Shown: piece by piece, positions 1 to 62,480 of the stretch
How positions within the stretch are numbered: the first letter of the stretch is position 1
How the letters are laid out: each line of letters starts with the position of its first letter
Virus record (IMG/VR): IMGVR_UViG_3300047276_000715
Span: 1 to 62,480 of that record
From: a virus
Length of the DNA stretch: 62,480 nt
Reading direction: 5' to 3' (one strand)
Notes under the pieces: model-generated
Database searches by the model: none
Told to the model about the DNA's origin: nothing
The model's input: the letters and a program-made list of their open reading frames with translations, nothing else
Program-made: the position numbers and the translations under genes

Positions 1-1
1 T

Positions 2-211
2 GCTGCTGTTGCTGCTGCTAATGCTGCTTGGGCCGCTGCTACTGCTGTTGATGCTGCTCGGGCTGCTGTTGATGCTGCTGATGATGCTGCTGCTGCTGCT
101 TGGGCTGCTGCTCGGGCTGCTGCTGCTCGGGCTGATGCCCGCCTGCGGCAGCGCGACCTGCTGCTGCGTTTGATTGCTGAAGCTCCTGTTGTAGAGAACA
201 CCAATGATTGA
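2..211 (+). CDS. Alanine-rich hypothetical protein, 5' truncated
   Basis: An open frame enters from the left edge and stops at 209-211. The visible 69 residues are an alanine-rich repeat with Trp, Arg and Asp every few positions (AAWAAARAAAARADAR), then a charged end (RLRQRDLLLRLIAEAP). Such AAxAAxAA tracts with a short charged tail are seen in uncharacterised phage proteins (known by resemblance, not function). The GCT-rich DNA makes this stretch a trinucleotide-like repeat. The stop overlaps the next start by 8 bases, so the two genes are probably translationally coupled. The start lies outside the window. Confidence 0.6.
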   Translation, partial: AAVAAANAAWAAATAVDAARAAVDAADDAAAAAWAAARAAAARADARLRQRDLLLRLIAEAPVVENTND

Positions 212-875
212 CCCCATCCGCGACCTGTTGATCAGCCTGGCGTTACACATGGCCTACATGCAAGGCCAGCTAGAGGCGCGTCATGAGCTGGACGATCCCG
301 AGGACTATTACTGGTACCGCGAATCCGTCCTGTTGCGGCAGAAGGTGACGGATGCCTTGGCAGATGAACCGGCTGTGCCGCAAGGCAGGGAGCCGGCCTC
401 TGTCACTGGGCAGCCTAGCGATGAGGAGCTGGGCTTGATCTACCACGACTTTTGCCGTGGCTGCGAGTTCATGGATCAAGTCGGCTTTGAAGATGCCGCC
501 CGCGCCGTGCTTACCCGCTGGGGTAACCCTGCGCCGCAGCTGCCTACTGATGGGGAGGTGGCGGAAGTGATGGGTCTGTTTCGGCATTGGGCCGAGGCTT
601 ATCCAGACAGCGTGACAGTGGACCCCTACTGGCTTACCCGCGCCGCCGATCTACTCCAGCGCCTGAGCCCACCGCAGCCGGTGCCGGTGAGTGAGCGGCC
701 CTGGGAGCGCGAGGGATGGTGTGATAAGAGGGGCATGTGCTGGGCGTGGAATTGGGGTATTTGCAACTGGTGGGAATGGGTTGATTCCAAGCTTATTTCA
801 TATTCTTCCGAAGACTACACTCACTGCCTCCCCGCCCACGCCCTGCCAATTCCTTCAGTGGAGAAGTCAAAATGA
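204..875 (+). CDS. Hypothetical protein with DUF551-like C-terminus
   Basis: This 223-residue protein resembles modular proteins common in cyanophages. A middle part (FEDAARAVLTRWG, about residues 95-108) is followed by repeats of the form DGEVAEVM...RAADLLQRL, and the end has PVSERPWE ... WWEW ... HCLPAHALP. That arrangement of a SERP motif and a Trp-rich strand before a final H-x-LP resembles DUF551 proteins, whose function is unknown. Start ATG at 204 overlaps the previous stop. Its own stop overlaps the next ATG by 4 bases (ATGA). GC-rich, like the rest of the left end. Confidence 0.7.
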   Translation: MIDPIRDLLISLALHMAYMQGQLEARHELDDPEDYYWYRESVLLRQKVTDALADEPAVPQGREPASVTGQPSDEELGLIYHDFCRGCEFMDQVGFEDAARAVLTRWGNPAPQLPTDGEVAEVMGLFRHWAEAYPDSVTVDPYWLTRAADLLQRLSPPQPVPVSERPWEREGWCDKRGMCWAWNWGICNWWEWVDSKLISYSSEDYTHCLPAHALPIPSVEKSK

Positions 876-1381
876 GCAGTCGGATTACGCTTTGCCCCGT
901 GTGGCTTGGCGAGCTTCTTGCAGTTGATGCTGCATCTACCACCTGGCTTACATGGATCAAGAAGCCAGCTTCCTGTAGCCCGATTCGTGTTGGTAATGAG
1001 GCAGGAAGCATTGGCTCAGCGGGCTATTACAGAATCAAAATGCGGAACAGGACTTATCTCAACCACCGAATCATCTGGGCCTTATCTACTGGCCATGACC
1101 CTGGTGCCTATCAAATTGATCACATTGATGGAAATAGGACAAACAACGACCCCGGCAACTTGCGACTAGCTAGTCACAGGCTCAATAGCCAAAACAAAAT
1201 CAATAGATCACGCTACGGCATAGGAGTCAAATTTCGGGATGGCAAGTATCAGGCCAGGATCAGGATTGATGGCAAGTTGATTCACTTGGGCACTTTTGAC
1301 AGTGCCGAGTCAGCATCCGCCGCCTATCAATCGGCGGCTGCGTGCCTGCCGCTGCCTGGGCAGGAGGTAAGCAATGACTGA
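872..1381 (+). CDS. HNH endonuclease with AP2-like C-terminus
   Basis: 169 residues. The centre (about 70-115) has the HNH_3 pattern: NHRIIWAL, then IDHIDGNRTNNDPGNLRLA, the His-Asn-His metal site of phage homing endonucleases. After it, FRDGKYQARIRIDGKLIHLG with SAESASAAY looks like the three-strand AP2 DNA-binding domain, here shortened at the end. These proteins nick DNA at sites in related phages and spread as free-standing mobile genes. The first 45 residues do not look like the family, so the true start may be further in; ATG 872 was kept because it overlaps the previous stop. Its end overlaps the next start. Confidence 0.8.
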   Translation: MSSRITLCPVWLGELLAVDAASTTWLTWIKKPASCSPIRVGNEAGSIGSAGYYRIKMRNRTYLNHRIIWALSTGHDPGAYQIDHIDGNRTNNDPGNLRLASHRLNSQNKINRSRYGIGVKFRDGKYQARIRIDGKLIHLGTFDSAESASAAYQSAAACLPLPGQEVSND

Positions 1382-1610
1382 ACCGCTTTGGAAAGTATTG
1401 GAAACTGCTTACTTTAAAGGTCGTTCACCAGGGTTTGCAGAAGGTCCAGGTTATGCTGCTGAAATCCGTGCTTTACGCGATTGGTTGATTCCAAACCTTA
1501 AAGCTCCTGGGCCTAAAGCAACAGATGATGCTTATGCTATTTGGGAAGAACGTAAAGCTTTATATGTTTTGCTTACTACTGAAGCAGAACGTGCTGAAAA
1601 GCAACTTTAA
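1374..1610 (+). CDS. Small hypothetical protein, 78 aa
   Basis: Begins inside the end of the HNH gene (8-base overlap). The protein is mixed helical and ends in a charged helix (EERKALYVLLTTEAERAEKQ). No family is recognised. The DNA is clearly more AT-rich and uses T-ending codons more than the genes to its left, matching thyX downstream, so this gene and thyX may have a different source from the GC-rich first 1.3 kb. Confidence 0.6.
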   Translation: MTEPLWKVLETAYFKGRSPGFAEGPGYAAEIRALRDWLIPNLKAPGPKATDDAYAIWEERKALYVLLTTEAERAEKQL

Positions 1611-1630
1611 TTTTTTATTTACAAACAACA

Positions 1631-2359
1631 ATGATTGATCCACTTTTTAAAGTTTCCCTAATTGCTGCTACACCTAATCCACAGCAATGTATTTATGCAG
1701 CAATGCACCAAGATTATTGCGAAGAGTTTGTTTCTGATTTAAAAGAATCATGGCCAGATGAAACCAAGGCTGGTGAAATCTGCGTCAAACGTCTACTTGC
1801 TGGTGAGCGCGGTCATTATGGTCCACTGGAGCACGCGCAAATTGTACTTAATATTGGTTGGTTTCCACATTCGGTGATGCAGCAAGCACGCACTCACAGA
1901 GTTGGGGTAAGTTTTGATGTTCAATCAATGCGTTACACTGGTCAACGAATTTGCGATGCCGCAGAAAGCAAGATCCCCCTTGACCAAGTTTTCTATCTTC
2001 GCCCTGTAGGCGAATACGCTGATCGCAAAGGTAAAAAGTACACATACACCTGGGAAGATAGAGCTGTAGACCTTGATCTGTGTCTAGAAGCTGCCTGGCG
2101 TTACAAGAATTTAATTGATATGGGATATGCAGAAGAACATGCTCGTGGCATTCTTCCTTTTGACTACCGGCAACATTTTGTAATGAGCCTTAGCTTGCGT
2201 GCTTTCCTGCATTTCATGGATCTACGCGCCAAGCTTGATGCGCAAGAGGAGATTCGTCATCTGTGTGATTTAATGTGGCCCCATTTTTGCGAATGGACTC
2301 CAGAAATTGCTGCCTGGTACGAAAAAACCAGGCTTCATCGTGCCCGCCTTGCTCCGTAA
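1631..2359 (+). CDS. thyX: Flavin-dependent thymidylate synthase ThyX
   Basis: 242 residues, near the usual ThyX length. It makes dTMP from dUMP using methylene-tetrahydrofolate and FAD. The signature segment is THRVGVSFDVQSMRYTG (about residues 89-105), the variant of the ThyX motif with HR-x3-S-x4-S-x-RY that I associate with cyanobacterial and cyanophage enzymes. HYGPLEHAQ (about 62-70) and a C-terminal helix with FLHFMDLRAKLDAQEEIR are other conserved parts; the late Arg residues bind dUMP in known ThyX. It should work with the phage MazG-like protein and dCTP deaminase to supply thymidine nucleotides. Confidence 0.93.
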   Translation: MIDPLFKVSLIAATPNPQQCIYAAMHQDYCEEFVSDLKESWPDETKAGEICVKRLLAGERGHYGPLEHAQIVLNIGWFPHSVMQQARTHRVGVSFDVQSMRYTGQRICDAAESKIPLDQVFYLRPVGEYADRKGKKYTYTWEDRAVDLDLCLEAAWRYKNLIDMGYAEEHARGILPFDYRQHFVMSLSLRAFLHFMDLRAKLDAQEEIRHLCDLMWPHFCEWTPEIAAWYEKTRLHRARLAP

Positions 2360-2369
2360 CCTATTTATC

Positions 2370-2398
2370 TTGACAAAGCGGCAAGTCCCGCCTAGGGT
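2370..2398 (+). promoter_or_regulatory. Putative sigma-70 promoter for ssb
   Basis: TTGACA at 2370-2375, a 17-base spacer and TAGGGT at 2393-2398. It lies between thyX and ssb in the right direction. Read by eye only. Confidence 0.45.
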
Positions 2399-2487
2399 GA
2401 ACCAGTCGCAATCAAACGCAGTCATTGTGTTTTTTGCGGCAACAGCAAGAACTAGATTTCTTGCTTACAAAATAACACACTTTACGT

Positions 2488-2503
2488 CGGGCATTTAAGC
2501 CCG
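2488..2503 (+). promoter_or_regulatory. Short hairpin just before the ssb start
   Basis: CGGGC, six bases, GCCCG: a 5-bp stem ending 8 bases before the ssb ATG. No Shine-Dalgarno is visible there, so the hairpin could influence translation of ssb. This is inference only; a 5-bp stem can occur by chance. Confidence 0.25.
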
Positions 2504-2511
2504 AAACTTCA

Positions 2512-2904
2512 ATGCTTACACTTGTCGCCAACGGCTATGTGACCGGCGAGGTCAAAGCAGAAGAAACTGATTACGGTCGTCGTGCTGTCGTCAGTATTCG
2601 TGCAAAAACCACGAACGGAAAACAGTCTCACTTTGTCAATGCCGCTTTTTATGGCAAAAAGATTGAGACCGTGACAAGGTTCATGGAGGATGGTCGCCTC
2701 GTTACCATTGTTGGTTCCGTCAAGACCATTGCCAACAAAACCAAGAAGGACGGCACGGAATACGTTGCAATCTACATGGATGCAACCGATTTCACCCTCC
2801 CCGAGCGACAGTCTGAAGAGCCGATGCCTAGTCAGCGTCGATCAACCCCAGCTCCAGCTCGAAACCAGCCTCAGGAGCCCGACGAAGACGACGTTCCGTT
2901 CTGA
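2512..2904 (+). CDS. ssb: Single-stranded DNA-binding protein
   Basis: 130 residues. Residues 1-105 fit the OB fold of bacterial SSB (VANGYVTGEV, RFMEDGRLVTIVGSV). A Gln/Pro/Ser-rich linker leads to an acidic tip ending DEDDVPF, the SSB C-terminal peptide that binds partner repair proteins. It would coat single-stranded DNA during phage replication and recombination, next to the ERF and RecE-like proteins encoded at 58.7-62 kb. Preceded by its own probable promoter and followed by a terminator hairpin at 3110, so it may be a single transcription unit. Confidence 0.93.
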   Translation: MLTLVANGYVTGEVKAEETDYGRRAVVSIRAKTTNGKQSHFVNAAFYGKKIETVTRFMEDGRLVTIVGSVKTIANKTKKDGTEYVAIYMDATDFTLPERQSEEPMPSQRRSTPAPARNQPQEPDEDDVPF

Positions 2905-3109
2905 TCGCCCTGGCGAACAGTGGCAGACGATTCCTGCCATGCTGATTTGCCTCCCAGCGTCAAAGCCTCTACTGCTCGGCCCATGCGGTAGATCAAGGAA
3001 ACGGCGCAGAAGAAACTGGGTCTCGTCTGAGAGCAAGGTGGCGCCAGCCCCCGCATGTGGCCTCTGGGCCTTGCCAAGGCGAATCGAGTTGTAAGACCAG
3101 GACTTGAAG

Positions 3110-3130
3110 GCCTCCGAAAGGAGGCTTTCT
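3110..3130 (+). terminator. Rho-independent terminator after ssb
   Basis: GCCTCC, tetraloop GAAA, GGAGGC, then TTTCTT. The stem is 6 bp with a GNRA loop. The 205 bases between ssb and this hairpin hold no gene I can support: the frames contain short open stretches only. Confidence 0.6.
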
Positions 3131-3153
3131 TGTGTAAATCATCAATCTAGGAA

Positions 3154-3420
3154 ATGAGCTTCAATCCACTTGACTTGGCAATTGAGGAACTTTCCTTCTA
3201 TAGGAAACTTGGAGCAACGCCAAGGGGCTGGCTTATTGGAACCGCCGCACTAATTGAACTTAACTCGCGGTCTAGGCGCACTGACAACTATTTCCTGTCA
3301 ATGTCAGGGGCTACTTCCCCCACTACGCCTGGCTCAATCTCCTGTCTTTTTGGTTTTCCTGTTTTGGGCATTGCCGATCTTCCTTTTCAAGTTAAATTGG
3401 TTTTGGATGACGCGCAATGA
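3154..3420 (+). CDS. Hypothetical protein, 88 aa
   Basis: Begins MSFNPLDLAIEELSFYRKLG; no domain recognised. The stop overlaps the start of the dNMP kinase gene by 4 bases (ATGA), which supports the frame. The N-terminal half looks helical; the C-terminal half is rich in Pro, Gly and Ser. The resemblance to other phage ORFs is too weak to assign a role. Confidence 0.5.
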   Translation: MSFNPLDLAIEELSFYRKLGATPRGWLIGTAALIELNSRSRRTDNYFLSMSGATSPTTPGSISCLFGFPVLGIADLPFQVKLVLDDAQ

Positions 3421-3956
3421 GACAGCTTATTGCTATTTACGCCTCTGCTCCTCGATCCGGCAAAAGCACTATTGCTAGTATTCTCGATAAAAAACATGGC
3501 TTCAAGGTAATTTCATTTGCAGCACCAATAAAATACACTAATGCTTATTTGCTGATGAAGCTTGGCTACAGCGAAAGCAAAGCGCATAGACTTGTTCACG
3601 TAGACAAGGAAGAGGTGATTCCCGAACTTGGCGTAACCTCAAGATATATTCAGCAAAAACTCGGAACAGACTGGGGAAGAAATATGATCGCAGATGATTT
3701 CTGGGTTAAAATTGCAAAAGTCAATATATTAAAGCATGAGCGATGCGTTATTGATGATCTGCGGCATCCGAATGAAGCGCTAATGATAAGAAGTCTTGGC
3801 GGAAAGATTTGGCGCGTACAAAGGGATTCTGCGCTCTACAGTGGAATGCACAAATCGGAAGGGCTTTTAGACAATATGGAGTTTGACAAAGTAATCCTGA
3901 ACAATTCATGTTTGAATAATCTAGAGCAGGTGGTTGCTTCACTTATCGAAAACTAA
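3417..3956 (+). CDS. Deoxynucleoside monophosphate kinase-like protein
   Basis: 179 residues. The N-terminus carries a P-loop, APRSGKST (residues 11-18), after a beta strand. Further in are LQQKLGTDWGR-like (YIQQKLGTDWGRNMIADDFW) and VIDDLRHPNEA, both typical of phage dNMP kinases of the T4 gene 1 type, which phosphorylate dTMP, dGMP or modified dCMP to diphosphates. It sits with ThyX, MazG and a resolvase in a nucleotide/DNA block. Substrate specificity cannot be read from the sequence. Start overlaps the previous stop. Confidence 0.8.
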   Translation: MRQLIAIYASAPRSGKSTIASILDKKHGFKVISFAAPIKYTNAYLLMKLGYSESKAHRLVHVDKEEVIPELGVTSRYIQQKLGTDWGRNMIADDFWVKIAKVNILKHERCVIDDLRHPNEALMIRSLGGKIWRVQRDSALYSGMHKSEGLLDNMEFDKVILNNSCLNNLEQVVASLIEN

Positions 3957-3957
3957 A

Positions 3958-4695
3958 ATGCTTGGCGATAAAAACGATCTTTTCTATGGCGCTCGCCTTG
4001 TCGCTGATGCAAGGCTGCACCTCGGAACCGTGATCAACGGAGAGGCCTCTGAGGTCTTTTTTGTGACAATGTGCAAAATAATAGATGAAAAGGTTTATTT
4101 AGGCTATAGAACATTTACCAATAAGGAAATCAAACTCAGCGGTGCGAAGGACTTTTTGTTTAACGTCAGCTACGGCCTTGGAATAAAAAGAATAACGCTT
4201 GCAACTTTTCTTGCAAATTCAGCAAAAGCAGCAGTAAAAGATAAAACACAGCAGCAGTGTGCAGTAAAGTTTACAAGATGGCTTGCCGAACAGCATGAAG
4301 GATTTGACTTTCCTCAAGAGTTTTTTGAGTATCTTAGAATAAAATACTACTTAAAGAAAAAGTACAAAAACACAAATCGCGATAAATATAGAAGGCTCTA
4401 CTTGCTTGATAAGGTTTACAATCAATATCCACATTTACTTGAACAGGTAGGCGCAGATAAAAAGTACAAGGATATTTTTGACTGTGCTCAAGACATTGGC
4501 ATTTGGGAAAGAAAGAAAAAACTTCGGCCAATCAGTCTTTACATCAACCCAACCGCTGACCAAGTTAGGCGACTTGCAGAAGACCTGAGCCTTCGGCTTG
4601 ACAGATTTGAAAGAAGAACCTTGATTGCTAGACTGATTGAGATTTACAAGCAAGAGGCTGCTGACAATGACGACCAGCGCGATGGAGACGCTTGA
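3958..4695 (+). CDS. Hypothetical protein, 245 aa
   Basis: Start chosen at ATG 3958, one base after the kinase stop, instead of the in-frame upstream ATG at 3934 that lies inside the kinase gene. The protein is basic in the middle (FEYLRIKYYLKKKYKNTNRD) and ends with a helical region (RRLAEDLSLRLDRFERRTLIARLIEIY). No catalytic motif is recognised. Its place between a nucleotide kinase and a resolvase suggests a DNA-related role, which is inference from context only. Confidence 0.6.
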   Translation: MLGDKNDLFYGARLVADARLHLGTVINGEASEVFFVTMCKIIDEKVYLGYRTFTNKEIKLSGAKDFLFNVSYGLGIKRITLATFLANSAKAAVKDKTQQQCAVKFTRWLAEQHEGFDFPQEFFEYLRIKYYLKKKYKNTNRDKYRRLYLLDKVYNQYPHLLEQVGADKKYKDIFDCAQDIGIWERKKKLRPISLYINPTADQVRRLAEDLSLRLDRFERRTLIARLIEIYKQEAADNDDQRDGDA

Positions 4696-5212
4696 AAATT
4701 GCGCTGATCAGTCTTACTGCTTCTTTGTCTCCGGCAACCCAAAAACACAGGGCTCGAAGCGGGCCTTTGGTCGCGCCTACACCGACAAGACAGGCCGTCA
4801 GCGCGTTGCTGTGACCATGGTTGAGCAGGCCACCGGCCTTCATCCCTGGCGGGATCTGATCGGGCGCATAGCAACCCTGCTGCGCCCCTCGGACTGGAAG
4901 CAATCAGGTCTTTTTGTTCTTACAGCAGTATTTTATATGCCACGTCCTAAGTATCATTTTAATAGCAAGGGACAACTTAAGCCATCAGCCCCAACTTTTC
5001 ACGCACACAAAGGAGATGCCGATAAACTCTTGAGAGCATGTGGCGATGCGTTGACAAAAATTTGCTACGAGGATGATGGCATGGTCATTGCTACCTCCTC
5101 CGTGAAGCTTTTTTGCGATCCGGCTGACGGGCCTGGGGTTTTCATCAGGATCTCGCGGCTTTCCGAAGAAAAAGCTGCCCTTGCGGTCCGTGATCACTGG
5201 AATGACGACTAA
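4667..5212 (+). CDS. RusA-like Holliday junction resolvase
   Basis: 181 residues from ATG 4667 (overlapping the previous gene by 29 bases; ATG 4682 is an alternative). RusA-family features are FVSGNPKTQGSKR at the N-terminus, MPRPKYHF in the middle, and the acidic site GDADKLLRACGDAL followed by YEDDGMV, whose Asp residues bind metal in RusA. The enzyme cuts four-way junctions made by replication and recombination, resolving phage DNA before packaging. Family assignment is firm; activity is not shown by sequence alone. Confidence 0.85.
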   Translation: MTTSAMETLENCADQSYCFFVSGNPKTQGSKRAFGRAYTDKTGRQRVAVTMVEQATGLHPWRDLIGRIATLLRPSDWKQSGLFVLTAVFYMPRPKYHFNSKGQLKPSAPTFHAHKGDADKLLRACGDALTKICYEDDGMVIATSSVKLFCDPADGPGVFIRISRLSEEKAALAVRDHWNDD

Positions 5213-5216
5213 AGGC

Positions 5217-5245
5217 TTGCAAGCTCCCGCTCGGTGTGCTAACTT
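5217..5245 (+). promoter_or_regulatory. Putative promoter for the cyAbrB-like gene
   Basis: TTGCAA at 5217-5222, 17 bases, TAACTT at 5240-5245. It starts right after the resolvase stop and 25 bases before the AbrB-like ATG. Confidence 0.35.
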
Positions 5246-5269
5246 TCACAAGTCAGCCACCCCGCCTTT

Positions 5270-5818
5270 ATGGCACGCAAAAAGCAGGACGCCGAAATCG
5301 TCCTCGACCCCACCCAGCTTGATTCTGAAATGACCACCGAAACCGCCACCGTCGAAACCGCAGCAGAAGAGACCGCGAAGCCCGCGAAAATCAAGACTGT
5401 CGGCGAGAAGAAGACCGGCCAAGCCCTGCTTGATTACGCTCAGGCAAACCAAGGTGCCAATGGTGATGACCTCGCCTTCGGCGCTGGTTACTACACCGAA
5501 ATCACCGATCCCGAAACCGGCGAAACCCAGACCCGGATTCACAAGAACGAGTTCTTTAAGAAGCTGGCCGAAGCATCTGCCGGCATTGAAATTCCCGATG
5601 CTCGTCGCAGCTACGCCAGCCGTCGCAACCGTGCTCCCGTCATCAAAGTTGGCAAGGGCGGCAACTGTGTTGTCGGTTCACGTCACAGCGCCATTGCTGG
5701 TTTTGAGCCCGGCAGCCGTGTTCAAGTGACCGCCGAGGCCGGTCGCATCATTCTCACCCCGTTCGAGGGCAGTGCTGAAGATGCTGAGGTCGAAGGCGAC
5801 GACGAAATGGATCTGTGA
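5270..5818 (+). CDS. cyAbrB-like transcription regulator
   Basis: 182 residues. The layout matches cyanobacterial AbrB-like proteins: a variable acidic N-terminus, then KTGQALLDYAQ, a GAGYY stretch, NEFFKKLAEASAGIEI, and a C-terminal swapped-hairpin-like DNA-binding part (VIKVGKGGNCVVGSRHS, FEPGSRVQVTAEAGRIILTP). In the host, cyAbrBs are abundant chromatin-like regulators of carbon and nitrogen metabolism and of cyanophage infection. A phage copy could mimic or poison the host protein; that is inference. It has its own probable promoter and an excellent terminator. Very acidic tail (AEDAEVEGDDEMDL). Confidence 0.75.
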   Translation: MARKKQDAEIVLDPTQLDSEMTTETATVETAAEETAKPAKIKTVGEKKTGQALLDYAQANQGANGDDLAFGAGYYTEITDPETGETQTRIHKNEFFKKLAEASAGIEIPDARRSYASRRNRAPVIKVGKGGNCVVGSRHSAIAGFEPGSRVQVTAEAGRIILTPFEGSAEDAEVEGDDEMDL

Positions 5819-5839
5819 TTGATCGCTGATCTGTCAACT

Positions 5840-5866
5840 GCCCCGCTTCGGCGGGGCTTTTCTTTT
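5840..5866 (+). terminator. Strong Rho-independent terminator
   Basis: GCCCCGC, loop TTCG, GCGGGGC, then TTTTCTTTT: 7-bp GC stem, stable tetraloop and U tract, right after the cyAbrB-like gene. Confidence 0.9.
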
Positions 5867-5872
5867 ACCGAA

Positions 5873-6274
5873 ATGAACACACTCTACGAACAGGCCCTTG
5901 CGTGGCGCGAGGCCTTTGAGGTTCAAAGCGATAGCTCAAAAGGCAGCCCTCAGTTCAATCTTCAAATTGCTTTGATCGTTGAAGAATACCGCGAAGTGAT
6001 CGAAGCTTTTGTTGAGTACGACGAAACCGATCAGGCAACAAAGGAGCACTTGCTCAAGGAGCTTGCTGATCTTGTTTTTGTTTGCTATCAAGCAGCGGCA
6101 AACATGGGATGGGATCTTGACAAGGCGATGAAAATGGTATTTGACAGTAACATGACAAAGCTGGTCAACGGTTCTCCTGTTAGAAACGAAATGGGTAAGG
6201 TGATGAAGGGGCCTTTCTACTCTCCCCCTGACCTCACGAGCCTGATCGCGGAAGGCGAAGAGAGCCCTGCCTGA
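5873..6274 (+). CDS. MazG-like nucleotide pyrophosphohydrolase
   Basis: 133 residues from ATG 5873; the open frame extends upstream through the terminator, so the upstream part was dropped. It has the all-alpha MazG pattern of EExxE (EEYREVIEAF) and ExxD (LLKELADLVF), whose acidic residues bind magnesium. MazG enzymes remove pyrophosphate from NTPs and dNTPs; cyanophages often carry one, proposed to change nucleotide pools or ppGpp. The start lies 6 bases past the U tract of the terminator, so its transcription must begin elsewhere or depend on readthrough. Confidence 0.82.
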   Translation: MNTLYEQALAWREAFEVQSDSSKGSPQFNLQIALIVEEYREVIEAFVEYDETDQATKEHLLKELADLVFVCYQAAANMGWDLDKAMKMVFDSNMTKLVNGSPVRNEMGKVMKGPFYSPPDLTSLIAEGEESPA

Positions 6275-6280
6275 GACGCC

Positions 6281-6448
6281 ATGACGGACTCCGAGGTTGA
6301 TGCAGTCATCAATGCTTGCTGGGACAAGGAAGCGCCCCTGGAGGCGAACCTGAGGGCGATCGTGCGTGCCTCGGCCTGCTACGGCTGGCGGTGCTCCCAG
6401 GTCGCCAGGTGGATCGAGGTTCACTCATTGCGCCAATTTGGCAATTAA
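6281..6448 (+). CDS. Small hypothetical protein, 55 aa
   Basis: ATG 6281 follows the MazG-like stop by 6 bases, in the GC-rich style of its neighbours. The product starts MTDSEVDAVINACWDKEAP, continues with an Ala/Arg helix and a WRCSQVARWIEVH end. It could be a small helix-turn-helix, but I cannot assign a family. It ends 11 bases before the tRNA-Leu gene. Confidence 0.5.
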   Translation: MTDSEVDAVINACWDKEAPLEANLRAIVRASACYGWRCSQVARWIEVHSLRQFGN

Positions 6449-6459
6449 GCCAATTCAAT

Positions 6460-6543
6460 GGAGGCATGGCGGAATTGGTAGACGCAACGGACTTAAAATC
6501 CGTAAGCTGTAAAGCTGTGGGGGTTCAACTCCCCCTGCCTCTA
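6460..6543 (+). tRNA. tRNA-Leu (anticodon UAA)
   Basis: The acceptor stem GGAGGCA pairs with TGCCTCT (first pair G-U) and the discriminator is A6543. The anticodon stem-loop GGACTTAAAATCC shows TAA as the anticodon. A variable arm (about 6501-6516) and a T arm (GGGGGTTCAACTCCCCC) complete a type II tRNA, as expected for Leu. CCA is not encoded. Phage tRNAs of this kind may serve AT-rich phage codons, here UUA. Confidence 0.95.
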
Positions 6544-6545
6544 TT

Positions 6546-6618
6546 GGGGGATTAGCTATCTGGTGAAAGCGTTCGACTCATAATCGAAACTAGGCTGGTT
6601 CGATCCCAGTATCCCCTA
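6546..6618 (+). tRNA. tRNA with CAU anticodon (Met or Ile2)
   Basis: GGGGGAT pairs with ATCCCCT (first pair G-U). The D arm is GCT...AGC, the anticodon arm TTCGACTCATAATCGAA shows CAT, and the T arm is CTGGTTCGATCCCAG. Only 2 bases separate it from tRNA-Leu. CAU tRNAs can be elongator Met or, after lysidine modification, Ile reading AUA; an Ile2 role would match an AT-rich phage gene set, but the sequence does not settle it. CCA is not encoded. Confidence 0.9.
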
Positions 6619-6862
6619 CTGAATTTTCCTCTATAAAGCTCATATACTTGCTAAGCGAAAACTCTTCGCTCATATTTTTTGCTGCTTCCATTATTGCAAA
6701 GTGCGCTCGGCTGTTGTTGTAAGAAGCCTGATGGCTGAGAAGAAGCGCCATTTCAAGCAAGCCTCGATAGTCGCCCTTTGTAAATAGTTCCTTCAGCTTT
6801 CGTGAGTTAAGCGTCTCCTGAAGCTCGTCTTCGGGGCGATAGCTTAAATCGGACATGCTCAT
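6590..6862 (-). CDS. Hypothetical protein overlapping a tRNA, 90 aa
   Basis: The body of the protein (RKLKELFTKGDYRGLLEMAL and a following helical part) looks like a real small all-helical protein, and ATG 6862 or 6856 are natural starts. Its last residues, GDTGIEPA, are read from the antisense strand of the CAU tRNA, a pattern known from many mistaken ORF ends over tRNAs. The gene may therefore be real but its end be fixed by the tRNA beneath it. It is the only minus-strand gene within the left plus-strand block. Confidence 0.5.
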   Translation of the reverse strand: MSMSDLSYRPEDELQETLNSRKLKELFTKGDYRGLLEMALLLSHQASYNNSRAHFAIMEAAKNMSEEFSLSKYMSFIEENSVGDTGIEPA

Positions 6863-7034
6863 CAATGGCAGACCATGAACGAGCCTAACGGGCCATGGCT
6901 TGAAAGTCCATGCGAGGAAAATGGATGGAAATGGCGTGTTTACGGAATTGGCATGATGTGGGATCATGAACAGGAGTGGCAGGCCAGATGGAAACTGCAC
7001 TCAATGCAAGTCTCTGCTGGAACCCTCAAGGACA

Positions 7035-7922
7035 ATGGCCAATGACTCAGTGAGCATCTATCTGAACGCAATTGGCAAATATCCGTTGCTCACTAAATCG
7101 CAAGAAGTCCTTCTTGGCAGCCAGATTCAAGCCTGGATCGCGATACGGTCGAAAGACCGCTCCACCTATACACATGAAGACAAAATAGTCGAAAGGCTTG
7201 GCAAAAGAGCAAAAGATAAGTTCGTTACATGCAACCTGAGACTTGTTGTAAATATAGCAAAAAAGTATGCAAGGTACTGCAAGACTCTTGACTTGATGGA
7301 TTTAGTTCAGGAAGGAAATATTGGACTGATTAGAGCAGTAGAAAAGTTTGACCCTACACGAGGCTATGCAATGAGCACTTATGCCTACTGGTGGATCAGA
7401 CAGTCAATTCAACGTGCCATTCAATTTGGCGACCTGACAATTCGCCTTTCAATCAATGTTCACGAAGCTATTGCAAAAATTAAAAAAACAATTGAAGAAT
7501 TATCTAGGGAAACTGGAGTAGATCCAACGCTTGAAGAAGTTGCAGAAGCATCTGGCATCGAACTTAACGAGATTAAGCTGATACTTGCTGCCCCAAAAAC
7601 CACTTTTAGCCTTGATAAACGCATTGGCGGCCAAGAAGATGGACTGAATATCATGGAGACAATTCCCGACGAGAAAAACTTAAACACACTTGAGGAGATT
7701 GAGCTAGAGACAAACATGGCCGATATGACTTTTGCGGTAAACAACTATCTTGACGAGAAAACCAAAACAGTGATTCTTTCCAGAAACCAAGAAACGCCTA
7801 TTCCCTGGAAAAAACTCAGCAAGGAGATGGGCGTCTCCATCGAAAAACTTCAGGCGATGGAAAAAGATGGCATAAAAAAATGCTCAATGTTGTTGAGCAT
7901 TAAAAGAAAATTGAGCATCTAA
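7035..7922 (+). CDS. Sigma-70 family RNA polymerase sigma factor
   Basis: 295 residues from ATG 7035, chosen because AAGGA lies 5 bases upstream and the family starts here (SVSIYLNAIGKYPLLT, region 1.2). Region 2 is well kept: LRLVVNIAKKYA, LMDLVQEGNIGLIRAVEKFD, YAYWWIRQSIQRAIQ (about 68-130). Region 3 is recognisable (VDPTLEEVAEASGI). Region 4 (about 245-290) is short and divergent: the usual FGL..G turn is missing and the recognition helix reads SIEKLQAMEKDGIKK. In region 2.4 the usual RQ-x-x-TR reads RQSIQR, a T to Q change at a residue that contacts the -10 element in E. coli. It could redirect host polymerase to late promoters. Confidence 0.88.
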   Translation: MANDSVSIYLNAIGKYPLLTKSQEVLLGSQIQAWIAIRSKDRSTYTHEDKIVERLGKRAKDKFVTCNLRLVVNIAKKYARYCKTLDLMDLVQEGNIGLIRAVEKFDPTRGYAMSTYAYWWIRQSIQRAIQFGDLTIRLSINVHEAIAKIKKTIEELSRETGVDPTLEEVAEASGIELNEIKLILAAPKTTFSLDKRIGGQEDGLNIMETIPDEKNLNTLEEIELETNMADMTFAVNNYLDEKTKTVILSRNQETPIPWKKLSKEMGVSIEKLQAMEKDGIKKCSMLLSIKRKLSI

Positions 7923-7930
7923 CGCAGTAG

Positions 7931-8446
7931 CTACCCTTTTGATGGCATTACCGTTTCGTCGTTATTGTATCTTCCGGTTACTGCGTAGGACTTTTCAACA
8001 GTGCCGCTGACAAGGATAAATTTCATCTGCCCTATTCGCAGGCCCGGCCAAATTGGCAAGGAATGATAACGCCGAATGTTCTTGAGTTCCATGGTTAGTT
8101 TAGATTTATGCCAGCCTGGATCTCCGAAACCAGCCTCTGCGTGATCCCAGCCTTCGCGACCGCGAGATGACTTGAGTACAAACTGCGCAGCAATGTAGTC
8201 TGGCAGATTAAAGGTTTCTTGCGTTGCAGCAAGAAAAAACTCGCCAGGCGCTACCCAGTACGGATTGTCTTGCGTGTAATGGCCGATGTCAAGTGGCTGC
8301 AGTTCAGCGGTATGCTCAACTTCGACCATAATCAGGCCGCCAATAGTGACATCAATGCTGGTTGGGTTGAGATGTTCCTCGACGTATGGAACAACAAGAC
8401 TGTGCTGCCGGCACAACCTGCGGATTTCGTGATCAGGAACAAGCAT
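7931..8446 (-). CDS. dcd: dCTP deaminase (dUTPase fold)
   Basis: 171 residues from ATG 8446 (a TTG at 8449 is in frame but less likely). Family marks are NPTSIDVTIGG, VLKSSRGREGWDHAEAGFGD, LTMELKN (with the catalytic Glu position) and WPGLRIGQMKF. The enzyme turns dCTP into dUTP on the way to dTMP, so it works with ThyX. Its ATG overlaps the endolysin stop as TGATG, so the two are co-translated from the lysis transcript. It converges with the sigma factor gene, 8 bases apart. Confidence 0.88.
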   Translation of the reverse strand: MLVPDHEIRRLCRQHSLVVPYVEEHLNPTSIDVTIGGLIMVEVEHTAELQPLDIGHYTQDNPYWVAPGEFFLAATQETFNLPDYIAAQFVLKSSRGREGWDHAEAGFGDPGWHKSKLTMELKNIRRYHSLPIWPGLRIGQMKFILVSGTVEKSYAVTGRYNNDETVMPSKG

Positions 8447-9537
8447 CAATAGTCCCAGCGTACTTTTGGTTTGCCCTGGCGGATTCCGAGATGTACGAAA
8501 CCCTTGGGCGCACCATATCCTACAGAATAAGGCCAGTTCTTGTCACACCAGTCCTGGACCTTGTTGATGTCAACGCCGTCGATGTAAAAATCGACAGCTC
8601 CAACACCAGGCGCGTTGTAGAGATGCTCCGAGCTACTCGCTCCGCCAACCGCTCGATTCACCGCCTGCGGCCTGTAACCGCTGGTGACGACAATCGCCCT
8701 GCCACCGAATGCCGTCCGCACCCGCTCCAGGAAGGCCGCCAGCTCAGCCGCCGTGTCCAACTGATACTGATGATCGAAGCGCCGCGCTTCTTGATCCAGA
8801 GCGAACTCGCCCAGTCTGATGTGAGCCGAGAGCCTGGCGGTAAACGGGCTGTCTGGAGTCAGCTTGGCGGGCTGCAGAACCGGCTCGGGAAGCCTTGTTG
8901 TCCCCATGGTCCAAAGCTGTCCCTCCGCCTCCCTCCGGCGCCGCAGGCCGGCCTCGACATTGGTGCCAGGGTTGCGATAGAGCAGCATGGCGGCGGGCAC
9001 CTCATCCCAGGCCCTGTCTCGCAGCTTGGCACTGATCGTCTCGAACCCGGAGGCGCCATAGAAGCCCTCTCCCAAGTTGTAAGCAAAACTTACAAGTGCA
9101 GATTGCTGAGTGGAACTCATTTCGCGCCAAAAAGGCACGGCGCTTGCAAGCTTTTTTGCAATGCGATCAACCTCAAGCCTGAGAAGCATGTCTGCTTCGA
9201 CTGGATTGATTTTGTCGCCCTTGCGAACCTGTCTGCCGTCCTGGTATCTAGTGGTTCCGTAGCCAATGGTCCATGGATCGCCGCCACTCGCCGGATCTGG
9301 ATAGGACTCTAGGCGACAACCTTCAAATTTCTTGATCAGATCAAGAGCAGGGCCAAGATCAATTTGCTTTCCAGATTGACTCCATGTCTTGAACCATGGC
9401 CGATCGCGACGCATCGCAAACTCGTATCCATTTTCACGAATATCTTGCTCCAGCTCAACAATTGCAGCAAGTTGATGAGGCAGGCCCTTGTAGTGCCTAA
9501 ATAGCTGCTCAAGGGTGATCGGCGCCGGGTTGCTCAT
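8446..9537 (-). CDS. Endolysin: GH24 lysozyme plus M15 peptidase
   Basis: 363 residues from ATG 9537. Residues about 65-205 are a T4-like lysozyme: LIKKFEGCRLESYPDP with the catalytic Glu, and WTIGYGTTRY. A linker of about 50 residues leads to a C-terminal M15-type D-Ala-D-Ala carboxypeptidase-like domain (about 265-363): TSGYRPQAVNRAVGG, SEHLYNAPGVGAVDF and FVHLGI, with the zinc His/Asp/His. One protein could cut both glycan and peptide links of the wall. The open frame extends 46 codons upstream, but that part overlaps the preceding gene and lacks the family pattern. Confidence 0.9.
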   Translation of the reverse strand: MSNPAPITLEQLFRHYKGLPHQLAAIVELEQDIRENGYEFAMRRDRPWFKTWSQSGKQIDLGPALDLIKKFEGCRLESYPDPASGGDPWTIGYGTTRYQDGRQVRKGDKINPVEADMLLRLEVDRIAKKLASAVPFWREMSSTQQSALVSFAYNLGEGFYGASGFETISAKLRDRAWDEVPAAMLLYRNPGTNVEAGLRRRREAEGQLWTMGTTRLPEPVLQPAKLTPDSPFTARLSAHIRLGEFALDQEARRFDHQYQLDTAAELAAFLERVRTAFGGRAIVVTSGYRPQAVNRAVGGASSSEHLYNAPGVGAVDFYIDGVDINKVQDWCDKNWPYSVGYGAPKGFVHLGIRQGKPKVRWDY

Positions 9538-9751
9538 CCGTTGACCATGGAGAATGGATTGACATTGCGCCACCCAACAGGCTGCTGTCACCTGGCTCTG
9601 GCGGGTGGTTGATGATCGTGGGCGGCGGCATCGCCGGCGGTTGTGTCGCGTGCCAGTCCGCCTCTTGCGCGTCAAGACGTGGCTTCAATGTGGCTTGAAA
9701 CTTCCAGTCCTGCGCAGCTTGCTGCAGGTGGTCCTTGTCACCGAAGCGCAA
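9509..9751 (-). CDS. Proline-rich hypothetical protein in lysis cassette
   Basis: 80 residues. A short helical start (MRFGDKDHLQQAAQDWKFQA) is followed by a Pro-rich stretch (PPAMPPPTIINHPPEPG). No signal peptide is seen. It overlaps the endolysin start by 29 bases and follows two membrane proteins, so a lysis-linked or tail-end role is possible. No family recognised. Confidence 0.5.
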   Translation of the reverse strand: MRFGDKDHLQQAAQDWKFQATLKPRLDAQEADWHATQPPAMPPPTIINHPPEPGDSSLLGGAMSIHSPWSTDEQPGADHP

Positions 9752-9777
9752 GAGCCACCGTGCATCTGGAACTGGGC

Positions 9778-9924
9778 TCAGCGCTTTGGGATGACCATGC
9801 CCAGCAGGCGGAGCACTACCTGAACAACAGAGTTTTGACGAATAGGCAAAAGACCAATGATGTCGCTAGCGGCACCGTAAGTAATACCAATAATTGCAAT
9901 GGTGGTTGCAGAGTCAAGAGCCAT
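9778..9924 (-). CDS. Small membrane protein, possible holin, 48 aa
   Basis: From ATG 9924: a short start, a hydrophobic segment (TTIAIIGITYGAASDIIGLL, about residues 7-26) and an amphipathic end (QVVLRLLGMVIP). Cyanophage genomes carry similar 45-70 residue proteins near lysis genes. The start overlaps the upstream membrane gene by 11 bases in another frame. A holin or antiholin role is likely from size and position, not proven. Confidence 0.6.
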   Translation of the reverse strand: MALDSATTIAIIGITYGAASDIIGLLPIRQNSVVQVVLRLLGMVIPKR

Positions 9925-10189
9925 GACGGTTCTCTGTGGTTGCCTCCAGCCTAGCGATGCGTTGTTCTGCGCCACCAAGGCGCCCAAAGATTTCGCGGCG
10001 ATCGTGGTGCATGTCTTCGCGGATGGCGGTAAGCTCGGCGGCGATGTGCTCAACACCGGCACTGAGTTTGACGATAGCCAGGCTGGCGGACTCGTCTTCC
10101 TTGCTGCGGCGTTCCACCCACTTTGAGGCATTGCCACCGATGCCGCCAAGAACTAGGCAGACCACGGCTACCACCAGACTTTCAATCAT
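9914..10189 (-). CDS. Membrane-anchored coiled-coil protein, putative holin
   Basis: 91 residues. An N-terminal membrane helix (MIESLVVAVVCLVLGGIGG) is followed by a charged coiled coil (HHDRREIFGRLGGAEQRI). This layout fits class III-like holins or phage haemolysin-XhlA-like proteins, which pair with a second small membrane protein. It is the first gene of the lysis cassette and has a GCTAGGCT element 26 bases upstream of its ATG. Confidence 0.65.
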   Translation of the reverse strand: MIESLVVAVVCLVLGGIGGNASKWVERRSKEDESASLAIVKLSAGVEHIAAELTAIREDMHHDRREIFGRLGGAEQRIARLEATTENRHGS

Positions 10190-10214
10190 GGCGCGTTGCC
10201 GTGACTACTAAGGC

Positions 10215-10222
10215 AGCCTAGC
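10215..10222 (-). promoter_or_regulatory. Late-type -10 element before lysis cassette
   Basis: GCTAGGCT on the minus strand, 26 bases before the holin-like ATG; fits the GCTANNNT pattern shared by late genes. No -35 box seen. Confidence 0.45.
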
Positions 10223-10319
10223 GACCTTGCCCGCGCAGCTTCTTGCGTCCGTGGCTGGGCTTGGAGCGGGTGCCGTTGCCTTGACGGGTGTTAAGCTGAC
10301 CATGGTTTTGGCGTGTTTC

Positions 10320-10907
10320 ATGGCTACAACTCGCAGTATCAAGCCACTGCCCCCTCTGCGCGAATTGGAGAAATGGTTTGCTATTGATGGATCGGATCTT
10401 GTTTGGCGTACCAGTTATTTCAAAGAACTTATAGGTAAGCGCGCTGGATATATGCGACCCGATGGATATGTCGAGATTAGAAAGCAAAACAATAAAATGC
10501 TTGCACATAGAATTGCTTACTACATTGCCACCAGGGAAAATCCTGGTAATTACTTTATAGATCATATAGACGGAAATCCGTCTAACAACTGTCCCAGTAA
10601 TTTACGAATGGCTACCGCAACGGAAAATCTGCGGAACTGCAGAAGATTGCGTAGAAACAATACGTCTGGCCAATCAGGCGTAACGTACGCCGTAGTTGGA
10701 GGCATCGAATACTGGAAGGCTTACGTAGTTGTCAAGGGCAGGCAGCTTCATCTTGGATCATACGCAACCAAAGAAGCGGCGATTGCCGCTAGAGAAGTTG
10801 CTGAAAAATTCACTTACGGAAAATTTGCCCCTATCGCCCTTGACCCCGAAGAGGTTTTTTGCCTCTTCGCCGAGGACAAGAATTTTGACCGTAGCCATCC
10901 CGTGTAG
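10320..10907 (+). CDS. HNH homing endonuclease with AP2 domain
   Basis: 195 residues from ATG 10320 (ATG 10302 is also possible; the frame extends upstream without family similarity). It has an N-terminal DNA-binding-like part, an HNH core (AHRIAYYIATRENPGNYFID followed by HIDGNPSNNCPSNLRMAT) and a full AP2-like end (VVGGIEYWKAYVVVKG, LHLGSYATKEAAIAAR). It is the only plus-strand gene between the lysis and tail genes, which suggests a mobile insertion between conserved late genes. It is a distant relative of the 872-1381 endonuclease, not a recent copy. Confidence 0.85.
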   Translation: MATTRSIKPLPPLRELEKWFAIDGSDLVWRTSYFKELIGKRAGYMRPDGYVEIRKQNNKMLAHRIAYYIATRENPGNYFIDHIDGNPSNNCPSNLRMATATENLRNCRRLRRNNTSGQSGVTYAVVGGIEYWKAYVVVKGRQLHLGSYATKEAAIAAREVAEKFTYGKFAPIALDPEEVFCLFAEDKNFDRSHPV

Positions 10908-10967
10908 TTTTCGGTTTACCGGCTTGATGCTCAAGCTTAGCGGTGCCGGTTTTGGATCGTACAGCCA

Positions 10968-11312
10968 TCAGTCTTGTGGAGGCATGGGGTAACGGGCGCG
11001 GATCTCAGCAACCTTGGCTTCCCATTCTTCAATGGTCGCTTCACCGCGTTGCGACTTGAAGTACAGCGGATCAGCTTCGACTTTGTAAGCGGCGAGGCGA
11101 TTGGCGCGTTGCTCTTCAGGCGTAGGTGGTACGGGTTCGGGATCAGGCGGTGCGATGAATTGACCATTGGCATAGGTCCAGCCGATACCGGCGGAAGTGC
11201 CTGCGGGGATCTTGACTAGACGTTGACCGCTAGGTGGTGTGTAGTCGGTTGGATCATCCAGCAGGATGACATTAACGACGAGGCCAGCGGTGTTGATTAG
11301 TGCGTAGGTCAT
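10968..11312 (-). CDS. Tail fibre assembly-like small protein
   Basis: 114 residues from the second ATG (11312). MTYALINTAGLVVNVI followed by a proline-rich middle (APPDPEPVPPTPEE) and a C-terminal helix with the pattern of tail-fibre assembly or fibre chaperone accessory proteins, which often sit last in the tail module next to the tip protein. ATG 11324 would overlap the upstream stop; the second start fits homologues better. Confidence 0.55.
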   Translation of the reverse strand: MTYALINTAGLVVNVILLDDPTDYTPPSGQRLVKIPAGTSAGIGWTYANGQFIAPPDPEPVPPTPEEQRANRLAAYKVEADPLYFKSQRGEATIEEWEAKVAEIRARYPMPPQD

Positions 11313-11317
11313 GGGGG

Positions 11318-12187
11318 TTACCATTCGAGGATCAGCACTACGCCAGCGGTGCCTTGGCCAATGGCGGTGGAAGTAGCAGTGCCTCCGCGACCTCTGCCTG
11401 ACATCCAGAATGAGTTGCCAACGCGTCCGGCGCTTCCAGGACTTCCAGCTGATCCGTCAATGCTAAATAGGCTGTCCGTAGAGCCACCACCACTGCCACC
11501 ACTACTACTGGCGGAGCCCCCGCCGCCTGTAATGGTCAGGCCTGTTCCGCCTGGATCAAACGAACTAGTTCCGCCAGCAGCGCCACCTGTACTGCCACCA
11601 GCGCCAACTGTAACTGTTGCACTGGCTCCCATTTCGGTTGCCGAATAAAGCCTGATCGCAGTCCCTCCACCTCCACCAGTACCACCACTAGTACCGCCAC
11701 TAGTACCAGCAGCGCCACCACCAGTGGTAAACACCAAAAATGTGGTTTTATTTGCTGTTGGCGTATATGTGCCTGAGCTAGTAAATACCTGTACAGAAGC
11801 ACCTGATGCAACAATTCCCCAACTAGCCAGTGATCCGTCAGTGGTCAATGCCTTGCCGCTGTTGCCGGCCTGGCTGGGCAGAAGTGCGGCGAGGGCTGCT
11901 GTTGCTGTGGTCTGGCCGGTGCCGCCATTGGCGATAGCGGTGATGCCGCCCGTGCTGAATGTTGTGGCGTCAATGGTGCCAATAGTGATCCAGCCGGTGT
12001 TGGAGGCGTTGCGGACCTTCCATACGGCAGGGCTGCTGCTAATGTCGATCCACGGCTGGAACGCTACCGTGACGGCTGGGGGACTGGCGCCACTTGATTG
12101 GCTGAACAGTGCTGCGAGGTTGTCGTTGATGTCGGTACGGACAGCAGGGAACGCAGCGTTCTGCACCTGCTGATCAGCTTGTGACAT
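11318..12187 (-). CDS. Glycine-rich tail tip / receptor-binding protein
   Basis: 289 residues. The N-terminal third has a fibre-like segment including AIANGGTGQTTATAALAALL, a motif found in many phage fibres. The last 130 residues are Gly/Ser-rich repeats (GGTSGGTGGGGG) ending in AGVVLILEW, the usual close of a glycine-rich domain. Such proteins form the distal adhesin of some siphovirus tails. Its start overlaps the J stop by one base. It is the best candidate for host range in the window, together with J. Confidence 0.75.
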   Translation of the reverse strand: MSQADQQVQNAAFPAVRTDINDNLAALFSQSSGASPPAVTVAFQPWIDISSSPAVWKVRNASNTGWITIGTIDATTFSTGGITAIANGGTGQTTATAALAALLPSQAGNSGKALTTDGSLASWGIVASGASVQVFTSSGTYTPTANKTTFLVFTTGGGAAGTSGGTSGGTGGGGGTAIRLYSATEMGASATVTVGAGGSTGGAAGGTSSFDPGGTGLTITGGGGSASSSGGSGGGSTDSLFSIDGSAGSPGSAGRVGNSFWMSGRGRGGTATSTAIGQGTAGVVLILEW

Positions 12188-15100
12188 CAGACCTCCCTCC
12201 CGTATCCTGTGACATTGTAAGTGTAGGGCTGGACGACGGGCTGCCCGGCTTGCGTGAACGCAGTGCTGAAGCCGCTGCGGCTTGATGCGGTGATCGCTAG
12301 AGAGTAGTCGCTTGGCATGGTTGACGCGGTGATGGTGATGGCGTTGAGGTCGTAGAAGGCGTGTTCAAAGGTGATGGTGCTATCAGTGGTTGGGATGGTG
12401 CTTGACGTAAAGCGGCGGAACAGTTCGGGGATGATGCGCAGCGCCTCGACTGCGCAATTCACCGAATCACTGTTCGATGTGAAGACAGCCTTGCATTGGA
12501 AGGCGCGACCTTGAACGGCAGCATTGATCAACTCCGTCCATGGACCCCATGATGGCGTACCAGATGGGTTGTCGTTGGTGGCGCGAATGTAGGTGACCAG
12601 GTTGATGGCGTCGATCGTTTCTCCATCAAAGAAGCCGGTGCGTGAATCAAACAAGCCGCCGGCATCGTCAAACAGGACGGATGTAGCGACAGCGCGAATC
12701 AGTGCGTAACGCCTGAACAGCACGTCATACACCGCACCCATGTCCAAGGTCTCGGCAAATGTGTATTCGGCGTACAGATCACCAACTGCATAGACCGGCT
12801 GCCAGTAGTCGGCTGCAACGTAAGGTGAGACGGTAGCCGAGGCGGCGTACAGCTCAGCAACGTAACCAGCTTCGACGTATTCGGCGCCACCTGCAATGAC
12901 CAGCGCCGTTTCAGTGTCGCTGTAAACGCAGTTGAGGCCCGTGCCGCTGAATGGTGAGGCCAGCGCCTCCTCTTGCCATTGCACACCACCGAAGTAGTAC
13001 GCATTGGCATAGTCCATTGCAACGTAAAGGTCAAGCTGCTTACGGGACTGGTAGTCGGGCAGGCTAACCTCAGCGGCGGTTGCGTTGACCGAGCGGTTGC
13101 CGAGGTAGTCCTGGAACTTGACGAAGTAGGTGCCGGGCAGCAGCGGCACCTGCTTTTGTGATGATGAACCGGCGACGGCTTCAACAATCTGCGTACTTGC
13201 AGCCCATTCAGCAGATGCAGCAGGACGTGGGTCATGGCGGATGATCACCTTGCCGCCCAGCCTCACGTCAAGCTCAGTGCTTGGCGTCCAGGTAAGCATG
13301 GCGACGCTTTCGCTAAGCGCCACGATTGACACGCTGCTTACATCAGCAGGTGCAGCGCCAAGACCCAGTATCGTATAGGTGGCTTCGGCTGGTTCGCTGT
13401 AAAGGATGTTGCTTGCGTTGATGCTTGAGACCTGAATTGAGTATGTGCCAGGTTTGGCGTCAAGGATGTCGAATGTAGTACCTTGAACGGTTACGGTTGT
13501 GAAGTTGTCATCTTCGTAGCGATACTTGACGCGGAAGTTCTTGATGCCTTGCGGTCCTTTCCATCCGAAGGTGACCTTGACCGCAATGCGTCCATTAAGT
13601 TCGTACTGCACCTCTTTTGTGGTACCGCCACCCTGCATGGGGATGTCAAGCACCGCAAGTTCAGTCGGTGTCGCAGGGATTGTGTTCAGCGTGGTGGTGC
13701 TGCGTGGTTGCAGCGGCACATTTTCTTCGACGTAGGCGTACTTGGCCGGATCATGCGTGATGGCGCTGATCGTATAGGCAAGATCGTCTTGCTCCTGAAT
13801 AGAAAGCACACGCCAGAGCGTTGGTTGTACGGCTGTGCGTTCCAGTAGCCAGACGCTATTTGGGTTCGGTGCCACGGTGAACGGCGCCTGTACGGTGATG
13901 ACAGCACCAGTGATGTCCGAGACGTACTGCTTCTCAACGGTGCCATCGGGCAGGATCACTGATAGCTGCGAGCTGCCGTCGTAGGTCAGATCGGTTGCGG
14001 CGGTGTCATCAACTGTGACGGTGGTTGTGGTTGCAGAGGCGATGCGACCGGCGAGGCGTGAGCCAGAACGCACCGGATCGGCAATGGCGATGATCTGCCC
14101 AGGCCGCAGCTGCTGCCCTGCATCGAGGCTGGCGGTGAAGCTGCACGCTTCGCCGTAACGCTCGGTGTAGAGCATCCACCGCCCGATGCGATTGGCTTGG
14201 CCGCGACTGGTGCAGGCGAAGGCGCTGACTTCAGTCTTGACGACGCCGTACTTGTCGATCGCCTCGATGTCCTCGACCACCTCGTAAGCGGTGTCGCGGA
14301 GGCCATCAACCCACTTACCGGCCACGTAGTCGTAGCGTCCCACGTCCAGATAGGACACGACGCAGACGTTAGGCCGCGTCTTGAGACTGCCGTTGGTATA
14401 GGAGAACCCTTCAGCAGAAACGTTGGCGGTAGTGAACAGGTAGGCCGGATCAGCTGGTGCATCTTGCGCGATCGTTAGCGAGCCAGCATCCCAGAACCCT
14501 TGGCAGCGAAACACCGACAGCAGATCATTGATCAGCTTGTAGGCATCTTCAGCGGTTTGGGTGTTGGTGTTGCAGGAGAAGCGTGGCTCATAGCCGCCAT
14601 AGCCATCGGGGACGCCGTGCTTGCCGGTGGCCGGGTGATAGTCATTTGTTGTACCGCCAGGGCGGGTGTCCTGTGCTGAGCTGTACCGCGATGCAGCGTA
14701 GAAGGCCCACTTGTCAAGCTGTGACGCTTGGATGTGATCACCGAAGCCGTAGCGGGTGCTGGTGAGCAGATCCCACAAACACCAGGCCGGATCGGCGCAC
14801 CATGTCGCAGCCGTGAAGGTGCCATCCCAGATACCGGAATAGATCAGCGCCCCGTTGATCGGGTCAACCGTGGCATTGGTTGGGATCTGAATCTTGATGC
14901 CTTTGATGAGGTAGCTGCGTTTCGGGATGCTGCCAAACTGTTCCGCGTCGATGCGGAAACCAATCAATGCACTATTTGGGTATGTGAGTTTGGCGAGGAT
15001 GATCTCGGTGTAGCTTGCCCAGTTAAACGCATCAGTCAGCAACGAATTGGTGCTGTCAGCCGTTACCCGCGTGACGCGGATGTCTACGTTATCTGTTGGA

Positions 15101-15669
15101 TTAGGGCGGTTGAGTCTGATCTCGTAGTCAATGCGGTATTCATCACCAGTGCGACCTGTGATGGTACCGGCAGCGCCGCTGATCACATTGGTATAGCCAC
15201 CGCCTGCATACTGGACGGCGATTGCAAGTTCAATTTTGGCGCCGCTGGTGTCGCCTGTGCTGGCGTTGATTACCTGCAATGATGGCACGGCAACCGTGAT
15301 CCGCACAGCGTCAACTTCATCGTTGGTGATTGTGCGAACAACGGGAACGTCCTTGACGACAGTAATGCCAACAGGGATTTCGTTTGATGGGTTGGCAGCA
15401 ATAGGGATGTAGGCTTGCGTTTGCGTGCCGGTGCGAACGTGAACCTCTACGTCCTTGAAGTTGTAGCTGCCGTCTAAGTTCTGAAGTGGTGTGTCATTGA
15501 GATAGATGGACTTCATGCCATCAACCAAGCCCTCAATTTCACCTTCAGAAATGAGGTCAATAACATTGGCGTACTGCCGTGAGTCAAGGCTGTCTTTGGC
15601 GGTGCTCGGTGTGCGTGAACTGCCGCCGCCATCCTTGCCACCAGCACCTGCAATGAATGGCTTGCTCAT
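12187..15669 (-). CDS. Tail tip protein J-like (host specificity)
   Basis: 1160 residues, close to lambda J (1132). Opens with the J-type start ([16 protein letters not shown], then SEGEIEGLVDGMKSIYLN). The central part carries the hub domains and, from about 650 to 850, fibronectin-III-like strands (FRVKYRYEDDN, GTYSIQVSSINASN). The C-terminal third is probably the receptor-facing part. It forms the tail tip with L, I and K products. It overlaps the I gene start by 4 bases. Confidence 0.88.
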   Translation of the reverse strand: MSKPFIAGAGGKDGGGSSRTPSTAKDSLDSRQYANVIDLISEGEIEGLVDGMKSIYLNDTPLQNLDGSYNFKDVEVHVRTGTQTQAYIPIAANPSNEIPVGITVVKDVPVVRTITNDEVDAVRITVAVPSLQVINASTGDTSGAKIELAIAVQYAGGGYTNVISGAAGTITGRTGDEYRIDYEIRLNRPNPTDNVDIRVTRVTADSTNSLLTDAFNWASYTEIILAKLTYPNSALIGFRIDAEQFGSIPKRSYLIKGIKIQIPTNATVDPINGALIYSGIWDGTFTAATWCADPAWCLWDLLTSTRYGFGDHIQASQLDKWAFYAASRYSSAQDTRPGGTTNDYHPATGKHGVPDGYGGYEPRFSCNTNTQTAEDAYKLINDLLSVFRCQGFWDAGSLTIAQDAPADPAYLFTTANVSAEGFSYTNGSLKTRPNVCVVSYLDVGRYDYVAGKWVDGLRDTAYEVVEDIEAIDKYGVVKTEVSAFACTSRGQANRIGRWMLYTERYGEACSFTASLDAGQQLRPGQIIAIADPVRSGSRLAGRIASATTTTVTVDDTAATDLTYDGSSQLSVILPDGTVEKQYVSDITGAVITVQAPFTVAPNPNSVWLLERTAVQPTLWRVLSIQEQDDLAYTISAITHDPAKYAYVEENVPLQPRSTTTLNTIPATPTELAVLDIPMQGGGTTKEVQYELNGRIAVKVTFGWKGPQGIKNFRVKYRYEDDNFTTVTVQGTTFDILDAKPGTYSIQVSSINASNILYSEPAEATYTILGLGAAPADVSSVSIVALSESVAMLTWTPSTELDVRLGGKVIIRHDPRPAASAEWAASTQIVEAVAGSSSQKQVPLLPGTYFVKFQDYLGNRSVNATAAEVSLPDYQSRKQLDLYVAMDYANAYYFGGVQWQEEALASPFSGTGLNCVYSDTETALVIAGGAEYVEAGYVAELYAASATVSPYVAADYWQPVYAVGDLYAEYTFAETLDMGAVYDVLFRRYALIRAVATSVLFDDAGGLFDSRTGFFDGETIDAINLVTYIRATNDNPSGTPSWGPWTELINAAVQGRAFQCKAVFTSNSDSVNCAVEALRIIPELFRRFTSSTIPTTDSTITFEHAFYDLNAITITASTMPSDYSLAITASSRSGFSTAFTQAGQPVVQPYTYNVTGYGREV

Positions 15670-16244
15670 GCCTTCACCTGCACGGTATCAACGCCAGCAC
15701 TAATCACAATGCTGCCCAGAAGCGTTTTGCCGTAGACCACAGGGACGGGAGTGCCCTGGCGTGAGGTTTGCTGGATGCCTGAGAAGTTGTAGGTCTTGCG
15801 TGGATCTTGATCGACTGCCTGCATCTTTGGTGTAGGTGTTAGCAGTTGAGCGACTCCGCCAAGGACCAATCCACCGCCAAGGCTGAGCAATGCTGCTCCG
15901 ACCGTGAGCTTGCTACCGAAGATGGCAGCTGCTTGAAGGCCAGAAATAAAGCTAAGGCCGATGAGCACTGCGCCAAGAATGATCCGGCCAACCGTTCCAG
16001 CCCCTGCAACCACCGGGGCAATGCTGATCTCCTGCTGCCCTGCTGGATCGTGCAGCTCGTCTTTGTCCAATGCGTAGGTGCCAACGCTTACCCGGTAGTG
16101 CTGATCAGCCATGTGCTGCTCCAGCTCAGGCCAATTGGCCAGCAGGAACCGCACCGCTTCGGCTGCGCTGCTTACATCAGCTTCAAGGACGCGATGGCCG
16201 ATGAACTTCGCCAGCTTGCCGTATAGCTTGATCCTACGCAGCAT
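15666..16244 (-). CDS. Tail assembly protein I-like
   Basis: 192 residues, similar in size and shape to lambda gpI. A ubiquitin-like N-terminus ([20 protein letters not shown]) is followed by two hydrophobic segments (about 85-150) and a C-terminal [18 protein letters not shown] that resembles the start of the J family. It is needed for tail tip assembly and is not expected in the mature particle. Overlaps K by 11 bases. Confidence 0.8.
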
Positions 16245-16932
16245 GACGAAGCCTCCTACCAGTGCATTTTAGGAGCCAGCCGCCATAGAGGTCACGGCTG
16301 CTAAGGCGGCCTTGGATGTGATGCAGTACAAGCTGATCACCAATGTAGACCGCGCAATGGTTGAGGCCAGGCGAATGGATTGACATGAGCAGCAGGTCAC
16401 CGGGCTCCAACGGCTCATCATCGCGCAGCTCGCGGAAGCCGGTAGCAGCCCAGCAGCCATCAAACATCGGCGACTGGGTGAAGTCGTCAGGGTTGATCGG
16501 CCTATCCCAGTCGCGTAGGTTGATGCCGTTCTCGGCGTACCAATCACGCGCCAGGCTCCAGCAGTCGGTGACACCCCACACCCATTGCCGCCCGATCAAT
16601 GGCGCACGGTAACCGCACGGCTCGTAGGTGCCCCATTGGCAGGTCTTTGGGTTGACGATGTGCCACGGCAGGCCCGAAGCTTCGCAGGCCACCTTGTCGG
16701 CCTCGCTAGGCGTTGGTGGGGAGATCGGATGGCTGTGGACGATGGCGATGATCTCGCCCGCGTCTTCGGCCTTGGCATAATCCACCGGATCAAGCACAAA
16801 CCATTGCTCGTTGGTGCTTAGGTTGCGGCACGGCCAGTAGCGTTTGCGGCCTTTGATGATCACCAGCAGGCCGCACGCCTCACGCGGATCCTCGGCCTGA
16901 GCGTGCTGCAATGCCTTGTCGCGCCAGGTCAT
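16234..16932 (-). CDS. Tail tip protein K-like, JAMM and NlpC/P60
   Basis: 232 residues from ATG 16932, which overlaps the L stop as ATGA; the longer upstream frame is a shadow of L. The N-terminal part has a JAMM metalloprotease site: HSHP (66-69), Ser76 and Asp79 in the right spacing. The C-terminal part is NlpC/P60-like: [13 protein letters not shown] with the catalytic Cys124 and NHCAVYIGD with the His. In lambda-type phages this protein is a tip component that may process the tip and cut the cell wall during entry. Both active sites look intact. Confidence 0.85.
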
Positions 16933-17693
16933 GCGAAATAGGTGCCGATGCTTACGAAGCCGCCATAAGGCAATGGTTGGTTGACACCAAACCGTTTCTC
17001 GCAACCCTCTACGGTCTTGCTGCAAACGTCTTGGCTCAGGCTGCCGACTGGGTTGTTGTTGATGTTGAAGTAGTTGGTGCCGGCGTAGCTGCACTCAGCA
17101 GAGCGGTACTTCCATTGGCAACGTGTCACGCATTGCCGCTTTGGTGCTCTGACGCCTGCAAGGTCAAAGACACTGGCAAGTTCAAACTCGATGATGTCGC
17201 GGGTTTCAAGCGCGAGCCGGTCGATGAAGTAGACCTGACGGGGAAACTCGGCGTAAGGATCTGCTGTTGGGTTGACGCTACCGGGGAAGTTGACTGCATC
17301 GAGGTAACGCGCCAAGGTACGGATGCGCGTCACCTTGGCACCTTGCAGGCCCTCGGGCAGAGTGCTGATGAGTGTGCTGATGGTGCCGGCCAGGTTGCTA
17401 ATTGACAGCTTGGGACGCGGCAGTGTGCCTTTGCCGGTCAGCTCAAAGCCTTCGGCCTGGATGGGCAGCGCCTGATAGGCTTGCCCGTTCCAGGTGATGT
17501 CAGCAATCAGGCCGTTTACGCCGGCATGGAAGTAGTACGTTGTAGCGACGCCGTGTTGCGCAACGTTCAGCTCAAGCTGAAACAACTCGATGACAGCACC
17601 AGGCGCGATCTCCTGTAGTGCGCTGCTGAGTGTGGCTTCGCTATCGCTGGTGACGTAACCAGCGTCCCAATAGCCGGTTACGACATAGGCCAT
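16929..17693 (-). CDS. Minor tail protein L-like, iron-sulfur candidate
   Basis: 254 residues. The N-terminal half matches lambda gpL ([34 protein letters not shown]). The C-terminal part has the family cysteines: [16 protein letters not shown] and [15 protein letters not shown]. In lambda, cysteines here hold a 4Fe-4S cluster, so this phage tip probably also needs iron-sulfur assembly in the host. Directly precedes K with a 4-base overlap. Confidence 0.85.
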
Positions 17694-17696
17694 GGA

Positions 17697-18119
17697 TTAG
17701 GCGATGGCTCCTTTGATCAGAGCAAAGCCGATCACGATGGCTTCACTAAGGCTGCCGGCGGTGACGTTGCGCACGTTGATCGTGGCCGAACCTGCAGCGC
17801 ATTGCGCGTTCAACGTGTAGGCCCCTGCAGTGCCTGCGCTGACATGGTTCAGCACCAGCACATCGTTGGCGCCGATGGTGGTGTTGGTGAGCACGAAACT
17901 GACCGTGGTTGAAGCAGCAAGGGCTGCACCGTTGAGTGTGATCTGGCCGGTCTTCTTGTTGAGCGTGACGCCTGTTGCCTTGCTGGTGGCCTGCGTGACG
18001 ACACCACCTTCTCCGGTGATGTAGCCAGCCTTGTCGGTGTTGAGGTTGGTGAAGTTGGCATCAAGCTCGGTATGGGTCAGCGGGCTGCCCTTACCGGCAC
18101 GGGTGACGATGAGTGACAT
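17697..18119 (-). CDS. Virion protein with fibre-like repeat, 140 aa
   Basis: Begins SLIVTRAGKGSPLTHTELDA, the usual start of phage fibre or tip-associated proteins, and continues with GVTLNKKTGQITLNGAALAA followed by beta-rich repeats, a module found in many fibres. It is inserted between M and L, where lambda has no gene, so it is probably a decoration of the tail tip. Function otherwise unknown. Confidence 0.6.
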   Translation of the reverse strand: MSLIVTRAGKGSPLTHTELDANFTNLNTDKAGYITGEGGVVTQATSKATGVTLNKKTGQITLNGAALAASTTVSFVLTNTTIGANDVLVLNHVSAGTAGAYTLNAQCAAGSATINVRNVTAGSLSEAIVIGFALIKGAIA

Positions 18120-18147
18120 TGGCTTCGGTCGATGTGGTCAGTCTAGA

Positions 18148-18489
18148 CTAGGGCTCAAATACCTGTCGGAATGTCACGGTAATCTTGCTTCTTTGAAATT
18201 CATACATTTCCCTGCTCCACGGCTCTGATACCCACTTATAAGAAGTGCTTGAGTCTGGTGGCGTCCAGTCAAAGCTTTCTGCGTCATCGGCTCTTGCATT
18301 TAAGAATGCTTCAATAATATCTGCGTCTTCATCGGCAAGGTCAAAAGTAAGTTGCCACTTTTTTGGATTTTGATTTAATCCAAAGGCAATCCTTTGCTCA
18401 AAACCATCGCCAAACTTGACGGTACGAATAACCGGCTCGCTTGACTTAGTGGCTGGGTAAATCGGTTGATAGGCTGGAAAAGTTGCCAT
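18148..18489 (-). CDS. Minor tail protein M-like
   Basis: 113 residues, the lambda gpM size. It has VIRTVKFGDGFEQRIAFGLN and a Trp-rich middle with PKKWQLTF and WTPPDS, typical of the M family, which joins tape measure to tip proteins. It begins 5 bases after the tape measure stop, the lambda order. Confidence 0.82.
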   Translation of the reverse strand: MATFPAYQPIYPATKSSEPVIRTVKFGDGFEQRIAFGLNQNPKKWQLTFDLADEDADIIEAFLNARADDAESFDWTPPDSSTSYKWVSEPWSREMYEFQRSKITVTFRQVFEP

Positions 18490-18493
18490 TGGT

Positions 18494-21400
18494 TTAGCTG
18501 CTCAGTAAGCCACCGGGACGTTTTTGTTTTGCGATTTCAGACTGAACTGCAGCAGTGATCACCCTGCCAAGCTCTTTTGCATTGGTGTTATCACCAGCCA
18601 CTTTAGTCCCAGTGGCGTCAACGTGAATCGTGATGTTCGTATCGCCGCCACCACCGCCGTAGGCATGAACACCCAGCGCGCCACCAGGCCCCCTGGCAAG
18701 GGGCATGATCGCCTCACTGCCGGCCTCTCCCATCACCCCGGTCCGCATTGCGGCGCCGTCTGCAAACCTGAAAAGGGTTGGCGAGGAGACGATGGAATTG
18801 GTGAACATCCCACCGTTTGCAAAAGGAACGATTCCATTTGCATTGAAAGCATTGCCATTGGCATTTGGCGTTGGCATGAATCCACCGCCATAGCCGGGGC
18901 TGATCGGTAAAGACGGTGCGCCCGGGAACAACTGCAGCCCGCTATTAAGTATTGTCATCTCAATCCACTTAGCAATAATCTTGCCAGCCATGTCGAGGAA
19001 GAAGTTCGCAACATTATTGAAGAAGCTCGCAAGCGCATCCTGTGCCGTCATCGTTCCATTGATAACTCCCATAAATGACTGGCTAAAGGCATCGCCAATA
19101 CCAGCGGCGGCAGACTTGACCTGATTAATTGGATCAAGCATGGCATTCAGCTCTTCCCTTGCTCTATTTGCTTCACTTGCAATCTGCGATCCAAACGAGT
19201 TTTCAGCCTGGATTCCAGCAAGCGCTGTCGTTGTTTTTGCACTAATTGAATCGCGAACATTTTGCAGTATATCAACCAGACCTTCCAGCGCTTTCTTCAT
19301 CTCTGGATTTTCTTGGATCAAAGCTGCGGCCTGAAGCGCAGCTATCAAAATAGAAACATTTTTTTCTTGCTGACTTCCAATTAACTTAGTTTGCGCTAAT
19401 TGCTCTGCGAGCGCAGGCGTGGCTCCAGTTTTTATGTAATCAACGTATAGCTTTTCATATTGAAGTTTTTCTTGTTGCGCTTTAATAATTTTATTTAATT
19501 CATCAAGATAGCCGGCTGCTGGGTCTAAAAACTTTTTGGCAAGATCAATATCTTGTGCCGTTAGTCCATTTATTTTTTCAAGTCCAATAATAATATTTTG
19601 ATATGCTGTATTGGCCCTAACAGCGGCCTCCTCTGCTTTAGAGGCTGGGGCAGATGTATCGGTGAGAGCAGGAGCGGCACCCATTGGAGTGAGCCTGCTT
19701 ACCGAAAGACCGGATAGCCTATCTTCTATTTTTCTCTTTGCTTCATCCAAGTATTTGATTGTCGCATTAAAGTCCACAAATTGCTTATTCAACAAATCAA
19801 GCTCTTTGCCGGTCAGCGACTTTTTGCCTTGATAAAAACTTTCAAGTTCTTGCATGACTTTCATTTGCTCAGCTCTTTGCAGAGCCATAGCCTGTTTAAG
19901 GCCATAAGTTGCGCCCTCGATCTGACGCTCTAACCCTTTTCTTTGCACTTCATCATTTTGTTTGTTAATTTGCTCGTTAATTCTTCTAATTTTTAACTGA
20001 CTGTCTTCGTTGGCCCTTGCAATACGCAAAGCATTGTCAAGCTTGTAGCGTTCAATTGCGATCATTGCTTTTTGCGCTTCAAGCTGAGCACTGCGCTGCT
20101 TGTCCTGCGCTTCTTGCTCAACCGACTTGCGCCCAGTGCGCCATTCGTCTAGCGCTGTCTGAACAGTATTGAGAAGCGCTCCCTCCTCTGGTGTTGATGA
20201 CATTGCGGCAGCAAGAGATCGCTGCATTGAGGACTGCTTGTTTGCGAGCTCCTCTGCCTTGATCGCTTCTTGTCTTTTTTTCTTTTCAAACTCAAATCTT
20301 TGCTCAGTCATCTTCACCTGAGCGTCTTGCACTTTTCTCGCTACTGCAATATCAAAGTCTTGCTGCGCTCTTGCATTTTGCAGTACCATGTCGTAATATT
20401 GCTGTGCATTTTGCTTGTTTTTTTCGGCAATATCCCTATTGTGATCCAGGATTGTATTATAAATTGACTGTGCATCCTTGAGGGCAATAGCAATTTCCTT
20501 TGCCGCAAACTCTTTGTTTTTAAGATGAAGAAGTTCTTGGAATTTTGCGCGACCCTCGGCTGTGTCTGGTCCCGGAGTTAACCTTAGATCCCTAATTTCT
20601 TTTTCAAAGGCCTTTTGCCTTTCTAAGGCTGCAACCTTTTTCTCAAATATAGCAAGCTGGGCGTTGTTCATCTTAAGCGTTTGACCAGCCCAGAGAGCTC
20701 TTTTTTCTTCAAGTTTCGCAAGTTCGTCCTGTGCCTCAATCTGCTTGTTTAATTCGTTTAATTGATTTTCGTACTCAGCCGTATTTGAAAGGCCAAGATC
20801 GGTTAGCAACTGCCCTAATTCTGCTATTCCAGGAATCAGAGCAATTAGGCTCATTATTCCAGTAACGACAAAATTAATAACAAAAAGAATTGCTTGAACG
20901 ACTCGAAGTATTGCCGTCAGTGCAAGGATAAATGGCGCAGCAAGAAGTCCGAGTATTGACTGGGCTGACTTAAGCACCCCATCCCATGCTTTTTGTAATT
21001 CATTTACAGCAGTTGCACCTGCCTTGAATCCAAGCTGATTAATGTCACCGGTTTGAGTAGTTATAGCTGCTCCAGCTATATCTTTTGCTTGTTGCGACTC
21101 TCCCGCCTTAAGCATCATTCGAGTTTGCGCTTCCAGTTCAGCGCTGAACGCAATACCCTGTTCTCTTAGTTTTCCGTATTCTCCATTTACCATCGCAAGT
21201 GCATTGCCAAGCTTTGCAGCCGAAGCAACTGATTGATCAAGAATCTGACCAATAGCGCCACCAAGAATCTGACCGCCAAAACCAGAGCCAAAGAAAGAGC
21301 CAATCGCAGAGCCAGCAACCGATCCAGGGCCAGCTCCAAACATCAGCGGGAAACCTACGCCAAGGGCAAGGTTTTCATTGAATGCGGTTTTTTCTTTTTT

Positions 21401-23503
21401 GCGTGTATCCCTTTCGCGAATTACAGCAAGCCGTCTTTCAAAATCTTCAGCTCTTTTTATTTGAAGAATTTCTTCTTTTCTTAACTGCAATGCTTTTTGC
21501 CTTGTATTCATTGCCTTGAAGTCTGCGCCAGCCTGTTGATTAGCGGCGACCATGTTTTCTGCATCAATCATGGTTAATGTATGCAGATGTTGCTGTACTT
21601 CATCAAGCGTCCTGTTTGTGCGAGTAAGCCCCATGTTTACATCGCCAACAATATCATTAAATGCATCCATGTAATCGGTTGATACCTTAAGGTCCATATT
21701 CATTTCCGTCACAGAATCTATCACTGCGGTAAATAGATCCTCTGGACGCTCTTTGGGCGTATTTAGTTCGCCAATATTTAGCTCCATTGACGACATAGCG
21801 TCAATAGCGCTTTCAAAAATATTTGTCTGTCTGTCAAGTACAAGTTTTACGTCGTTTCCAAATTGCTTAATGCTTCCACCCATGCCAGATTGGCCAAATG
21901 CCTTTCCAAGTGCGTAAGCAGCTTCTGCTGCTGACTTTGCTGCAGGCGCAAAAGCCATGAGGGCGATAGTGCCAATTGCCACCTCGTTAGGGATTTGCCC
22001 AAGACCGTCAAGGAGACCTGTAAGCATCCCAGGAACGCCACCAAGGGCATCATTGAACGCCGAGCCCATGTCTCCAATTACATTGACAGCCCAGTCGCCA
22101 ACAGCATTTCGGAGGGAAGAAAGCGGTCCCTGAGCGCTTGTAAGCGCTTCCGAGGCCCCAGCAAGGGTCATGCTTGCAGCGGAAACACCTTTTGCGATAC
22201 CAAAGCCGCCTGCCGTCAGGCCGCCACGAATCAAGGCATTTGTTCCACCTCTCTTTACATTTTCAATTGTGCTTTGAATACCACTGGCAACCTCTTGTCC
22301 TTTGCCAAACGTAATTGCATCAACAATTGTATCCCTGATTTCAGCCTCTTTCTTTTTTCTTTGCTCAACAAGCTTTAGTCTTTCGTCTTCAAGTTTCAAG
22401 GAGTCCTTGAGTGAATTATCCCTGATCGAAGCAAGTTCTTTTTCAACGGTAAGCATTTCTTTTATCATGTCTCTTTCTTCGATCAGGTGCCTTGCACCGC
22501 CAGGCCTTCCAGCAGGAAGCGGCCCCATCGGAATATCTGAGGCTTGTGCTCCACGCAGTCTTGCGTATTTTTGAAGAGTCTCCGTTTTCAGCCTTTCAGC
22601 TTCTTGCGTTGCGTCTGAAAAAAAGTTAGACCAGGACCTAATTGCGTCCTGTCTTTTGCCAATTGCAGCACTTATTTCACTCTGCTCATTCGCAGATTTT
22701 ATAGCCGCTTCATTGATTTCTGCCTTCAGCAGATTTAAAGAGCCAGAAATGCTGGTTTTCAGTTTTTCAGCCTCTGACTCCAGGCCTGCGGAAACTGCAG
22801 CTCTAAACTCTGAAATTTGTTTTTCTATTGCAGATACGCTTTCTATTCCAACCGATTTTGCCGCTGGCTGCAGAGGCACTCCCTGCAGGGAGAGACCGCC
22901 ACTGGTAGAGATTCCGGCAGCCTTGCCGCGAAGTCCAGAAAGCTGCGTCTCGAAGCCTTGGGCGGCAAAAGATGATTTAATTTGAAAAGAAGAAAGCCTA
23001 TTGATTTGATTCTGAATTTGAACAATTGAACTAAGTTCTTGGGTTAGTGATTTAATAAGTGCTAAATTTTTTGTTCCACCGTCGGTAGCCGCGTCGTATG
23101 CCTGTTGTATCGCAACCGCCTGAGATTGCAGAGTTGCAGAAAGGCCTTGCCCGGCTCCACCACGATCAAGGTCTTCGAGGACTTTTGCGTATTGATTTGC
23201 TGCTGCATTTAATTTTGCCTGTTTATTTATTCCTGCTTCCTGTTCTTTATTCCTATTTTTTATTGCATCTTCAATTTTTAATTCAGCGTCATAAACTTCT
23301 CTCAGCTCGGCAAGTAATATTCTATTTTGCCTTCCTGGGTCTTTTGTGAAGCGCCCGGTAGATGGATCCCTTTGCTGCGGGCTTATGTCTAGCTTGTTGA
23401 CTGCAAGAATTTTATCCTGAATTCCATCAATTTTTCGAGACACCTCATCGAGCTGCCTCATTCCAGAAATAAGTAGATTGATTTCTGCGTCGTAACTGGC
23501 CAC
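18494..23503 (-). CDS. Tape measure protein
   Basis: 1669 residues, largely coiled coil. Around 700-750 is a Gly-rich hydrophobic part (FGAGPGSVAGSAIGS), and around 845-895 a strongly hydrophobic segment (AILFVINFVVTGIMSLIALI) likely to enter the membrane during DNA injection. Charged coiled coil fills about 900-1250. The last 150 residues are Gly/Asn-rich with PFANGGMFTNS and MPLARGPGGALGVH. By the usual rule of about 0.15 nm per residue, the tail would be near 250 nm (estimate). AGGAGG is visible before the start, and the gene follows a terminator. Confidence 0.93.
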   Translation of the reverse strand: MASYDAEINLLISGMRQLDEVSRKIDGIQDKILAVNKLDISPQQRDPSTGRFTKDPGRQNRILLAELREVYDAELKIEDAIKNRNKEQEAGINKQAKLNAAANQYAKVLEDLDRGGAGQGLSATLQSQAVAIQQAYDAATDGGTKNLALIKSLTQELSSIVQIQNQINRLSSFQIKSSFAAQGFETQLSGLRGKAAGISTSGGLSLQGVPLQPAAKSVGIESVSAIEKQISEFRAAVSAGLESEAEKLKTSISGSLNLLKAEINEAAIKSANEQSEISAAIGKRQDAIRSWSNFFSDATQEAERLKTETLQKYARLRGAQASDIPMGPLPAGRPGGARHLIEERDMIKEMLTVEKELASIRDNSLKDSLKLEDERLKLVEQRKKKEAEIRDTIVDAITFGKGQEVASGIQSTIENVKRGGTNALIRGGLTAGGFGIAKGVSAASMTLAGASEALTSAQGPLSSLRNAVGDWAVNVIGDMGSAFNDALGGVPGMLTGLLDGLGQIPNEVAIGTIALMAFAPAAKSAAEAAYALGKAFGQSGMGGSIKQFGNDVKLVLDRQTNIFESAIDAMSSMELNIGELNTPKERPEDLFTAVIDSVTEMNMDLKVSTDYMDAFNDIVGDVNMGLTRTNRTLDEVQQHLHTLTMIDAENMVAANQQAGADFKAMNTRQKALQLRKEEILQIKRAEDFERRLAVIRERDTRKKEKTAFNENLALGVGFPLMFGAGPGSVAGSAIGSFFGSGFGGQILGGAIGQILDQSVASAAKLGNALAMVNGEYGKLREQGIAFSAELEAQTRMMLKAGESQQAKDIAGAAITTQTGDINQLGFKAGATAVNELQKAWDGVLKSAQSILGLLAAPFILALTAILRVVQAILFVINFVVTGIMSLIALIPGIAELGQLLTDLGLSNTAEYENQLNELNKQIEAQDELAKLEEKRALWAGQTLKMNNAQLAIFEKKVAALERQKAFEKEIRDLRLTPGPDTAEGRAKFQELLHLKNKEFAAKEIAIALKDAQSIYNTILDHNRDIAEKNKQNAQQYYDMVLQNARAQQDFDIAVARKVQDAQVKMTEQRFEFEKKKRQEAIKAEELANKQSSMQRSLAAAMSSTPEEGALLNTVQTALDEWRTGRKSVEQEAQDKQRSAQLEAQKAMIAIERYKLDNALRIARANEDSQLKIRRINEQINKQNDEVQRKGLERQIEGATYGLKQAMALQRAEQMKVMQELESFYQGKKSLTGKELDLLNKQFVDFNATIKYLDEAKRKIEDRLSGLSVSRLTPMGAAPALTDTSAPASKAEEAAVRANTAYQNIIIGLEKINGLTAQDIDLAKKFLDPAAGYLDELNKIIKAQQEKLQYEKLYVDYIKTGATPALAEQLAQTKLIGSQQEKNVSILIAALQAAALIQENPEMKKALEGLVDILQNVRDSISAKTTTALAGIQAENSFGSQIASEANRAREELNAMLDPINQVKSAAAGIGDAFSQSFMGVINGTMTAQDALASFFNNVANFFLDMAGKIIAKWIEMTILNSGLQLFPGAPSLPISPGYGGGFMPTPNANGNAFNANGIVPFANGGMFTNSIVSSPTLFRFADGAAMRTGVMGEAGSEAIMPLARGPGGALGVHAYGGGGGDTNITIHVDATGTKVAGDNTNAKELGRVITAAVQSEIAKQKRPGGLLSS

Positions 23504-23527
23504 GCGAGGCTGTCCCTACCTCCTTCG

Positions 23528-23535
23528 AGTCTAGC
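23528..23535 (-). promoter_or_regulatory. Late-type -10 element before tape measure gene
   Basis: GCTAGACT on the minus strand, 25 bases before the tape measure ATG and directly after the GT terminator, so the tail-tip block can be restarted here. Confidence 0.5.
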
Positions 23536-23543
23536 CAGGCACG

Positions 23544-23570
23544 AAAAAGCCGCTCCACAACGAAGCGGCT
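23544..23570 (-). terminator. Terminator after tail chaperone gene
   Basis: On the minus strand AGCCGCT, a 9-base loop, AGCGGCT, then TTTT. It overlaps the stop of the frameshifted T part and separates chaperone from tape measure transcripts. Confidence 0.75.
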
Positions 23571-24133
23571 ATCGACTGCGAGCACCACGCTTCGCTTTGT
23601 CTATCTCTGCATCGTGTCTTTTCTTCTTGATCTGAAAATAAGCTTGCCACAGAAGAAGTTCTTCGTCTGTAACTTTTGTTTTCAGTTCATTTAGAGTACA
23701 GTGCAGAGCCTCGGCAAGTGAGAGCTGAAAATAGAGCCTGCTTTCAGACTCTAGTTCCTTCTCAATTACTTTTCGAGTCTGGTTCAGCGTCCTTCTTGTC
23801 GCGAGGCTTCAGAACACAAAGAATGATCTTTTGAACATCTTCGTCTTCAACTTCTTGGCGCATCACGTCAATGTCACCAGGCTTGAAGAGCTTGTCGCCG
23901 TTTGCGTCAAGAGCTTTTGCAACAAGCAACTGAAAACCAAAGTCACTGTTGCCTTTGGCGGTTGATTGAGCCTTTTCGCGTTCTGCAGCGGTCAGCGGCG
24001 AAACGTAAAAAACAAATTCATCTCCGTTGGCAAGCGTGACCTCTTGCCGAATCGGCTCAAAATTTGCCGCTTTGCGCAGAAGGTCGATGGCACGAATGCC
24101 TTGAGCGACGCGGGGGGTGGTTGTGTCGGCCAT
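23569..24133 (-). CDS. Tail assembly chaperone GT fusion by frameshift
   Basis: The G frame reads to a stop at 23762. A second frame, displaced by +1 (equal to -2), carries a clear T-like domain from about 23771 down to a stop at 23569: KELESESRLYFQLSLAEALH then TDEELLLWQAYFQIKKKRHD, the form of T extensions. In the 13 codons where the two frames overlap, the best slip site is TCG-AAA-AGT: tRNA-Lys on AAA can move +1 onto AAA, continuing as GTA-ATT-GAG. In lambda the same fusion uses -1. The longer GT product binds the tape measure during tail assembly. Slip site is inferred. Confidence 0.75.
23762..24133 (-). CDS. Tail assembly chaperone G
   Basis: 123 residues, the unshifted product. PIRQEVTLANGDEFVFYVSP and SDFGFQLLVAKAL match the phage G-type chaperone that loads on the tape measure. 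The last residues (KKDAEPDSKSN) are the polar tail expected at the frameshift zone. Lies between a structural protein and the tape measure as in lambda. Confidence 0.82.
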   Translation of the reverse strand: MADTTTPRVAQGIRAIDLLRKAANFEPIRQEVTLANGDEFVFYVSPLTAAEREKAQSTAKGNSDFGFQLLVAKALDANGDKLFKPGDIDVMRQEVEDEDVQKIILCVLKPRDKKDAEPDSKSN

Positions 24134-24186
24134 AGAAAAAAGATGGTCCTGTTCATCCTATTGCATGAGGAGCGCTAAGGCAAGCG

Positions 24187-25476
24187 TTACCGTGTCACCT
24201 CTTCCCAGTCCATCGTTCCATGAACGCTGCTATTCGCAGTGTCACATGCAACTGAAATTGCAAAAACGTGTGGGGTGGAAGTAAAGGAGTTGCGCTCAAG
24301 CTGATATGCAAACAGCGTATCCTTTAAAATGCTCGCCATTGCATTGGATTGATTGGAGGATGAAAAATACCCAGACGCAACAATCGTTCCACTTGAAATT
24401 GCTGTACCAGAAATATTGTACTCAACCGACGAGTCACTGCCAGCGCTGATCCAACTACCTCCAGTTACAGCTGGCGCAACGTAAACATCCCATTTATAGT
24501 GATGTCCATTGCCAATCCCCATAAAATAAGCAGCGGTTGGCAAGGCAATTGCATCAAGTCGCGCGCTTTTCAATCTAAGCGCCAAGACTGGATATTTCGT
24601 GCCGGCTGCAACGAGAGAATATGGAGCGGTAATTTCGGTCCCGAACGATCTTTGGTCTCCACGCAATTGATAACCTCCTTCGGAGATTACAGTGGAGCAA
24701 ATTTGCTTTAGTGTGCTCGCTTGTGCGGTTGCCGCTTTGTTAGTAATCTCGTACCTCAATGGAAGACAGGCCGTTGTCATATATCCAGTTGAAATAATAT
24801 TTGCGTGATTGAAGGTATGGCAGTGATGGAAGACATTGTTAATTACAAAGCCAACTCTTACGCTTCCCGCGCTAAGCCATTCAAGATCATCCCAAAAAAG
24901 TTGAATTTTTGAGACATCAAGAATTTTGCCAGACGGGCCACTGCCGTCAAGGCGATCTTCTCCATTCCAATTGGCTTGCGAAACACGATTTTCTACAACA
25001 GATCCAGTAACTGAACTTCTCAAAACAAAGCTAATCTGAGAGTCATCAAGTTCAACAAAAATTCCATTTTGGGCACCAAAGTATCCAATTCTTTGCCTAA
25101 GATTTGTTTGTGCTGGCGCAAGCACAAAGCTATTCATTTTTTGCAATGACTTGCCTGGCTGATAGGCAAATACTTTTTTGGTTTCACGAATTACGCTTGA
25201 GCCCGATGCAGTTGTTACAGAAAGATCAACACAGCCTTCATTTGCGTTGAAAACTGCGGTGCCACCATTTGCGGTGCTTGTTGACCAGTAACCATTATCT
25301 GAAAAACGATGACTAGAATCAAATAGTGTCAGTGGATTCGATACGCGCAATCTGTTGAACGCATCAACAGACATGTCTGAAAAGTCTGTGTCAACCTCAA
25401 GTCTTCCATCATTTGTTGCATTGATCGGAAGTGCAGCACCAGTTCCAATCGTTCCGTGAACTACTGCGTCAGGCAT
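24187..25476 (-). CDS. Virion structural protein, cyanophage type
   Basis: 429 residues from ATG 25476; the next ATG upstream (25509) lies inside the terminator. The segment FNRLRVSNPLTLFDSSHRFS and the following beta-rich part resemble structural proteins that I know from cyanomyoviruses, a family not usual in lambda-type tail modules. It sits between tail tube and chaperone. It could be a decoration or fibre on the tail or head. Function inferred only from family resemblance and location. Confidence 0.6.
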   Translation of the reverse strand: MPDAVVHGTIGTGAALPINATNDGRLEVDTDFSDMSVDAFNRLRVSNPLTLFDSSHRFSDNGYWSTSTANGGTAVFNANEGCVDLSVTTASGSSVIRETKKVFAYQPGKSLQKMNSFVLAPAQTNLRQRIGYFGAQNGIFVELDDSQISFVLRSSVTGSVVENRVSQANWNGEDRLDGSGPSGKILDVSKIQLFWDDLEWLSAGSVRVGFVINNVFHHCHTFNHANIISTGYMTTACLPLRYEITNKAATAQASTLKQICSTVISEGGYQLRGDQRSFGTEITAPYSLVAAGTKYPVLALRLKSARLDAIALPTAAYFMGIGNGHHYKWDVYVAPAVTGGSWISAGSDSSVEYNISGTAISSGTIVASGYFSSSNQSNAMASILKDTLFAYQLERNSFTSTPHVFAISVACDTANSSVHGTMDWEEVTR

Positions 25477-25489
25477 GGCAAGAAATAAA

Positions 25490-25517
25490 CAAAAGAAAAG
25501 CCCCGCCAAAGCGGGGC
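25490..25517 (-). terminator. Terminator after tail tube gene
   Basis: Minus strand GCCCCGC, TTTG, GCGGGGC, TTTTCTTTT. Placed 19 bases after the tail tube stop; same design as the terminators at 5840 and 28566. Confidence 0.88.
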
Positions 25518-25536
25518 AAAAACAACAAAGAACCTA

Positions 25537-26307
25537 TCAGGCGCTTTGTGACAGATCGACGGAGACGTTCGCGGTTGGACGGAAGTTGATGGCCACGCTG
25601 ATCGCGTCATCGGGGTTCACGTTCAGGCTCGCGCTGGTCAGCACAACTTCCATCGAGATTGAGCGTGAAGCGGTTTCACTCACCGAGCCACTGACAACAA
25701 CGCGATCAACATAAAGACGCATTGCGGCGCCAACCTGCTTGCGCTGAAGCACGTCTTCGACCATCCGGTTCGCCAGAGCGGCGTCCTCATCGGTCATGTA
25801 GACGTTCGCGGTGCCATTGCCATCGGCGAAGCCGGTGATGTAGGTCTTGAACGGTGCGTACTGACCTGCATCCTGGCCAATGGTGGTAACGTCGATTTCG
25901 CTTCGAGTAATTTCAAAGCTCCAATCGCGCACCTGAGAAACAAGAGCGTAGTCCGCGTAATCAACACGGAATTCGTTCGGGGCAGTTGCAGTACCAGTGG
26001 TGGTCAGGGTGACAGAAGAACCGCCAAGGGTCGCGGAAACTTTCAGAACACCAGTACCAGGGGTGTACTGAATGACGTAGTAAGTGGTGCCAGCGGTAAG
26101 GCCACCGGGAAGCGTGCCGGCGACAGTACCACCTTGAACGTTGTAAACAGCAAACTTGACGGGATCGCCAACCTTGAGATTCAGGTACGACTCAACAACG
26201 ATTTCGTTGGTTGCAGTGGTAACGTTGGCAGGAGCAAAGGTGCCAGTGGTGCCGGCGGGCTTATACGAAAGAGCGCCAGAAGTGCCGGAAAGGACAGTTG
26301 CGGGCAT
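25537..26307 (-). CDS. Major tail tube protein
   Basis: 256 residues. The N-terminal 115 residues contain Thr/Gly/Val-rich strands (GGLTAGTTYYVIQYTPGTGV) like an Ig- or fibre-type insertion. The rest has the tail tube pattern: VRDWSFEITRSEIDVTTIGQ, then FKTYITGFADGNGTANVYM. One tube protein per phage, sited between the terminator-of-tail and chaperone genes. It carries a strong terminator behind it, in keeping with high expression, and a GCTAGTCT element 45 bases upstream. Confidence 0.85.
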   Translation of the reverse strand: MPATVLSGTSGALSYKPAGTTGTFAPANVTTATNEIVVESYLNLKVGDPVKFAVYNVQGGTVAGTLPGGLTAGTTYYVIQYTPGTGVLKVSATLGGSSVTLTTTGTATAPNEFRVDYADYALVSQVRDWSFEITRSEIDVTTIGQDAGQYAPFKTYITGFADGNGTANVYMTDEDAALANRMVEDVLQRKQVGAAMRLYVDRVVVSGSVSETASRSISMEVVLTSASLNVNPDDAISVAINFRPTANVSVDLSQSA

Positions 26308-26351
26308 GACGAAGAAAGCAGGGGGTCAGTGGGCACTGCCCAGCTAGATAC

Positions 26352-26359
26352 AGACTAGC
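26352..26359 (-). promoter_or_regulatory. Late-type -10 element before tail tube gene
   Basis: GCTAGTCT on the minus strand, 45 bases before the ATG of the tail tube gene. Confidence 0.42.
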
Positions 26360-26361
26360 GA

Positions 26362-26793
26362 TCACTTCACGCTGGCCTGCCAACCAGCATCTATTCTGCC
26401 AATAAAATGTGGAATGTCGTCTGGTGTCTGAAAAGACGGTCCAGTGATGGCTCCTATTCTTAAATAAGTCGAAGACGCTGTTTTTGATGTTGCATTAATT
26501 GTATCAATTACCTGCTTTGCTAACTGAATAAGCTGTTGACATCGAGCTGGGCCTGCACTTTTTGGCGCAAAACAACGAACAACAAGAGCTCCTCTTGCTC
26601 GATCAAGCGTTCCATCAAGCGTTGGTTCTGTCGTCAAGCCAAACGTAACATTTACTCTTACATATTCGCTCGGCGGATCAGGAGGAACAGCTGTGACATT
26701 ATCAAAATAAACAGGTACAGGTGGCACCTGTGAGTTGTAGGCCGTAAGCAGTGGGGCCTCGATTTTTGCGCGAATTGACTGATAGGAGGTCAT
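26362..26793 (-). CDS. Tail terminator-like protein
   Basis: 143 residues with an N-terminal helix (MTSYQSIRAKIEAPLLTAY), an early strand pair and a Cys-containing helix (GPARCQQLIQLAKQVIDTI), the shape of gpU-like tail terminator or tail completion proteins. It comes directly before the tail tube gene, the usual place. Overlaps the gene upstream by 4 bases. Confidence 0.7.
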   Translation of the reverse strand: MTSYQSIRAKIEAPLLTAYNSQVPPVPVYFDNVTAVPPDPPSEYVRVNVTFGLTTEPTLDGTLDRARGALVVRCFAPKSAGPARCQQLIQLAKQVIDTINATSKTASSTYLRIGAITGPSFQTPDDIPHFIGRIDAGWQASVK

Positions 26794-27311
26794 TTGTTTT
26801 CACTTGCGAATCCAATTTTTACACCATTTGCAAGAGCTGTTTGCATTGCACCACCCTTAAGATAAGTAACAAACCAATCATCTGGCGCAGTTGCAAATGA
26901 CGTTGGTTCTTTGTCTGAATTGACAATATCAGTTCTCATGCGCCCAACACGCCTACCCTCAAGAACAATATCTCCCTGTGGCATACCTGGCTTAACAAAA
27001 CCCGTGCCTTCCTCAAGGTCAAGTGCAACCATTGCATGATCAGCCGTATTGCTTATTACAAGCTTTCTTGCGCGAGTTGCAGCCTTAATCGTATCGGGCA
27101 GGCTGGGAGTATCCCTGATTGTGTAAGGATATGATCCGTTTTTTCCTTTTCCAACGCCAGGTGCATCAGCGATCCAGCTATTCGCAAATTCGCCAGACCA
27201 GTTTGGGCCTGATTCCGCCAGGCCATTCATGATTTCAGCTGCAGCGTGACGAGCCGCGCTTTGCACTTTGCGTCGAAGATCCCTATTTATCTGTCCAATA
27301 GATTTTCCCAT
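26790..27311 (-). CDS. HK97 gp10-like head-tail completion protein
   Basis: 173 residues from ATG 27311, directly after the upstream stop. Start MGKSIGQINRDLRRKVQSAA, then ESGPNWSGEFANSWIADAPG, with the form of neck or tail completion proteins of the HK97 gp10 class. The position between head closure and tail terminator agrees. Confidence 0.65.
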   Translation of the reverse strand: MGKSIGQINRDLRRKVQSAARHAAAEIMNGLAESGPNWSGEFANSWIADAPGVGKGKNGSYPYTIRDTPSLPDTIKAATRARKLVISNTADHAMVALDLEEGTGFVKPGMPQGDIVLEGRRVGRMRTDIVNSDKEPTSFATAPDDWFVTYLKGGAMQTALANGVKIGFASENK

Positions 27312-27312
27312 C

Positions 27313-27690
27313 TCAGCTAAGCCTCCCCACAATCGAATGCAGGATAGCGCTATCACCCCTCGGTGACAGCACGCCGACTATCTTTGCTGTTTTTGAAACG
27401 CCGCCTTGTGTGTATCTGATCGAATCAGTAGTGCGCGGAAAATAACCAGAAAGCTCGCTAGCCGCAATGACGAATTTTACGTCAGTCATTTGATACAGCC
27501 CCTGCAGCTCCTGTGGCTTCAGTTGCGCAAAAACAACTTTTACGGGGATTTCAGTGGCAGCGCCAGAAAGAACTCCTGTTGTTGGATTGTAAGTTGGGCT
27601 TGCGTTCGCCTTGATATAAGTAGCGCTTGATCCAAACTCCGAAAGCAGCGGGCCTGGAATTGAACCAAAAATGTCGTCAACAAGAGACAT
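27313..27690 (-). CDS. Head closure / stopper-like protein
   Basis: 125 residues, mostly beta. The segments ATYIKANASPTYNPTTGVLS and EIPVKVVFAQLKPQELQG fit the small beta-barrel stoppers that close the portal channel. Neighbouring connector genes on both sides support this; sequence evidence alone is weak. Confidence 0.6.
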   Translation of the reverse strand: MSLVDDIFGSIPGPLLSEFGSSATYIKANASPTYNPTTGVLSGAATEIPVKVVFAQLKPQELQGLYQMTDVKFVIAASELSGYFPRTTDSIRYTQGGVSKTAKIVGVLSPRGDSAILHSIVGRLS

Positions 27691-27696
27691 AGCAGC

Positions 27697-28356
27697 TTAC
27701 AGCGGATTGCTATACCATCCACCAGTCGCAGGAAAGACCTGTCCACCGGCAAAACGAATCCTTCTAGGACGGAAGCCATTCCCGCCATAGTAAGGATCAA
27801 TCCTTGCTGTACTCGTTCTTGAAACGTAGGGCTGGTGGAAGCTGGGATCGGTGATGTAACGCTGCAAAATATCCATTGCAAACGGAGGAATGTAGTCAAC
27901 TCCTGTCTGCGGAATGTCACCTTGCTTGAACTTGACCCTCAGGGCTCCGTCGCCAAGCTCAACCTCGTCGTATTGATTCGTGCTGCGTAAGCTTGCCCCG
28001 CCATCATTTGCAGCAACAGCCGTGTAACCACCGCTGCTTCCAAGAAAAGCAGCCACATAAGCAACTGAAATCTCAAAGTCAATTGGAAGCTCGTCGGTCG
28101 GAAGCTGTCGTCCATCAACTTTGATCAGTCGCGGCCATGCCAAAGATTGAGATGCGTCGGCAACATAACCCTTCCACTTCAAGGGATTAATTGTCATTGT
28201 TGCCGCAACAAGAGATTGCTCTTTTTGCGTGGTTGTGAGCGCTAGCCATGCAGTAATGCCAGCGCTCGCGGGAAGCTCTCCCAGCAAAGAAGAGGCCCTC
28301 GCAACGCTCAGGAAAGAATTGGCGTCAGACGCCCCCAGGGTCGATACGAAGGCCAT
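27697..28356 (-). CDS. Head-tail adaptor protein
   Basis: 219 residues. SDANSFLSVARASSLLGELP, followed by WKGYVADASQSLAWPR, is the usual adaptor pattern (annotated in databases as DnaT-like in phages, without DnaT function). Helices then lead to an Arg-rich end. It would sit under the portal ring. Confidence 0.7.
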   Translation of the reverse strand: MAFVSTLGASDANSFLSVARASSLLGELPASAGITAWLALTTTQKEQSLVAATMTINPLKWKGYVADASQSLAWPRLIKVDGRQLPTDELPIDFEISVAYVAAFLGSSGGYTAVAANDGGASLRSTNQYDEVELGDGALRVKFKQGDIPQTGVDYIPPFAMDILQRYITDPSFHQPYVSRTSTARIDPYYGGNGFRPRRIRFAGGQVFPATGGWYSNPL

Positions 28357-28373
28357 GTCGGAAGCTCCCTAGC

Positions 28374-28544
28374 TCAGGCCTTGGCGGCAGCGGTCTTGGC
28401 CCGTGGAGCCGGCGCTGGGGCCTTCTCCTGGGGCTTCGGGGTCGGCATCGGGCAGTTCACAGGTGCCTCCTCGGCAGCGGCGGCCTCTTCGCGAGCCTTC
28501 AGCTCTTCTTGTTCACGCGCAAGGCGAAAAGTGGCGATTGACAT
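28374..28544 (-). CDS. Small Ala/Pro/Lys-rich protein, 56 aa
   Basis: Found by reading the minus strand: ATG 28544 (MSIATFRLAREQEELKAREE), stop 28374. A charged helix is followed by an Ala-Pro-Lys tail (KAPAPAPRAKTAAAKA). It lies between the capsid gene and the adaptor, 17 bases before the adaptor start, where many siphoviruses have a small basic or Ala-rich protein. Its role is unknown. The opposite strand frame at 28381-28563 is the mirror image. Confidence 0.6.
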   Translation of the reverse strand: MSIATFRLAREQEELKAREEAAAAEEAPVNCPMPTPKPQEKAPAPAPRAKTAAAKA

Positions 28545-28559
28545 GATGAAAAATGATAG

Positions 28560-28583
28560 TTGAAAGCCCCGCCGGAGCGGGGC
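28560..28583 (-). terminator. Terminator after major capsid gene
   Basis: Minus strand GCCCCGC, TCCG, GCGGGGC, TTTC. It lies 14 bases after the capsid stop. Confidence 0.75.
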
Positions 28584-28597
28584 AGTGACTACAGCGA

Positions 28598-29581
28598 TCA
28601 GATGTAGCAGCGAAGCTGCGTGATCCGAATGTTGCGGTTGTCGGTAAACACCTTCTGCCAGTTGGTGCCAGTGGCCAGTTCGGTGTTGGTGGGGGAGCTA
28701 CCAGCAGCGTTACCAGTCCAGCTGATCCCGTTCGGGTGAACGAGATAGTGGGTCCGATTGATCAGATAGTCGATACCTTTCAGGGAATCGCGATCTGGTT
28801 CGATCGGGGTCTTGGCGGGAGCGGTTGCGAAAGCAAAAGCACCAGGGCCGAAGAAGTAGGTGTGCAGCACGTCAGCGCCACCAGTGCCAGCGCCAGCGTC
28901 GATCGGCAGGGTGTCATCAACGAAGACCGGGCGACCCAGGTAGGTGCCAAGCTCCAGGCGTTGAGCGGACAGCCGCGTATCGAGCTGCGAGGTGCTGGAG
29001 GCCGGGACGATCAGATCCAGCTTCATCAGGGCGTAGTAGATGCGGGAGTGCATCAGAACGCCAGTCAGCTCCTGGCCTGCATCACCCAGCTTGGCGATAG
29101 CATCAACCATCACGCTCTGCGAGAGCTGAGTGCTGGTGCCGCCGGCAGCGTGGGAGGAAGTCAGGGGACCACCAGTTGCAAACATGCCCTTGATCGTGCT
29201 GATCAGGGTGGTTTGCATGTCGCGCACCCAGTATTGGCCGGTGCGACGAGCGATGGCCTGCATGGGATCGGAGCCGGCCAGTTCACCAGCCAGGTCAGAG
29301 GCCTTCCAGGCCTTACCACGCATGTTGCGAACGCCGGTTTGAACGTCGCCGGAGAGGGTGGCAGCGGTCAGGCCAACGGTGTCATCGAGGATCTCCGAAT
29401 CACCGGAGAGATCACCGAAGAAAGGAAGGTCGATGGTCTTGCCGCCCTTGGAAAACTCAGCCTGGATGGCTTCGTTCGTGACCATCAGGCCGGAGGTGAC
29501 AAGAGCGTTGCGGTTTTGCAGCTCTTCCTGCTGGTATTCCAGGAAAAGCTGAGGAATGAAAGGAATGCCAGCGAAGAGCAT
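28598..29581 (-). CDS. Major capsid protein
   Basis: 327 residues, HK97-type fold expected. Markers: N-terminal FIPQLFLEYQQEELQNRNAL, KTIDLPFFGDLSGDSEIL, VRNMRGKAWKASDLAGELAG, then SRIYYALMKLDLI and LGRPVFVDDTLP, all typical of the capsid family with no N-terminal scaffold domain (scaffold is the separate gene at 30906). It is followed by a terminator. The start codon is preceded by GAGG. A GCTACTCT element lies further upstream (29713), leaving a leader of over 100 bases, unlike other late genes. Confidence 0.92.
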   Translation of the reverse strand: MLFAGIPFIPQLFLEYQQEELQNRNALVTSGLMVTNEAIQAEFSKGGKTIDLPFFGDLSGDSEILDDTVGLTAATLSGDVQTGVRNMRGKAWKASDLAGELAGSDPMQAIARRTGQYWVRDMQTTLISTIKGMFATGGPLTSSHAAGGTSTQLSQSVMVDAIAKLGDAGQELTGVLMHSRIYYALMKLDLIVPASSTSQLDTRLSAQRLELGTYLGRPVFVDDTLPIDAGAGTGGADVLHTYFFGPGAFAFATAPAKTPIEPDRDSLKGIDYLINRTHYLVHPNGISWTGNAAGSSPTNTELATGTNWQKVFTDNRNIRITQLRCYI

Positions 29582-29712
29582 TGTCTTTGCCTCAAGGGAA
29601 AAAGATGAACGGGTTGCGGCACCGCCGCCGATGTGAAAAGAAAGACTTGCTTCGGTACAACCGAGCGGTGAGCACTGCGGCTCGGGGGTGAGGCACCGCC
29701 TCTATCACTGAC

Positions 29713-29720
29713 AGAGTAGC
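29713..29720 (-). promoter_or_regulatory. Late-type -10 element upstream of capsid gene
   Basis: GCTACTCT on the minus strand, 132 bases before the capsid ATG. Longer leader than the other late genes; the intervening bases hold no gene. Confidence 0.35.
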
Positions 29721-29733
29721 AACTGTTTTGCTG

Positions 29734-29916
29734 TCAGCGCTTTTTCCTGCTGCTCGGCTTGGGCTTTTTCTGCTTCATGCCGCTTTCGCTTGCTGCAATT
29801 GCAATTGCCTGAGCACGAGTTGTAACTTTTGCGCCAGAAGATGACTTAAGTTTTCCGCTATAAAACTCACGCATTACCCTGCCAAACTTGGCTTGTTGTT
29901 TTGTTTCTTTTTTCAT
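29734..29916 (-). CDS. Small basic protein, DUF6496 type
   Basis: 60 residues: GRVMREFYSGKLKSSSGAKV followed by TTRAQAIAIAASESGMKQKK and a Lys/Arg/Ser tail. This pattern, VMREFxxGKL then SRxQAIAIALSE, is a widespread tiny phage family (DUF6496) of unknown role. High basic charge suggests DNA contact. It lies between the capsid and another small virion-region gene. Confidence 0.7.
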   Translation of the reverse strand: MKKETKQQAKFGRVMREFYSGKLKSSSGAKVTTRAQAIAIAASESGMKQKKPKPSSRKKR

Positions 29917-29933
29917 GATAGTAAGGCAATTTA

Positions 29934-29959
29934 ATAAAAAAGCCCCGTCAGAGCGGGGC
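29934..29959 (-). terminator. Terminator after gene 29982-30278
   Basis: Minus strand GCCCCG, loop, CGGGGC, then TTTTTTATT. It stops transcripts of the 98-residue gene before the small basic gene. Confidence 0.85.
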
Positions 29960-29981
29960 CTGGGATCTCAGCAGGAAGTGA

Positions 29982-30278
29982 TCAGGGGGTCACGTCGAGG
30001 GTCCAGCCCTTGCCAGTAGCAACAGCCTTCTGAGGGTTGGTCAGAGCACCAACGCCAGCACAGCCGCTGATGTCCAGGGTCTGAGTGCCGGTGACGGTCG
30101 GCAGACCATCAAACAGAGAGACGAGCTGGGCGGTGGTGTAGACGGTCGGCATGACCAGAATCGAGCCAGTGCGCAGGCCAGCGCCAGCGCCATAGCAGAT
30201 CCGAATGCCGGAGATCATCTCTTCGACTTCAGTGGTGACCTGGCGGCCAATGATGTTTTGGTCAGTCTTGTAAGGCAT
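29982..30278 (-). CDS. Hypothetical virion-region protein, 98 aa
   Basis: The C-terminal half has TLDISGCAGVGALTNPQKAV and GKGWTLDVT, a pattern I have seen in repeats of phage and bacterial surface proteins. It sits between the scaffold/DUF6321-like genes and the capsid gene, with its own terminator, so it is probably well expressed and may be a head decoration protein. That is inference from position. Confidence 0.55.
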   Translation of the reverse strand: MPYKTDQNIIGRQVTTEVEEMISGIRICYGAGAGLRTGSILVMPTVYTTAQLVSLFDGLPTVTGTQTLDISGCAGVGALTNPQKAVATGKGWTLDVTP

Positions 30279-30355
30279 GGCGATTGAGGTGAGCGCTCGA
30301 ACACATGCTAGGAGTCCCCGCGAGGTCTAGCCTTTGCATAGTTTTAGGAGGAAGT

Positions 30356-30547
30356 GTGTCAGAAAAACGAACCTGGAACTCACCAATACGTGAACCATGG
30401 AATCCAGTCATTCGCAATATACTTCAAGCGATTGATACTCACAATCAGCTCTACTTTAAGACAGGAAAACCATGGCACTTGCAGAAAGCGCAAGAGCTAA
30501 GGGGTTATGTAATAGAGTTGAAGGAATGGATTGCAAGTAATGAATAA
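30356..30547 (+). CDS. Small plus-strand protein, 63 aa
   Basis: The start is GTG 30356, set by an excellent AGGAGG at 30346-30351 four bases upstream. An upstream ATG (30305) lies in the same frame but has no ribosome site. The product has NSPIREPWNPVIRN, then QLYFKTGKPWHLQKAQELRG and WIAS. No family recognised. It is isolated on the plus strand inside the minus-strand head module, which suggests an independently expressed or acquired gene. Confidence 0.65.
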   Translation: MSEKRTWNSPIREPWNPVIRNILQAIDTHNQLYFKTGKPWHLQKAQELRGYVIELKEWIASNE

Positions 30548-30556
30548 ACCCCTTAT

Positions 30557-30829
30557 CTACCATTTTTCCTTATCTGCCCAATAAGCCGCACTCATCTTTC
30601 CTTTAGCAATGTTCTTGGCGTGCCTTGCTTTAAAGGAACGCTGACGAGCTTTTTCTGCTTCAGTGCGCGGATTACTGCCAGCCCCTCTGACGCCCTGCTG
30701 CCCAAAGCGAATCAGTTTGACTTCGCCGTTTTCTTTTGCAAGTACAGCATGTGACTTAGTTGGGTGATTAGGCGTTCTCTTGGGTTTATTGTAACCTTCA
30801 AAAGTTTCACCACGATAAGTAATTGACAT
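30557..30829 (-). CDS. DUF6321-type small protein
   Basis: 90 residues from ATG 30829. YNKPKRTPNHPTKSHAVLAK, IRFGQQGVRGAG and a very well kept end, FKARHAKNIAKGKMSAAYW. This is a widespread phage protein family with no known function, seen also in cyanomyoviruses. Preceded by GCTACAGT at 22 bases. Converges with the plus-strand gene 30356-30547, 9 bases apart. Confidence 0.75.
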   Translation of the reverse strand: MSITYRGETFEGYNKPKRTPNHPTKSHAVLAKENGEVKLIRFGQQGVRGAGSNPRTEAEKARQRSFKARHAKNIAKGKMSAAYWADKEKW

Positions 30830-30850
30830 TTTTCGGTGATAGCTACCAAA

Positions 30851-30858
30851 ACTGTAGC
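30851..30858 (-). promoter_or_regulatory. Late-type -10 element before DUF6321 gene
   Basis: GCTACAGT on the minus strand, 22 bases before the ATG and directly behind the scaffold terminator. Confidence 0.5.
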
Positions 30859-30861
30859 AAT

Positions 30862-30884
30862 AAAAAAAGCCCCCGAAGGGGCCG
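30862..30884 (-). terminator. Terminator after scaffold gene
   Basis: Minus strand GGCCCC, TTCG, GGGGCT, then TTTTTTTATT. Placed 22 bases after the scaffold stop. Confidence 0.88.
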
Positions 30885-30905
30885 TTCATCAACCACCGCT
30901 TCAGG

Positions 30906-31745
30906 CTACATGGATTGCAGCGCTCGGCCCAGGACGGGATCGAGCTTGCCGGCCAGGCGAGCCTCGGCGATCAGCCGCTTCGCCTTGTCAGGGTCTTTCT
31001 GCAGGATCTCAGCGGCCTTCGTCGCGTTCAGGCTGTCCTTGTTGAACGGGTTGTTCGAGTAGGTAGGTGCATTTGCACGACTTGTCGTCATGCCAGAACC
31101 AGTTGCGCCACTTCCTGCAAAGTAAACGGCAAACTCTTCGTCATCGCGCAGGCGAGACACGGCATCGCGCAAAGACACCGGGTCTTCCTCTGACCCAAAA
31201 ACAACGGTGCTTTCGTCGTCGAGAAGACGGAACTTCTCTTTCAGCAACTTGTAGAGGTGAGAAGGACGACGGCACTCAACCTTCGACAATTCATCTGTGA
31301 CGAATCGCTCAAGTTTGTTTTCGCGACGCTTTTCGCGTTCGTTGTTGCGCTCCTGCTCAAGGGACTCGTTCACCTTGCGCAGGTCGGACAGTTCTTTGCG
31401 AAGCGAGGCGAATTGCGCCTTCACGGCCTCGTCCATGGCCTCGGAGGGTGTCTGTCCCTGCGGAGCGGCAGGAGCCTCTCCCTGAGGCGCAGAGCCCTGA
31501 GCTGAGGCCTTCGAGAGAGCGGAGATGCGCTCGGCGATGTCGGATTCGTCCAGGTCGTCGGTCAGCTCAATGCCAGCAACTTTCAAAAAGCTGTCGATTG
31601 TCTTTTTCTTCTTGAGATCCTTGAGCAGTCCTTGATTCGTTGCCTTGAGTTTGACGCTTTCGCTTTCAATGGACTCCGCTTTTTTCTGCAGAGCCTGAAT
31701 CAGCGTAAGCGCATCCTCAAGGGTTTCAGGGGTGTGGTCAGACAC
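30906..31745 (-). CDS. Capsid scaffolding protein
   Basis: 279 residues. A coiled-coil start (ALQKKAESIESESVKLKA), a long charged centre (VNESLEQERNNEREKRREN), a lower-complexity Ala/Pro/Gln section and the end KAAEILQKDPDKAKRLIAEA. Scaffolds of this type guide capsid assembly and leave the head. The position between portal and capsid genes agrees. No protease gene is visible nearby, so the scaffold is probably released without cleavage by a phage protease. Confidence 0.78.
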   Translation of the reverse strand: MSDHTPETLEDALTLIQALQKKAESIESESVKLKATNQGLLKDLKKKKTIDSFLKVAGIELTDDLDESDIAERISALSKASAQGSAPQGEAPAAPQGQTPSEAMDEAVKAQFASLRKELSDLRKVNESLEQERNNEREKRRENKLERFVTDELSKVECRRPSHLYKLLKEKFRLLDDESTVVFGSEEDPVSLRDAVSRLRDDEEFAVYFAGSGATGSGMTTSRANAPTYSNNPFNKDSLNATKAAEILQKDPDKAKRLIAEARLAGKLDPVLGRALQSM

Positions 31746-31765
31746 GAAAAATCATTGTTGACTCA

Positions 31766-33499
31766 CTACATGGTAGCACCATCAGCTTCATTTGCTTCAA
31801 CAGCGCCTTCGGTCATTTCGCGATCATGTCCTTCGCTGAGCATGTGTGAGTTATCGACCGGCACCTGGCCTCTGTTTGGGGATTGCGCAGCATTGCCACC
31901 GCCAGCACCAACACCAATGTCCTTCGCGGTTTCACTGCCATCAAGCCCCATGCTTTCCAGGAGATCATGAACGCTGAAGTTCGGGAGACCTTCAAACATT
32001 TCGCCCGCCTCAAGCATTTTCAAGAACATTTCAATTGTGATAACATTACTATCCTTGAACAGCGTATTAAGAGCAAGAACCTGCTGCGAATGCAGCTTGA
32101 CAGGAATGAAGTTCTTGCTAATTGTAATTTGCACTTTCTCAATTGAACGATATGCCGAGGCGTACAGCAGGGCGCGATTGATCGAGTCTTGCAGCCCTTG
32201 AACCAGTACGGCGAGCTGAGAATCGCTTTGTGAACGATCAAGCAACTTTGCAAAACCAGATTCGGCCTGTGTTTTGCTGGTTGTCATTGCAACAGCAGCA
32301 AGTCGTTCCATCGCCGCTTCAATTCGACGCAGATTTTCGAGCGTAACCGAGGCTCCTTCCATAGAAGCACTCATCAAATTGAATTTTGCGTCTGGATTTT
32401 GCGAGAACATCGCACGTCCAGCACCTGCCTTGATTTCGTCATCTGGCCTGACACCAGTTCCGGTAAGGATTGGCGAGGAGGTGAGGTGAATTGTCTCTGC
32501 AAGATCAGCAGAAACACTCCAATGATGCAAGTTAAGGCGTGCAATATCAAAAAGAAGTGGGCGGGCGCGGAAATATGCCTCTTTTTTGCCTCCAAACACC
32601 GGGACAAAGGGAATGAATGACACGGAAAGATAACTTGTCTCCTCAAGACGGTATTTATCAACCGAATCGGTCCCATTCAGCTTTGTGTAAAGACGATGAC
32701 GAACGCGCTGTCCCTCAACAAAGCTTTCTGGTGTGTCAGAAAACTCAGAGATTGTATTATCTGCCATGTTTACAATATCGTAAACACGAACGGCAGGGAC
32801 AACTTCTTCAAAAAACTCGTTATTCTCGCTCTTGCGACGAACTTCTGTCTTCAGTCGCAGGTAGATCGGGAATGCACCAAAGATGTTTTCCGTGCCAACT
32901 TGAGCATTGAAGACATCATATCTACACTCAAGCACTTGATCATAGCGCATAAGCACAAGATATGGACGAGGATTTAGCCTTTTCTCCTCGCTCGCGCTCA
33001 AATTTGCTGGCAGCTTCGGGTATTCGACCCAGATCCCGGACACACCGCCATCCAGGGCCTCGGTGAAGGCCTCCTTCGAGAACGAGACGAGAGAATGCCC
33101 CTCCAGGTCAACGTCATCGAAGAAATTTCCCCATTCAGGAGGGATCATTTCAGGCACAGCAACACCTTTTCGCAGCGCCGTACCAGTGACTAGATCGCGA
33201 AGATGTGAGTAGTAATTCTGAAAGCTACTCTGTGATCGTGTTTTGCGAACTTCGTAACTCTGATTTTCTTCTAAATAGTCTTTTGGAAGGTATTCTTCCG
33301 ATGCCTCAAGTAAGTAGTATTCAGGAAGCGTGCAAAAACGAATAGGGGCGAGACGAGAAAACTGCTCAGCTTGCTCAAGCGAGTAGGCATCAACACCGGA
33401 TACCTCCTCAAACGCCTGTTCGTATTCAGGATGACGACGCTCAAACGGAAGTGTCAGGTTATCGGTTGTCGGAACCAGCGAATTAGGGATGAGCGTCAC
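31766..33499 (-). CDS. Portal protein (DUF4055-like)
   Basis: 577 residues. The N-terminal third (VSGVDAYSLEQAEQFSRLAP, FQNYYSHLRDLVTGTALRKG), the SGIWVEYP segment and RPYLVLMRYDQVLECRYDV follow the DUF4055 portal family; the region after residue 300 is helical with the expected long stem helix. The portal ring is the DNA gate and the anchor for the large terminase. Lies between terminase and scaffold. Confidence 0.88.
   Translation of the reverse strand: MTLIPNSLVPTTDNLTLPFERRHPEYEQAFEEVSGVDAYSLEQAEQFSRLAPIRFCTLPEYYLLEASEEYLPKDYLEENQSYEVRKTRSQSSFQNYYSHLRDLVTGTALRKGVAVPEMIPPEWGNFFDDVDLEGHSLVSFSKEAFTEALDGGVSGIWVEYPKLPANLSASEEKRLNPRPYLVLMRYDQVLECRYDVFNAQVGTENIFGAFPIYLRLKTEVRRKSENNEFFEEVVPAVRVYDIVNMADNTISEFSDTPESFVEGQRVRHRLYTKLNGTDSVDKYRLEETSYLSVSFIPFVPVFGGKKEAYFRARPLLFDIARLNLHHWSVSADLAETIHLTSSPILTGTGVRPDDEIKAGAGRAMFSQNPDAKFNLMSASMEGASVTLENLRRIEAAMERLAAVAMTTSKTQAESGFAKLLDRSQSDSQLAVLVQGLQDSINRALLYASAYRSIEKVQITISKNFIPVKLHSQQVLALNTLFKDSNVITIEMFLKMLEAGEMFEGLPNFSVHDLLESMGLDGSETAKDIGVGAGGGNAAQSPNRGQVPVDNSHMLSEGHDREMTEGAVEANEADGATM
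31770..31777 (-). promoter_or_regulatory. Late-type -10 element before scaffold gene
   Basis: GCTACCAT on the minus strand, 25 bases before the scaffold ATG, inside the portal gene end. Confidence 0.42.
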
Positions 33500-33520
33500 T
33501 GCTTTAGCGCCTTTTCAAGC

Positions 33521-33528
33521 ATTGTAGC
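33521..33528 (-). promoter_or_regulatory. Late-type -10 element before portal gene
   Basis: GCTACAAT on the minus strand, 22 bases before the portal ATG. No TTGACA-like box 17 bases upstream. Confidence 0.5.
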
Positions 33529-33549
33529 CACCATCTCGCTTTGTAGGTC

Positions 33550-34950
33550 TTAGCGCCAGCGCTGTCCACGATTCATCCCGATGCCAGGACGCGGCATAGA
33601 CTGCCAAACCAAATAACGCAAGGCGTCGCCAAAGTGCGAGAAATCTCTACTACCACCCTTGGCGGGTCGCAAGGTGTTGTCATAGCCCCAGCTTTCCATC
33701 ATCTCAATCACGTCATGACAAGTAGATGGATTGATAAGTATCTGTCCACGATGCAAGCAATTGTTCGTGTGTGAAACAGTTTCTGCAACGGGTGGGTTTC
33801 GGCGTTCTGCAATCACCTTGCATCCTGCTTCACGCAAAATATCGTGATCACTCATGGTTGAAGAAGTGCTGGCGTGTGAACCAGAGCTATCCGGGTAAAC
33901 GACAACCATCCCCTTCGCCAGGTGTATCGGGAAGCGTCGCTTGATGTGCTCAGCAAGAGCGAATGTATCTCTGCAAAGAAATTCCTCAAAGACATGCAGT
34001 TGCTGCCCTTGCGGTGACTGTCGCATGACTGAGTAAACGCTAGAGCTTTTGCCAACGTTGAAGTCACACCCGATAAGCACTGGTTCGTTCTGTTCTGCAT
34101 GAAACACGCTTGTAACGTGCTTCTCTCGCATAAACTCGGAGAAGACGGTTGCGGTTTCAAGGTTGACGAACAGGCCCTTGATGTAGGCATCAGCAAGATG
34201 CTGTGGGTAGTTTGCAAGAAGGTCTTTGACGTAGTTTTCATCAAGGTGCGGGTTCTGCCTTGTGTCTGCTCTATAAATCGCTTTGTCATCTGTTTTATTC
34301 TTCTCAAAGAAGTTCCAAACAAACTTACGACCTTCTGGCGTAGATGCGAAGCAAATTTGAGGACACTTGCCAACGCGAACACGACCTTGCAGTTTGATCA
34401 ACGCAGCTTCTGCAATTTCTTGCTTAACAGTGTCAGCTTCGTCAATAACAAGCGACGCAGCGTTGATACCCACCAATCGCTCAACGTTCATCAAGGGGCG
34501 AAGGAGGATGGTTGTTTCTCCTTTCGGAAGATGCAACGTAAAGCTCGGTTGAGGTGAAATCCTCATCGAGTACGGAATATCGTACTTGTCAAGCAGTTTT
34601 GTCCATGTAGGAATTGCGATGTCATTCAACATCACATAAGTAGGTTCAAGATAAATATGAAACTCACCTTGACTGCGAAACGCAAGAAGAATCGCTTTAG
34701 CAACACTGCTGTATGACTTCCCACTACCAAGGCCTCCGACATAGAGAACATATCTTTGTTCCCAGTTGCAAACAAAATCACGTTGATGCGGGAGCAGATC
34801 AGCAAGGATTCTCGCCTCTGCTGCGTCAACATCAAATCTTGAGTTTGTTCGTGCTCGCAATCTCTTGATTGCTGAGTTTGCCTCAAACAGCCCAAGCCCT
34901 TGCAATGACGCCCTGTCTGCGTATTTTCCGCTACGTGATTTTGCTGGCAT
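33550..34950 (-). CDS. Terminase large subunit
   Basis: 466 residues. The ATPase half has Walker A GGLGSGKS (72-79) and Walker B LVIDEAD (167-173); the nuclease half has the first acidic strand IGCDFNVG (Asp296), VVYPDSSG and HFGDALRYLV (Asp442). It pumps DNA into the prohead and cuts it. Unlike in many phages, the small subunit is not next door: the best candidate is at 39148-39891, across a repeat region. GCTATAGT lies 22 bases upstream of the start. Confidence 0.93.
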   Translation of the reverse strand: MPAKSRSGKYADRASLQGLGLFEANSAIKRLRARTNSRFDVDAAEARILADLLPHQRDFVCNWEQRYVLYVGGLGSGKSYSSVAKAILLAFRSQGEFHIYLEPTYVMLNDIAIPTWTKLLDKYDIPYSMRISPQPSFTLHLPKGETTILLRPLMNVERLVGINAASLVIDEADTVKQEIAEAALIKLQGRVRVGKCPQICFASTPEGRKFVWNFFEKNKTDDKAIYRADTRQNPHLDENYVKDLLANYPQHLADAYIKGLFVNLETATVFSEFMREKHVTSVFHAEQNEPVLIGCDFNVGKSSSVYSVMRQSPQGQQLHVFEEFLCRDTFALAEHIKRRFPIHLAKGMVVVYPDSSGSHASTSSTMSDHDILREAGCKVIAERRNPPVAETVSHTNNCLHRGQILINPSTCHDVIEMMESWGYDNTLRPAKGGSRDFSHFGDALRYLVWQSMPRPGIGMNRGQRWR

Positions 34951-34971
34951 CGTTTCCGCTCTCTTGTTTTT

Positions 34972-34979
34972 ACTATAGC
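34972..34979 (-). promoter_or_regulatory. Late-type -10 element before terL
   Basis: GCTATAGT on the minus strand, 22 bases before the terminase ATG. No -35 consensus at the expected place. Confidence 0.52.
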
Positions 34980-34980
34980 G

Positions 34981-35235
34981 TCACTTTTTCTTGCGACGAT
35001 GCTGATAGCTTATTTTCTTTGAACTTGTTTTTTCGCGCTTGAACTTACGCTTCTCTGCTGCGGTCAGCTCTTTTGAAGTCTTCGGCGTATCGGCAGAAAC
35101 TCTCCTGGAAGGCCTACAGGCCGGGTATCCACGCCGCTTCTCCCCCTCCGATCGCCCACAAGGCTTGCCGGTCTTGATGTCCACCCACTCTTCGTCGAAC
35201 CAGCGCGTCAGCCCTGATTTCGCCCTGCCAGGCAT
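34981..35235 (-). CDS. DUF5872-like small basic protein
   Basis: 84 residues: GLTRWFDEEWVDIKTGKPCG then KRRGYPACRPSRRVS, and a Lys-rich end. This short Cys-containing family (DUF5872-like) is found in many phages, including cyanomyoviruses, and in some large viruses, with no known function. It ends right at the late promoter of terL, and starts 9 bases after the 49-residue gene upstream. Confidence 0.75.
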   Translation of the reverse strand: MPGRAKSGLTRWFDEEWVDIKTGKPCGRSEGEKRRGYPACRPSRRVSADTPKTSKELTAAEKRKFKREKTSSKKISYQHRRKKK

Positions 35236-35244
35236 CGCACCGCC

Positions 35245-35394
35245 TCAACTCACCACACGATACTTCCCACCACGCTTCTTGTATTCACGTACCAACCAAG
35301 CATTTGCGTAAGCGCTAGGATAAACCTTAAACTTGCGCTTTGCTGCAGCCTTTACGCGAGCATATAAAGCTTTGTCGGTGGGGACGTTTTTCAT
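35245..35394 (-). CDS. Small conserved basic phage protein, 49 aa
   Basis: Read directly on the minus strand: ATG 35394, MKNVPTDKALYARVKAAAKR then KFKVYPSAYANAWLVREYKK and an RGGKYRVVS end. The VYPSAYANAWLVxEYKxRGG pattern is very common in phages and often lies beside the DUF5872-like protein, as here. Function unknown. GCTAGGGT lies 22 bases before the start. Confidence 0.75.
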   Translation of the reverse strand: MKNVPTDKALYARVKAAAKRKFKVYPSAYANAWLVREYKKRGGKYRVVS

Positions 35395-35411
35395 TTGACT
35401 TTTTTAACTGC

Positions 35412-36170
35412 TCACACCCTAGCGCCTTTCGGAAGTCTGTGATACAGCATTTCCTTGCTGTGAGTATTGTTACCTTCAGCTTTTCTTGACGTAACTGATT
35501 TTCTAAAAAATTCAAAAGGTAGATAGTCTGGCGCTTTGCTGGTTTTAGGGCAAATTGCTTCACATACAATTACCTGACCAGCAAGATTGTCAACGGCTAT
35601 TGATAGTCTTTTGTAATCAAATTCACTTTTTGCCCTGTATCTGTAATTATAGAGATATGGCGGATCAATAAACCATGTGACTTCTGGGTCATTTTTCAGG
35701 TCCGACTCAAGCACGTCAAAGCCGTCCCGGAACACCTCCCAGTGCTTTACCGCCTGGATGTCTCTTGAGACCCTTGACCGAGTGCTTTCGGTCCACTGAC
35801 CAGGCATGTTGCCCCACGGAGAGATCGTCCAACAGTCGCCAACGTTATTTGTTCTTTGCCAGTTCTTTAATAGCAACTGCTGCCCCTTTTGCATCGGGAG
35901 AATCCTTATGTCCATTCCAACTGGAAGCTCGACCGGAATATCGGTTATATCTTCGCTTTGTGCATTCTCTACAAGCCATTTCCAAAGCTCGTAAATATGC
36001 AAGTCTGCTTCTGCAATTTTAACAATTGTGGTATTGTGTCTAAGCGAGTATCCGGCGCCTCCTGCAAATGGTTCAATAATCTTATTGCCATGCGGCGCTG
36101 GATAATACCTTGAACCTTGCCACTTAGAGCCAAACCATTTAAAAAGCGGTCCGCTGACTTTTGCGCTCAT
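35412..36170 (-). CDS. DNA adenine N6-methyltransferase (D12 class)
   Basis: 252 residues from ATG 36170, chosen because AGGAG lies 7 bases upstream; the frame continues to a TTG at 36191. Motif I is IIEPFAGGAG (31-40) and the catalytic motif FIDPPY (167-172). N-terminal FKWFGSKW is also typical of Dam-like enzymes. It probably methylates a short target such as GATC to protect phage DNA from restriction; the target cannot be read from the sequence. No partner nuclease is visible. Follows a 29-residue membrane peptide gene. Confidence 0.88.
   Translation of the reverse strand: MSAKVSGPLFKWFGSKWQGSRYYPAPHGNKIIEPFAGGAGYSLRHNTTIVKIAEADLHIYELWKWLVENAQSEDITDIPVELPVGMDIRILPMQKGQQLLLKNWQRTNNVGDCWTISPWGNMPGQWTESTRSRVSRDIQAVKHWEVFRDGFDVLESDLKNDPEVTWFIDPPYLYNYRYRAKSEFDYKRLSIAVDNLAGQVIVCEAICPKTSKAPDYLPFEFFRKSVTSRKAEGNNTHSKEMLYHRLPKGARV
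35416..35423 (-). promoter_or_regulatory. Late-type -10 element inside methylase end
   Basis: GCTAGGGT on the minus strand, 22 bases before the 49-residue gene ATG; identical to the element at 36515. Confidence 0.48.
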
Positions 36171-36183
36171 TCCATTCTCCTGT

Positions 36184-36273
36184 TTATTCAAGAATCAGAG
36201 AGGCGAGGTAAAGAATCAATGCACAAACAGCAATGTATGCTGCTGATAGCAGTGCAAGATCATGCAAGGTCAT
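36184..36273 (-). CDS. 29-residue membrane peptide
   Basis: ATG 36273 overlaps the end of the upstream gene; the product MTLHDLALLSAAYIAVCALI continues to LILE and is almost entirely one hydrophobic helix. It ends 13 bases before the methylase start. Such single-helix micropeptides in phages often modulate a membrane enzyme or lysis timing, but nothing shows which here. Confidence 0.45.
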   Translation of the reverse strand: MTLHDLALLSAAYIAVCALILYLASLILE

Positions 36274-36487
36274 CGTTCTTCACCTCAACTAAAGAGTAGC
36301 GCGTCCTCACTGTTTCGAGTGCTCTTGTAATTGCATCAACCTGATCCAGGTCAGGGTAAAACTCAACACGACAAAACACGGCACTGTCAGCATCTAAGTC
36401 AATCGTAATTCGTTTGATGTATTTTTGCTTAAGTCCTAGTGCTTCAATAATCTGTCTTGAACAGGCACTGGCAGGAGTGATCGACAT
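36260..36487 (-). CDS. Hypothetical protein, 75 aa
   Basis: N-terminal helix with SRQIIEALGL, then beta-rich KRITIDLDADSAVFCRVEFY and a final helix (AITRALETVRTRYSL). It may be a small two-layer fold. It heads a probable operon with the micropeptide and methylase and has GCTAGGGT 28 bases upstream. No family recognised. Confidence 0.6.
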   Translation of the reverse strand: MSITPASACSRQIIEALGLKQKYIKRITIDLDADSAVFCRVEFYPDLDQVDAITRALETVRTRYSLVEVKNDDLA

Positions 36488-36514
36488 TGCATTGCGCTCA
36501 ATAGCCCGACTGTC

Positions 36515-36522
36515 ACCCTAGC
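36515..36522 (-). promoter_or_regulatory. Late-type -10 element before methylase operon
   Basis: GCTAGGGT on the minus strand, 28 bases before the ATG at 36487. Same octamer as at 35416. Confidence 0.48.
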
Positions 36523-36574
36523 ATCTTTGCCTTGATGAGTGCTGCTATTTGTAATTAACTGTGTGAGAATAGGT

Positions 36575-36780
36575 ACTAAAAAAAATTGCAGATATTAACT
36601 TGTGAAAAGGGTCGAGGGGGGTGTTTTAGTTGACGAGTTGGTAGTAATATTTTGTGAGCAAGAAATAAGTTGGGAAAGGTTGGTATGGGGGTATTTTGTA
36701 AGTAGTGACTAGAATGGGGGAAAATAATTCGGGTGGGGGGAGCCAATGAAAAAGGGGCAAAATATAACTTACCCCCGGTG
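36575..36780. other. G-run-rich intergenic tract
   Basis: No gene is supported here. The plus strand carries runs of G separated by AT-rich DNA: GAGGGGGGTG, ATGGGGGTATT, AATGGGGGAAAA, GGTGGGGGG, AAAGGGGCAAAA, then CCCCCGG. The runs are mostly too far apart for a simple intramolecular quadruplex. This strand bias is unlike any neighbour, and may mark a replication, packaging or termination feature. Confidence 0.4.
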
Positions 36781-36792
36781 AATTTAGATTTA

Positions 36793-36963
36793 TTAGTGAA
36801 AATAGATTCCGTGTTTTGTCAGCCTAAGGCTAAATTCATCGACAGAACAATAGGCCACGGCTATAATTTTTTGTTTGGTCCTGGATTCTACTCTGATTTG
36901 ATTCCCGGAAATTTCGTAGATTTCGTAAATTCCGTGCCTGTCGTGATTCTGGAAATCAGCCAT
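36793..36963 (-). CDS. Small protein, 56 aa
   Basis: Read on the minus strand: ATG 36963, MADFQNHDRHGIYEIYEISG, then beta-rich RVESRTKQKIIAVAYCSVDE. It has the balanced composition of a real small protein. No clear Shine-Dalgarno; the gene follows the terminator of the gene upstream by 26 bases, so expression would need readthrough or an unseen promoter. The long plus-strand open frame 36733-37239 over this region is more likely a shadow. Confidence 0.42.
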   Translation of the reverse strand: MADFQNHDRHGIYEIYEISGNQIRVESRTKQKIIAVAYCSVDEFSLRLTKHGIYFH

Positions 36964-36989
36964 GATTTTCAAAGAAAGAAAGGAAGAAA

Positions 36990-37009
36990 GGCCCGGAAGC
37001 TACCGGGCC
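36990..37009 (-). terminator. Terminator after gene 37026-37619
   Basis: Minus strand GGCCCGG, six-base loop, CCGGGCC, then TTTCTTCCTTTC. 7-bp GC stem, 16 bases after the stop. Confidence 0.82.
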
Positions 37010-37025
37010 GGATTGCGGCTAAATG

Positions 37026-37619
37026 TTATTTTTTGGCAGCCTCAACAGTAGATTCTGCGGCAAATTTAGCACGTCCTAGGGTGATTTTAACGTTGGCAAT
37101 TTTCGTATACTTGCCGGCTTCCTCAGTCATTTTGATGCCGGGGATTTCTAAGTATTCCCCTTTTACAATAACATCGCGACACAAATCAAAGGTCAATTTT
37201 TTGGCAATTTGTGACGTGGATTTGTTAGTTGTGTCGTGAAAATAGCCGAGATTGAAACTAACGTGCAGCGCGCACAAATCAACTAACGCAATTCTTCCTT
37301 TGTTTTGTGCTGCCAGGCTGATAATGCAACAACGAAAATAGAAATTTGCCTTGATTTTTCCAGCCGAGAAATCATCGCTGGCTGAACGAGGATTTGCCCG
37401 AATAGGAAAATCGACCGGGGCGCTTGATTTTTTATCGGGATGAGTTAATTTTGAAGTAGTTTCAGCGTAAATCAAGCCGGACACATTAAAGGCATTTTGT
37501 GTCATTTCCTCCAGCTTAAGAAATGCAGGATTTACCTTTGCAATTTGTTCGCTGGATTTCCGCATTTCGGAAATTTCAGCAGCAATTTGGTCAAATTCGG
37601 AAAAATCGAAAGAGGTCAT
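37026..37619 (-). CDS. Hypothetical protein, 197 aa
   Basis: Helical N-terminus (FDQIAAEISEMRKSSEQIAK), a beta-rich centre with KANFYFRCCIISLAAQNKGR and a C-terminus with CRDVIVKGEYLEIPGIK. It has its own promoter (37668-37696) and a strong terminator, so it is a single-gene unit next to the repeat arrays. No family recognised; a DNA-binding or replication link is only suggested by position. Confidence 0.62.
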   Translation of the reverse strand: MTSFDFSEFDQIAAEISEMRKSSEQIAKVNPAFLKLEEMTQNAFNVSGLIYAETTSKLTHPDKKSSAPVDFPIRANPRSASDDFSAGKIKANFYFRCCIISLAAQNKGRIALVDLCALHVSFNLGYFHDTTNKSTSQIAKKLTFDLCRDVIVKGEYLEIPGIKMTEEAGKYTKIANVKITLGRAKFAAESTVEAAKK

Positions 37620-37667
37620 TTCTGGAATTTGCGGTTTGGCGGCGATCCGGTTTGATCGCTTGAGCCC

Positions 37668-37696
37668 ATTATGGCACCGATACGCCAGCCTTGCAA
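37668..37696 (-). promoter_or_regulatory. Sigma-70-like promoter with leader hairpin
   Basis: Minus strand TTGCAA (37691-37696), 17 bases, CATAAT (37668-37673). The leader then folds as GCGATC, AAACCG, GATCGC. It drives the 197-residue gene. Confidence 0.55.
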
Positions 37697-37777
37697 GTCC
37701 TGACCGATCAGCTTAACTTATCATTATCGGGCGTGCCACCTGAAGATACTTTCAATTTGTGTTGCAAATAAAACAAC

Positions 37778-37881
37778 GATTGCTATTTTACACTTAGCAA
37801 CTTACTAAATAACATTTAGCGATTGCTGTTTTACATTTAGCGATTGCTGTTTTACATTTAGCGATTGCTGTTTTACATTTA
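37778..37881. repeat. 21-bp tandem direct repeats
   Basis: Three perfect head-to-tail copies of a 21-bp unit at 37819, 37840 and 37861 (core CGATTGCTGTTTTACATTTA), with a diverged copy starting at 37778. The minus strand reads it as a heptapeptide repeat (LNVKQQS), but no complete gene with a start is convincing. Non-coding repeats are the simpler reading. Confidence 0.85.
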
Positions 37882-37972
37882 GCAATTTAGCATTGAATTT
37901 ATAAATAAAATTAAATCTAGGTTCCAGGAATTTACACCTTAAAATAGCGGTAGATTTTGCAGGTTGGCAACC

Positions 37973-38090
37973 ATGAAAGGCAACCTGGCAACCATGAAAG
38001 GCAAGTAACCTGCAAAATGAAAGGCTTGGTGACAATAATGAAAGGCAAAATGAAAGGCACGCGGCAACAATGAAAGGCAAAATGAAAGGC
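37973..38090. repeat. Array of seven ATGAAAGGC repeats
   Basis: ATGAAAGGC occurs at 37973, 37994, 38017, 38038, 38050, 38070 and 38082; an eighth copy lies at 38341. Spacings are 21, 23, 21, 12, 20 and 12 bases, close to one or two DNA turns, so a protein could bind copies on the same face. Each copy also looks like a start codon followed by Lys-Gly; the longest small frames are 11-18 codons. Confidence 0.85.
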
Positions 38091-38139
38091 CAGGCGCACC
38101 TAAAATAGGCTTGAATCTAGAAGGTTGTGGCAATAAATA

Positions 38140-38350
38140 GACCGTGAAAGTACGGTTTCCATGCCTAAACTATACCTTGAAAATACAGGTTTCACCAACA
38201 AATAGACTATGAATGGCGAATTCAAACAAGGCAAATGGCCTATGAATGGCAAATTTAGGCGAGGCAAACAATCTATGAATGGCAAAATCATACAGGGCAA
38301 ACAATCTATGAATGGCAAATTTAAGTAAAGCAAATAATTTATGAAAGGCC
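38140..38350. repeat. 33-bp direct repeat array
   Basis: Five units with exact 33-bp period have cores ATGAATGGC at 38209, 38242, 38275, 38308 and ATGAAAGGC at 38341. Two more diverged units precede them near 38144 and 38177. Units share GGCAAACAATCTATGAATGG as their best-kept part. In the plus strand the array reads as 11-residue repeats (MNGKFRRGKQS) in a 39-codon frame 38209-38328. It lies directly downstream of the RepL-like gene and near the small terminase gene, so an origin or a packaging site is possible. Confidence 0.88.
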
Positions 38351-38356
38351 AAATAA

Positions 38357-38551
38357 CTAAACCTCTTCAAAATAAGCGTATCTACCAAACGTCACTCCCG
38401 ACTCATCAGTGAATCTTCCTATGAAAATTCTGTCGTAGGGAAAGTGTTCATCTGCTGGTATGAATGGTTTAAGCGGACCGGAATCTTGAATGTTATTTTT
38501 TAGGATTTCACGAATCCTCTGTTTCTTCTCTGTTTTTGATAGGCGGTCCAT
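38357..38551 (-). CDS. Hypothetical protein, 64 aa
   Basis: Starts at ATG 38551 (MDRLSKTEKKQRIREILKNN), overlapping the RepL-like gene by 44 bases in another frame; an upstream start at 38593 would increase the overlap. The N-terminus is a basic helix, the rest beta-rich (YDRIFIGRFTDESGVTFGRY). It ends 7 bases from the repeat array. Function unknown; a replication accessory role is inferred from place only. Confidence 0.5.
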   Translation of the reverse strand: MDRLSKTEKKQRIREILKNNIQDSGPLKPFIPADEHFPYDRIFIGRFTDESGVTFGRYAYFEEV

Positions 38552-38897
38552 AAAATCTATCAGGGCGAGACGGAGAATAAAGTGTTTCCTCATTCCAGAG
38601 TTTAACCCTGAATCTTCGTAAATGCAACTGACCCTGATAACAATAAAGAGGATTTATCATGTATCCTTCTTTGCCATTGTAGCAAACTTTCTTGATAATG
38701 TCTAATTTTCTTAGTTTTGCAAGTCTCCTGTATGTATTTGTTGAATGGGTTTTTGCGCTAAAAAAGTCCGCAATTTCTTTTTCAGACTGTCCAGAAAATC
38801 CCCATTGAATGCACATTTCTAGCAAATAAGCAAAAATTAGCAGTTCAGAACCTGAGATTCCAGACAGCAATAGAGCCCTGTAGCAAGACTGGGACAC
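38508..38897 (-). CDS. RepL-like winged-helix protein
   Basis: 129 residues from GTG 38897. The first 85 residues form a likely winged helix: GSELLIFAYLLEM, SEKEIADFFSAKTHSTNTYR, RLAKLRKLDIIKKV, then NGKEGYMINPLYCYQGQ. The last part, a wing strand followed by YMINPxxxxxG, is a mark of plasmid RepL-type initiators. The C-terminus is basic. Adjacent direct repeats could be its iterons. It could instead be a transcription regulator with the same fold. Confidence 0.5.
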   Translation of the reverse strand: MSQSCYRALLLSGISGSELLIFAYLLEMCIQWGFSGQSEKEIADFFSAKTHSTNTYRRLAKLRKLDIIKKVCYNGKEGYMINPLYCYQGQLHLRRFRVKLWNEETLYSPSRPDRFYGPPIKNREETEDS

Positions 38898-39147
38898 GTG
38901 AGACAGGCCCTCAAAATCAGTGTAATTTTAACACCCGGAAATTAAGACCCAAGGTGAGAATCCCTGTCCACCACTCAAATGGACGGCAAAAAAACAAATC
39001 TTTGAGAAAAGTAAACTCCTTGGTATGACATGAGACTCAGGGGGTCGCGAATTTTCCCCTTAGGGGTATGGGGATCAAAAAAGGGGCCTCAGCAACGGGT
39101 CCACCGCCGCCGAATTTCCCCTCCCAAGCAATCTTTGCAATTAACAA
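38898..39147. other. Intergenic region with small hairpins
   Basis: No gene seen. It holds a GTCCA/TGGAC inverted repeat (38966-38988), and a CCCCTTAGGGG hairpin near 39056-39066 followed on the minus strand by AAAATT, a weak terminator candidate for the small terminase gene. Confidence 0.4.
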
Positions 39148-39891
39148 TTACTCATCAAAATCTGTTTCTTCTAATGCAACTAACAATTGCTCAACACCTA
39201 AAGCACCGCTCTGAAGATTCTTGCCAACTTCAGCAATCTTTGCAGCGCTGTTAAGTATTGATGGAATGTCCCTGATGTCAAGCTTACGTTCTTCTTGCAA
39301 ATACTCATCTAAAGTTTTCTGTGATAGTGCCGCAAGTTTTGCAGCATTGGCAGATAAGTTTCTACCAAGAAACTCTTGCTGTAATCTATACTCCTCCAAG
39401 CGCTTTTTATGTTCTATCGCTCGTGATTCTTGCTCTAACTTTAGTTTCTCTTGCAATAAATCAATGTCATAGTCGCTTGCACGTTCCTTCCAGTAATTCT
39501 TCTTTGCAATTGTATGTAATCGCGATTCTTGTAAATTAAATGTCGCAGCGACATACGGGATTGATCTTCCCCCACCACAGTTCAGATAGAAGTTGAAGAT
39601 GTGAAATTCTTTTTGGGTTTCGGAGGTAGCGCCGCCCTGCATGTGAGCATAAGATTTTACAAATAGGGTATTGGAGTTGAGAATTGCATCTGGGGTGTAT
39701 TGCGCGAACGGTTGAGAATTATTATTTTTTTTCACGATAGAGTCTTCTTGAGTAAATTCATTATCTGTTTCGTATTCTTCATTGTAAGTAAGCTCAGGTC
39801 CTTCTTCGTAATTTTCATTAAAGACAGAATTAGATTCTTCTTCGTAATTTTCATCAAGGATGGGATCAGACATTGCGATGTGAGAATTCAT
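39148..39891 (-). CDS. Terminase small subunit-like DNA-binding protein
   Basis: 247 residues. After an acidic N-terminus made of near-repeats (DENYEEES, NENYEEGP, NEEYETDN), residues about 95-135 are a helix-turn-helix of the small terminase kind: FHIFNFYLNCGGGRSIPYVA, LQESRLHTIAKKNYWKERAS. Next comes a long charged helix (EHKKRLEEYRLQQEFLGRNL), fit for oligomer formation. Small terminases bind the pac or cos site and load the large subunit. It lies 4.2 kb from terL with the repeat arrays between. Assignment is by fold pattern and may be wrong if the protein is another HTH regulator. Confidence 0.6.
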   Translation of the reverse strand: MNSHIAMSDPILDENYEEESNSVFNENYEEGPELTYNEEYETDNEFTQEDSIVKKNNNSQPFAQYTPDAILNSNTLFVKSYAHMQGGATSETQKEFHIFNFYLNCGGGRSIPYVAATFNLQESRLHTIAKKNYWKERASDYDIDLLQEKLKLEQESRAIEHKKRLEEYRLQQEFLGRNLSANAAKLAALSQKTLDEYLQEERKLDIRDIPSILNSAAKIAEVGKNLQSGALGVEQLLVALEETDFDE

Positions 39892-39936
39892 CTACAACAA
39901 AACACTAGCACAGAAACAAGAGCATGTGTTCAAGGC

Positions 39937-39973
39937 AATAAAAAAGCTCACACAGTAAATCACTGCATGAGCT
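39937..39973 (-). terminator. Terminator after gene 40093-40539
   Basis: Minus strand AGCTCA..CAGT, loop, ACTG..TGAGCT with two mismatches, followed by TTTTTATT. Marks the end of the small-gene block. Confidence 0.68.
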
Positions 39974-40092
39974 AAATGCGATAATGAATAGCGCGAAACA
40001 TGTATCGCAGTTATGTTGCGTTAGCAATCATGTGCTGCGCGAATAATCTACGATCACTATTTTTTACAAGTGAGTGAAGAAAGAAAACTGCC

Positions 40093-40539
40093 TCAAAGTG
40101 TCATAATGTAATCAATGACACCTTGCGGGAGTTCTTCTCTTAACCATCTTGTTCCGTATTTGTAACCATTGTCTATGTATGCGTCTTTCTCTGCAAGAAA
40201 ATTGCAACCGTCTTCGTACGAATTCAATTCAATACCCGAATCTTTTGCTTTTCGCAGAATTTGTTCCTGCTTAACTGTCCCAGCTCGCATGTCATTCAAA
40301 TGCCATCGCTTCCATACTTTGTAAAGAGTTACTGGGATGAAGTTTTTGACTTCATCTGCAATCTGCCCGAAACCCAAAAGGTTCTTTTCAGATTGAAGTA
40401 GCTTCTCGCCTTTAAAATAAATACCGCGAATAGACAAAACCTTGAATCCATTTTTGTCCTTCATTTCAACAATGATCTCGCAAGAAATCTTTTTGGAAAT
40501 CTCGGAGCTTTTGTTGGAAAAGAAAAGTGTTTTTTGCAT
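40093..40539 (-). CDS. Conserved hypothetical protein, 148 aa
   Basis: From ATG 40539 (ATG 40566 is less likely). The centre, LYKVWKRWHLNDMRAGTVKQ, is a pattern I know from many phage and plasmid proteins of unknown role; the end YKYGTRWLREELPQGVIDYI belongs to the same family. N-terminal part is beta-rich. It is the last gene of the small-gene block and is followed by a terminator. Confidence 0.7.
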   Translation of the reverse strand: MQKTLFFSNKSSEISKKISCEIIVEMKDKNGFKVLSIRGIYFKGEKLLQSEKNLLGFGQIADEVKNFIPVTLYKVWKRWHLNDMRAGTVKQEQILRKAKDSGIELNSYEDGCNFLAEKDAYIDNGYKYGTRWLREELPQGVIDYIMTL

Positions 40540-40588
40540 GATGTCCTGAGTGATTAAAATGAACATTTCTAGCGCAATTTACCTTCTA

Positions 40589-40888
40589 TCATTCGTCAAC
40601 GTTAATAAAAAAGTAAGCACCCTCCCAAATGACTGCAGTATCTTTAGGATTCCAGTCAGTAATAATTGAAGCATGATAATCTCCGCAAATCTTATTGCAA
40701 GAATCAAACGGCTGGTCTAATGAACAACCTTCTCCGTATTCGCGTTGAATCCATTTAGCAATTAGCGCTTCAAGATCAAGCGGTTCGTCATCATCAATTT
40801 CCATCACAGATTCAGTACCTTCTTTGTCATTGGTGACAAAAAGATACTGAGCATAAGGACCAATAGCGTGCTCTGAATCAAAAGTCAT
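40589..40888 (-). CDS. Acidic hypothetical protein, 99 aa
   Basis: Very acidic (MEIDDDEPLDLEALIAKWIQ) with a C-terminal WEGAYFFINVDE. Cys residues at CSLDQPFDSCNKIC could bind metal but are not in a known finger. Acidic small phage proteins can be DNA mimics; here that is speculation. Belongs to the run of minus-strand small genes. Confidence 0.58.
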   Translation of the reverse strand: MTFDSEHAIGPYAQYLFVTNDKEGTESVMEIDDDEPLDLEALIAKWIQREYGEGCSLDQPFDSCNKICGDYHASIITDWNPKDTAVIWEGAYFFINVDE

Positions 40889-40929
40889 TGTAGTTAATTG
40901 CTGAGAAAATTGATAAACAGATAAGCGAA

Positions 40930-41190
40930 TCAGTTCACATGAACAATTTTGCGAAGCGCAGTGTCAATGTGAGTATCATCACAATACAAATAAAGAATGT
41001 CTACGACAAAATTGTCTGGGAGCTTTTTGAATTTCTTCGCAGCCCACAAACAATCCCATCTAAATCTCTTCGCATGATCTTTCCCTAGATTGTTCTTGAT
41101 GTAATAATCAAGATTTAACTCAGGGATTTCTTTGCGCACTTCCTGAATTGCATCAGAAAGAATTTTGTAATGCTCCTGCGTTATCTTCAT
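40930..41190 (-). CDS. Hypothetical protein, 86 aa
   Basis: Helical: MKITQEHYKILSDAIQEVRK, then FRWDCLWAAKKFKKLPDNFV and YLYCDDTHIDTALRKIVH. This is typical of small phage proteins with a pattern of Trp-Asp-x2-Trp in a central helix that recurs across phages. Start overlaps the upstream stop by 4 bases. Confidence 0.62.
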   Translation of the reverse strand: MKITQEHYKILSDAIQEVRKEIPELNLDYYIKNNLGKDHAKRFRWDCLWAAKKFKKLPDNFVVDILYLYCDDTHIDTALRKIVHVN

Positions 41191-41420
41191 GATTTGTTCC
41201 CCTGTGCGAACTGATAGAACATTTCGATCAGCTTAAATTCCTGATCACTGACAAAGCAGATCCCGATCTTCTTGCAAATAAAATCTGCAAACTCAAATGT
41301 GCTTAAGCCAGCATAAAATGCGTAATGATGTTTTGCAATCTCGTAGACAATTCTCTTGCTCATTTCCTTCTTCGCCTGTTCAAGTTTTTGAGCTTGACGC
41401 TCATCAACGCTGATCGACAT
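41187..41420 (-). CDS. Hypothetical protein, 77 aa
   Basis: All-helical and lysine-rich at the start (DERQAQKLEQAKKEMSKRIV), with an aromatic centre (KHHYAFYAGLSTFEFADFIC). Overlaps the downstream gene as ATGA. No family recognised. Confidence 0.6.
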   Translation of the reverse strand: MSISVDERQAQKLEQAKKEMSKRIVYEIAKHHYAFYAGLSTFEFADFICKKIGICFVSDQEFKLIEMFYQFAQGNKS

Positions 41421-41501
41421 TTGAATCTCCTGTTGTGTGTAAACTGATTTCTTTTGAAATCAGCAGAAAGAGATTTATTGCTAAATCTCTGAGTGCTAAC
41501 A

Positions 41502-41693
41502 TCAAGCGTTGACAATTTTTTCAAACTGTCTGTAAATAGATTCTCTGTTGCCACGCAAACCAAATTCTTTCTTGATAATTGCGTAAGCAGAAAATCTGCT
41601 ACCCTTGAGACCTTTAATCTCAAGCAGCAATGCCTTTAGCAAAGTCTGCTGACGAAACTTTTGAATTTCGTCGCCTGTGATAACTGTAGTCAT
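41502..41693 (-). CDS. Hypothetical protein, 63 aa
   Basis: From ATG 41693. Helical: TGDEIQKFRQQTLLKALLLE, then SAYAIIKKEFGLRGNRESIY. The last part, AYAIIKKEFGLRG, is found in other phage micro-proteins I have seen and may pair like a helix-turn-helix. Function unknown. Confidence 0.58.
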   Translation of the reverse strand: MTTVITGDEIQKFRQQTLLKALLLEIKGLKGSRFSAYAIIKKEFGLRGNRESIYRQFEKIVNA

Positions 41694-41715
41694 AAATTTG
41701 TGTTTGAGTTTTAGG

Positions 41716-41889
41716 TCAGTCGTCAATCTTTGTGATTTCCCAACCGAGTTCGATCAGGAAATCTTCTGCGCCATCTTCCACATCTTCAAGAAACTCAAAG
41801 ATGTAGGAAGTGAATTCCATTGCCCCGTGGACAAAGAATAGTATTCCGATGATGCAGTAAGAAAAGAACCGCCGAAAGAAATCTGACAT
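41716..41889 (-). CDS. Single-pass membrane protein, 57 aa
   Basis: Read on the minus strand from ATG 41889: basic start (MSDFFRRFFSYC), a hydrophobic helix (IIGILFFVHGAMEF) and an acidic tail (EFLEDVEDGAEDFLIELGWE). The charge layout predicts the acidic end outside the cytoplasm-facing positive side. It is the first gene behind the promoter at 41945 and its leader hairpin, so it is probably an early, well-expressed protein. Confidence 0.65.
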   Translation of the reverse strand: MSDFFRRFFSYCIIGILFFVHGAMEFTSYIFEFLEDVEDGAEDFLIELGWEITKIDD

Positions 41890-41913
41890 TTGATTTTTAA
41901 TTTAGCAGGTGAA

Positions 41914-41973
41914 ATGCAAGAGATTTTCTCCCCCGCATGACTTCATTATAGCACCTTTCGCACTACTTGTCAA
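41914..41973 (-). promoter_or_regulatory. Consensus promoter with 5' leader hairpin (P1)
   Basis: Minus strand TTGACA (41968-41973), 17 bases, TATAAT (41945-41950). The transcript begins with a hairpin at 41914-41938: a 10-bp stem (ATGC..GCAT, some G-U pairs) and loop GAAAA. The -35 is preceded by ATAAATGC, shared by the other early promoters. Confidence 0.85.
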
Positions 41974-42008
41974 GCATTTATCTGACAAGTTTTTTAACGT
42001 ATCTTTCC

Positions 42009-42500
42009 TCAGTGCAAATCTATGTAAGCCGGAAGTTTTTCAAGCCAAAACTTACCGCGACTGTCTCTGTAAAAAACTCTAGGGGCGTGGTGAAGACTGC
42101 CTAAACACAAAACAGCCTTGCAGGTAACTTTTGCGCTATTTATCTTTTCAAATAAACAAAAGCAAGTAACAGAAAATAATCTCTTCAGCCCTTTGTAGTA
42201 TTCGTCCCCATACTCAGAAATGTTGAAAAGTTGAAAACTTTCCTCGTCCGCAAACATCGCTCTATTTTGCTTTACGCAATCACGAATCAACCGATCACTT
42301 AAGTCTACTGTCTTGATAAAGTTGTATTCATTTTTGCAATCATAATTTTGCAGTGAAATTACTGGGAGGTGAAGACTGTCGGCGGGTGCAAGAAAAGCAG
42401 TTCGCTGAGTTTTGTATAACTGCAAATACTCTTTTGCTGCGCCTAATCTTTTCTTGACTTCCTTAAGTGTGAAATACTCTGTTGAAAGTGGTTCTGGCAT
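42009..42500 (-). CDS. Hypothetical protein, 163 aa
   Basis: From ATG 42500. N-terminal helix (FTLKEVKKRLGAAKEYLQLY), a beta-rich middle and a C-terminal SLHHAPRVFYRDSRGKFWLE. Unknown. The stop is about 36 bases before the P1 promoter. The gene lies behind a GC-rich island that contains a terminator. Confidence 0.58.
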   Translation of the reverse strand: MPEPLSTEYFTLKEVKKRLGAAKEYLQLYKTQRTAFLAPADSLHLPVISLQNYDCKNEYNFIKTVDLSDRLIRDCVKQNRAMFADEESFQLFNISEYGDEYYKGLKRLFSVTCFCLFEKINSAKVTCKAVLCLGSLHHAPRVFYRDSRGKFWLEKLPAYIDLH

Positions 42501-42518
42501 AAATAACAAGTCTCGTGA

Positions 42519-42680
42519 ATGAATCTACCCGGCCTGAAAGCGAATCTGGCCCTGCTCGAAAATGCCCCTGGAGGCCGCTCAAATCTCCTGGCCGCATGAA
42601 TCTGCCCGAGGCACGAAAAAAGCCCCTTCCAGAAGCTGCTGGAGGGGGCTCAGAACGTTCCACCGTCACGAATCTACCCG
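42519..42680. repeat. GC-rich island with GAATCT motif
   Basis: About 160 bases of GC-rich DNA between AT-rich genes. The words GAATCTACCCGGC, GAATCTGGCCC, GAATCTGCCCGAGG and GAATCTACCCGGCG recur, mostly preceded by ATGA or CACGA. A matching island lies at 48770-48905. Includes the terminator at 42615-42650. No gene is convincing. Confidence 0.6.
42615..42650 (-). terminator. Strong terminator in GC-rich island
   Basis: Minus strand AGCCCCCTCCAG, loop CAGCTT, CTGGAAGGGGCT, then TTTTTT. 12-bp stem with one G-U pair. It ends the transcript of the secreted-protein gene. Confidence 0.88.
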
Positions 42681-42692
42681 GCGAATCAAAAA

Positions 42693-42962
42693 TCAGCGCG
42701 TGTGTTGCGGGCAGAGCTTCTTAGTTTCAAGAACTGCGTTCAACGTATCTACGTCAACTTGTTTTTCGTTCCAAGTAACTTGCCTACTTCTGCCAGGAAC
42801 AAATGAATAATCAACTGCTCCTGCAACTGCATCATCAATGCTCAAACCAAAAGCTCGCAGCTCGCAAAACTTTACTGCGTAAAGTCGCGGGAGGATTTCT
42901 GCAGAAACAGGTTGCTGAAAAATGGCGATGCTAAAAACAAAGACGGAGAGAATGAATTTCAT
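42693..42962 (-). CDS. Secreted protein with signal peptide, 89 aa
   Basis: From ATG 42962: MKFILSVFVFSIAIFQQPVS with a cut probably after VSA, then a mature part of about 68 residues containing FCELRAFGLSIDDAV and two Cys that could pair in the periplasm. The upstream in-frame start (43022) would spoil the signal. A periplasmic phage protein could act in superinfection exclusion or envelope changes; that is inference. It overlaps no other gene on the minus strand. Confidence 0.68.
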   Translation of the reverse strand: MKFILSVFVFSIAIFQQPVSAEILPRLYAVKFCELRAFGLSIDDAVAGAVDYSFVPGRSRQVTWNEKQVDVDTLNAVLETKKLCPQHTR

Positions 42963-43002
42963 GAGTGAAAGAAAGTGATGTGAAATTGAAGCAATGACGA
43001 AT

Positions 43003-43185
43003 TTATTTGCCAGATACCTCAATGTCGTGTTGCAATGTTTCTACAATGTCCATGCAGGCATCTAGCATAGTAGAAAGACTTTTGTGATAGTCTTTATCAT
43101 TTATAATAAGCTGTTCGGCTTGATGTAAATGGAACCAAACATCACAAGATTTCTTGTAACGATTCTCTGAATTAGCAGTTGTCAT
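43003..43185 (-). CDS. Hypothetical protein, 60 aa
   Basis: Helical, with FHLHQAEQLIINDKDYHKSL and MLDACMDIVETLQHDIEVSG. ATGA overlap with the gene upstream supports translation. Unknown function. Confidence 0.55.
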   Translation of the reverse strand: MTTANSENRYKKSCDVWFHLHQAEQLIINDKDYHKSLSTMLDACMDIVETLQHDIEVSGK

Positions 43186-43382
43186 TCAATGATTTCGCGA
43201 ATTTGCAGGATGCTGTACCGAGGGAAGCTCCTGGTAAATGACTCAAGGGCTTCGTTTTTTGTTCTTGCATGAACAATCCTGTATCCAACAAATTTCTTTT
43301 CCTCAAAAAGAATCCGAAACTGTCTGAGAATTGCGGGGTGCATTGTCAGTGAATTTGCCCTCTGAATCATACCATGTTTCAT
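43182..43382 (-). CDS. Hypothetical protein, 66 aa
   Basis: Beta-alpha-beta look: ILRQFRILFEEKKFVGYRIV followed by HARTKNEALESFTRSFPRYS. The pattern VxAxTxxEALxxF resembles small phage proteins that repeat in this kind of block. Both ends overlap neighbours by 4 bases. Confidence 0.58.
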   Translation of the reverse strand: MKHGMIQRANSLTMHPAILRQFRILFEEKKFVGYRIVHARTKNEALESFTRSFPRYSILQIREIIE

Positions 43383-43570
43383 TTATCAGTGTGCCGTAAA
43401 GAATAAACTTCTTCTGTTACGTTGAACTCATAATCACCAGTCTCATTGCTATTGAATCCAGACAAGTATTCATCTTGGATGTGTTTTTTTACTTCGTCAA
43501 GCGCAACCTCAAGATCCCAAAAAGTTTTACCAGTGATAGTGATGCGAAGGTGTTTCCGTGTAGAAGACAT
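43379..43570 (-). CDS. Hypothetical protein, 63 aa
   Basis: HLRITITGKTFWDLEVALDE then a polar helix and a beta end (GDYEFNVTEEVY). The strand-helix-strand form is close to that of the gene downstream; the two could be distant copies. Unknown function. Confidence 0.58.
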   Translation of the reverse strand: MSSTRKHLRITITGKTFWDLEVALDEVKKHIQDEYLSGFNSNETGDYEFNVTEEVYSLRHTDK

Positions 43571-43576
43571 GATTTT

Positions 43577-43759
43577 TCAGAATTTTTCGATGTGATAGAT
43601 AACCGGGATTGTGCTAAGGTCCATGTTTTTTTGAACAGCCCTAGCGTTAAGCTGATTCACTGTGTAAAGCACATCAGTGAAATCATCTGATCCTCCGTAA
43701 AGAAAACGGCGTGGATCCTGACCGTCGGCGTGATAGATTGTTTGAATGATTTTGAACAT
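43577..43759 (-). CDS. Hypothetical protein, 60 aa
   Basis: FKIIQTIYHADGQDPRRFLY then SDDFTDVLYTVNQLNARAVQ and a beta end. Start overlaps the acidic gene upstream as TGATG. Strand-helix-strand form like its neighbours. Confidence 0.58.
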   Translation of the reverse strand: MFKIIQTIYHADGQDPRRFLYGGSDDFTDVLYTVNQLNARAVQKNMDLSTIPVIYHIEKF

Positions 43760-43893
43760 CAGTCTTCCTCCTGATCGTAAAAATAGTCTGAATCTGTAAA
43801 AAGTGAATCATTGCATGTATCCGCCATGCAATCAGAGTCGAGCCAAGGGAAAATTGCAGACTCCTGCGCAAGTTGTTCGTAGTCAATTGACAT
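43759..43893 (-). CDS. Acidic micro-protein, 44 aa
   Basis: Read on the minus strand from ATG 43893: MSIDYEQLAQESAIFPWLDS and a very acidic end (TDSDYFYDQEED). Net charge is strongly negative, with two Cys. It fits between two genes with a one-base TGATG overlap downstream. DNA-mimic proteins are one idea for such acidic peptides, untested. Confidence 0.5.
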   Translation of the reverse strand: MSIDYEQLAQESAIFPWLDSDCMADTCNDSLFTDSDYFYDQEED

Positions 43894-43895
43894 AA

Positions 43896-44288
43896 TCAAT
43901 CATCCACCAGTTTAGAGAAAGGAAGGCAGCAAATAGTTCCATGCTTTTTCATGGAATAAACAATGTACTGGCAGAACTCTTTTGCAAATTCTGCGTTACT
44001 GTACTCTTCGCCAACGAGCCATTTTGATTCTTCTTCGTATTCTTGTTCGCCTTCGTTGTATTTTTTTGTACGGCGAATCCAGAGATAGATTTCCCAGGCG
44101 TCAACATTAACGCCGAAATAATCTTCCCTGTCAGAGGTGTACTGTTTTACCTCAAGGGAAATAAAGGATTTTTCCTGATACTCTGCATCTTCCCAGATGC
44201 AGATTTCGTTTGAGTTAAATGAACCTCCGTGAAATCCGCGGGAATTGTCTTCCCATGTAATTTCCTGTTCGCCAAAAAAGTCAGACAT
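43896..44288 (-). CDS. Acidic hypothetical protein, 130 aa
   Basis: Acidic and aromatic: SNEICIWEDAEYQEKSFISL, DAWEIYLWIRRTKKYNEGEQ, FAKEFCQYIVYSMKKHG. Looks like a compact beta-alpha fold. No family recognised; the 2-base gap to the next gene supports co-translation. Confidence 0.58.
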   Translation of the reverse strand: MSDFFGEQEITWEDNSRGFHGGSFNSNEICIWEDAEYQEKSFISLEVKQYTSDREDYFGVNVDAWEIYLWIRRTKKYNEGEQEYEEESKWLVGEEYSNAEFAKEFCQYIVYSMKKHGTICCLPFSKLVDD

Positions 44289-44318
44289 CTTGAATTTGCG
44301 GTGGAGTAAATAAACAGA

Positions 44319-44477
44319 TCAGAAGACTCGTGCTTCACCTTCGTCATAAACTTCTGTAATTTCTGTTTGCAGCTCTTTTCCGTTTAACGAAAAAGAGTAG
44401 TCAGCGTTTTGAATTGCTTCATGAGCATCAAGATTTTCGTCAATTTGAATCTTAACAAGGACGGAAATGGTTTTCAT
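44319..44477 (-). CDS. Hypothetical protein, 52 aa
   Basis: Read on the minus strand from ATG 44477: MKTISVLVKIQIDENLDAHE, then SFSLNGKELQTEITEVYDEG. A strand-helix-strand micro-protein like the group at 43.2-43.8 kb. Not covered by a longer open frame. Confidence 0.5.
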   Translation of the reverse strand: MKTISVLVKIQIDENLDAHEAIQNADYSFSLNGKELQTEITEVYDEGEARVF

Positions 44478-44508
44478 TTGTTTTTAGGCGAAGGAAAAAA
44501 GAAAGGAA

Positions 44509-44763
44509 TCAGGTGTGCGAAGATCCGTCGGGTGACACGCACCCGTAAAGTTGGCAATTTGGAAGCTTCCCGAAAAGGTAAACTTCATTGCTTTTTTCGT
44601 TAATTTGCTCAGCCATAAATTTGGCATCTTTCAGCATTTGAGTTGGTTTGAGATCAAGAATCATTGCCCAGGTGAGCAATTTAGCTTTTTGTGCATCCGT
44701 GAGAAGTTGAAAAACTTCTGAATCAACGTTTTCAGAATGAAACAAGGGAGCGCGAAACAGCAT
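44509..44763 (-). CDS. Hypothetical protein, 84 aa
   Basis: Start chosen at ATG 44763 because the promoter P2 puts the transcript start near 44823, so the longer frame to 44862 cannot be fully transcribed. VDSEVFQLLTDAQKAKLLTW then LKDAKFMAEQINEKSNEVYL. The ending CQLYGCVSPDGSSHT is polar. First gene behind P2. Confidence 0.55.
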   Translation of the reverse strand: MLFRAPLFHSENVDSEVFQLLTDAQKAKLLTWAMILDLKPTQMLKDAKFMAEQINEKSNEVYLFGKLPNCQLYGCVSPDGSSHT

Positions 44764-44788
44764 TTTATTTTTAAGAAAAGGAAATAAA

Positions 44789-44858
44789 GCAAGGAAGAAA
44801 AGGAGATTTTCTCTCCCTTGCATACAGTCATTATAGCACCTTTTCAGGTACTTGTCAA
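44789..44858 (-). promoter_or_regulatory. Consensus promoter with 5' leader hairpin (P2)
   Basis: Minus strand TTGACA (44853-44858), 17 bases, TATAAT (44830-44835). Leader hairpin within 44789-44821: outer GCAAGG/CCTTGC and inner GGGAGA, loop GAAAA, TCTCC; loop identical to P1. Confidence 0.85.
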
Positions 44859-45146
44859 GCATTTATCTTTCGGGTTTTTGTATTTACCTTCATCTTTCAG
44901 AATTTGAATTGCTGCTAACTTAGCAATAACAAAGAGCCTGGCCTGCGTAAACAGGAATTTTTTGCGATACTTGTTTTTCAAGTAACACAAAATAGATCCG
45001 GTCGTAGCATCCCACTGCTTAATCGTGATGTCACGAAAGTCATCGTGATCCTGAGATTTCAGAAGGTGCTTGTAGATTGAAAGATTGCGCACAATCCTGA
45101 TGACTTCATCATCTACGAAAATAGAAAGATCGGTATTGTCGCTCAT
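44844..45146 (-). CDS. Hypothetical protein, 100 aa
   Basis: From ATG 45146, overlapping the stop upstream as ATGA. Helical: IVRNLSIYKHLLKSQDHDDF, LCYLKNKYRKKFLFTQARLF. Stop lies inside the -35 area of P2, so the promoter is partly within the coding end. Unknown function. Confidence 0.58.
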   Translation of the reverse strand: MSDNTDLSIFVDDEVIRIVRNLSIYKHLLKSQDHDDFRDITIKQWDATTGSILCYLKNKYRKKFLFTQARLFVIAKLAAIQILKDEGKYKNPKDKCLTST

Positions 45147-45322
45147 TTGTCGCATCGGAAATAATGGGGAAGGTAAGGGTATTTTACCTCAATAAACTTG
45201 CCGCCTGTGGTGCATTGCTTAAATGCTTCGTTAGAAGTGTAAACAGCGACTTGATCTATCAAGGTGTAACCAAATGAAATTCCTGCAAGACAGGAAACAA
45301 AGCCAGCGAGAAACTGTTTCAT
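45143..45322 (-). CDS. Small exported or membrane protein, 59 aa
   Basis: From ATG 45322: MKQFLAGFVSCLAGISFGYT is a hydrophobic start (signal or anchor), followed by a 35-residue outer part with two Cys (QCTTGG, FRCDK). ATGA overlaps on both sides. Possibly periplasmic. Confidence 0.55.
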   Translation of the reverse strand: MKQFLAGFVSCLAGISFGYTLIDQVAVYTSNEAFKQCTTGGKFIEVKYPYLPHYFRCDK

Positions 45323-45651
45323 TTTTGTTTTTTGGAAAAGCAATTTTGAATGAAAGCAAGAACATTTGCCTTCCACCTGCAAAGCCAAACGTTACAGTAA
45401 AAACTTCTCTCTCGCTTGCTAAAGACAAGGCGAAAAGAGATTTCTGGTAGCCAAAATGCCTCAGCAAAATTAATTGCAAGACGATAGCGAAGCAATCCGA
45501 CAAGAATCCTTGGCGAAATGCACCAGCACTGCGTTGAATCAACGCTAATTATAAAAGCGTTGTAATAAGACTTAGAAGTAGAAAGCCTCCTTATTGGAAA
45601 GTTTTTTGTCCAAATCAAATCAATGCCGTAACGGCTTGAATAGTTCAGCAT
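45319..45651 (-). CDS. Hypothetical protein, 110 aa
   Basis: From ATG 45651, which overlaps the gene upstream by 7 bases; the longer frame to 45756 overlaps it fully and was not used. Basic, with SKSYYNAFIISVDSTQCWCI and SFYCNVWLCRWKANVLAFIQ: four Cys and many aromatics. Unknown. Confidence 0.52.
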   Translation of the reverse strand: MLNYSSRYGIDLIWTKNFPIRRLSTSKSYYNAFIISVDSTQCWCISPRILVGLLRYRLAINFAEAFWLPEISFRLVFSKRERSFYCNVWLCRWKANVLAFIQNCFSKKQK

Positions 45652-45830
45652 GGTGGAGATTTGCGAGAGGTTTTTTCTGCTGCCGCCAACAAAGCGCTTT
45701 TCTGTGTAAAGTAAACGCTGCGATAGCGACCGCATGGTGAAACTAAAATCCAGCAACTTTTATCAGAAGGGCGAAGGATTTTGTATCCACCAGGCGCGGA
45801 GTGAATCCGCTGGAATACAATAACTTGCAT
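45645..45830 (-). CDS. Hypothetical protein, 61 aa
   Basis: MQVIVFQRIHSAPGGYKILR then SCWILVSPCGRYRSVYFTQK: beta-rich with a C-terminal Ala/Lys helix. Shares one base with the stop region of the gene upstream (ATG at 45830). Unknown. Confidence 0.52.
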   Translation of the reverse strand: MQVIVFQRIHSAPGGYKILRPSDKSCWILVSPCGRYRSVYFTQKSALLAAAEKTSRKSPPC

Positions 45831-46294
45831 TAGCGAATGAACTCACGAATTTGGCTTTTGAGATCAGAAACTTGCTTTTCTAGTTCATCAATTTGCTTGC
45901 GAACTGAAGTAACTTCTTCCTCCGTGTAGTCAGTGCGGAAAATGTTGCTATCGTATTTTTTTGTCAGAACTCCGGTATTTGCATCAAAGTCACAAATAAA
46001 GAAGTATTGCTTAACGTACTCAACAGAAGAGCCGTCAACCCTGTAAGTTGTATCAATCTCGCAGCTAACTGACGAGAAGTTAAACGTAAAAACTAGACGA
46101 AATTTATCTTTTGCGAGCTTATCCTGAAACTCCTGAATTTCTTTTTTCAGGGCTGTAGTAAACCCACTGTACGGGGTAAACTTGACAATTTTTTTGCCCA
46201 TGTATTTCTCAAGCATTTGGCTGAGATAGGGCTGGGCAAAAGCGCACATTGCATTAACTTTGTTGCGCGTTTCAACTTTAAGTGCGAGAGTCAT
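45830..46294 (-). CDS. Hypothetical protein with coiled-coil end, 154 aa
   Basis: Start at ATG 46294 because the P3 promoter begins transcripts near 46351. KVNAMCAFAQPYLSQMLEKY, a beta-rich middle (FRLVFTFNFSSVSCEIDTTY) and a coiled coil (RKQIDELEKQVSDLKSQIRE). Looks like a dimer-forming protein. Unknown function. Confidence 0.58.
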   Translation of the reverse strand: MTLALKVETRNKVNAMCAFAQPYLSQMLEKYMGKKIVKFTPYSGFTTALKKEIQEFQDKLAKDKFRLVFTFNFSSVSCEIDTTYRVDGSSVEYVKQYFFICDFDANTGVLTKKYDSNIFRTDYTEEEVTSVRKQIDELEKQVSDLKSQIREFIR

Positions 46295-46314
46295 GAATTT
46301 TCTGGAGAAAGAAA

Positions 46315-46386
46315 ATACAGGCGAAAGGAAAGAGTGCTCTCTCGCCTGTATGATGTTACTGTAGCACGCAATCGCTTGCGTGTCAA
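46315..46386 (-). promoter_or_regulatory. Promoter with long leader hairpin (P3)
   Basis: Minus strand TTGACA (46381-46386), 17 bases, TACAGT (46358-46363). Leader hairpin 46315-46351 with a 10-bp perfect stem (ATACAGGCGA with TCGCCTGTAT). Confidence 0.8.
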
Positions 46387-46390
46387 GCAT

Positions 46391-46894
46391 TTAACTGTTC
46401 AGTTTCTGAAAGTATCCATCCCACCAAGTTTTTGATTCCGCGATCTGCTCCAGCATTTTATTGCAGAAAGTTTTTGCTTTCTCTTCTTCGTAGGCGTACG
46501 GGTCGTGATCAAATTCATTGACGCCATAGTAACCAACTAAGGAAAGATAGGCGCCTGCGCGAAGAACTACATCATTGCTGACAAGTTCATTTACAAGATC
46601 ATCAAGTTCCTGGCCAACAAAACTTGCAACTCCTTCTAGTGAATCACTAAACCATTCTTCATGCAGAACATGAAAGCGATTTGTTCCCACGCCAATTGTT
46701 TCGCCATCTGAATTTGTAATTCGATGACATCTTTCAAGCGTAACTTCTCTACGCTGTTTGAAATCAGGGTCATACATAAGCATGATCGGATCATAAATTC
46801 CCCTGCGATCAATGCAAACAAATGCGCCGCCGTGCTCAAACGGATCTGCATCACCAAGATTTGCGATGCAGAAATAACTTGGTTGTTGTGTCAT
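46391..46894 (-). CDS. Hypothetical protein, 167 aa
   Basis: NLGDADPFEHGGAFVCIDRR, then VTLERCHRITNSDGETIGVG and a C-terminal helix pair (YEEEKAKTFCNKMLEQIAES). A pattern of small mixed fold proteins from phage early regions. Overlaps the gene upstream by 4 bases. Unknown. Confidence 0.6.
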   Translation of the reverse strand: MTQQPSYFCIANLGDADPFEHGGAFVCIDRRGIYDPIMLMYDPDFKQRREVTLERCHRITNSDGETIGVGTNRFHVLHEEWFSDSLEGVASFVGQELDDLVNELVSNDVVLRAGAYLSLVGYYGVNEFDHDPYAYEEEKAKTFCNKMLEQIAESKTWWDGYFQKLNS

Positions 46895-47100
46895 GAATCT
46901 TGAAAACGAGGGTGATCGGGATGAACGAGTGAAAGATAATCTGTAGACTGCGCAAGCTTTAATGCTTTATCTGTTGTTTGCCAAACCTCAACAAAGCGAT
47001 TATGCTCACATGTATCCTTAAGCGTATAAATACGCTCAGGGTCAAGCATCATTCTTTTTTTATTACAAAGGGCAATGTTGATCCAGTCAAGAGCTTTCAT
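46891..47100 (-). CDS. Hypothetical protein, 69 aa
   Basis: ALDWINIALCNKKRMMLDPE, then RFVEVWQTTDKALKLAQSTD. Central VEVWQTxDKALKLA fits the small strand-helix families of this block. Overlaps the next gene by one base at its start. Confidence 0.57.
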   Translation of the reverse strand: MKALDWINIALCNKKRMMLDPERIYTLKDTCEHNRFVEVWQTTDKALKLAQSTDYLSLVHPDHPRFQDS

Positions 47101-47366
47101 CAGACTGTTTTCCTTGGGTAATTAAAGGATGTGCCGGTAGAAAGAAACGTGATCTCCAAATCTTCTTTTGGTAGGCAAAGAATGGATTGATCTAGAACGG
47201 TTTTGGCAAAATCTTCAGAAACAAGTTCCGAAAAAATTAGCTTGCCATCCTGTTCTCTTCTTTCTGCAAGAAACTGCTCATAGAGTTTGCGACTGAAAAC
47301 CACAATCGCTGTTTTGCTTTTGCTCCGATCAAAGATTTTGAATTCAGAAACTTGCTGAATTTTCAT
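47100..47366 (-). CDS. Hypothetical protein, 88 aa
   Basis: SKTAIVVFSRKLYEQFLAER, then KLIFSELVSEDFAKTVLDQS and a beta end. Alpha/beta composition; no motif. Between two small genes with 0-3 base spacing. Confidence 0.57.
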   Translation of the reverse strand: MKIQQVSEFKIFDRSKSKTAIVVFSRKLYEQFLAERREQDGKLIFSELVSEDFAKTVLDQSILCLPKEDLEITFLSTGTSFNYPRKTV

Positions 47367-47369
47367 AAA

Positions 47370-47615
47370 TCAGTACCTTGGCGAAACAAAAACAACTGTG
47401 CATGAACCAACCGGACGCAGCTCGAACCCTTCTCCATAGGAAGAAGTTTTGCATCTTACGCCAGTCAACCCAAGTTTGTTTTTTGCCGCCATAACAATTT
47501 GGCGATCTGTAGAATTTGCCGAAAGCTTGAATTCAGCTTTTTTGCACCAGCAATAATTTGCTTGGCCACCGAATGTATCGGTGTATTCAGCTTCCCACTG
47601 AATTAAGTCTGACAT
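47370..47615 (-). CDS. Conserved small phage protein, 81 aa
   Basis: IQWEAEYTDTFGGQANYCWC, then AKNKLGLTGVRCKTSSYGEG and an ending VGSCTVVFV. This W-x-AEYTDTFGG-x-ANY / GLTGVRC pattern is repeated in many phage and some bacterial proteins of unknown role (recognised pattern). First gene behind P4. Confidence 0.72.
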   Translation of the reverse strand: MSDLIQWEAEYTDTFGGQANYCWCKKAEFKLSANSTDRQIVMAAKNKLGLTGVRCKTSSYGEGFELRPVGSCTVVFVSPRY

Positions 47616-47636
47616 GAAATCTCCAAAAAAATAAAG

Positions 47637-47699
47637 CGGCGAAGCAGTTTTTTCTCCGCCGTATGATCATAGTATAGCACAAATAGTGCTACCTGTCAA
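47637..47699 (-). promoter_or_regulatory. Promoter with leader hairpin (P4)
   Basis: Minus strand TTGACA (47694-47699), 17 bases, TATACT (47671-47676). Leader hairpin 47637-47661, CGGCG pairing CGCCG with an A-rich loop. Confidence 0.82.
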
Positions 47700-47717
47700 G
47701 TATTTATGAATCGAGTT

Positions 47718-47900
47718 TCAGAACGGATTCTCCCATGAAAATGCTTGCTTTTCTGTGATTTCACCATTTCTTGCGAGAGAATCAATGAAATTAACGAATG
47801 CCTGACGCTTTGCACATAGATCACTGTTTAAGTTGGGAAAACGCTTAAGCGTAAACTCCCACTCATCCTTAAACAACGCAATCGCCTGTTTTTTGGTCAT
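47718..47900 (-). CDS. Conserved small phage protein, 60 aa
   Basis: From ATG 47900: TKKQAIALFKDEWEFTLKRF, then AKRQAFVNFIDSLARNGEIT and KQAFSWENPF. The KQAIALFKxEW ... REAWNNFTDxLCKxGxIT ... W-x-NPF layout is common across many phages; function unknown. The longer frame (to 48035) is not supported. Confidence 0.75.
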   Translation of the reverse strand: MTKKQAIALFKDEWEFTLKRFPNLNSDLCAKRQAFVNFIDSLARNGEITEKQAFSWENPF

Positions 47901-47907
47901 GTCAAAA

Positions 47908-48201
47908 TCAAAGTGAATTTTTGGTTTTTTCTGGATAGGTAACACCAGGCCATCCAGCAAGCAAGCTGTCTTGCTTTGTATGTTCTCGAACCGCTTGAAC
48001 GTAGTTCTTGAAAATAGCAGAAGGTGCTGACCCAAACAGATAGAAGTGAATGTTTTCAGCTTCTTTCAAAAGAGAAAAATCAATAAGCTCTGGAGATCGC
48101 TTTGTGTTTTCAAGAAGCTCGGCGTGAATTTCTTTTGCACGCGCAATGATGTACGTGATTGGAATTTTGCAGAGCATTTCAGAAAAGTTGCTTGTTTTCA
48201 T
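47908..48201 (-). CDS. Hypothetical protein, 97 aa
   Basis: Helical: ITYIIARAKEIHAELLENTK, LKEAENIHFYLFGSAPSAIF, YVQAVREHTKQDSL. Overlaps its upstream neighbour by 4 bases. Unknown. Confidence 0.55.
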   Translation of the reverse strand: MKTSNFSEMLCKIPITYIIARAKEIHAELLENTKRSPELIDFSLLKEAENIHFYLFGSAPSAIFKNYVQAVREHTKQDSLLAGWPGVTYPEKTKNSL

Positions 48202-48401
48202 TTTTTGATGTAGTGAATGACTGTGTTGGATTGAGGAAAAATGCTGAAACCAATCAGCGAATCAGAGCTATCCGTGTAGGTATTGATTTTATTTTCTCGA
48301 TCCACTGTTGTATCTTTCCAGTCAAGCTTTTTAAGCATCTTGGAGAGAATGTGATCTGAGTCAACAATTTCAAAACCTGAAAATTTAAGTTTGGTGTTCA
48401 T
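48198..48401 (-). CDS. Hypothetical protein, 67 aa
   Basis: MNTKLKFSGFEIVDSDHILS, then KLDWKDTTVDRENKINTYTD and a beta end. First gene behind P5. Unknown. Confidence 0.55.
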   Translation of the reverse strand: MNTKLKFSGFEIVDSDHILSKMLKKLDWKDTTVDRENKINTYTDSSDSLIGFSIFPQSNTVIHYIKK

Positions 48402-48418
48402 GGTGGAAAAACAGAAAA

Positions 48419-48478
48419 AAGCAACAGATTTCCCCCGTTGCTTAAGACTATTATAGCACGCTATGCGCTACTTGTCAA
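48419..48478 (-). promoter_or_regulatory. Consensus promoter with leader hairpin (P5)
   Basis: Minus strand TTGACA (48473-48478), 17 bases, TATAAT (48450-48455). Leader hairpin 48419-48443, AAGCAAC pairing GTTGCTT, loop GGGGGAAATCT. Confidence 0.85.
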
Positions 48479-48482
48479 GCAT

Positions 48483-48743
48483 TTATCTTGCGATGTTTTT
48501 GCTGAATATTTTGGCCTTACAAACGCTACAGCGAAGATGTCTATTGTTTTTGTTCACGCAATCAGTTTTGATGATCCATGAATCAATTGTGGCAAACCTA
48601 CTGCGAAAAGAATGACAGCATTCAGCGCAAGCAATAAAATTGCCACTTGTCAAAACGTACCTAGTTTTTGCATGTTTTGCGTTAGCAAGAAAATTAGCCG
48701 CAAGAATATCAGCGATTCTAAGTGAAAAACTTTTGGAACTCAT
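48483..48743 (-). CDS. Zinc-ribbon-like small protein, 86 aa
   Basis: A central CAEC pair and a later CSVC pair (NFIACAECCHSF and HLRCSVCKAKIF) with another Cys in between fit a zinc ribbon. N-terminal helix (LRIADILAANFLANAKHAKT). Could bind nucleic acid or RNA polymerase. It ends 4 bases upstream of the P5 -35 box. Confidence 0.6.
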   Translation of the reverse strand: MSSKSFSLRIADILAANFLANAKHAKTRYVLTSGNFIACAECCHSFRSRFATIDSWIIKTDCVNKNNRHLRCSVCKAKIFSKNIAR

Positions 48744-48773
48744 TAAATAACCAGATAACTTGTAAATAGATAG

Positions 48774-48905
48774 CCCCTTCAGGATCGCCTGGAAGGGGCA
48801 TGAACCTGCCGCCGGGCAAAGACATTCAAGCCCAGGAAAAAACCTCTTGGCGAGGCTGGTGAGCGTGGCTGAGGGCTCGAATGAATCTGGCCTGACGATG
48901 AATCA
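48774..48905. repeat. Second GC-rich island with terminator
   Basis: Minus strand GCCCCTTCCAGG, CGAT, CCTGAAGGGGC (one bulge), then TATCTATTT at its end: a probable terminator at about 48774-48801. The rest is GC-rich and repeats the words of the first island: ATGAATCTGGCC, GATGAATCAAGCCGG, ATGAACCTGCCGCCGGG. No gene is convincing. Confidence 0.55.
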
Positions 48906-49103
48906 AGCCGGGGTCTCAGGCTTGCCGAGTGTTGCCTTGATTCTTTTGTGCAGATCCTTGTAAATAGCTTTTGCCTCAACCCAAGCGCGTTGATTTTCTT
49001 CTGCTGTTCCTTTTTTTAACAGAGGAACAAAGTATTCCCCGTGATTGTGCATGAACGAAATTGCAGTAAGCAATGCAATTTTTTCTTTTCTAGTTAGAGC
49101 CAT
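48903..49103 (-). CDS. Hypothetical protein, 66 aa
   Basis: Helical: ALTRKEKIALLTAISFMHNH, then TAEENQRAWVEAKAIYKDLH. The last 14 codons run into the GC-rich island. Overlaps the gene upstream by 14 bases. Unknown. Confidence 0.57.
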   Translation of the reverse strand: MALTRKEKIALLTAISFMHNHGEYFVPLLKKGTAEENQRAWVEAKAIYKDLHKRIKATLGKPETPA

Positions 49104-49407
49104 TTTCCCTGCTATTCAAGGCTGCATTAATTTCTGCAAGCTGGGACTTTTTCATGTCTGCAAAAACATTGCAAAAATCATTGATTTGCCCAACACTGAT
49201 CTGACTCATGAATTTCATGTCTAGGTGCGCAAATGGAATGATCGTTGGATCTTCTGTCGCAAAGCTTGCAAGAAGCGCAACAGCGCACAGGAGAAACTCG
49301 GCTTCAAAAACAAAAATGTCAAAAACAATTTCGTCTTTAGCCGGTTCGTTCATCATACGAGAATCAATGTATGCTGATCTGAGTTTTCTGTAAAGCCCTG
49401 GATTCAT
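49090..49407 (-). CDS. Hypothetical protein, 105 aa
   Basis: A hydrophobic central segment (IFVFEAEFLLCAVALLASFA) may be a membrane helix or a core helix; then a C-terminal helix (DFCNVFADMKKSQLAEINAA). Unknown. Confidence 0.55.
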   Translation of the reverse strand: MNPGLYRKLRSAYIDSRMMNEPAKDEIVFDIFVFEAEFLLCAVALLASFATEDPTIIPFAHLDMKFMSQISVGQINDFCNVFADMKKSQLAEINAALNSRENGSN

Positions 49408-49412
49408 TTGAT

Positions 49413-49775
49413 TTAGGCTGCGTTTTCGTGTGGAGTGCTCGGATCAAGCGTCCATCCGGCTTGAATTGCCGTAAGAACAACATCCTCCTTTGAGCAGTTT
49501 GGCGCAAGCAGAATTTTCTGATCTTTTAACCAGCAAAGAATCTGATTGTAAATGCTGTCACTTAGCCGAGCGCAAACCCATTCAGCCTCTACAAGCGTCC
49601 AGATTTTTCGCTGATGAAGCCAGAGAATCCTTTTTTGCTCTTTAAGTAATTCGATAGAGGAAAACTTGTCAATGCTTTGAAAAAATTGCAAATGACCAAT
49701 TGCCCCTATCGTGTCCTTGAGAGCATTCGCAAGTTCAAGTGCGGCGATCTGAAAGTTGTAACTCGTCTTATACAT
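49413..49775 (-). CDS. Hypothetical protein, 120 aa
   Basis: All-helical: NFQIAALELANALKDTIGAI, KRILWLHQRKIWTLVEAEWV, NQILCWLKDQKILL. Trp-rich. The gap to the next gene upstream is 3 bases. Unknown. Confidence 0.57.
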   Translation of the reverse strand: MYKTSYNFQIAALELANALKDTIGAIGHLQFFQSIDKFSSIELLKEQKRILWLHQRKIWTLVEAEWVCARLSDSIYNQILCWLKDQKILLAPNCSKEDVVLTAIQAGWTLDPSTPHENAA

Positions 49776-49778
49776 AAA

Positions 49779-49931
49779 TCAGTCAAAGATCAAATCGTTT
49801 TCCTGGCTCAACGCAATGCGTCGATCATGTGCATGAATCACCTTCTCGCCATCTTCAGTTTCGTAAATTTCATCAAAAAACTCCTGCGGGTCGATCGGAT
49901 GCAAATTACTGGGATCTGAACCAAGATTCAT
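49779..49931 (-). CDS. Acidic micro-protein, 50 aa
   Basis: Read on the minus strand from ATG 49931: NLGSDPSNLHPIDPQEFFDE, then ETEDGEKVIHAHDRRIALSQ. Acidic, with the style DPQEFFDEIYETEDGEK. Between two genes with 3- and 6-base gaps. Unknown. Confidence 0.52.
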   Translation of the reverse strand: MNLGSDPSNLHPIDPQEFFDEIYETEDGEKVIHAHDRRIALSQENDLIFD

Positions 49932-49937
49932 CGCAAA

Positions 49938-50141
49938 TCACTGCGGAGTAGCAAATTGACCGCACGGACCATACTTTTCAATGATTTCCGGGAATGCCTT
50001 GAAAATACGATCACGATTTTCGCGATCCGCAAACATAATTGCGGCTGCAAGGTGACGGCAGAAATTTCCACCGTAGCGTTCCATGTTTGCAATCAGAATG
50101 TGAAATTCTTTCTGTGAACAGTCTTGAAGCTTGGTCGTCAT
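49938..50141 (-). CDS. Conserved small phage protein, 67 aa
   Basis: KEFHILIANMERYGGNFCRH, then AIMFADRENRDRIFKAFPEI and IEKYGP. The RYGGxFxxxLAxAxxxADxxNxxRLxxAFPEIxxKYGP layout recurs in many phages (recognised family, unknown role). First gene behind P6. Confidence 0.72.
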   Translation of the reverse strand: MTTKLQDCSQKEFHILIANMERYGGNFCRHLAAAIMFADRENRDRIFKAFPEIIEKYGPCGQFATPQ

Positions 50142-50168
50142 GGTAACTGTTGTTGTTTGAACATTGTT

Positions 50169-50197
50169 AGCTTACACCATCAACGCAATGGCGTCAA
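50169..50197 (-). promoter_or_regulatory. Weaker early-type promoter (P6)
   Basis: Minus strand TTGACG (50192-50197), 17 bases, TAAGCT (50169-50174), with the same TAAATGC upstream of the -35. No leader hairpin, unlike P1-P5 and P7. Confidence 0.6.
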
Positions 50198-50211
50198 GCA
50201 TTTATGTGGCG

Positions 50212-50622
50212 TCAGAAAAAGTAAATCTTCTTGTCGTCGCCAACATAGGCCTCGATCTCAGGAAGCTTTTGAGCTGCTTTCGTGAGAATCTCAGAAACCT
50301 GCGAAGACCAGTCTCCATCCCAAAAACCACAGCCATGGTGGTTTCTTGTCATGATGTAATCATGCTCTGTTTGATTTTCTGCTGGTTGGTGAATGTCATA
50401 GAAATCATCAATGCAGTCCCATTTGTCGCCAATTTTCTTGGTAATTTCTTGACCAACCTCCTCAAGAAATTGCGAATACTCTTTATTTAGTTTTTCGAGC
50501 GATTCCTTGTCTACATCGTAAATAGTGAAATGCGCGTCAAGGCAGCAATCTTGATCGTCTGTGCCTGTAGAAAGCAAGGCGCCAGCAAGAGCCGCAAGCG
50601 TAGGATTCATTGTGTTTTTCAT
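50212..50622 (-). CDS. Conserved hypothetical phage protein, 136 aa
   Basis: NPTLAALAGALLSTGTDDQD, then DAHFTIYDVDKESLEKLNKE, YIMTRNHHGCGFWDGDW and a beta end (AYVGDDKKIYFF). The TRNxHGxGFWDxDW motif marks a widespread phage family of unknown function. Overlaps the gene upstream by 4 bases; ATG 50610 is a second candidate start. Confidence 0.75.
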   Translation of the reverse strand: MKNTMNPTLAALAGALLSTGTDDQDCCLDAHFTIYDVDKESLEKLNKEYSQFLEEVGQEITKKIGDKWDCIDDFYDIHQPAENQTEHDYIMTRNHHGCGFWDGDWSSQVSEILTKAAQKLPEIEAYVGDDKKIYFF

Positions 50623-50957
50623 GCTGTGTAAAAATTGCCAAGTTTGAACTCGGCCATTGCAGAATTAACAAACTCAGCTGCAACGTAAGCAACTACTTCC
50701 CTCCTGCGGCTGTAAAAGAAATTCCTGTCCTTGGCGTAATTATGGCAAAAGTAAAGGTGCTGATCCTGCACAAAGCTAAATGCCCTGAAGATTCCAGCCG
50801 CAAAAAACTCTCTGTCATTGTGAACAGAGGTGTAAATAGAGGAAAGATCGCGCATCAACAAGTTGTACGCATTTCCATCATTGTTTTCCAGGAAAATAAT
50901 GAAATGCCTGATGTCGTGCGATTCTGTTGCAGAAATGGCCGCTTCAGCAAGATTCAT
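50619..50957 (-). CDS. Hypothetical protein, 112 aa
   Basis: ISATESHDIRHFIIFLENND, then REFFAAGIFRAFSFVQDQHL and YVAAEFVNSAMAEFKLGNFY. Helical and aromatic. First gene behind P7. Unknown. Confidence 0.57.
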   Translation of the reverse strand: MNLAEAAISATESHDIRHFIIFLENNDGNAYNLLMRDLSSIYTSVHNDREFFAAGIFRAFSFVQDQHLYFCHNYAKDRNFFYSRRREVVAYVAAEFVNSAMAEFKLGNFYTA

Positions 50958-50980
50958 GTTTGATGTTTGTTTGTGAAAAT

Positions 50981-51037
50981 GTATCGCCCATCTCTGAGCG
51001 ATACGTTCATTATAGCACGTTACTTGCTACCTGTCAA
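50981..51037 (-). promoter_or_regulatory. Consensus promoter with leader hairpin (P7)
   Basis: Minus strand TTGACA (51032-51037), 17 bases, TATAAT (51009-51014). Leader hairpin 50981-51004, GTATCGC pairing GCGATAC. Confidence 0.85.
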
Positions 51038-51066
51038 GCATTTACAAGTTCAAGTAACGCACTTAT

Positions 51067-51366
51067 TCAGCTCTCTTTTTCAATCATTTGCCTGAGAGTA
51101 ATTGGTTGCATGTCATCATCAGATCCCTCTGCTTCGAGGATTTTGTCTCGAAGCTCATTTAGTATTTTTGCGTGCTGTAAGAGAGAGTTGAGATTTGACA
51201 GAACCTCACCTCGCGAAGCATCAAGTGTCCACGGGGCAAAAAAGCGGCGAAACAGAAGTTTTCTTTTTTGACGATCAAGCTCAGAGAGAATGTATTTCAT
51301 CTGAATCGTCAATCCAATGTTGACAAGATTCAGTTCGTAGACGTAAAACTCAGATTTCAGTTTCAT
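51067..51366 (-). CDS. Hypothetical protein, 99 aa
   Basis: FYVYELNLVNIGLTIQMKYI, then coiled helices (EVLSNLNSLLQHAKILNELR) and an acidic end. Helical. 3-base gap to the gene upstream. Unknown. Confidence 0.57.
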   Translation of the reverse strand: MKLKSEFYVYELNLVNIGLTIQMKYILSELDRQKRKLLFRRFFAPWTLDASRGEVLSNLNSLLQHAKILNELRDKILEAEGSDDDMQPITLRQMIEKES

Positions 51367-51369
51367 GGT

Positions 51370-51831
51370 TCAATCCTCAAGAAAGCGGTTTACTTTGCCG
51401 TTGAAAACAAGATCCATAACGTCACGGTAGCTAGCGGGAGCAACAATGCCGTTGTACTCAGAAGAAGTTTTAGTAATAAAATAAAACTTCGTAGACGAAA
51501 GAGCAATCTTACTTTGCATCGCCGCAAGTCGATTGTCTTTAACGTAGCGGAGCATGAAAATTTCAATGGCAGAAAAATCATACTCGGATTCTTCTTGTTT
51601 GCGCTTTTCGTAAAGTTTGCAGTAAAGAGGAAGAAAGTGGCTACCAAACTCAGAAATAATCCAAAGGCGCGTGTCGCCAGGGCGCATTGAATTTAGGATT
51701 TTTCTATCATGAACGGCAACGTCCGTCCAATTGTGTTTTACGATTTCCTCGCTCTCAAAACACATCCATTCGTGAAGTGTTTGATTTCGTGGAATTCGCT
51801 TAACTGTTTCTTGTCTTGAGAGGATTTGCAT
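51370..51831 (-). CDS. Hypothetical protein, 153 aa
   Basis: TLHEWMCFESEEIVKHNWTD, SRLWIIS-like (GDTRLWIISEFGSHFLPLYC), then SAIEIFMLRYVKDNRLAAMQ. Mixed fold. It has a good GAGGA 6 bases before its ATG and lies directly behind P8. Unknown. Confidence 0.6.
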   Translation of the reverse strand: MQILSRQETVKRIPRNQTLHEWMCFESEEIVKHNWTDVAVHDRKILNSMRPGDTRLWIISEFGSHFLPLYCKLYEKRKQEESEYDFSAIEIFMLRYVKDNRLAAMQSKIALSSTKFYFITKTSSEYNGIVAPASYRDVMDLVFNGKVNRFLED

Positions 51832-51852
51832 GTTTTTCCTCAGTGCCCTTAT

Positions 51853-51881
51853 AGTATAGCATCAAAGCCCTAGGCAGTCAA
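51853..51881 (-). promoter_or_regulatory. Early promoter without leader hairpin (P8)
   Basis: Minus strand TTGACT (51876-51881), 17 bases, TATACT (51853-51858), short leader with GAGGA then ATG. Shares the ATAAATGC upstream word. Confidence 0.8.
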
Positions 51882-51899
51882 GCATTTATCTTTTGAATT

Positions 51900-52445
51900 C
51901 TAGAAAATATCTACCTGTAAATCTGGATAGCGAACACGGTTTGAAATCTTTGAAAGTATTTTTTTCATCTCTGGCGCTGGCAAAAATGGTTCCTTTCTAA
52001 CAAAACCACTGCCCGAATAAGGTGAAACCCACCTTGCAACATTATTTGCTACATAAATAAGTGGATAGCTGCTTAGGTTTCCAATCCACACGCAACCTTC
52101 GTCAACTGGCTGGTGAGAGTTGAATCTTGTTCGCACAAATGGAAAAAAGGCGCCCAAAGGAGCAGCAATTTTTGAGTAGTCTTCGTAAAGGCCGCCCCAG
52201 CCAAGTTGCTGAAGCTCAAAGTATTTAGCAGTAAAGAAATCTGTTGTTGAAAATTCCTTGACTGCGTTTTCTTCAATTTGAGCGCATGATTCGTAAATAT
52301 TTTTGAATCTTGTTGAATACGACTTATCATTTGACAGGGCTTCCCTGCAAAGCATAATTCTTTTCTTTGTTTGGTTTTCAGTGAAAAGTATTTCACCACT
52401 CTCTGAATACCTGTAATACAATTTCGTTTTCTGTTTTTGCGTCAT
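51900..52445 (-). CDS. Hypothetical protein, 181 aa
   Basis: LYYRYSESGEILFTENQTKK, FELQQLGWGGLYEDYSKIAA, CVWIGNLSSYPLIYVANNVA. Mixed alpha/beta with many aromatic residues. Overlaps the gene upstream by 53 bases in a different frame. Unknown. Confidence 0.57.
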   Translation of the reverse strand: MTQKQKTKLYYRYSESGEILFTENQTKKRIMLCREALSNDKSYSTRFKNIYESCAQIEENAVKEFSTTDFFTAKYFELQQLGWGGLYEDYSKIAAPLGAFFPFVRTRFNSHQPVDEGCVWIGNLSSYPLIYVANNVARWVSPYSGSGFVRKEPFLPAPEMKKILSKISNRVRYPDLQVDIF

Positions 52446-52767
52446 ACCTATGTATCTCAGAAAGAATCGGCCTCTTAGTGACTATAAGCCCCTTTAGGTA
52501 AAGATGAAGCTTCCAGCAGTATTCCTCAACTGGCAATCGCCAAAGCCATTTAAGAATTTCAATTGAACGACGCTTGCACCAGTACCAGTAGTTTTTAAAT
52601 TTAATAGCATCAGAGGCTCTTCCCATTTCCGCTACATAAAAAGTCTCCCTGCAAAGAAACTCACCTGAATTTGGTACGCCAATTCTTTTTATACAATAAT
52701 TGTTCCACCAGTTTTGCCTAAGTTTTGTGGTTGCCTTTAAAACTTGAAAGTAAAAGTTTCTGCGCAT
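52393..52767 (-). CDS. Hypothetical protein, 124 aa
   Basis: From ATG 52767 (the frame extends to 52893 without a better start). GVPNSGEFLCRETFYVAEMG, then RRSIEILKWLWRLPVEEYCW; basic and Trp/Cys-rich. First gene of the minus-strand small-gene block; the plus-strand block starts back to back at about 52.95 kb. Unknown. Confidence 0.5.
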   Translation of the reverse strand: MRRNFYFQVLKATTKLRQNWWNNYCIKRIGVPNSGEFLCRETFYVAEMGRASDAIKFKNYWYWCKRRSIEILKWLWRLPVEEYCWKLHLYLKGLIVTKRPILSEIHRYDAKTENEIVLQVFREW

Positions 52768-52955
52768 GACATAAAGTGCTCTCTGTTTCCAGGCCACCGA
52801 CGAATGTTTTCTGGCCCTGACGGCATGACTCTCGGCGCCAGGTGAAACAATGACGATCCGGTGCTTGAACGCTTTTTTTGTAGCCCTTGGCACAGGTAGT
52901 TGCGTCTAAGACACGATGCAGTGTAAACTATCGGCAATGCCATAGGCAAAATGCT

Positions 52956-53159
52956 GTGTTCACCTTTTTCTACTGCGTCATCGCCAATTCTCCCGAAGGA
53001 GACAGGGAAACGATTTTTTCTGGGTCCATGAAGCGCCAAAGTGCTCTGGAGGTCATCGAGGCGATTAACGAAGCTCATTCGGGCATCGCTGAAATTCACA
53101 TCATAAAAAACACCAACTGCAAGGTTCATGAAAATTCCAGCATCAAAGCAAGAGTCTGA
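52956..53159 (+). CDS. Hypothetical protein, 67 aa
   Basis: GTG 52956 chosen: the frame to its left lacks a good start, and AGG lies 11 bases upstream. Product: VFTFFYCVIANSPEGDRETI, then SALEVIEAINEAHSGIAEIH and a C-terminal strand. ATG 53028 is an alternative. First gene of the right-hand plus-strand block, with a weak TTGCGT...TAAACT promoter near 52901. Confidence 0.45.
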   Translation: MFTFFYCVIANSPEGDRETIFSGSMKRQSALEVIEAINEAHSGIAEIHIIKNTNCKVHENSSIKARV

Positions 53160-53400
53160 AAATGCTATTGAGGTTGCAACAAAAGCAAAAGAAGCTCTTG
53201 CGCTAGCGGCAGACTCGCTCAAAGACTTGATTGCTCACCTTGATGAAAACTTTCTTGCTGTAAACGAAATAAAAAGTGGTTTTTTGTCAAGGGAGGTAAC
53301 AAAGATTAACTCCTCAATGTGGAACTTAAATATGGTGCTGCATAAAATGCGAGATAGTGAAGAGCGGATCATCTATCTAGAAAGAGACGCAGAAGGCTGA
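53128..53400 (+). CDS. Coiled-coil hypothetical protein, 90 aa
   Basis: AAGG lies 4 bases before ATG 53128. Almost all helical: EVATKAKEALALAADSLKDL then VTKINSSMWNLNMVLHKMRD. Likely a dimeric coiled coil. Overlaps its upstream neighbour by 32 bases. Unknown. Confidence 0.58.
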   Translation: MKIPASKQESENAIEVATKAKEALALAADSLKDLIAHLDENFLAVNEIKSGFLSREVTKINSSMWNLNMVLHKMRDSEERIIYLERDAEG

Positions 53401-53438
53401 AGATTTTCGGCAAATTGACAGCATTGCGACAATCTTGC

Positions 53439-53467
53439 TTGACGCCTGGGCTCTTCTAACTTACAAT
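53439..53467 (+). promoter_or_regulatory. Sigma-70 promoter on plus strand
   Basis: TTGACG (53439-53444), 17 bases, TACAAT (53462-53467), 26 bases before the ATG at 53493. Drives the operon with the AcrVA2-like gene. Confidence 0.72.
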
Positions 53468-53492
53468 TAGGGGGTCCATCGCTTTTTGAGCA

Positions 53493-53738
53493 ATGCCATC
53501 ATCCCGTCACGGTCAATTCTCACCCGGCGAAATTGTTTATGCCAGGTGGCACGGAGAAGATGAATTTCAAATTGTAGAGGAAATTTTTGGGGCAACATTT
53601 CCTCATTACAAGTGCAAAATCTTTATCCTCGCTAAATATGAATATTGGATTTTCCCGCAAATCCATCTCTCAAAGAAAGAACTTGGATCTCTCACGCGAG
53701 AAGCAAATCGCAAACAACTGACGCTTATTGAATCATGA
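53493..53738 (+). CDS. Hypothetical protein, 81 aa
   Basis: GQFSPGEIVYARWHGEDEFQ looks like a small SH3-like or Tudor-like barrel start; then KCKIFILAKYEYWIFPQIHL and a helix. ATGA overlap with the next gene. It could be the partner of the protein encoded after it. Confidence 0.6.
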   Translation: MPSSRHGQFSPGEIVYARWHGEDEFQIVEEIFGATFPHYKCKIFILAKYEYWIFPQIHLSKKELGSLTREANRKQLTLIES

Positions 53739-54739
53739 ACGCATTTAAGTTGCTAGAAAAAATGCCGCTTTCTCAAATAGTGAAAAGATGCGAAACAAGT
53801 GATGCTTACGCAGAAAGAGTAGCCTCACAACAAGATTTATACAAGTCGCCACCTGGATACATGGAATGGTTGACACAGGTAAAAATGTGCCTGTGTGCAA
53901 GCGGAAGTCTGTCTGCAATGGATTGCTATAAAAATGGCGATCTCATTGGAATTAAGATTGCAGAGCTTGCAAGGGATCTGTTCCTTAACAACGCTCCAGC
54001 GCGTTTTCTTGCAAAAGAAATGTGCGAAGCATTTATGCAGACACCATTTCCAATCCTGAATGCAGACGTGCTTGAGGTTTTGCCTTACATGCATATTATG
54101 CTTCCAAGAAATTGTGTTTTTGACCATCATGGCGACGAAGTGCTATCACTTCTCGTTAAGGCTGGTGTTCTTTATCCAGAAGCAACACTAGAAGAAATAG
54201 AGGCAGCAAGGAAGATAACGAGCAAGTATTTCCCTGGTGCAATTGAAACACCAATTGAAATCATGGGAAGCAGAGGTATAGAGGTTGCGACGATGACGGC
54301 AAGCGGTGGAAACTGCTGGCAAGAATTCATAGACGAAAAAGCAAAAAGCTGGCACAACGAAAACATAAAATATAAAGAGAAATCTGGATACGACCAAAAC
54401 CAAACTGAATTGATCATGCGAATTGCGGTCAACTCGCTTTTGGTGCATTTATACGAGCCCGAACTTATTGAAACAGATAAAAACTGTTTCTATCGCGGAG
54501 GGGGTTTTGGAGGATCAAAAGAAAAATCAGCTCTTGGCGTAACATGGATAGGGAAAGGCTTTAGGTATCTAAGAGAAAACGACTCAGGCAGGAAAAAAAC
54601 TGAAGAAACAAAGTCTTCTGTTAGGGCTCATTGGAGAAGAGGGCACTGGCACTCATACCTCGTAAATAAAGGAAGAACTGATAGAGTTGTGAAATGGGTG
54701 AAACCTGTTTATGTAAGAGGCAATTCGGCGACGCAATAG
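53735..54739 (+). CDS. AcrVA2-like protein
   Basis: 334 residues. The C-terminal 70 residues carry GVTWIGKGFRYL, then SVRAHWRRGHWHSYL and RTDRVVKWVKPVYVRG, which match the C-terminal part of the AcrVA2-like family as I remember it. This family is widespread in phages and plasmids; AcrVA2 itself blocks Cas12a production by binding its nascent chain and mRNA. Around residues 105-150 it has FPILNADVLEVLPYMHIMLP and HHGDEVLSLLVKAGVLYPEA, also family-like. Whether this protein targets Cas12a or another host gene is unknown. It is coupled to a small gene upstream. Confidence 0.6.
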   Translation: MNAFKLLEKMPLSQIVKRCETSDAYAERVASQQDLYKSPPGYMEWLTQVKMCLCASGSLSAMDCYKNGDLIGIKIAELARDLFLNNAPARFLAKEMCEAFMQTPFPILNADVLEVLPYMHIMLPRNCVFDHHGDEVLSLLVKAGVLYPEATLEEIEAARKITSKYFPGAIETPIEIMGSRGIEVATMTASGGNCWQEFIDEKAKSWHNENIKYKEKSGYDQNQTELIMRIAVNSLLVHLYEPELIETDKNCFYRGGGFGGSKEKSALGVTWIGKGFRYLRENDSGRKKTEETKSSVRAHWRRGHWHSYLVNKGRTDRVVKWVKPVYVRGNSATQ

Positions 54740-54846
54740 ATTGCAAGTAAGTAGCAGTGGTGCCGGCCACGCAGGAATGAAAGATTTCTTAATCTTGCGG
54801 ATCTCGTGGGATCGAGTATGATCGGTTGGCACCACACTCAGGAATC

Positions 54847-55020
54847 ATGGCCAGGCTTTCGATTTCGCTTCCAGACGAGCTGCTATCTGAGCTTGAGACA
54901 AAACAATCAAAGTATCAGTCGTTTTCCGGTTTTTGCTGTTCACTTCTTGAAAAGGGTTTGAAGATCCACCAGGCGGAGCAACAGTTGCTGGAGGATCTTG
55001 GCTCACAAACCACTAAATAA
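54847..55020 (+). CDS. Ribbon-helix-helix regulator, 57 aa
   Basis: From ATG 54847, with AGGA 4-5 bases upstream. MARLSISLPDELLSELETKQ is the CopG/Arc ribbon plus helix; SFSGFCCSLLEKGLKIHQAE is the second helix. It could repress the replication operon it heads. Binding sites are not identified. Confidence 0.75.
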   Translation: MARLSISLPDELLSELETKQSKYQSFSGFCCSLLEKGLKIHQAEQQLLEDLGSQTTK

Positions 55021-55031
55021 TCGGAGGCGAA

Positions 55032-56003
55032 ATGGCTGAGTTCAAGAGTCAGTATCCATTCGTCGCATTTCCTTCTTGGATACTTAAAAAGCAAATTGAA
55101 ACACCTGACTGGCTTTCTTCAAAGGAAATTGTCGTCTTACTTTCACTGCAAAGCTTTGCGGATGGAATGAAAGAAGATCAGGGCGTCTATCCGAGCATTG
55201 AGCGACTGTGCGCAATGACAGGAATTTGCAAGCGAACAATCATCGAGGTAATGAAAACCCTTCAGGAAAAAGGACTAATTACAAAGTCATCTCGGTACAA
55301 GGATGGCGAAAGAAAGACCAATCTCTACACACTGAAAATATGGAATTACAGCTCTCCTTTTGAAAATAACCTCGAAAACCAGGGGCTCGAAGGGGGTCCA
55401 GAGCAAGGTGCAGGATCTGCACTTAGGGGGGAGCCTAGGTGCAAAAATCGCGACCCTAAGTGCAAAAATCGACCGTTCTTAGGTGCAGGAGATGCACCTA
55501 AACAAGAACCATTGAACAAGAACCAAGAAGAAGAACCAGAAGGCGCCAGGTCGGCCATCCGGCCCACCCTGCCTCCCTTGGGTTGTAAAAATAAAAATAA
55601 GAAATTAGATCCAAAAATTTTGCCTGAGCTTCCAGTGTATGCAGAGCCGTATCGCGGCTACCTTCAAGACTGGTGGACCTGCAGGTATCTTGTCCATAAG
55701 CAACGAGCAACACAAGTGCTAACAAAGCAAACTGTGTCTGCTCTTGAACTTGCCAGACAGCTTGATGTGCTTAAAGAATTTTGCGAGCACGCCTCAACAA
55801 AGTCTTGGGTTTCTCTTGGATTTGCTGGTTACACTGATTACATACAAAAACTTGCTAAAGATAAAAAGTTTGTACCTGGAGGACAGAACAGTTATTTTCA
55901 ACCACGCCCTCCTGTAAACATGGAAACTCATCCTTCGTATCGCCCGCTTGCAATTGATGAAGTTAGTGAATGCGGAGGCGAAGATGGAGGCTTCTCGTTC
56001 TGA
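55032..56003 (+). CDS. Replication initiator / replisome organiser with HTH
   Basis: 323 residues. The N-terminal 90 residues are an HTH_36-type winged helix: WLSSKEIVVLLSLQSFADG, YPSIERLCAMTGICKRTII, then KTLQEKGLITKSSRYKDGER. Residues about 125-185 are low complexity and polar, and the DNA for this part holds a cluster of repeats (55405-55502) like the origins inside lambda O and other initiator genes. The C-terminal part (residues about 200-275, WWTCRYLVHKQRATQVLTKQ) would load DnaB, whose gene lies 93 bases downstream. GGAGG is present before the start. Confidence 0.78.
   Translation: MAEFKSQYPFVAFPSWILKKQIETPDWLSSKEIVVLLSLQSFADGMKEDQGVYPSIERLCAMTGICKRTIIEVMKTLQEKGLITKSSRYKDGERKTNLYTLKIWNYSSPFENNLENQGLEGGPEQGAGSALRGEPRCKNRDPKCKNRPFLGAGDAPKQEPLNKNQEEEPEGARSAIRPTLPPLGCKNKNKKLDPKILPELPVYAEPYRGYLQDWWTCRYLVHKQRATQVLTKQTVSALELARQLDVLKEFCEHASTKSWVSLGFAGYTDYIQKLAKDKKFVPGGQNSYFQPRPPVNMETHPSYRPLAIDEVSECGGEDGGFSF
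55405..55502. repeat. Iteron cluster, candidate replication origin
   Basis: Six copies of TAGGTGCA or TAAGTGCA in about 100 bases: the pair AGGTGCA / TGCACTTA at 55406-55424, CCTAGGTGCAAAAATCG at 55434, CCTAAGTGCAAAAATCG at 55455, and a perfect 9-bp inverted repeat TTAGGTGCA/TGCACCTAA with a 5-base loop at 55479-55501. Direct and inverted copies lie inside the initiator gene, where lambda-type phages keep their origin. Confidence 0.75.
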
Positions 56004-56163
56004 TCTTCTTGCAAAACACGTGCGTCGAATTTCCGAACTAAAAGAGGAAATCGACAACACAAGCCTAGACGACACACACCTACTTGCACTTTTAGATGAA
56101 CTCCATCTCGTCCTCTCCCTCAAGCCAGAAGAAATTTGCAAACTCAATCAAGCTATGGGATGA
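55984..56163 (+). CDS. Small helical protein, 59 aa
   Basis: From ATG 55984, overlapping the initiator end. EASRSDLLAKHVRRISELKE, then DDTHLLALLDELHLVLSLKP: two helices. Overlaps the helicase start by 68 bases. Could be a helicase-loader accessory; no evidence beyond position. Confidence 0.5.
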   Translation: MEASRSDLLAKHVRRISELKEEIDNTSLDDTHLLALLDELHLVLSLKPEEICKLNQAMG

Positions 56164-57517
56164 AAGCGTTTTTGAGAGAATTTATCTTGGATGGTGCCTT
56201 GCACGCCTTGACAGCAAGTTACTGCAGGAAGTTCTTGCGTTAGTTGACGAAAGCTGGTTCTTTGATGAAAATAGAAAAACCGTATACACAAGTATTGTTC
56301 ATTGCGCTCTCGAAGCAGGTGTTGAAAACGGCCTGAGGATCAAAAAAGAAAGAGTTGCTTCTATTGCGCAGGTAATGTCTGGAGAGCAATCTCCGTGGGC
56401 GGAGCGCTGCATCGAAAATTGTCTTGCAATTGAAAGAGAGACAATTCTTTCGTTTGAGGCACTTGAATCTTCTTGTATTTCTCAGTGGCGTATCGTAAAA
56501 GCAAAGCCAGCGGTCCAGGCGTTATTGCTAGAAGCAGATGCGCTGCTTACTGCAAAAGGGAATCTGGAAGAGCTTCCTGAAAAAGTTGAGGCAGTTTTGC
56601 AGGATGCTGCGGAAACCTGGAGTAACTCAATTCATCAAGTAGCCAAAAAGGGCGAGGTAACAGAATCAATCTTTGTTGATGAACTTCTGACACCAGTTGA
56701 TGAATCAATTCCCCTTGTCGCCCCTTCTTCTATTGAAGCTTTTGATTCGCAAATGCTTGGTGGTGTTGCGATTAACGCAAATACCATTTGCGGAAAGCTA
56801 GTTACAATTGCAGCCAGGCCCGGTGTTGGCAAAACAGCAACTGCTGTTTCAATTGTAAAGGGAATTTCGAGTCATGGATACAAGTCTGTGTTTTACACGC
56901 TGGAAGTTCCCAAAAGGCAGATGCTGCAAAGATTGCTTTGCATTCACGATTTCAACTATCAACTTGAAACGCAAGGCAAGCTTATCAACTGCATAAGAAT
57001 CAAGCAATTTGCAAATAGAAGTTTCTCCGGTGATCAGCTTGAAAGAATTGAAAGTTTTCGTGGGCATATCTCTAAAAACATACAAATATATGATTCGATG
57101 AGAACTATTGATCAAATTGCAGGACACCTGACAATGCTGAAAAAACGTGATCCATCGCTTGCAGTCGCCTGCATTGACCACCTTGGCCTGGTGCGATCAA
57201 GAAAGCACAAAGATCCAGTTGACGCACTTGGCGACATAACAATGACGTTAAAGGATCTATCGGTTACGCTTTCGATGGACATAATGCTTATGTGTCAGCT
57301 AAATAGAGAAACAGAAAAAAGAACAAATAAAAGACCAGTCTTGAGTGATCTAAGAGGAAGTGGTCGCATTGAAGAAGACAGTGATTGCGTTTTTGGTCTT
57401 TACAGAGATATTGACACTGGTTCTCAAGAACTTGAAATTATTGCGTTGAAAAACCGCCATAGTGGGCTTGGTACGACAAAATGTAATTTCTACCTTCAAT
57501 ACGGCACTGTTCGCTAA
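56096..57517 (+). CDS. DnaB-like replicative helicase
   Basis: 473 residues. A short N-terminal domain is followed by a RecA-type core with Walker A ARPGVGKT (about 240-247), a CIDHLGL segment as Walker B, then MCQLNRETEKRTNKRPVLSD and LRGSGRIEEDSDCVFGLYRD, the family's late motifs. It unwinds DNA at the fork. As no phage polymerase or full primase is visible, it should recruit host replication enzymes. The first 30 residues may be extra: the start overlaps the small gene upstream. Confidence 0.9.
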   Translation: MNSISSSPSSQKKFANSIKLWDESVFERIYLGWCLARLDSKLLQEVLALVDESWFFDENRKTVYTSIVHCALEAGVENGLRIKKERVASIAQVMSGEQSPWAERCIENCLAIERETILSFEALESSCISQWRIVKAKPAVQALLLEADALLTAKGNLEELPEKVEAVLQDAAETWSNSIHQVAKKGEVTESIFVDELLTPVDESIPLVAPSSIEAFDSQMLGGVAINANTICGKLVTIAARPGVGKTATAVSIVKGISSHGYKSVFYTLEVPKRQMLQRLLCIHDFNYQLETQGKLINCIRIKQFANRSFSGDQLERIESFRGHISKNIQIYDSMRTIDQIAGHLTMLKKRDPSLAVACIDHLGLVRSRKHKDPVDALGDITMTLKDLSVTLSMDIMLMCQLNRETEKRTNKRPVLSDLRGSGRIEEDSDCVFGLYRDIDTGSQELEIIALKNRHSGLGTTKCNFYLQYGTVR

Positions 57518-58143
57518 TGCATCATTCCTCTCGTGGAAATCCTTGTCCAATTTGCTTTAGAGACAAAGACGATAAATGCAGGTGGAATGATCATGCAATA
57601 CTTTGCTTTTTCGGTAGCAGCTTTCATCCACCAGAGCACCTGCATCGCGGCGATACAATTATTGTAGGCGAAGAAAAATGGAAGCTTTCTCGCCTGGATG
57701 CTGGCTTTGCTGGCAATTCATATTTGTTCGTAAGGTCGAACGAACTTCATCTTCTTTCGCCGTTGCAGCGTCAAAGAAAAATCAAAGAAGCCGTTAGACA
57801 GCAGATTGACATACGTTCTGAATTTGCGGAAATACGAAATCTTGTTTTTATTTCGATGTCAACTCCATGCTTTGAATTGTTGACATACAGCGAGTTTATT
57901 AAATATAAAAACACTACACACAAGGCGATTGATAAGTGTGAGCACCTTCTTTCGATTATCTCAATCAACAAAAGCCGTATCGTGCTTAAAAAGTTTACCG
58001 TTGTAGCCTTGCAATACTGGAGAAGAAAACTTGTTTATCATCTCAAAGATTTTTTGTTGTTTGAAATTAACTCGTATGGTGGAGTTGCCCTTACGGCACT
58101 AGCAAGTCATAATCTGGTCATGGAAAGCTCGCGCAGGCAGTAA
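57517..58143 (+). CDS. Zinc-finger protein, primase-like N-terminus
   Basis: 208 residues, starting one base inside the helicase stop. NPCPICFRDKDDKCRWN followed by HAILCFF places four Cys as in zinc ribbons of phage primases and helicase-primases. The rest is helical and basic (RQRKIKEAVRQQIDIRSEFA, YWRRKLVYHLKDFLLFEIN) and lacks a primase catalytic core. It may recognise primer or origin DNA for the DnaB protein, or be the remnant of a primase. Confidence 0.62.
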   Translation: MHHSSRGNPCPICFRDKDDKCRWNDHAILCFFGSSFHPPEHLHRGDTIIVGEEKWKLSRLDAGFAGNSYLFVRSNELHLLSPLQRQRKIKEAVRQQIDIRSEFAEIRNLVFISMSTPCFELLTYSEFIKYKNTTHKAIDKCEHLLSIISINKSRIVLKKFTVVALQYWRRKLVYHLKDFLLFEINSYGGVALTALASHNLVMESSRRQ

Positions 58144-58352
58144 TGGAAGAGCAGGCGCCCCGTCCAAGAATTAGCCCAGCGCCAAACTGGACATCAATTT
58201 TTACATTGCGTGATGACCTGACTCCGCCTGGCTATGCGGAAACCGTTCTTCATATTCTTGACAATCCAAGGGTCAAGCCAAAAGACTTAAAAAAAGAAGA
58301 AGCTGCAAAAAAGAAAAAGAAAAGCAAGCTTGGAAGAAATCAAAAAGCCTAA
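58143..58352 (+). CDS. Small conserved protein, 69 aa
   Basis: PAPNWTSIFTLRDDLTPPGY then ETVLHILDNPRVKPKDLKKE and a Lys-rich end. The PxW.xIFxLRxDLxPPGYxE(T) pattern is one I recognise from other phages with DnaB-type modules; role unknown. Overlaps the previous stop by one base. Confidence 0.65.
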   Translation: MEEQAPRPRISPAPNWTSIFTLRDDLTPPGYAETVLHILDNPRVKPKDLKKEEAAKKKKKSKLGRNQKA

Positions 58353-58355
58353 GCG

Positions 58356-58652
58356 CTAAAATTCATTCCATGAATTACTTTCTTTTTTGTTTTCAAGCTC
58401 ATCAAGAGTGATAGCCTCGAAATTGATAGGTGCAACCGGAATTCTTCTTGTCAAATTTTTGTAATCTGAATTTTCTTCGGTTGCAATTCCATTTACCTGA
58501 CAGTATTTTTCATACCATTCCTGAATCATTCGCCTATCAACAAAACCCTGCATCAGTCCTGCAATAGCAGAAACGCTTTCTCCTTTTTCAAAAAGCAGGT
58601 TGACCGTTACGCGCAGAATGCGGTTAAGGCTGGTGGCTGCTCTGGTTGGCAT
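58356..58652 (-). CDS. Hypothetical minus-strand protein, 98 aa
   Basis: SLNRILRVTVNLLFEKGESV then SAIAGLMQGFVDRRMIQEWY: helical, with a possible helix-turn-helix. Convergent with the gene before it (3 bases apart) and divergent from the ERF gene. Could regulate the ERF promoter at 58669; unproven. Confidence 0.5.
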   Translation of the reverse strand: MPTRAATSLNRILRVTVNLLFEKGESVSAIAGLMQGFVDRRMIQEWYEKYCQVNGIATEENSDYKNLTRRIPVAPINFEAITLDELENKKESNSWNEF

Positions 58653-58668
58653 TTTGCAGGTAAGGGGG

Positions 58669-58697
58669 TTGACGGACCGTGCAAAGCCATGCTACCT
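58669..58697 (+). promoter_or_regulatory. Putative promoter for ERF gene
   Basis: TTGACG (58669-58674), 17 bases, CTACCT (58692-58697) or TACCTT one base on. It lies in the divergent gap between genes 58652 and 58731. Confidence 0.5.
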
Positions 58698-58730
58698 TGC
58701 AGGTTGTCCACTCGTCCCCGACCACAAAGC

Positions 58731-59561
58731 ATGTCTGTTTACACCAAGCTGATGACTGCACGCATCACGCTGCAGAGCATGGAGATCAAGAAGAGCGGTG
58801 AGAATAAATTTGCTAAATACTATTACTTTGAGCTTGGAGACTTTCTTCCTGCGGTACAAAAAATCTTCTACGACCTTGGCCTATGCGGCGTTGTTTCCTA
58901 TCACGAAGACAGGGCCATCCTTGCAATTTACGATTGCGAAAACCCGACCGAAGTAATTTCGTTTTACTCGCCAATGTCAAGCGCTTCACTGAAAGGCGCT
59001 CACGACATTCAAAATCTTGGCGCAGTGCAAACATATCTTCGTCGTTACCTGTGGGTTACGGCAATGGAAATCGTTGAACACGATGCCCTGGATGCCGTTC
59101 TCGGGAAAGACGGCGGATCTTCGCCCGCACGCGGTCAGAGCATCGCCCAGGGGCGCCAGGAAGCCACCTGGGGCGAGCGTCGGGAGCGTCGCCCTGTTGT
59201 GATTGCTCCAGCCGCCTCAGGGGCCGGCAGCCAGCCCGATCCCACGGTTGCTCCTGTGACCGAGCGATTGATGAACAAACTGACTGACCTTGGAATTACA
59301 AAGTATGGGATCAAAACTATTCTTGCAATTACGGAATCACAGGAGTTCGATCAAATTCCTGAAAACAAGGCAACAACACTGATGAAAGCCGTAACCGCTG
59401 TTCATGTAACGATGTTTAACCAAGGCAAAAACAGCAAGGGTGCTCAAGTTATTCCCGCGCCTGAAGTTGATAAATTGAGCGCGAAGAACTCAATCGGCGA
59501 ACTTGCCGATGCGGCTGAAGAGCTTTTTGGCGACGACGCTCCGATTGATGAAACTGCCTGA
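58731..59561 (+). CDS. ERF family single-strand annealing protein
   Basis: 276 residues from ATG 58731. The first 130 residues match ERF recombinases: LMTARITLQSMEIKKSGENK, YFELGDFLPAVQKIFYDLGL, and GAHDIQNLGAVQTYLRRYLW. A Pro/Ala/Arg-rich middle is followed by a second helical part and an acidic end (EELFGDDAPIDETA) like an SSB tip. ERF proteins coat and anneal single strands in phage recombination, here with the RecE-like nuclease 1.6 kb downstream and SSB. Confidence 0.85.
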   Translation: MSVYTKLMTARITLQSMEIKKSGENKFAKYYYFELGDFLPAVQKIFYDLGLCGVVSYHEDRAILAIYDCENPTEVISFYSPMSSASLKGAHDIQNLGAVQTYLRRYLWVTAMEIVEHDALDAVLGKDGGSSPARGQSIAQGRQEATWGERRERRPVVIAPAASGAGSQPDPTVAPVTERLMNKLTDLGITKYGIKTILAITESQEFDQIPENKATTLMKAVTAVHVTMFNQGKNSKGAQVIPAPEVDKLSAKNSIGELADAAEELFGDDAPIDETA

Positions 59562-59608
59562 TTCTACCTTGAATTCATCCTTTAATCTTTTCGCTCTTAG
59601 ACTCTTTT

Positions 59609-59926
59609 ATGCTTTACTCATTTAGTCGCTTCAAACTGAGAAGCTGTACTCTCAAAGAACTTCCTGTCATCTTGGCCGCTTGCTGCCAGATAGATGACAG
59701 CTCTCCCCACTTCGACAATTTGCGCCACTACTTAATCCCCGTCACTTCGGAGGAGCGCCTTGCCGAAATGATTAGCAATTTTGATTGTCAAATTGAGGAT
59801 GCTATTGTTTCTCTTAAAACTAAACGAGCTACGCTTCAGCGCAGTTCTGAAAGACGCTTTGACTATAAAATTGACTGCATAAAATCTCGCTTATTTAAGA
59901 AAGCCAATGAGCTAGAGGTGCCATGA
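59609..59926 (+). CDS. Hypothetical protein, 105 aa
   Basis: LKELPVILAACCQIDDSSPH, then SEERLAEMISNFDCQIEDAI and a basic coiled end. Unknown. Composition is AT-rich. About 48 bases from the ERF gene. Confidence 0.52.
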   Translation: MLYSFSRFKLRSCTLKELPVILAACCQIDDSSPHFDNLRHYLIPVTSEERLAEMISNFDCQIEDAIVSLKTKRATLQRSSERRFDYKIDCIKSRLFKKANELEVP

Positions 59927-59974
59927 ACTAGCAAATTTCGCACCCCTATTGAGCCCATCAACACACATCAACCA

Positions 59975-60391
59975 ATGTTTGCACTTATCAAGACCAACGG
60001 CGCCACTGAAATTGCTATTTACATTCCGGCAGAGGGAGCTGGCAAGTCGATCCCAAGTCTTGTTGGAATGTTTGAGAAGAATGCTGTTTTTCTGAACAGG
60101 GGCTGGAAAACTCTTGAAATTTCTAAGCCAAAAATCACAATTGAACTTGGCTCAAAAATAACAGAAGAAGCGTCTGATGCCGGAGAGGTTGCAATTGTCG
60201 TACCGGAAAGCAATTGCATTCTCGGCGATTCTTTTGAAATTGCAACTCCAGAAGTTTTTGTTTCAAACAAAAAAGTAGTCGACAGAAAAGATGAGGAGAT
60301 CAGCCGTCTTCGCAAGGAGCTTGATTTTGTCAAGCAACAGCTTCAAGACCTAAAAAACCAGATTACAGAGCAAGATGCTAACGAATATTGA
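59975..60391 (+). CDS. Hypothetical protein with coiled-coil end, 138 aa
   Basis: Beta-rich N-terminal 95 residues (GKSIPSLVGMFEKNAVFLNR, KITIELGSKITEEASDAGEV), then a coiled coil (SRLRKELDFVKQQLQDLKNQ). Probably a trimer or dimer. Unknown. Overlaps the next gene by 17 bases. Confidence 0.57.
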   Translation: MFALIKTNGATEIAIYIPAEGAGKSIPSLVGMFEKNAVFLNRGWKTLEISKPKITIELGSKITEEASDAGEVAIVVPESNCILGDSFEIATPEVFVSNKKVVDRKDEEISRLRKELDFVKQQLQDLKNQITEQDANEY

Positions 60392-60560
60392 ACAAAGCGT
60401 TCAGCTTATTGGTGGTCCCGCCTGCGGGATGAAGCTCCCATCGAGCTATAAAAATTCGCATCAAATTGAGGTTCCAATTGCTTCAAACAAGATGAAGTCT
60501 GCTGTCTATCTTCGCAGTAGCGAGAATCAGTTTATTTTTAATTTTTTCAGGACTACCTAA
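60375..60560 (+). CDS. Small protein, 61 aa
   Basis: VQLIGGPACGMKLPSSYKNS fits the widespread small phage family that begins with (V/K)LxGGPxDG/CGxxLxVP, whose role is unknown. The rest is beta-rich. Stop overlaps the next ATG by one base. Confidence 0.6.
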   Translation: MLTNIEQSVQLIGGPACGMKLPSSYKNSHQIEVPIASNKMKSAVYLRSSENQFIFNFFRTT

Positions 60561-60889
60561 TGGCTTTACTTTTTGAAAAAACAGGACACCTTTCTGAGCA
60601 CTGGCATCTTCGCACTATCTTGGTTGATCCTGGTGGAAACAAGTTTGAGGCTGAGTTGGTTCCGACTACCCCGCACGCAATTGAACTTTGTTTCAATGAC
60701 TCCTTGCCTGGGTATAAGTTTTTTTGCCAAAACAAGTTATTTGTAGTTGCATCACATCGAATTACGATACCAGCCGGAGGGCTGCCGTATGCAACAATTC
60801 AATGTGTAGAGCTAATCTCCTGCGCTCAAAACAAATTGAAATTCGCCATTTCTTCCGCTGATAAACAACTGGAGGCCTGTGATGTCTGA
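60560..60889 (+). CDS. Hypothetical protein, 109 aa
   Basis: HWHLRTILVDPGGNKFEAEL then CFNDSLPGYKFFCQNKLFVV. Beta-rich, with several Cys. Unknown. Overlaps the next gene by 8 bases. Confidence 0.55.
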   Translation: MALLFEKTGHLSEHWHLRTILVDPGGNKFEAELVPTTPHAIELCFNDSLPGYKFFCQNKLFVVASHRITIPAGGLPYATIQCVELISCAQNKLKFAISSADKQLEACDV

Positions 60890-61061
60890 TTTATTTGTTT
60901 TTGGATTTCTTTCTGGCACTTTTCTTGTCGGCTCAATCCAGCTCTTAGTTCAGGCCTGTCAATCACGCAGAAAAAAGTATCTCATTCGCAAGGTGATTTT
61001 TGATGAACTCACTCGCCAGCTCAGACCCGGTGGGCTTCTTCATCGCGAAACTCGGCGCTGA
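60882..61061 (+). CDS. Single-pass membrane protein, 59 aa
   Basis: From ATG 60882, with GGAGG at 60871-60875. MSDLFVFGFLSGTFLVGSIQ and LLVQ form one membrane helix; the rest is basic (SRRKKYLIRKVIFDELTRQL), cytoplasmic by the positive-inside rule. Unknown role. Confidence 0.6.
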   Translation: MSDLFVFGFLSGTFLVGSIQLLVQACQSRRKKYLIRKVIFDELTRQLRPGGLLHRETRR

Positions 61062-61099
61062 GGGGGCGTGATGCTTTATACGCGATAGCCAATTAACTC

Positions 61100-61128
61100 T
61101 TTACAAGCAACCGAAAACGCACTAAGCT
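61100..61128 (+). promoter_or_regulatory. Putative promoter for RecE-like gene
   Basis: TTTACA (61100-61105), 17 bases, TAAGCT (61123-61128). Confidence 0.5.
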
Positions 61129-61170
61129 GAGCACTGCTCATCATCCATCACACAAACAGGAGCACTTGCC

Positions 61171-62049
61171 TTGACCGTTCAACTTACCTATCACCCAGGT
61201 CTCAGCAACGAGGATTACCACGCGATTGACGCGGTTTCCCCAAGCAAGCTGAAAGTTCTCAAAAGGAGCCCGCTTCATTATTTTGATAAGTATCTGGCGT
61301 CAGATCGTGAAAAACAAAAGCCAACCGATGCGATGAAAAAAGGCACCGCGTTGCACACGGCGGTACTGGAGCCTGAGCTGTGGGACAGCACCATCGCAGT
61401 GAAACCCGAGGATGCCCCCAACAGGCCGACCGAGAAGCAGTTGGTGCAACCGGCGAAGACCGGCACGAAGGCCCACGACGCCTGGCTTGACGCCTGCTCT
61501 CGCCGCGACTGGTGGGCAGAGTTCGACAAGAAAAGCGCCGGCAAGCTGCTGATCTCTCCTGGCGACGCCGATGAAGTTCGGCGAATGGCCGATTCCGTCA
61601 GGCGCCACCCCGCAGCCTCGTTCCTGCTTGAGATGCCCGGCAGGCGCGAGGCCTCCTACACCTGGACCGATCCGGCCACGGGCTTGCAATGCAAGACGCG
61701 ACCTGACTACCACACCGAGGATCGCCGAATTGTTGTTGATCTGAAAACAACCATCGACGCAAAGAGAAACGAGTTTTCAAGATCAATCGTAAACTACGAT
61801 TATCACGTTCAGTCTGCGTGGAATATTGACGCAATTGGTGCTGAGCAATTTATTACAATTGCAGTAGAATCTTCTCGTCCGTATTGCGTTGCTGTTTACC
61901 CGGCATCCGATGCGCTTATTGCTGCCGGTCGTCGTCGTTACGAAGAGGCGATGGAAACTCTTGCAGAGTGCATTTCGTCTGGTATCTGGCCTGGCTATGG
62001 AGATGAAATCCAAGAGGCAATTGATTTGCCGGAGTGGTGTCTTGACTGA
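61171..62049 (+). CDS. RecE-like PD-(D/E)XK exonuclease
   Basis: 292 residues from TTG 61171; no ATG lies in the right place, and AGGAG is just upstream. YHPGLSNEDYHAIDAVSPSK at the start, KKGTALHTAVLEPE, then the nuclease site TRPDYHTEDRRIVVDLKTT (about 175-195) with Asp...Asp-x-Lys, and YDYHVQSAWNIDAIG. This is the exodeoxyribonuclease VIII-like family, which resects DNA ends to give 3' tails for the ERF protein. The two make a Red-like recombination pair. Confidence 0.85.
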   Translation: MTVQLTYHPGLSNEDYHAIDAVSPSKLKVLKRSPLHYFDKYLASDREKQKPTDAMKKGTALHTAVLEPELWDSTIAVKPEDAPNRPTEKQLVQPAKTGTKAHDAWLDACSRRDWWAEFDKKSAGKLLISPGDADEVRRMADSVRRHPAASFLLEMPGRREASYTWTDPATGLQCKTRPDYHTEDRRIVVDLKTTIDAKRNEFSRSIVNYDYHVQSAWNIDAIGAEQFITIAVESSRPYCVAVYPASDALIAAGRRRYEEAMETLAECISSGIWPGYGDEIQEAIDLPEWCLD

Positions 62050-62480
62050 GAAGGACACACAGCTTCTAGACGAAGCATTCGATCGGTGGTGGTTCAATGA
62101 AGGCAGCGGAATGCCACCGCTGCCAGGCCAGGACCACGAAGAGCACGCCAAATCCATTGCTCGCATTGCGTGGCACAACGGTGCCTACGTCAAGCTCTAT
62201 CACACCCCACCCCCCAACCGAACCATGACAACTGACAACCCGATCACTCCGCCGCCAGAGCTGGTGGAGCAATGGATTGCCCAGATCTGGCACGAAGGCA
62301 CGCCAGTGAAAGTGGCAGCCAACGATCTGCACGTCGCCACCCAAGCCGCCCGCTGGGGCGCTGACCAGCAACTTGCAGAAGACGCAAAGTGGCTGGATCA
62401 CAATGCTCTGAATGAACCGCATTTGAGGATTACTCCAGTGGGCGAATCGCTAAAAGAAGCAATGCGTCCCAAGCCACCAA
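62042..62480 (+). CDS. Hypothetical protein, 3' truncated by window end
   Basis: An open frame from TTG 62042 (overlapping the nuclease stop) runs off the right edge. It joins two pieces that look like separate cyanophage modules: EAFDRWWFNEGSGMPPLPGQ with HAKSIARIAWHNGAYVK, and, from ATG 62224, MTTDNPITPPPELVEQWIAQ with ATQAARWGADQQLAEDAKWL. The second piece could be its own gene starting at 62224. Similar to modules in the first gene of the window (204-875). Unknown function. Confidence 0.55.
   Translation, partial: MTEKDTQLLDEAFDRWWFNEGSGMPPLPGQDHEEHAKSIARIAWHNGAYVKLYHTPPPNRTMTTDNPITPPPELVEQWIAQIWHEGTPVKVAANDLHVATQAARWGADQQLAEDAKWLDHNALNEPHLRITPVGESLKEAMRPKPP

Follow-up and report, generated by a model that had tools for sequence, protein, structure and literature searches.

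Which promoters would be read by a phage sigma factor that has the build of a host sigma factor and altered residues where region 4 normally meets the -35 box? The question is raised by a gene in a 62,480-base IMG/VR virus record, which we analysed as a whole and call the window. We show here the anatomy of the encoded protein, its conservation, two classes of promoter in the phages concerned and the association of these classes with the long form of the sigma factor. According to our analysis, the protein is quite probably a phage late sigma factor recognising a lone extended -10 element.

The sigma gene and its family

7035..7922, plus strand: phage sigma factor, 295 amino acids and stop codon, with regions 1.2, 2 and 3 and a rebuilt region 4
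7377..7439, plus strand: region 2.4 segment (about residues 115-135), where Q126 corresponds to E. coli T440 and Q130 to E. coli A444
7749..7892, plus strand: region 4 (about residues 239-286), with a three-residue deletion in the loop between 4.1 and 4.2, from residue alignment and AlphaFold2

The sequence-only reading of this DNA had placed the open reading frame correctly (7035-7922, plus strand, 295 amino acids). It is the final gene of the window's rightward module; a longer ATG start lies at 6966, and the proteins of relatives begin at the position equivalent to 7035. Regions 1.2, 2 and 3 are kept, as that reading held, each exceeding its Pfam cut-off (39.1, 71.5 and 51.2 bits, respectively). 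The region 4 match, at 14.0 bits, falls below its cut-off of 24.1, and among four other members scanned L035 reaches 18.6 bits, L018 reaches 13.1, and L042 and L015 are without a listed region 4 match. Among curated families the cyanobacterial RpoD/SigA subfamily (TIGR02997) matches best, with 237.3 bits and a cut-off of 384.5 that is not reached; this makes a cyanobacterium the likely host of the window virus. Among named isolates the nearest proteins are cyanosiphovirus sigma factors, with 36-47% identity across regions 1.2-3, about 70% of the protein, and a search of the genome contigs for a host copy of the sigma returned three distant matches only.

An IMG/VR scan found 96 relatives, 80 of which were kept. 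Loci L006-L042 (37 loci) encode full-length or nearly full-length relatives; four of them were collapsed or dropped as identical proteins, and there are 33 distinct long-form sequences, the window's included. Of the remaining loci, L043-L085, L043 itself encodes part of the long form; twelve others were translated, and these proteins, with 185-191 amino acids, end before region 4. The maximum-likelihood tree (43 rows; host references were plasmid-borne sigma factors and E. coli) places 15 long members in one clade with support 100/100 and 10 short sigma factors of the 187-residue type in a separate one with 100/99. The long clade, with the window protein near its base, stands apart from cyanobacterial, cyanosiphoviral and 187-residue phage sigma factors alike. 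Genomes G008 and G009 (loci L112-L117) have a second, very different sigma gene of 303-304 amino acids directly before the first.

Regions 2.4 and 4

The earlier observation that region 2.4 reads RQSIQR where E. coli has RQAITR holds: the window has WWIRQSIQR and E. coli RpoD has WWIRQAITR. T440 is replaced by Q in 32 of 33 long-form proteins and A444 likewise, and both positions presumably face the DNA at about -12 to -14. W433, W434 and Q437 of the -10-reading segment are invariant (33/33), H455 is kept once in 33, and the E458 position is D or E in 32/33.

Around residues 584-589, region 4.2 of the E. coli protein contacts the -35 box. Counted over the 33 distinct long-form proteins, including the window's, in E. 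coli RpoD numbering, R588 is replaced by Q in 32 and kept in one (L035), Q589 is kept in none, and E585 is lost from 30 and kept in three. Position 584 is R in 22, K in nine and I in the window protein, and most family members have basic residues at 584 and 586. L573 has become W throughout (33/33), R562 and E591 are retained in all 33, and three residues are missing from the loop after R562. The window protein has W258 at L573 and I269, Q273 and A274 at R584, R588 and Q589; the claim that its region 4 is short and has lost the recognition-helix residues is thus borne out by three fewer residues at the R-F-G loop and the absence of most of the usual residues. Mean identity in region 4 is 15% between family and hosts, 39% among eight hosts and 40% between the window and its family. 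With a host region 4 profile built from 12 references, which themselves score 91-112 bits, the family reaches at most 14.4 bits, three cyanosiphovirus sigma factors 42-45 and that of S-LBS1 6.8. One of the 12 host-type references, a Trichormus plasmid sigma, also deviates at 584-589, and such changes are therefore not unique to these phages.

Alignment of region 4 with normal sigma factors by profile had been named in advance as an outcome against the idea of an altered region. It does align, with an hhalign probability of 91% over 56 columns (best of 50 column shuffles 11%, reversed columns 6.6%), but its DNA-reading residues are changed. Over 29 pairs, dN/dS is 0.024 in region 1.2, 0.025 in region 2, 0.065 in region 3 and 0.062 in region 4, and every member whose end falls on its contig retains region 4. 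Decay of the region is ruled out by this purifying selection together with its retention in all complete-ended members. To describe region 4 as weakened is thus misleading, in view of the profile homology, the conservation across the family and the dN/dS value.

The AlphaFold2 model of the window protein, made from a 30-row alignment, has helices at 218-238, 241-250, 258-265 and 269-293, the last one long; block pLDDT is 82-88 from residue 231 to 290, pTM is 0.50 overall, and residues 189-217 are uncertain. Chains of transcription complexes fill the first 50 places of the Foldseek list, each aligned over 289-349 columns. A helix-turn-helix is the predicted fold of region 4, which, going by residue alignment, is a retained and selected domain whose DNA-reading positions are altered.

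Two classes of promoter

Contigs of 12 relatives, 29-69 kb long, were compared with the window, and their gene order is the same: the sigma gene ends the rightward module, genes for lysis, tail, head, portal and terminase run towards it on the opposite strand, and past the terminase comes another leftward module, made up of small genes. The words late and early are assigned here by gene content and not by timing. At 37777-38354 of the window, where the late and the leftward early module join, there are degenerate tandem repeats (a 21-base unit five times; 33- and 66-base units), which could be an origin or a protein-binding array.

Gapped 6-mers were scanned with no prior motif in 403 zones upstream of leftward genes of 13 syntenic genomes, and GCTANNNT emerged as the leading motif, the highest-ranking 6-mers being GCTANNNTG (63 against 11.9 expected) and GCTANNCT (56 against 9.8); the scan of 187 rightward zones gave nothing comparable. 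The late set comprised 257 zones of 12 genomes (G007 was excluded as a near copy of G006), the early set 231 zones of nine genomes. Late zones contain GCTANNCT 39 times against 6.7 expected, with a maximum of 15 in 100 Markov resamplings and none on the opposite strand, and they are not enriched in TTGACA (7 against 8.6) or TATAAT (2 against 2.9). Early zones contain TTGACA 57 times against 18.1 expected, TATAAT 25 against 5.8, GCTATAAT 20 against 0.3 and GCTANNCT 11 against 5.8. The motif GCTANNNT is present in 71 of 257 late zones, from 0/14 in G008 to 10/26 in the window, and 186 zones are without it. The window's late zones carry it on the sense strand in 10/26 and on the other strand in 0/26; over the whole window it occurs 72 times against 96 expected, that is, below chance, and its copies are concentrated just upstream of late genes. 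The candidate late promoters are:

10215..10222, minus strand: GCTAGGCT
23528..23535, minus strand: GCTAGACT, 32 nt upstream of the tape measure gene
26352..26359, minus strand: GCTAGTCT, orthologous site in 7/7 genomes, 49-53 nt upstream
27341..27348, minus strand: GCTATCCT
29713..29720, minus strand: GCTACTCT, upstream of the major head protein gene
30851..30858, minus strand: GCTACAGT, follows a terminator-like stretch
31770..31777, minus strand: GCTACCAT, upstream of the scaffold gene; motif in 8/8 genomes
33521..33528, minus strand: GCTACAAT, upstream of the portal gene; motif in 6/8 genomes
34972..34979, minus strand: GCTATAGT, upstream of the terminase large subunit gene; absent in five other genomes examined
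36515..36522, minus strand: GCTAGGGT

The early module of the window has the following predicted two-part promoters:

51853..51881, minus strand: TTGACT-17-TATACT
51009..51037, minus strand: TTGACA-17-TATAAT
48450..48478, minus strand: TTGACA-17-TATAAT
47671..47699, minus strand: TTGACA-17-TATACT
46358..46386, minus strand: TTGACA-17-TACAGT
44830..44858, minus strand: TTGACA-17-TATAAT
41945..41973, minus strand: TTGACA-17-TATAAT

The genomes are related, and their sites are therefore not independent; once sites with similar flanks had been filtered out at 60%, 62 late sites remained of 76 and 33 early ones of 63. A TTGACA-like element (at least five of six matches, spacer 16-18) accompanies 2/62 late sites (0.6 expected) and 13/33 early sites (0.5 expected). 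No column upstream of the late motif exceeds 0.21 bits (n = 62), and within 75 nt no gapped 5-6-mer rises above the null (top 19/62, null 17-20); the same test on the early sites does recover their -35. No hidden upstream element at the late promoters came out of these column-information and gapped-mer tests. Position -8 is C in 30/62 late sites and +1 is a purine in 48/62; for the other copies of the motif on the same strand within the module the figures are 31/140 and 80/140.

Conservation of the sites and control phages

Orthologues of the gene starting at 26307 have the motif 49-53 nt upstream in 7/7 genomes, while its NN varies (GT, AC, AC, CG, CG, CC, GC). It precedes the scaffold gene in 8/8 genomes, the portal gene in 6/8, the terminase gene in 1/6 and four other orthologous genes checked in 0/7. 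The tape measure gene has it 31-32 nt upstream in G000, G005, G006, G009 and G012, and the N-termini of the tape measure proteins are left unaligned by tblastn across genomes. Held-out contigs (97 zones, excluding L009 as a near copy of L008) contain GCTANNCT 11 times against 2.9 expected (maximum of 100 resamplings 8) and, made non-redundant, 7 times against 2.2 (maximum 6); GCTANNNT as a whole gives just 13 against 9.3.

Six cyanosiphoviruses without the long-form sigma (S-H1, MED4-184, S-CBS1, S-CBS3, KBS-S-2A and S-LBS1, the last four in part) have GCTANNCT 6 times against 5.8 expected, and 15 loci with the 187-residue sigma 6 times against 7.3, neither being an enrichment; both strands and every module contributed zones to these counts. 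Taken alone, S-H1, a phage with no sigma homologue, gives 3 against 0.9. A chance motif is ruled out by the de novo scan, the strand control, the resampling, the held-out contigs and the control phages. G008 has the motif in 0/14 late zones, with one copy 37 nt upstream of an orthologue and with poorly called gene starts, and its sigma (L035) is the sole keeper of R588, with the best region 4 Pfam score (18.6 bits) of the five members scanned; this single case, where R588 is kept and the late zones are without the motif, fits the pairing of sigma and motif. In S-CBS3 (L002, about 14277) and S-CBS1 (L003, about 12103) we noticed CCTAGGTA upstream of late genes, perhaps another late promoter motif, belonging to phages in which region 4 of the sigma is still normal.

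What reads the late promoters

The suggestion of the sequence-only reading, that GCTANNNT late promoters lacking a -35 box would go with a factor that reads chiefly the -10, is supported at the sequence level: residues at the -35-contact positions are changed throughout the family, the motif was recovered de novo, the second element is absent from late and present at early sites, and the motif stands at fixed distances upstream of orthologous late genes, without enrichment where the long-form sigma is missing. We infer from this that the long-form sigma is the reader of the late promoters, as well as the timing of their use and the role of region 4.

It could be argued that a host sigma, acting on extended -10 promoters or belonging to group 2 or 3, reads the late promoters, and that the phage sigma serves other promoters or competes. 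Extended -10 promoters lacking a -35 do occur with host sigma factors, and the host-like early promoters share GC at -14/-13 (GCTATAAT), so that the host sigma may tolerate or use those bases. Such an explanation seems unlikely to us, as the enrichment of the motif tracks the long-form sigma and is missing in cyanosiphoviruses without it, the late -10 (GCTANNCT) is unlike the early TATAAT, which is unenriched in late zones, and the changes at 440 and 444 in region 2.4 are near-invariant in the family. The phage sigma, for its part, may also read early promoters.

A little less likely still is a region 4 re-targeted to some other upstream sequence, the second element of late promoters being degenerate or variably spaced. 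Purifying selection on the region (dN/dS 0.062), the predicted helix-turn-helix with its long last helix and the basic 584 and 586 of most members would suit such re-targeting; the 62 sites with no upstream column above 0.21 bits, and the gapped 5-6-mer search that found nothing above the null within 75 nt while recovering the early -35, speak against it. That the protein is an ordinary host-derived group 2 sigma, recently picked up, with region 4 drifting and no special role, we regard as very improbable: its closest curated family is indeed cyanobacterial RpoD/SigA, but those 237 bits are below the family cut-off of 384.5, the proteins form a separate clade (100/100) under purifying selection, and the same changes are common to 37 loci, a family-wide pattern that contradicts recent acquisition.

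It would then be logical to propose a late sigma acting through the lone -10 element as follows. Host RNA polymerase with a host sigma would read the leftward early promoters (TTGACA-17-TATAAT); the phage sigma, made from the end of the rightward module, would then attach to the host core enzyme by way of region 2, which is conserved, and the new holoenzyme would open the leftward late promoters, which have a single extended -10 of consensus GCTANNCT and would need no -35. Region 4 would stay folded and selected without reading a -35, and its most probable remaining task is docking on the polymerase or binding a phage co-factor.

Relation to known systems

In T4, late promoters consist of a single -10-like element, with no -35. 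Its gp55, which serves late transcription together with gp33 and gp45, is likewise a phage protein of the sigma-70 family that directs late genes, the late role in our case being read from the genes. It is very small, and its domain 4 is replaced by a separate gp33, while the window sigma holds regions 1.2-4 in one chain; with 295 amino acids and a region 4, it is not the short sigma without domain 4, paired with gp33 and a sliding clamp, that defines the gp55 family, and short of a profile search neither of those two partners came to notice. The 187-residue IMG/VR sigma factors form a clade separate from the long form, and their loci have no GCTANNCT enrichment. According to one paper, gp33 takes up the usual binding place of sigma domain 4 on the beta flap, and gp55 with gp33 makes a split sigma, the authors asking why no fused late sigma exists (PMC2988020). 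The promoters of phiEco32 gp36 are single-element, which has been linked to the missing region 4 homology of gp36 (PMC8948821, in excerpt). The gp36 motif is tAATGTAtA and that excerpt gives gp36 no recognisable region 4, whereas here region 4 is recognisable, predicted to be folded, and selected. Predictions exist for phage 7-11 (PMC4331800, in excerpt), and sporulation-type phage sigma factors are also described (PMC9429907, in excerpt). Cyanosiphovirus sigma genes have been reported, with no promoters assigned to them in the available parts of the papers (PMC6157547, PMC3751600).

The statement that full host-like sigma factors are rare in siphoviruses is fair, with the proviso that they are known in S-CBS1, S-CBS3, KBS-S-2A and S-LBS1. 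These four have the sigma gene similarly placed, beside converging lysis and structural genes; three of the four proteins keep R584, E585, R588 and Q589, that of S-LBS1 keeps none, and unlike the phages with the long-form sigma they show no GCTANNCT enrichment.

The late consensus GCTANNCT looks similar to C(-13)TANNCT, the form of RpoS promoters. In RpoS a lysine at position E458 reads C(-13); the alignment shows K there in RpoS, but D or E in 32/33 of the family.

The late promoters described here have one element and no -35, late being taken from gene content, and precedents are T4 gp55 and phiEco32 gp36; a full-length sigma whose region 4 is both conserved and rebuilt appears to be a new case. 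Our literature search, mostly outside subscription papers, found no paper on the long-form sigma family, its promoters or their pairing. What is intriguing is a whole host-like sigma paired with single-element late promoters, with clade-wide selection on region 4 after its -35-reading residues were replaced. Two jobs of region 4, reading DNA and holding the polymerase or a partner, may here be made separable in a natural protein, and one protein with one 8-base motif would make a compact system in vitro. For this group of uncultured phages, probably of cyanobacteria, the analysis also yields a map of predicted gene regulation.

Small genes beside the sigma gene

6590..6856, minus strand: 88-residue ORF, divergent from the sigma gene, strongly conserved beside it in relatives
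6875..7045, plus strand: 56-residue micro-ORF with its end over the start codon of the sigma gene; conserved in the seven relatives read

The divergent neighbour, helical and 77-88 amino acids long, occurs at 38 IMG/VR loci; it has no match in Pfam or among phage records, none in PHROG better than E = 0.2 and no structural one better than E = 6.7. The micro-ORF, which falls under the 60-residue ORF cut-off, has the core WRVYGxGMVWDHxQEWQA, and its overlap with the sigma start is possibly a translational coupling. No promoter of the sigma gene itself could be defined, the conserved upstream stretch being the micro-ORF. Either the divergent protein of 77-88 residues or the 56-residue product could be a co-activator or partner of the sigma factor.

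Just before the sigma locus lie tRNA-Leu(taa) and tRNA-Met(cat) (6459-6619, plus strand). Two plus-strand ORFs, 872-1381 and 10227-10907, resemble, judged by eye, homing endonucleases of the HNH/AP2 type, and the latter runs against the direction of the late module.

What the first reader, a model, noticed from the sequence alone, without database searches (positions are those of the whole stretch)
10215..36522. A -10-only promoter, GCTANNNT, 22-28 bases before many late genes
Seen: minus-strand octamers GCTAGGCT (10215), GCTAGACT (23528), GCTAGTCT (26352), GCTACTCT (29713), GCTACAGT (30851), GCTACCAT (31770), GCTACAAT (33521), GCTATAGT (34972), GCTAGGGT (35416 and 36515). Eight of the ten lie 22-28 bases before a start codon; the others lie 45 and 132 bases away. 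No TTGACA-like box is visible 17 bases upstream in the cases I read. In contrast, the early genes have full -35 and -10 boxes. This looks like a late promoter class with short leaders.
Basis: partly seen in the sequence, partly recalled or inferred. Interest (0 to 1): 0.75.

Follow-up and report, generated by a model that had tools for sequence, protein, structure and literature searches.

The report
Phage late promoters lacking -35 box
In a virus that probably infects cyanobacteria, late genes carry a tiny "start here" signal (GCTANNNT) a fixed short distance upstream; it is conserved in relatives, and the virus carries its own polymerase-steering sigma protein whose altered tail could explain why the usual second signal is missing.

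Summary
Observation confirmed. All ten octamers lie at the stated places; eight are 22-28 nt before a start codon, the others 45 and 132. GCTANNNT is not frequent genome-wide (72 vs 96 expected), but 9 of 29 late genes have it 20-30 nt upstream (0.39 expected, 1000 shuffles, max 3), and it is the top of all ABCDNNNE patterns. In relatives it is conserved before portal (16/19), scaffold (17/21), putative tail-tube gene (11/11), capsid (20/20) and tape measure (3/3), while NNN varies. 55 non-redundant sites give RKYGCTANNCTG-N5-A: A (47/55) or G (6/55) sits exactly where +1 should be. No -35 signal. Seven early promoters have TTGACA-N17-TATAAT-like elements. So these are -10-only promoters with mostly 15-21 nt leaders.

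New: the phage encodes a sigma-70-type factor (6966-7922) with intact regions 1.2-3 but an atypical region 4.2 lacking usual -35-reading residues; all four portal-clade contigs of 46 kb or more have it, and GC-form enrichment appears only in genomes with it. My best explanation is that this sigma reads the late class (about 55%). The main rival is host sigma: cyanobacterial promoters also lack -35 boxes, and sigma-less cyanophage S-H1 has similar sites without the GC. Precedents: phiEco32 gp36, T4 gp55.

The parts
33521..33528 (-). -10 element GCTACAAT of the portal promoter; predicted +1 (A) 33514; 15-nt leader to GTG 33499
   Evidence: GCTANNNT in 16/19 distinct orthologous upstream regions
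31770..31777 (-). -10 element GCTACCAT of the scaffold-gene promoter, overlapping the 3' end of the portal gene; predicted +1 (A) 31763; start GTG 31745
   Evidence: 17/21 distinct orthologues, nearly always at the same distance
30851..30858 (-). -10 element GCTACAGT just after an intrinsic terminator; predicted +1 (A) 30844; start ATG 30829
   Evidence: 14/19 orthologues have the motif at 21-23 or 51-52 nt, mostly right after a terminator
26352..26359 (-). -10 element GCTAGTCT of gene 25537-26307 (putative tail tube, by position); predicted +1 (A) 26345; 38-nt leader with a GGGCAGTGCCC hairpin
   Evidence: 11/11 orthologues; NNN differs (GTC, TTC, CGC, GCC, ACC) while GCTA and T stay
29713..29720 (-). 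-10 element GCTACTCT of the major capsid gene (28598-29581); predicted +1 (G) 29706; about 125-nt structured leader
   Evidence: 20/20 distinct sequences (window included) have GCTANNNT at the head of a 110-190 nt leader
23528..23535 (-). -10 element GCTAGACT of the tape-measure gene, after an intrinsic terminator; predicted +1 (A) 23521; start GTG 23503
   Evidence: conserved in all fetched orthologues (3/3 distinct)
34972..34979 (-). -10 element GCTATAGT of the large-terminase gene; predicted +1 (A) 34965; start ATG 34950
   Evidence: GCTANNNT in 5/17 orthologues; one other (L017) has a -35/-10 pair there instead
35416..35423 (-). -10 element GCTAGGGT of a 49-aa conserved gene (35245-35394); predicted +1 (A) 35409
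   Evidence: 4/6 orthologues have GCTANNNT at 21-28 nt
36515..36522 (-). GCTAGGGT before gene 36260-36487; predicted +1 C, weaker candidate
   Evidence: distance fits; not conserved in orthologues (1/6, the window itself)
10215..10222 (-). GCTAGGCT before gene 9914-10189, overlapping the stop codon of 10218-10565; predicted +1 (G) 10208
   Evidence: distance fits; no orthologues fetched for comparison
27341..27348 (-).
   Evidence: orthologues have TANNNT at the same place, partly with GC
6966..7922 (+). RNA polymerase sigma factor (318 aa), proposed reader of the late class
   Evidence: PHROG 351 E 1.7e-56; Pfam sigma-70 regions 1.2, 2, 3 above cut-off, region 4 below cut-off; orthologues in L031-L066
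41945..41973 (-). Early promoter TTGACA-N17-TATAAT (example; others have their -10 at 44830, 46358, 47671, 48450, 51009, 51853)

Best explanation
Each octamer is the -10 element of a late promoter without a -35 box: R(-17) K(-16) Y(-15) G C T A N N C(-8) T(-7) G(-6) N5 A(+1). Transcription starts at a purine (usually A) 7 nt after the final T, giving mostly 15-21 nt leaders that usually lack a Shine-Dalgarno sequence, so individual late genes or small operons are fired separately, several right behind a terminator of the previous unit. The early block uses TTGACA-N17-TATAAT promoters that host sigma can read. The rightward middle genes include a phage sigma factor (6966-7922); host core polymerase carrying it would melt the GC-extended -10 through regions 2.4 and 3, while its altered region 4.2 no longer reads a -35, so late promoters need none. 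Shown by sequence: motif, position, conservation, +1 purine, no -35, sigma gene and its altered residues. My probabilities: promoters about 0.92; read by the phage sigma about 0.55.
For: Positional enrichment beyond every other pattern. Conservation before portal, scaffold, capsid, tail-tube and tape-measure genes, with NNN free. Purine at the canonical +1 distance, A 47/55 and G 6/55; chosen without the GC filter, TANNNT is about 5-fold denser at 18-32 nt than at 55-95 nt, with GC 41% vs 7% and +1 A 60% vs 13%. No -35. Sigma gene in the window and in all four portal-clade contigs of at least 46 kb. Sigma clade (29 sequences, including the window): R588 to Q in 28/29, Q589 lost in 28/29, E585 lost in 26/29 (E. 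coli numbering), region 2.4 conserved but T440 to Q in 28/29; sigmas of S-CBS1 and KBS-S-2A keep R-E-R-x-R-Q and score above the Pfam region-4 cut-off, as does S-CBS3, whereas the window's does not. GCTANNNT enrichment before ORFs in window, G002 and G009 (z 4.9, 3.2, 3.0) but not in G013, G015, S-CBS1/2/3, KBS-S-2A, S-LBS1, MED4-184, S-H1, AAT-1. Published logic: phiEco32 gp36, without region-4 homology, uses single-element promoters; the 7-11 sigma keeps region 4 and uses bipartite ones (PMC8948821).
Against: Cyanobacterial host promoters themselves show a -10 and +1 A without a -35 consensus (PMC3219970), and S-H1, with no detectable sigma, has TANNNT+A sites before late genes (7 vs 1.1 expected), so host polymerase may suffice. 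Early promoters, presumably host-read, also carry GC before the -10. Region 4 is altered, not absent: 7 of 22 members give weak Pfam hits and AlphaFold2 still folds it as helices; window sigma keeps E585. A few orthologous late promoters have a -35 (L017 terL; L024 g36170). The link between sigma type and motif rests on one clade, so it may be shared ancestry.
Confidence: 0.55

Rival explanations
1. The octamers are -10-only promoters read by host RNA polymerase with host SigA or a host group-2 sigma, as is usual for cyanobacterial promoters; the phage sigma serves another gene set or only tunes strength.
For: Host promoters lack a -35 consensus and prefer +1 A (PMC3219970). Similar TANNNT+A sites precede late genes in sigma-less S-H1 and in KBS-S-2A, whose sigma has a normal region 4. 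Published Ma-LMM01 late promoters look host-type (PMC5780444). Early promoters also have GC at -14/-13.
Against: GC-extension enrichment is confined to genomes with this sigma type; the S. elongatus -10 consensus (--Ta-aaT) has no GC and has A, not C, at -8; the sigma's promoter-reading residues changed in the same clade.
Confidence: 0.37
2. The motif is not a promoter but a conserved RNA processing, translation or coding feature near gene starts.
For: Some copies overlap the 3' end of the preceding gene (31770, 35416, 10215), and most of these genes lack Shine-Dalgarno sequences.
Against: Spacing to start codons varies (21-131 nt) while spacing to the +1 purine is fixed; sites lie just after terminators; the same octamer occurs in early promoters 17 nt after TTGACA.
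Confidence: 0.05
3. Chance pattern picked out by eye.
For: Genome-wide the octamer is no more common than chance.
Against: 9 vs 0.385 expected, better than any pattern in 1000 shuffles; conservation in independent contigs.
Confidence: 0.02

Closest known systems
phiEco32 middle/late promoters read by phage sigma gp36 (consensus tAATGTAtA; PMC8948821, PMC4331800)
   Same: Single-element promoters near -10 without a -35, before structural genes, in a phage that encodes a sigma lacking a normal region 4 and whose early genes use host sigma promoters
   Different: Different sequence; here the sigma is a sigma-70-like factor with regions 1.2-3 intact and a relic region 4; host probably a cyanobacterium; no assay yet
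T4 late promoters (TATAAATA) with gp55, gp33, gp45 (background knowledge)
   Same: -10-only late promoters read by a phage sigma without sigma-4 promoter contacts
   Different: Motif differs; no clamp or gp33 dependence tested; here many promoters sit directly before single genes with short leaders
Cyanobacterial host promoters (S. elongatus --Ta-aaT, +1 A, no -35; PMC3219970)
   Same: TA...T core, +1 adenine, no -35 consensus
   Different: GC at -14/-13 and C at -8 in the late phage class; fixed closeness to start codons
Extended -10 promoters of sigma-70 (TGnTATAAT) and sigma-S-like CTATACT (background knowledge)
   Same: G at -14; C at -13 and C at -8 recall the sigma-S form
   Different: No T preference at -15 (18/55), degenerate -10 to -9
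Sigma factors of cyanosiphoviruses S-CBS1, S-CBS3, KBS-S-2A
   Same: Phage sigma with regions 1.2-3, 36-46% identical to the window's
   Different: Their region 4 is above the Pfam cut-off and GCTANNNT is not enriched

Membership tests
sigma-70-family promoter -10 element | T(-12) A(-11) and T(-7), with a purine at +1 about 7 nt downstream | tested here: met
   A 47/55 and G 6/55 at +1; +1 composition was not part of the selection; also without the GC filter
sigma-70-family promoter -10 element | -35 element about 17 nt upstream | tested here: not met
   2.76 vs 2.79 matches in shuffles
extended -10 promoter (TGn) | T at -15 and G at -14 | tested here: not met
   G fixed by selection and enriched when unselected (55% vs 17%); T at -15 only 18/55
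phage-sigma single-element late promoters (phiEco32 gp36 type) | phage encodes a sigma | tested here: met
   6966-7922, PHROG 351
phage-sigma single-element late promoters (phiEco32 gp36 type) | sigma lacks a working region 4 | tested here: inconclusive
   region 4 below Pfam cut-off, key residues changed, but helices predicted
phage-sigma single-element late promoters (phiEco32 gp36 type) | phage sigma holoenzyme initiates at the motif | not testable with these tools
   needs in-vitro transcription
T4-type late promoter | TATAAATA | tested here: not met
   consensus is GCTANNCTG
host-type cyanobacterial promoter | TANNNT, +1 A, no -35 | tested here: met
host-type cyanobacterial promoter | no GC extension; A at -9/-8 | tested here: not met
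   GC 41% vs 7% control among unselected TANNNT; C at -8 in 32/55
sigma-70 group 1/2 factor | regions 1.2, 2, 3 | tested here: met
   22/22 members

The most novel reading that the evidence does not exclude
An uncultivated cyanophage clade has a co-evolved pair: a sigma-70-type factor whose region 4.2 no longer reads a -35 and whose region 2.4 changed (T440 to Q), matched to late promoters reduced to GCTANNCTG-N5-A, one before many individual structural genes. The most abundant structural mRNAs get structured leaders instead of stronger promoters.
Probability: 0.42. Interest if true: 0.62.

Novelty: new variant of a known kind. Interest (0 to 1): 0.52.

Why it matters
Late transcription control in cyanophages with siphovirus-type genomes is nearly undescribed; papers I read note a sigma gene in such phages without saying which late promoters it reads. 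This gives a precise promoter consensus with predicted start sites, a candidate reader and residues to test, and lets late operons be annotated in uncultivated relatives. It also offers a natural case of a sigma that may have lost -35 readout while keeping a region-4 fold.

Tried and rejected
Megablast of the late region against phage records: no match. Portal against bacterial genomes: no relative; sigma against bacterial genomes: only distant hits, so host not identified; a cyanobacterium is inferred from the nearest phage portals and sigmas. Unconstrained EM motif search found terminators and a ribosome-site/start-codon-like motif rather than the promoter, so enumeration with shuffles was used. 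PWM scan in cultured cyanosiphoviruses: no GC-form enrichment in S-CBS1/2/3 or S-LBS1; S-H1 unexpectedly positive (8 vs 0.6), which led to the host-sigma rival. Upstream activator site: logo shows no strong conserved block upstream of -17. Rfam: only two tRNAs. Contigs of the portal clade of 30 kb or less showed no sigma, but they are fragments and say nothing on absence.

Full report
WHAT THE WINDOW IS. A 62,480-base virus record without a close match among 50,697 phage records. Head and tail genes run leftward from about 36.5 to 8 kb (terminase, portal, scaffold, major capsid, tape measure, tail fibre J, endolysin); an AT-rich leftward block (37-53 kb) is probably early; replication and nucleotide genes run rightward (53-62 kb and 0-8 kb). 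Nearest portals by E-value are from cyanophages and nearest sigmas from Synechococcus phages, so the host is probably a picocyanobacterium (inference; not confirmed). Thirty relatives encode portals 73-83% identical.

OBSERVATION. All ten octamers and their distances are right. GCTANNNT is below chance genome-wide, but 9/29 late genes have it at 20-30 nt (0.385 expected; max 3 in 1000 shuffles), and no other ABCDNNNE pattern exceeds 4 there; the best of any pattern in shuffles was 6.

CONSERVATION. In relatives the motif is kept before portal 16/19, scaffold 17/21, gene 26307 11/11, gene 30829 14/19, tape measure 3/3 and terminase 5/17, and capsid 20/20. NNN varies while GCTA and T stay, e.g. 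GTC, TTC, CGC, GCC, ACC at gene 26307. In several relatives with different upstream DNA the motif reappears right behind a terminator.

ANATOMY. 55 non-redundant sites give RKYGCTANNCTG-N5-A. GCTA...T is fixed by selection, but the +1 signal (A 47/55, G 6/55), C at -8 and G at -6 are not. Without requiring GC, TANNNT is about 5-fold denser at 18-32 than at 55-95 nt, and there shows GC 41% vs 7% and +1 A 60% vs 13%. No -35 remains. In the window seven of the ten sites have A at +1, two G and one C. Seven early promoters have TTGACA-like boxes 17 nt upstream, all with the same GC before the -10.

A CANDIDATE READER. The window encodes a sigma factor at 6966-7922, also present in all four portal-clade contigs of 46 kb or more. 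Regions 1.2, 2 and 3 are normal; region 4 is below the Pfam cut-off in the window. Aligned on E. coli sigma-70 region 4.2, R588 is Q in 28/29 and Q589 is lost in 28/29; E585 is lost in 26/29, though kept in the window; R584 is kept in 20/29, not in the window (the E. coli residues and their role in -35 contact are background knowledge). T440 in region 2.4 is Q in 28/29. S-CBS1 and KBS-S-2A sigmas keep the canonical residues, and they and S-CBS3 score above the cut-off. AlphaFold2 (mean pLDDT 71.5) still predicts region-4 helices, so the domain is altered rather than missing. GCTANNNT enrichment appears only in genomes with this sigma type. Published precedent: phiEco32 versus 7-11 (PMC8948821).

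WHY NOT CERTAIN. Cyanobacterial promoters lack a -35 consensus and prefer +1 A (PMC3219970). S-H1, without detectable sigma, has TANNNT+A before late genes (7 vs 1.1), as has KBS-S-2A (10 vs 2.0), without GC preference. So the compact -10-only layout may be general for cyanosiphoviruses and read by host polymerase; what is special here is the GC extension, C at -8 and the altered sigma. I therefore hold 'promoters' at about 0.92 and 'read by the phage sigma' at about 0.55.

VERDICT. Real, well supported, new variant of a known kind (single-element phage late promoters).

LEADERS. The capsid leader is 110-190 nt and in 20/20 sequences carries 1-3 copies of a hairpin with core GGCNGTGCC (43 copies; 0.09 expected in shuffles), with compensatory changes in the adjacent outer pair (G-C 18, A-T 12, T-A 3, C-G 1). 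The same core follows +1 of gene 26307. Cyanophages KBS-S-2A, S-H1 and MED4-184 have similar hairpins before capsid genes. Early leaders start with different 5' hairpins. Function unknown; mRNA stabilisation or protein binding are guesses.

Noticed in passing
29582-29706 (minus strand), relatives L001-L030: Major capsid gene leader (110-190 nt) carries 1-3 tandem hairpins with core GGCNGTGCC in 20/20 sequences (43 copies vs 0.09 expected), with compensatory changes; similar hairpins precede capsid genes of KBS-S-2A, S-H1 and MED4-184. No Rfam family.
   Followed up: partly
26331-26341 (minus strand): The same hairpin core (GGGCAGTGCCC) lies 4 nt after the predicted +1 of gene 25537-26307, conserved in all orthologues seen.
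   Followed up: partly
6966-7922 (plus strand): Phage sigma factor with intact regions 1.2-3 and an atypical region 4.2; orthologues in many uncultivated phages.
   Followed up: yes
41952, 44837, 46365, 47678, 48457, 51016, 51860 (minus strand): Seven early promoters share AAATGC or AAATAC directly before the -35 box, and six of the seven predicted transcripts begin with a 5' hairpin whose stem sequence differs each time (z -2 to -6).
   Followed up: partly
late region 8-36.5 kb: Genes behind the short-leader promoters mostly lack Shine-Dalgarno sequences (scaffold 0/28, gene 26307 0/14, portal 19%), while capsid and genes 28356 and 25476 mostly have them.
   Followed up: no
6459-6619 (plus strand): tRNA-Leu(TAA) and tRNA-Met(CAT) lie side by side just upstream of the sigma gene.
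   Followed up: no
9948-9955 (minus strand) and 5238-5245 (plus strand): Further GCTANNNT copies 23-24 nt before start codons (a 48-aa ORF, and gene 5270-5818) that may belong to the same class; conservation not checked.
   Followed up: no

Follow-up and report, generated by a model that had tools for sequence, protein, structure and literature searches.

Packaging start sites are known in few phages and are seldom predictable from sequence. In the headful phage P1, the pac site consists of short repeated words in the region of the small terminase subunit (TerS) gene, and Dam methylation plays a role in its use. Late promoters of the TP901-1 type are controlled by a regulator gene together with repeats upstream of the promoter. 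The HTH of SF6 TerS has been reported to be non-sequence-specific. Repeats at pac are already known: the headful pac region of SPP1 has them, as direct repeats, at the gene for its small terminase (PMC4737164). A further origin of SPP1 is located in an intergenic stretch of the late region (PMC6316719). Jerseyvirus has been reported as headful with pac (PMC10783031). The phage described below has Jerseyvirus as a distant relative group by its large terminase subunit (TerL).

The window (the whole stretch of 62,480 nucleotides analysed here) is a 62.5 kb virus record of a cyanophage-like tailed phage, encoding TerS, TerL, portal, head and tail proteins, a sigma factor, ThyX and a DnaB-type helicase, with several of these gene names assigned by reading the ORFs. 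A non-coding stretch of 737 bp (37620-38356) houses three families of repeats, and minus is the coding strand for every neighbour of this gap. The minus-strand order is TerS, a terminator-like hairpin, a winged-helix (wHTH) gene, orf78, a word array, a 21-bp array, a promoter, g197, a methylase gene and TerL. The features are:

33550..34950, minus strand: TerL gene
37026..37619, minus strand: g197, the first gene past the array; in relatives the slot holds homologues or other variable genes
37668..37708, minus strand: putative promoter of the late operon, TTGCAA-N17-CATAAT immediately preceded by the box ATCGGTCAG
37777..37887, minus strand: distal array of the 21-bp unit GCGATTGCTGTTTTACATTTA, about 5.2 degenerate copies, three perfect at 37819-37881
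37973..38090, minus strand: seven copies of ATGAAAGGC (minus-strand reading GCCTTTCAT), start spacings 21, 23, 21, 12, 20 and 12
38144..38349, minus strand: 33-bp word array, five words spaced exactly 33 bp apart (38209-38349) plus two degenerate units upstream
38357..38593, minus strand: orf78, a small ORF overlapping the wHTH gene
38508..38897, minus strand: winged-helix (RepL/O-N-terminal-like) protein gene, one of three divergent types in this slot
38898..39147, minus strand: terminator-like hairpin and wHTH gene control region, including CCCCATACCCCTAAGGGG at 39056-39073; the interval varies with wHTH type
39148..39891, minus strand: TerS gene (PHROG 6299, E=1.2e-15)
55406..55500, plus strand: four iterons, a candidate replication origin, within an O-like initiator gene (55032-56003)

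A sequence-only reading had placed three families of direct repeats in a gene-free region flanked by a RepL-like gene, a small-terminase-like gene and a promoter. All three families are present at the coordinates it gave, and the gap contains short ORFs only, all of them within repeats and with no counterpart noted in relatives. The TerS-like gene and the promoter-like sequence are likewise both present, the latter as TTGCAA-N17-CATAAT at 37696-37668 (minus strand), and a comparable box/-35 block is found in most relatives. The winged-helix gene is there too, while its RepL label holds at the level of the fold only: the window protein had no match to the RepL profile PF05732 at the curated score (one relative reached E=0.095, below the cutoff), and fold searches returned only generic winged-helix matches, those to TubR being weak. 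GTDB genomes yielded no type-1 wHTH relatives. Weakly related TerS proteins occur in the Synechococcus phages S-CBS2 and S-CRES1-3; a low-confidence predicted model of the window TerS shows short helices followed by long helices, and a fold search with that model gave no useful match. The best matches of TerL among phage records are cyanophages. As a separate observation, the C-terminal part of orf78 matches a small protein of L013 (L013:11189-11470), L015 and L030 despite their differing wHTH types.

The words of the 33-bp array are four copies of ATGAATGGC and a last ATGAAAGGC, read on the minus strand as GCCATTCAT and GCCTTTCAT, respectively, with the degenerate units near 38144 and 38178; together with the seven-word family they form the wHTH-proximal array. 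In minus-strand reading, GCC[AT]TTCAT occurs 12 times in the 737-bp gap against 0.012 expected (mean of 500 dinucleotide shuffles, maximum 1). The proposal that spacings near 10.5 and 21 bases put the copies on one helix face did not hold, as the 12 words gave R=0.26 at 10.5 bp and peaked at 10.8 bp (R=0.89), and such phasing is not conserved in relatives, in which words lie mostly 13, 9 or 4 bp apart (R=0.03-0.36 at 10.5 bp). An Rfam search for structured RNA in the region gave no match. By eye, the window 21-bp unit contains AGCGATTGCT (37819-37881), and the distal arrays of close relatives (L009:3156-3890 and relatives) hold TAGCNNNNGCTA-like dyads, for example TAGCAAATGCTA.

Relatives of TerL and TerS were gathered by protein searches, and 16 TerS-relative loci, two of them near duplicates (L009 and L016), were compared; a search of phage records for close isolates by DNA match found none. 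The order of TerS, wHTH gene, array (0.6-0.95 kb) and next gene is kept in all 16. Repeat units vary by locus, including CATTCATTCAT tracts, 17-bp TATTTGTTATTTGCAAT units and (TTATAG)51 in L080, and the window array has the word core alone in common with the arrays of its relatives. In nearly all loci, CATTCAT-type words in a single orientation start at the stop codon of the winged-helix gene, with L014, where proximal words are almost absent, as an exception. An unbiased count put ATTCAT and CATTCAT at the head of the 6- and 7-mers shared among arrays, with at least three copies per array in 13/15 and 11/15, respectively. CATTCA reaches 24 copies on the TerS-sense strand of the arrays and 0-1 on the opposite strand, against roughly even strand counts genome-wide. 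The check proposed with the sequence-only reading, to look for the array at the same place in related phages, found one in nearly all of them; absence of the repeats from close relatives had been named among the refuting conditions, and the exact units are indeed absent while an array with a CATTCAT-type core is kept in place, which is no refutation. In S-CBS2 and S-CRES1/3, TerL follows TerS directly and leaves no room for an array, and the annotation of S-2L has only small genes ahead of TerL. In L027 a 267-aa HNH-endonuclease-like ORF lies between wHTH gene and array (L027:1193-1996), perhaps a homing insertion.

Among the neighbours, TerS alone stays with the array. Array similarity followed TerS identity (Mantel r=0.74, p=0.0005; partial correlation 0.70 with wHTH held), a correlation that shared ancestry or linkage could also yield; it did not follow wHTH similarity (r=-0.05, p=0.6), and the values for TerL and the next gene were 0.28 and 0.24. 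The interval upstream of the wHTH gene follows wHTH type with TerS held (partial r=0.33, p=0.0025) whereas the array does not (partial r=-0.13), indicating that the wHTH gene is probably a mobile cassette with its own control region. The two are dissociated in both directions: L018 and L019 differ in wHTH type and have similar arrays (0.67), and L018 has almost the wHTH protein of L020 (normalised score 0.95) but a dissimilar array (0.06). One binding protein had been proposed for the second and third families. A single reader is plausible given their common word, which recurs elsewhere too; the RepL-like protein is probably not that reader because its three divergent types are swapped with the array unchanged, and it was rejected as a candidate on this covariation. 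The oriented word survives TerS divergence down to 47%, while distal arrays are replaced; in L025 and L026 they differ beside TerS proteins that are 99% identical.

The word was also found in a second phage line. A DNA-only scan of all viral contigs with the word alone as query returned eight loci with three copies of GCCTTTCAT, and in 8/8 a distant TerL in the same orientation follows 1.4-2.1 kb further on. The arrays set in where the gene for a 196-aa protein bearing an HTH-like stretch reaches its stop codon (this gene is cut by the contig edge in L095 and L097). By position and HTH the protein looks like a TerS; its family has no profile match, and no homology to the window TerS was detectable. 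Given that the eight loci encode nearly the same protein, we count them as one independent case. Relatives of this protein, 30-61% identical, are encoded in L105, L106, L110, L111 and L123, with GCCATTCAT and/or CATTCATT arrays at the gene's stop, and several members of the line have a second array next, followed by small genes and TerL. Most other CATTCATTCAT matches lie away from TerS (L100-L104, L107-L109, L112-L118, L120, L121 and L124), and CATTCATT tracts also occur at other positions in other phages. In another phage line, 39-bp CATTCATT tracts stand directly after small-gene stops (L104:3155-3194, also L103 and L112), with TerL 4.5-5.5 kb away on the opposite strand. A pattern scan of bacterial genomes returned 112 scattered stretches with three-copy ATGAAWGGC arrays, which serve as background for the frequency of such short tandem words; the argument therefore rests on position more than on the word.

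Comparison of these sequences leads us to read the array as the packaging-initiation (pac-type) region of a headful-packaging phage, with a probability of roughly 45%. Because relatives and an apparently unrelated line keep such an array at this place, it would most likely mark a start of packaging and not of copying; of the roles offered beforehand, packaging site is favoured and origin disfavoured. A pac site is expected within the small terminase gene or beside it, and the array is found there in the 16 loci and at the TerS-like stop of the second line, although in the window the wHTH gene intervenes. We infer that TerS binds, and headful packaging starts, at the array: TerS, or a factor acting with it, would recognise the tandem words, and TerL would be loaded there, so that packaging would proceed through TerL and the head genes with a polarity given by the direct-repeat orientation. 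The variable distal array may provide spacer or cutting ground, and the winged-helix protein would not be the main reader. Long contigs of relatives run uninterrupted across the array and end elsewhere at variable positions, and the G007 contig closes as a circle with a 127-bp overlap; thus no fixed genome end is seen at the array, which is compatible with permuted genomes and no proof of them. A cos site was considered and rejected, fixed cohesive ends being at odds with contigs continuous across the array.

The likeness to the SPP1/SF6 pac lies in direct repeats at the small-terminase gene; however, SPP1 pac covers promoters and the start of the TerS gene, whereas the window array is longer, two-part and downstream of both TerS and the winged-helix gene. 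With P1 pac it shares short repeated words in the TerS region, although the word differs; Dam methylation has its role in P1, whereas we noticed no GATC in the window words, although a D12-like methylase gene lies nearby. Against the pac reading stand the near lack of proximal words in L014 and the change of distal array under an almost unchanged TerS in L025/L026. Moreover, direct reading of the word by TerS is not obvious, since TerS-like proteins with different HTHs adjoin the same word. If the function is confirmed, what would be new is a two-part array behind TerS, with a persistent word and a second part that changes freely, seen again in another phage line. Being searchable by pattern behind TerS, the word array offers a testable packaging-start signature in cyanophage-like genomes, which are mostly metagenomic, and the natural swap series among relatives offers a route to its reader. 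A broader idea, which we regard as doubtful, is that GCC[AT]TTCAT serves, in tandem behind TerS, as a signal for the start of packaging or of the late phase in apparently unrelated lines, with a common reader (a host protein or convergent TerS) and a second array free to change.

The main and close rival, though we would not expect it to be correct, is a late-promoter operator or enhancer array, in which the words would be bound by a regulator, of phage or host origin, that sets the moment at which TerL and the structural genes are switched on. In the window, as in most relatives, the array ends distally at the putative promoter, whose -35 is preceded by a box. The array also parts TerS, followed by the terminator-like hairpin, from the late operon, and in the second line inspection by eye shows promoter-like sequence after the arrays and ahead of the next gene. 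However, the promoter is some 280-650 bp away from the words, and the arrays differ greatly in length, unit and spacing. The arrangement of regulator gene and repeats recalls TP901-1-type control, but the neighbouring regulator here does not covary with the repeats, though its own upstream interval tracks it.

Less probable again is that the arrays are simple repeats that evolve fast at a gene junction prone to recombination and have no specific reader. Units turn over completely between close relatives, slippage generates CATT microsatellites, the flanking genes on both sides are exchanged, and the 112 bacterial stretches show that such three-copy arrays occur in many bacterial genomes. By contrast, such repeats would not account for one oriented word persisting to 47% TerS divergence while distal arrays are replaced, nor for the near-complete strand bias and the retention of arrays in nearly all loci.

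A replication origin read by the RepL-like or O-like protein is quite improbable, even though a RepL-like winged-helix gene adjoins direct repeats and AT-rich DNA and SPP1 oriR sets a precedent for an additional origin between late genes (PMC6316719). The iterons sit in the O-like gene and change with the N-terminal domain of O: three iterons of the form GTGCA-N5-TGCAC occupy the corresponding spot in G002 and G003, and G001 and G007 have a different O N-terminal domain and different repeats there. O iterons, the cognate sites expected at an O-type origin, were sought in the array and none was found, paired GTGCA/TGCAC sites being confined to the O gene. The array is independent of O type, as G001 and G002 differ in their O N-termini and have similar arrays (0.82; rows L013 and L015), and repeats of a RepL-type iteron origin would change with the initiator, against which stands the double dissociation of L018, L019 and L020. 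An O-dependent second origin at the array was rejected for lack of shared iterons. The replication origin is likely formed by the iterons inside the O-like gene, away from the array; compared with lambda ori and SPP1 oriL-oriR, these candidate iterons would follow the lambda pattern of an origin inside the initiator gene. Between G001/G007 and G002/G003, the O DNA-binding domain and iterons have been exchanged together and the C-terminal part of O kept. In S-CRES1 and S-CRES3, a DNA replication protein gene stands beside tandem dyad repeats (L033:1042-1168 and L032:816-885), for example GTGGACAAGGTGTCCACAAAA in 5.8 copies, which are likely origins.

Least probable of all is a DNA or RNA decoy for a host factor, since a word common to apparently unrelated lines would suit a shared host reader but no host factor, known motif or Rfam match was identified and the location beside TerS is left unexplained. 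Finally, at the start of the record (window 1-127) a TGC-type unit of 3 bp is repeated some 42 times, possibly coding or an assembly edge.
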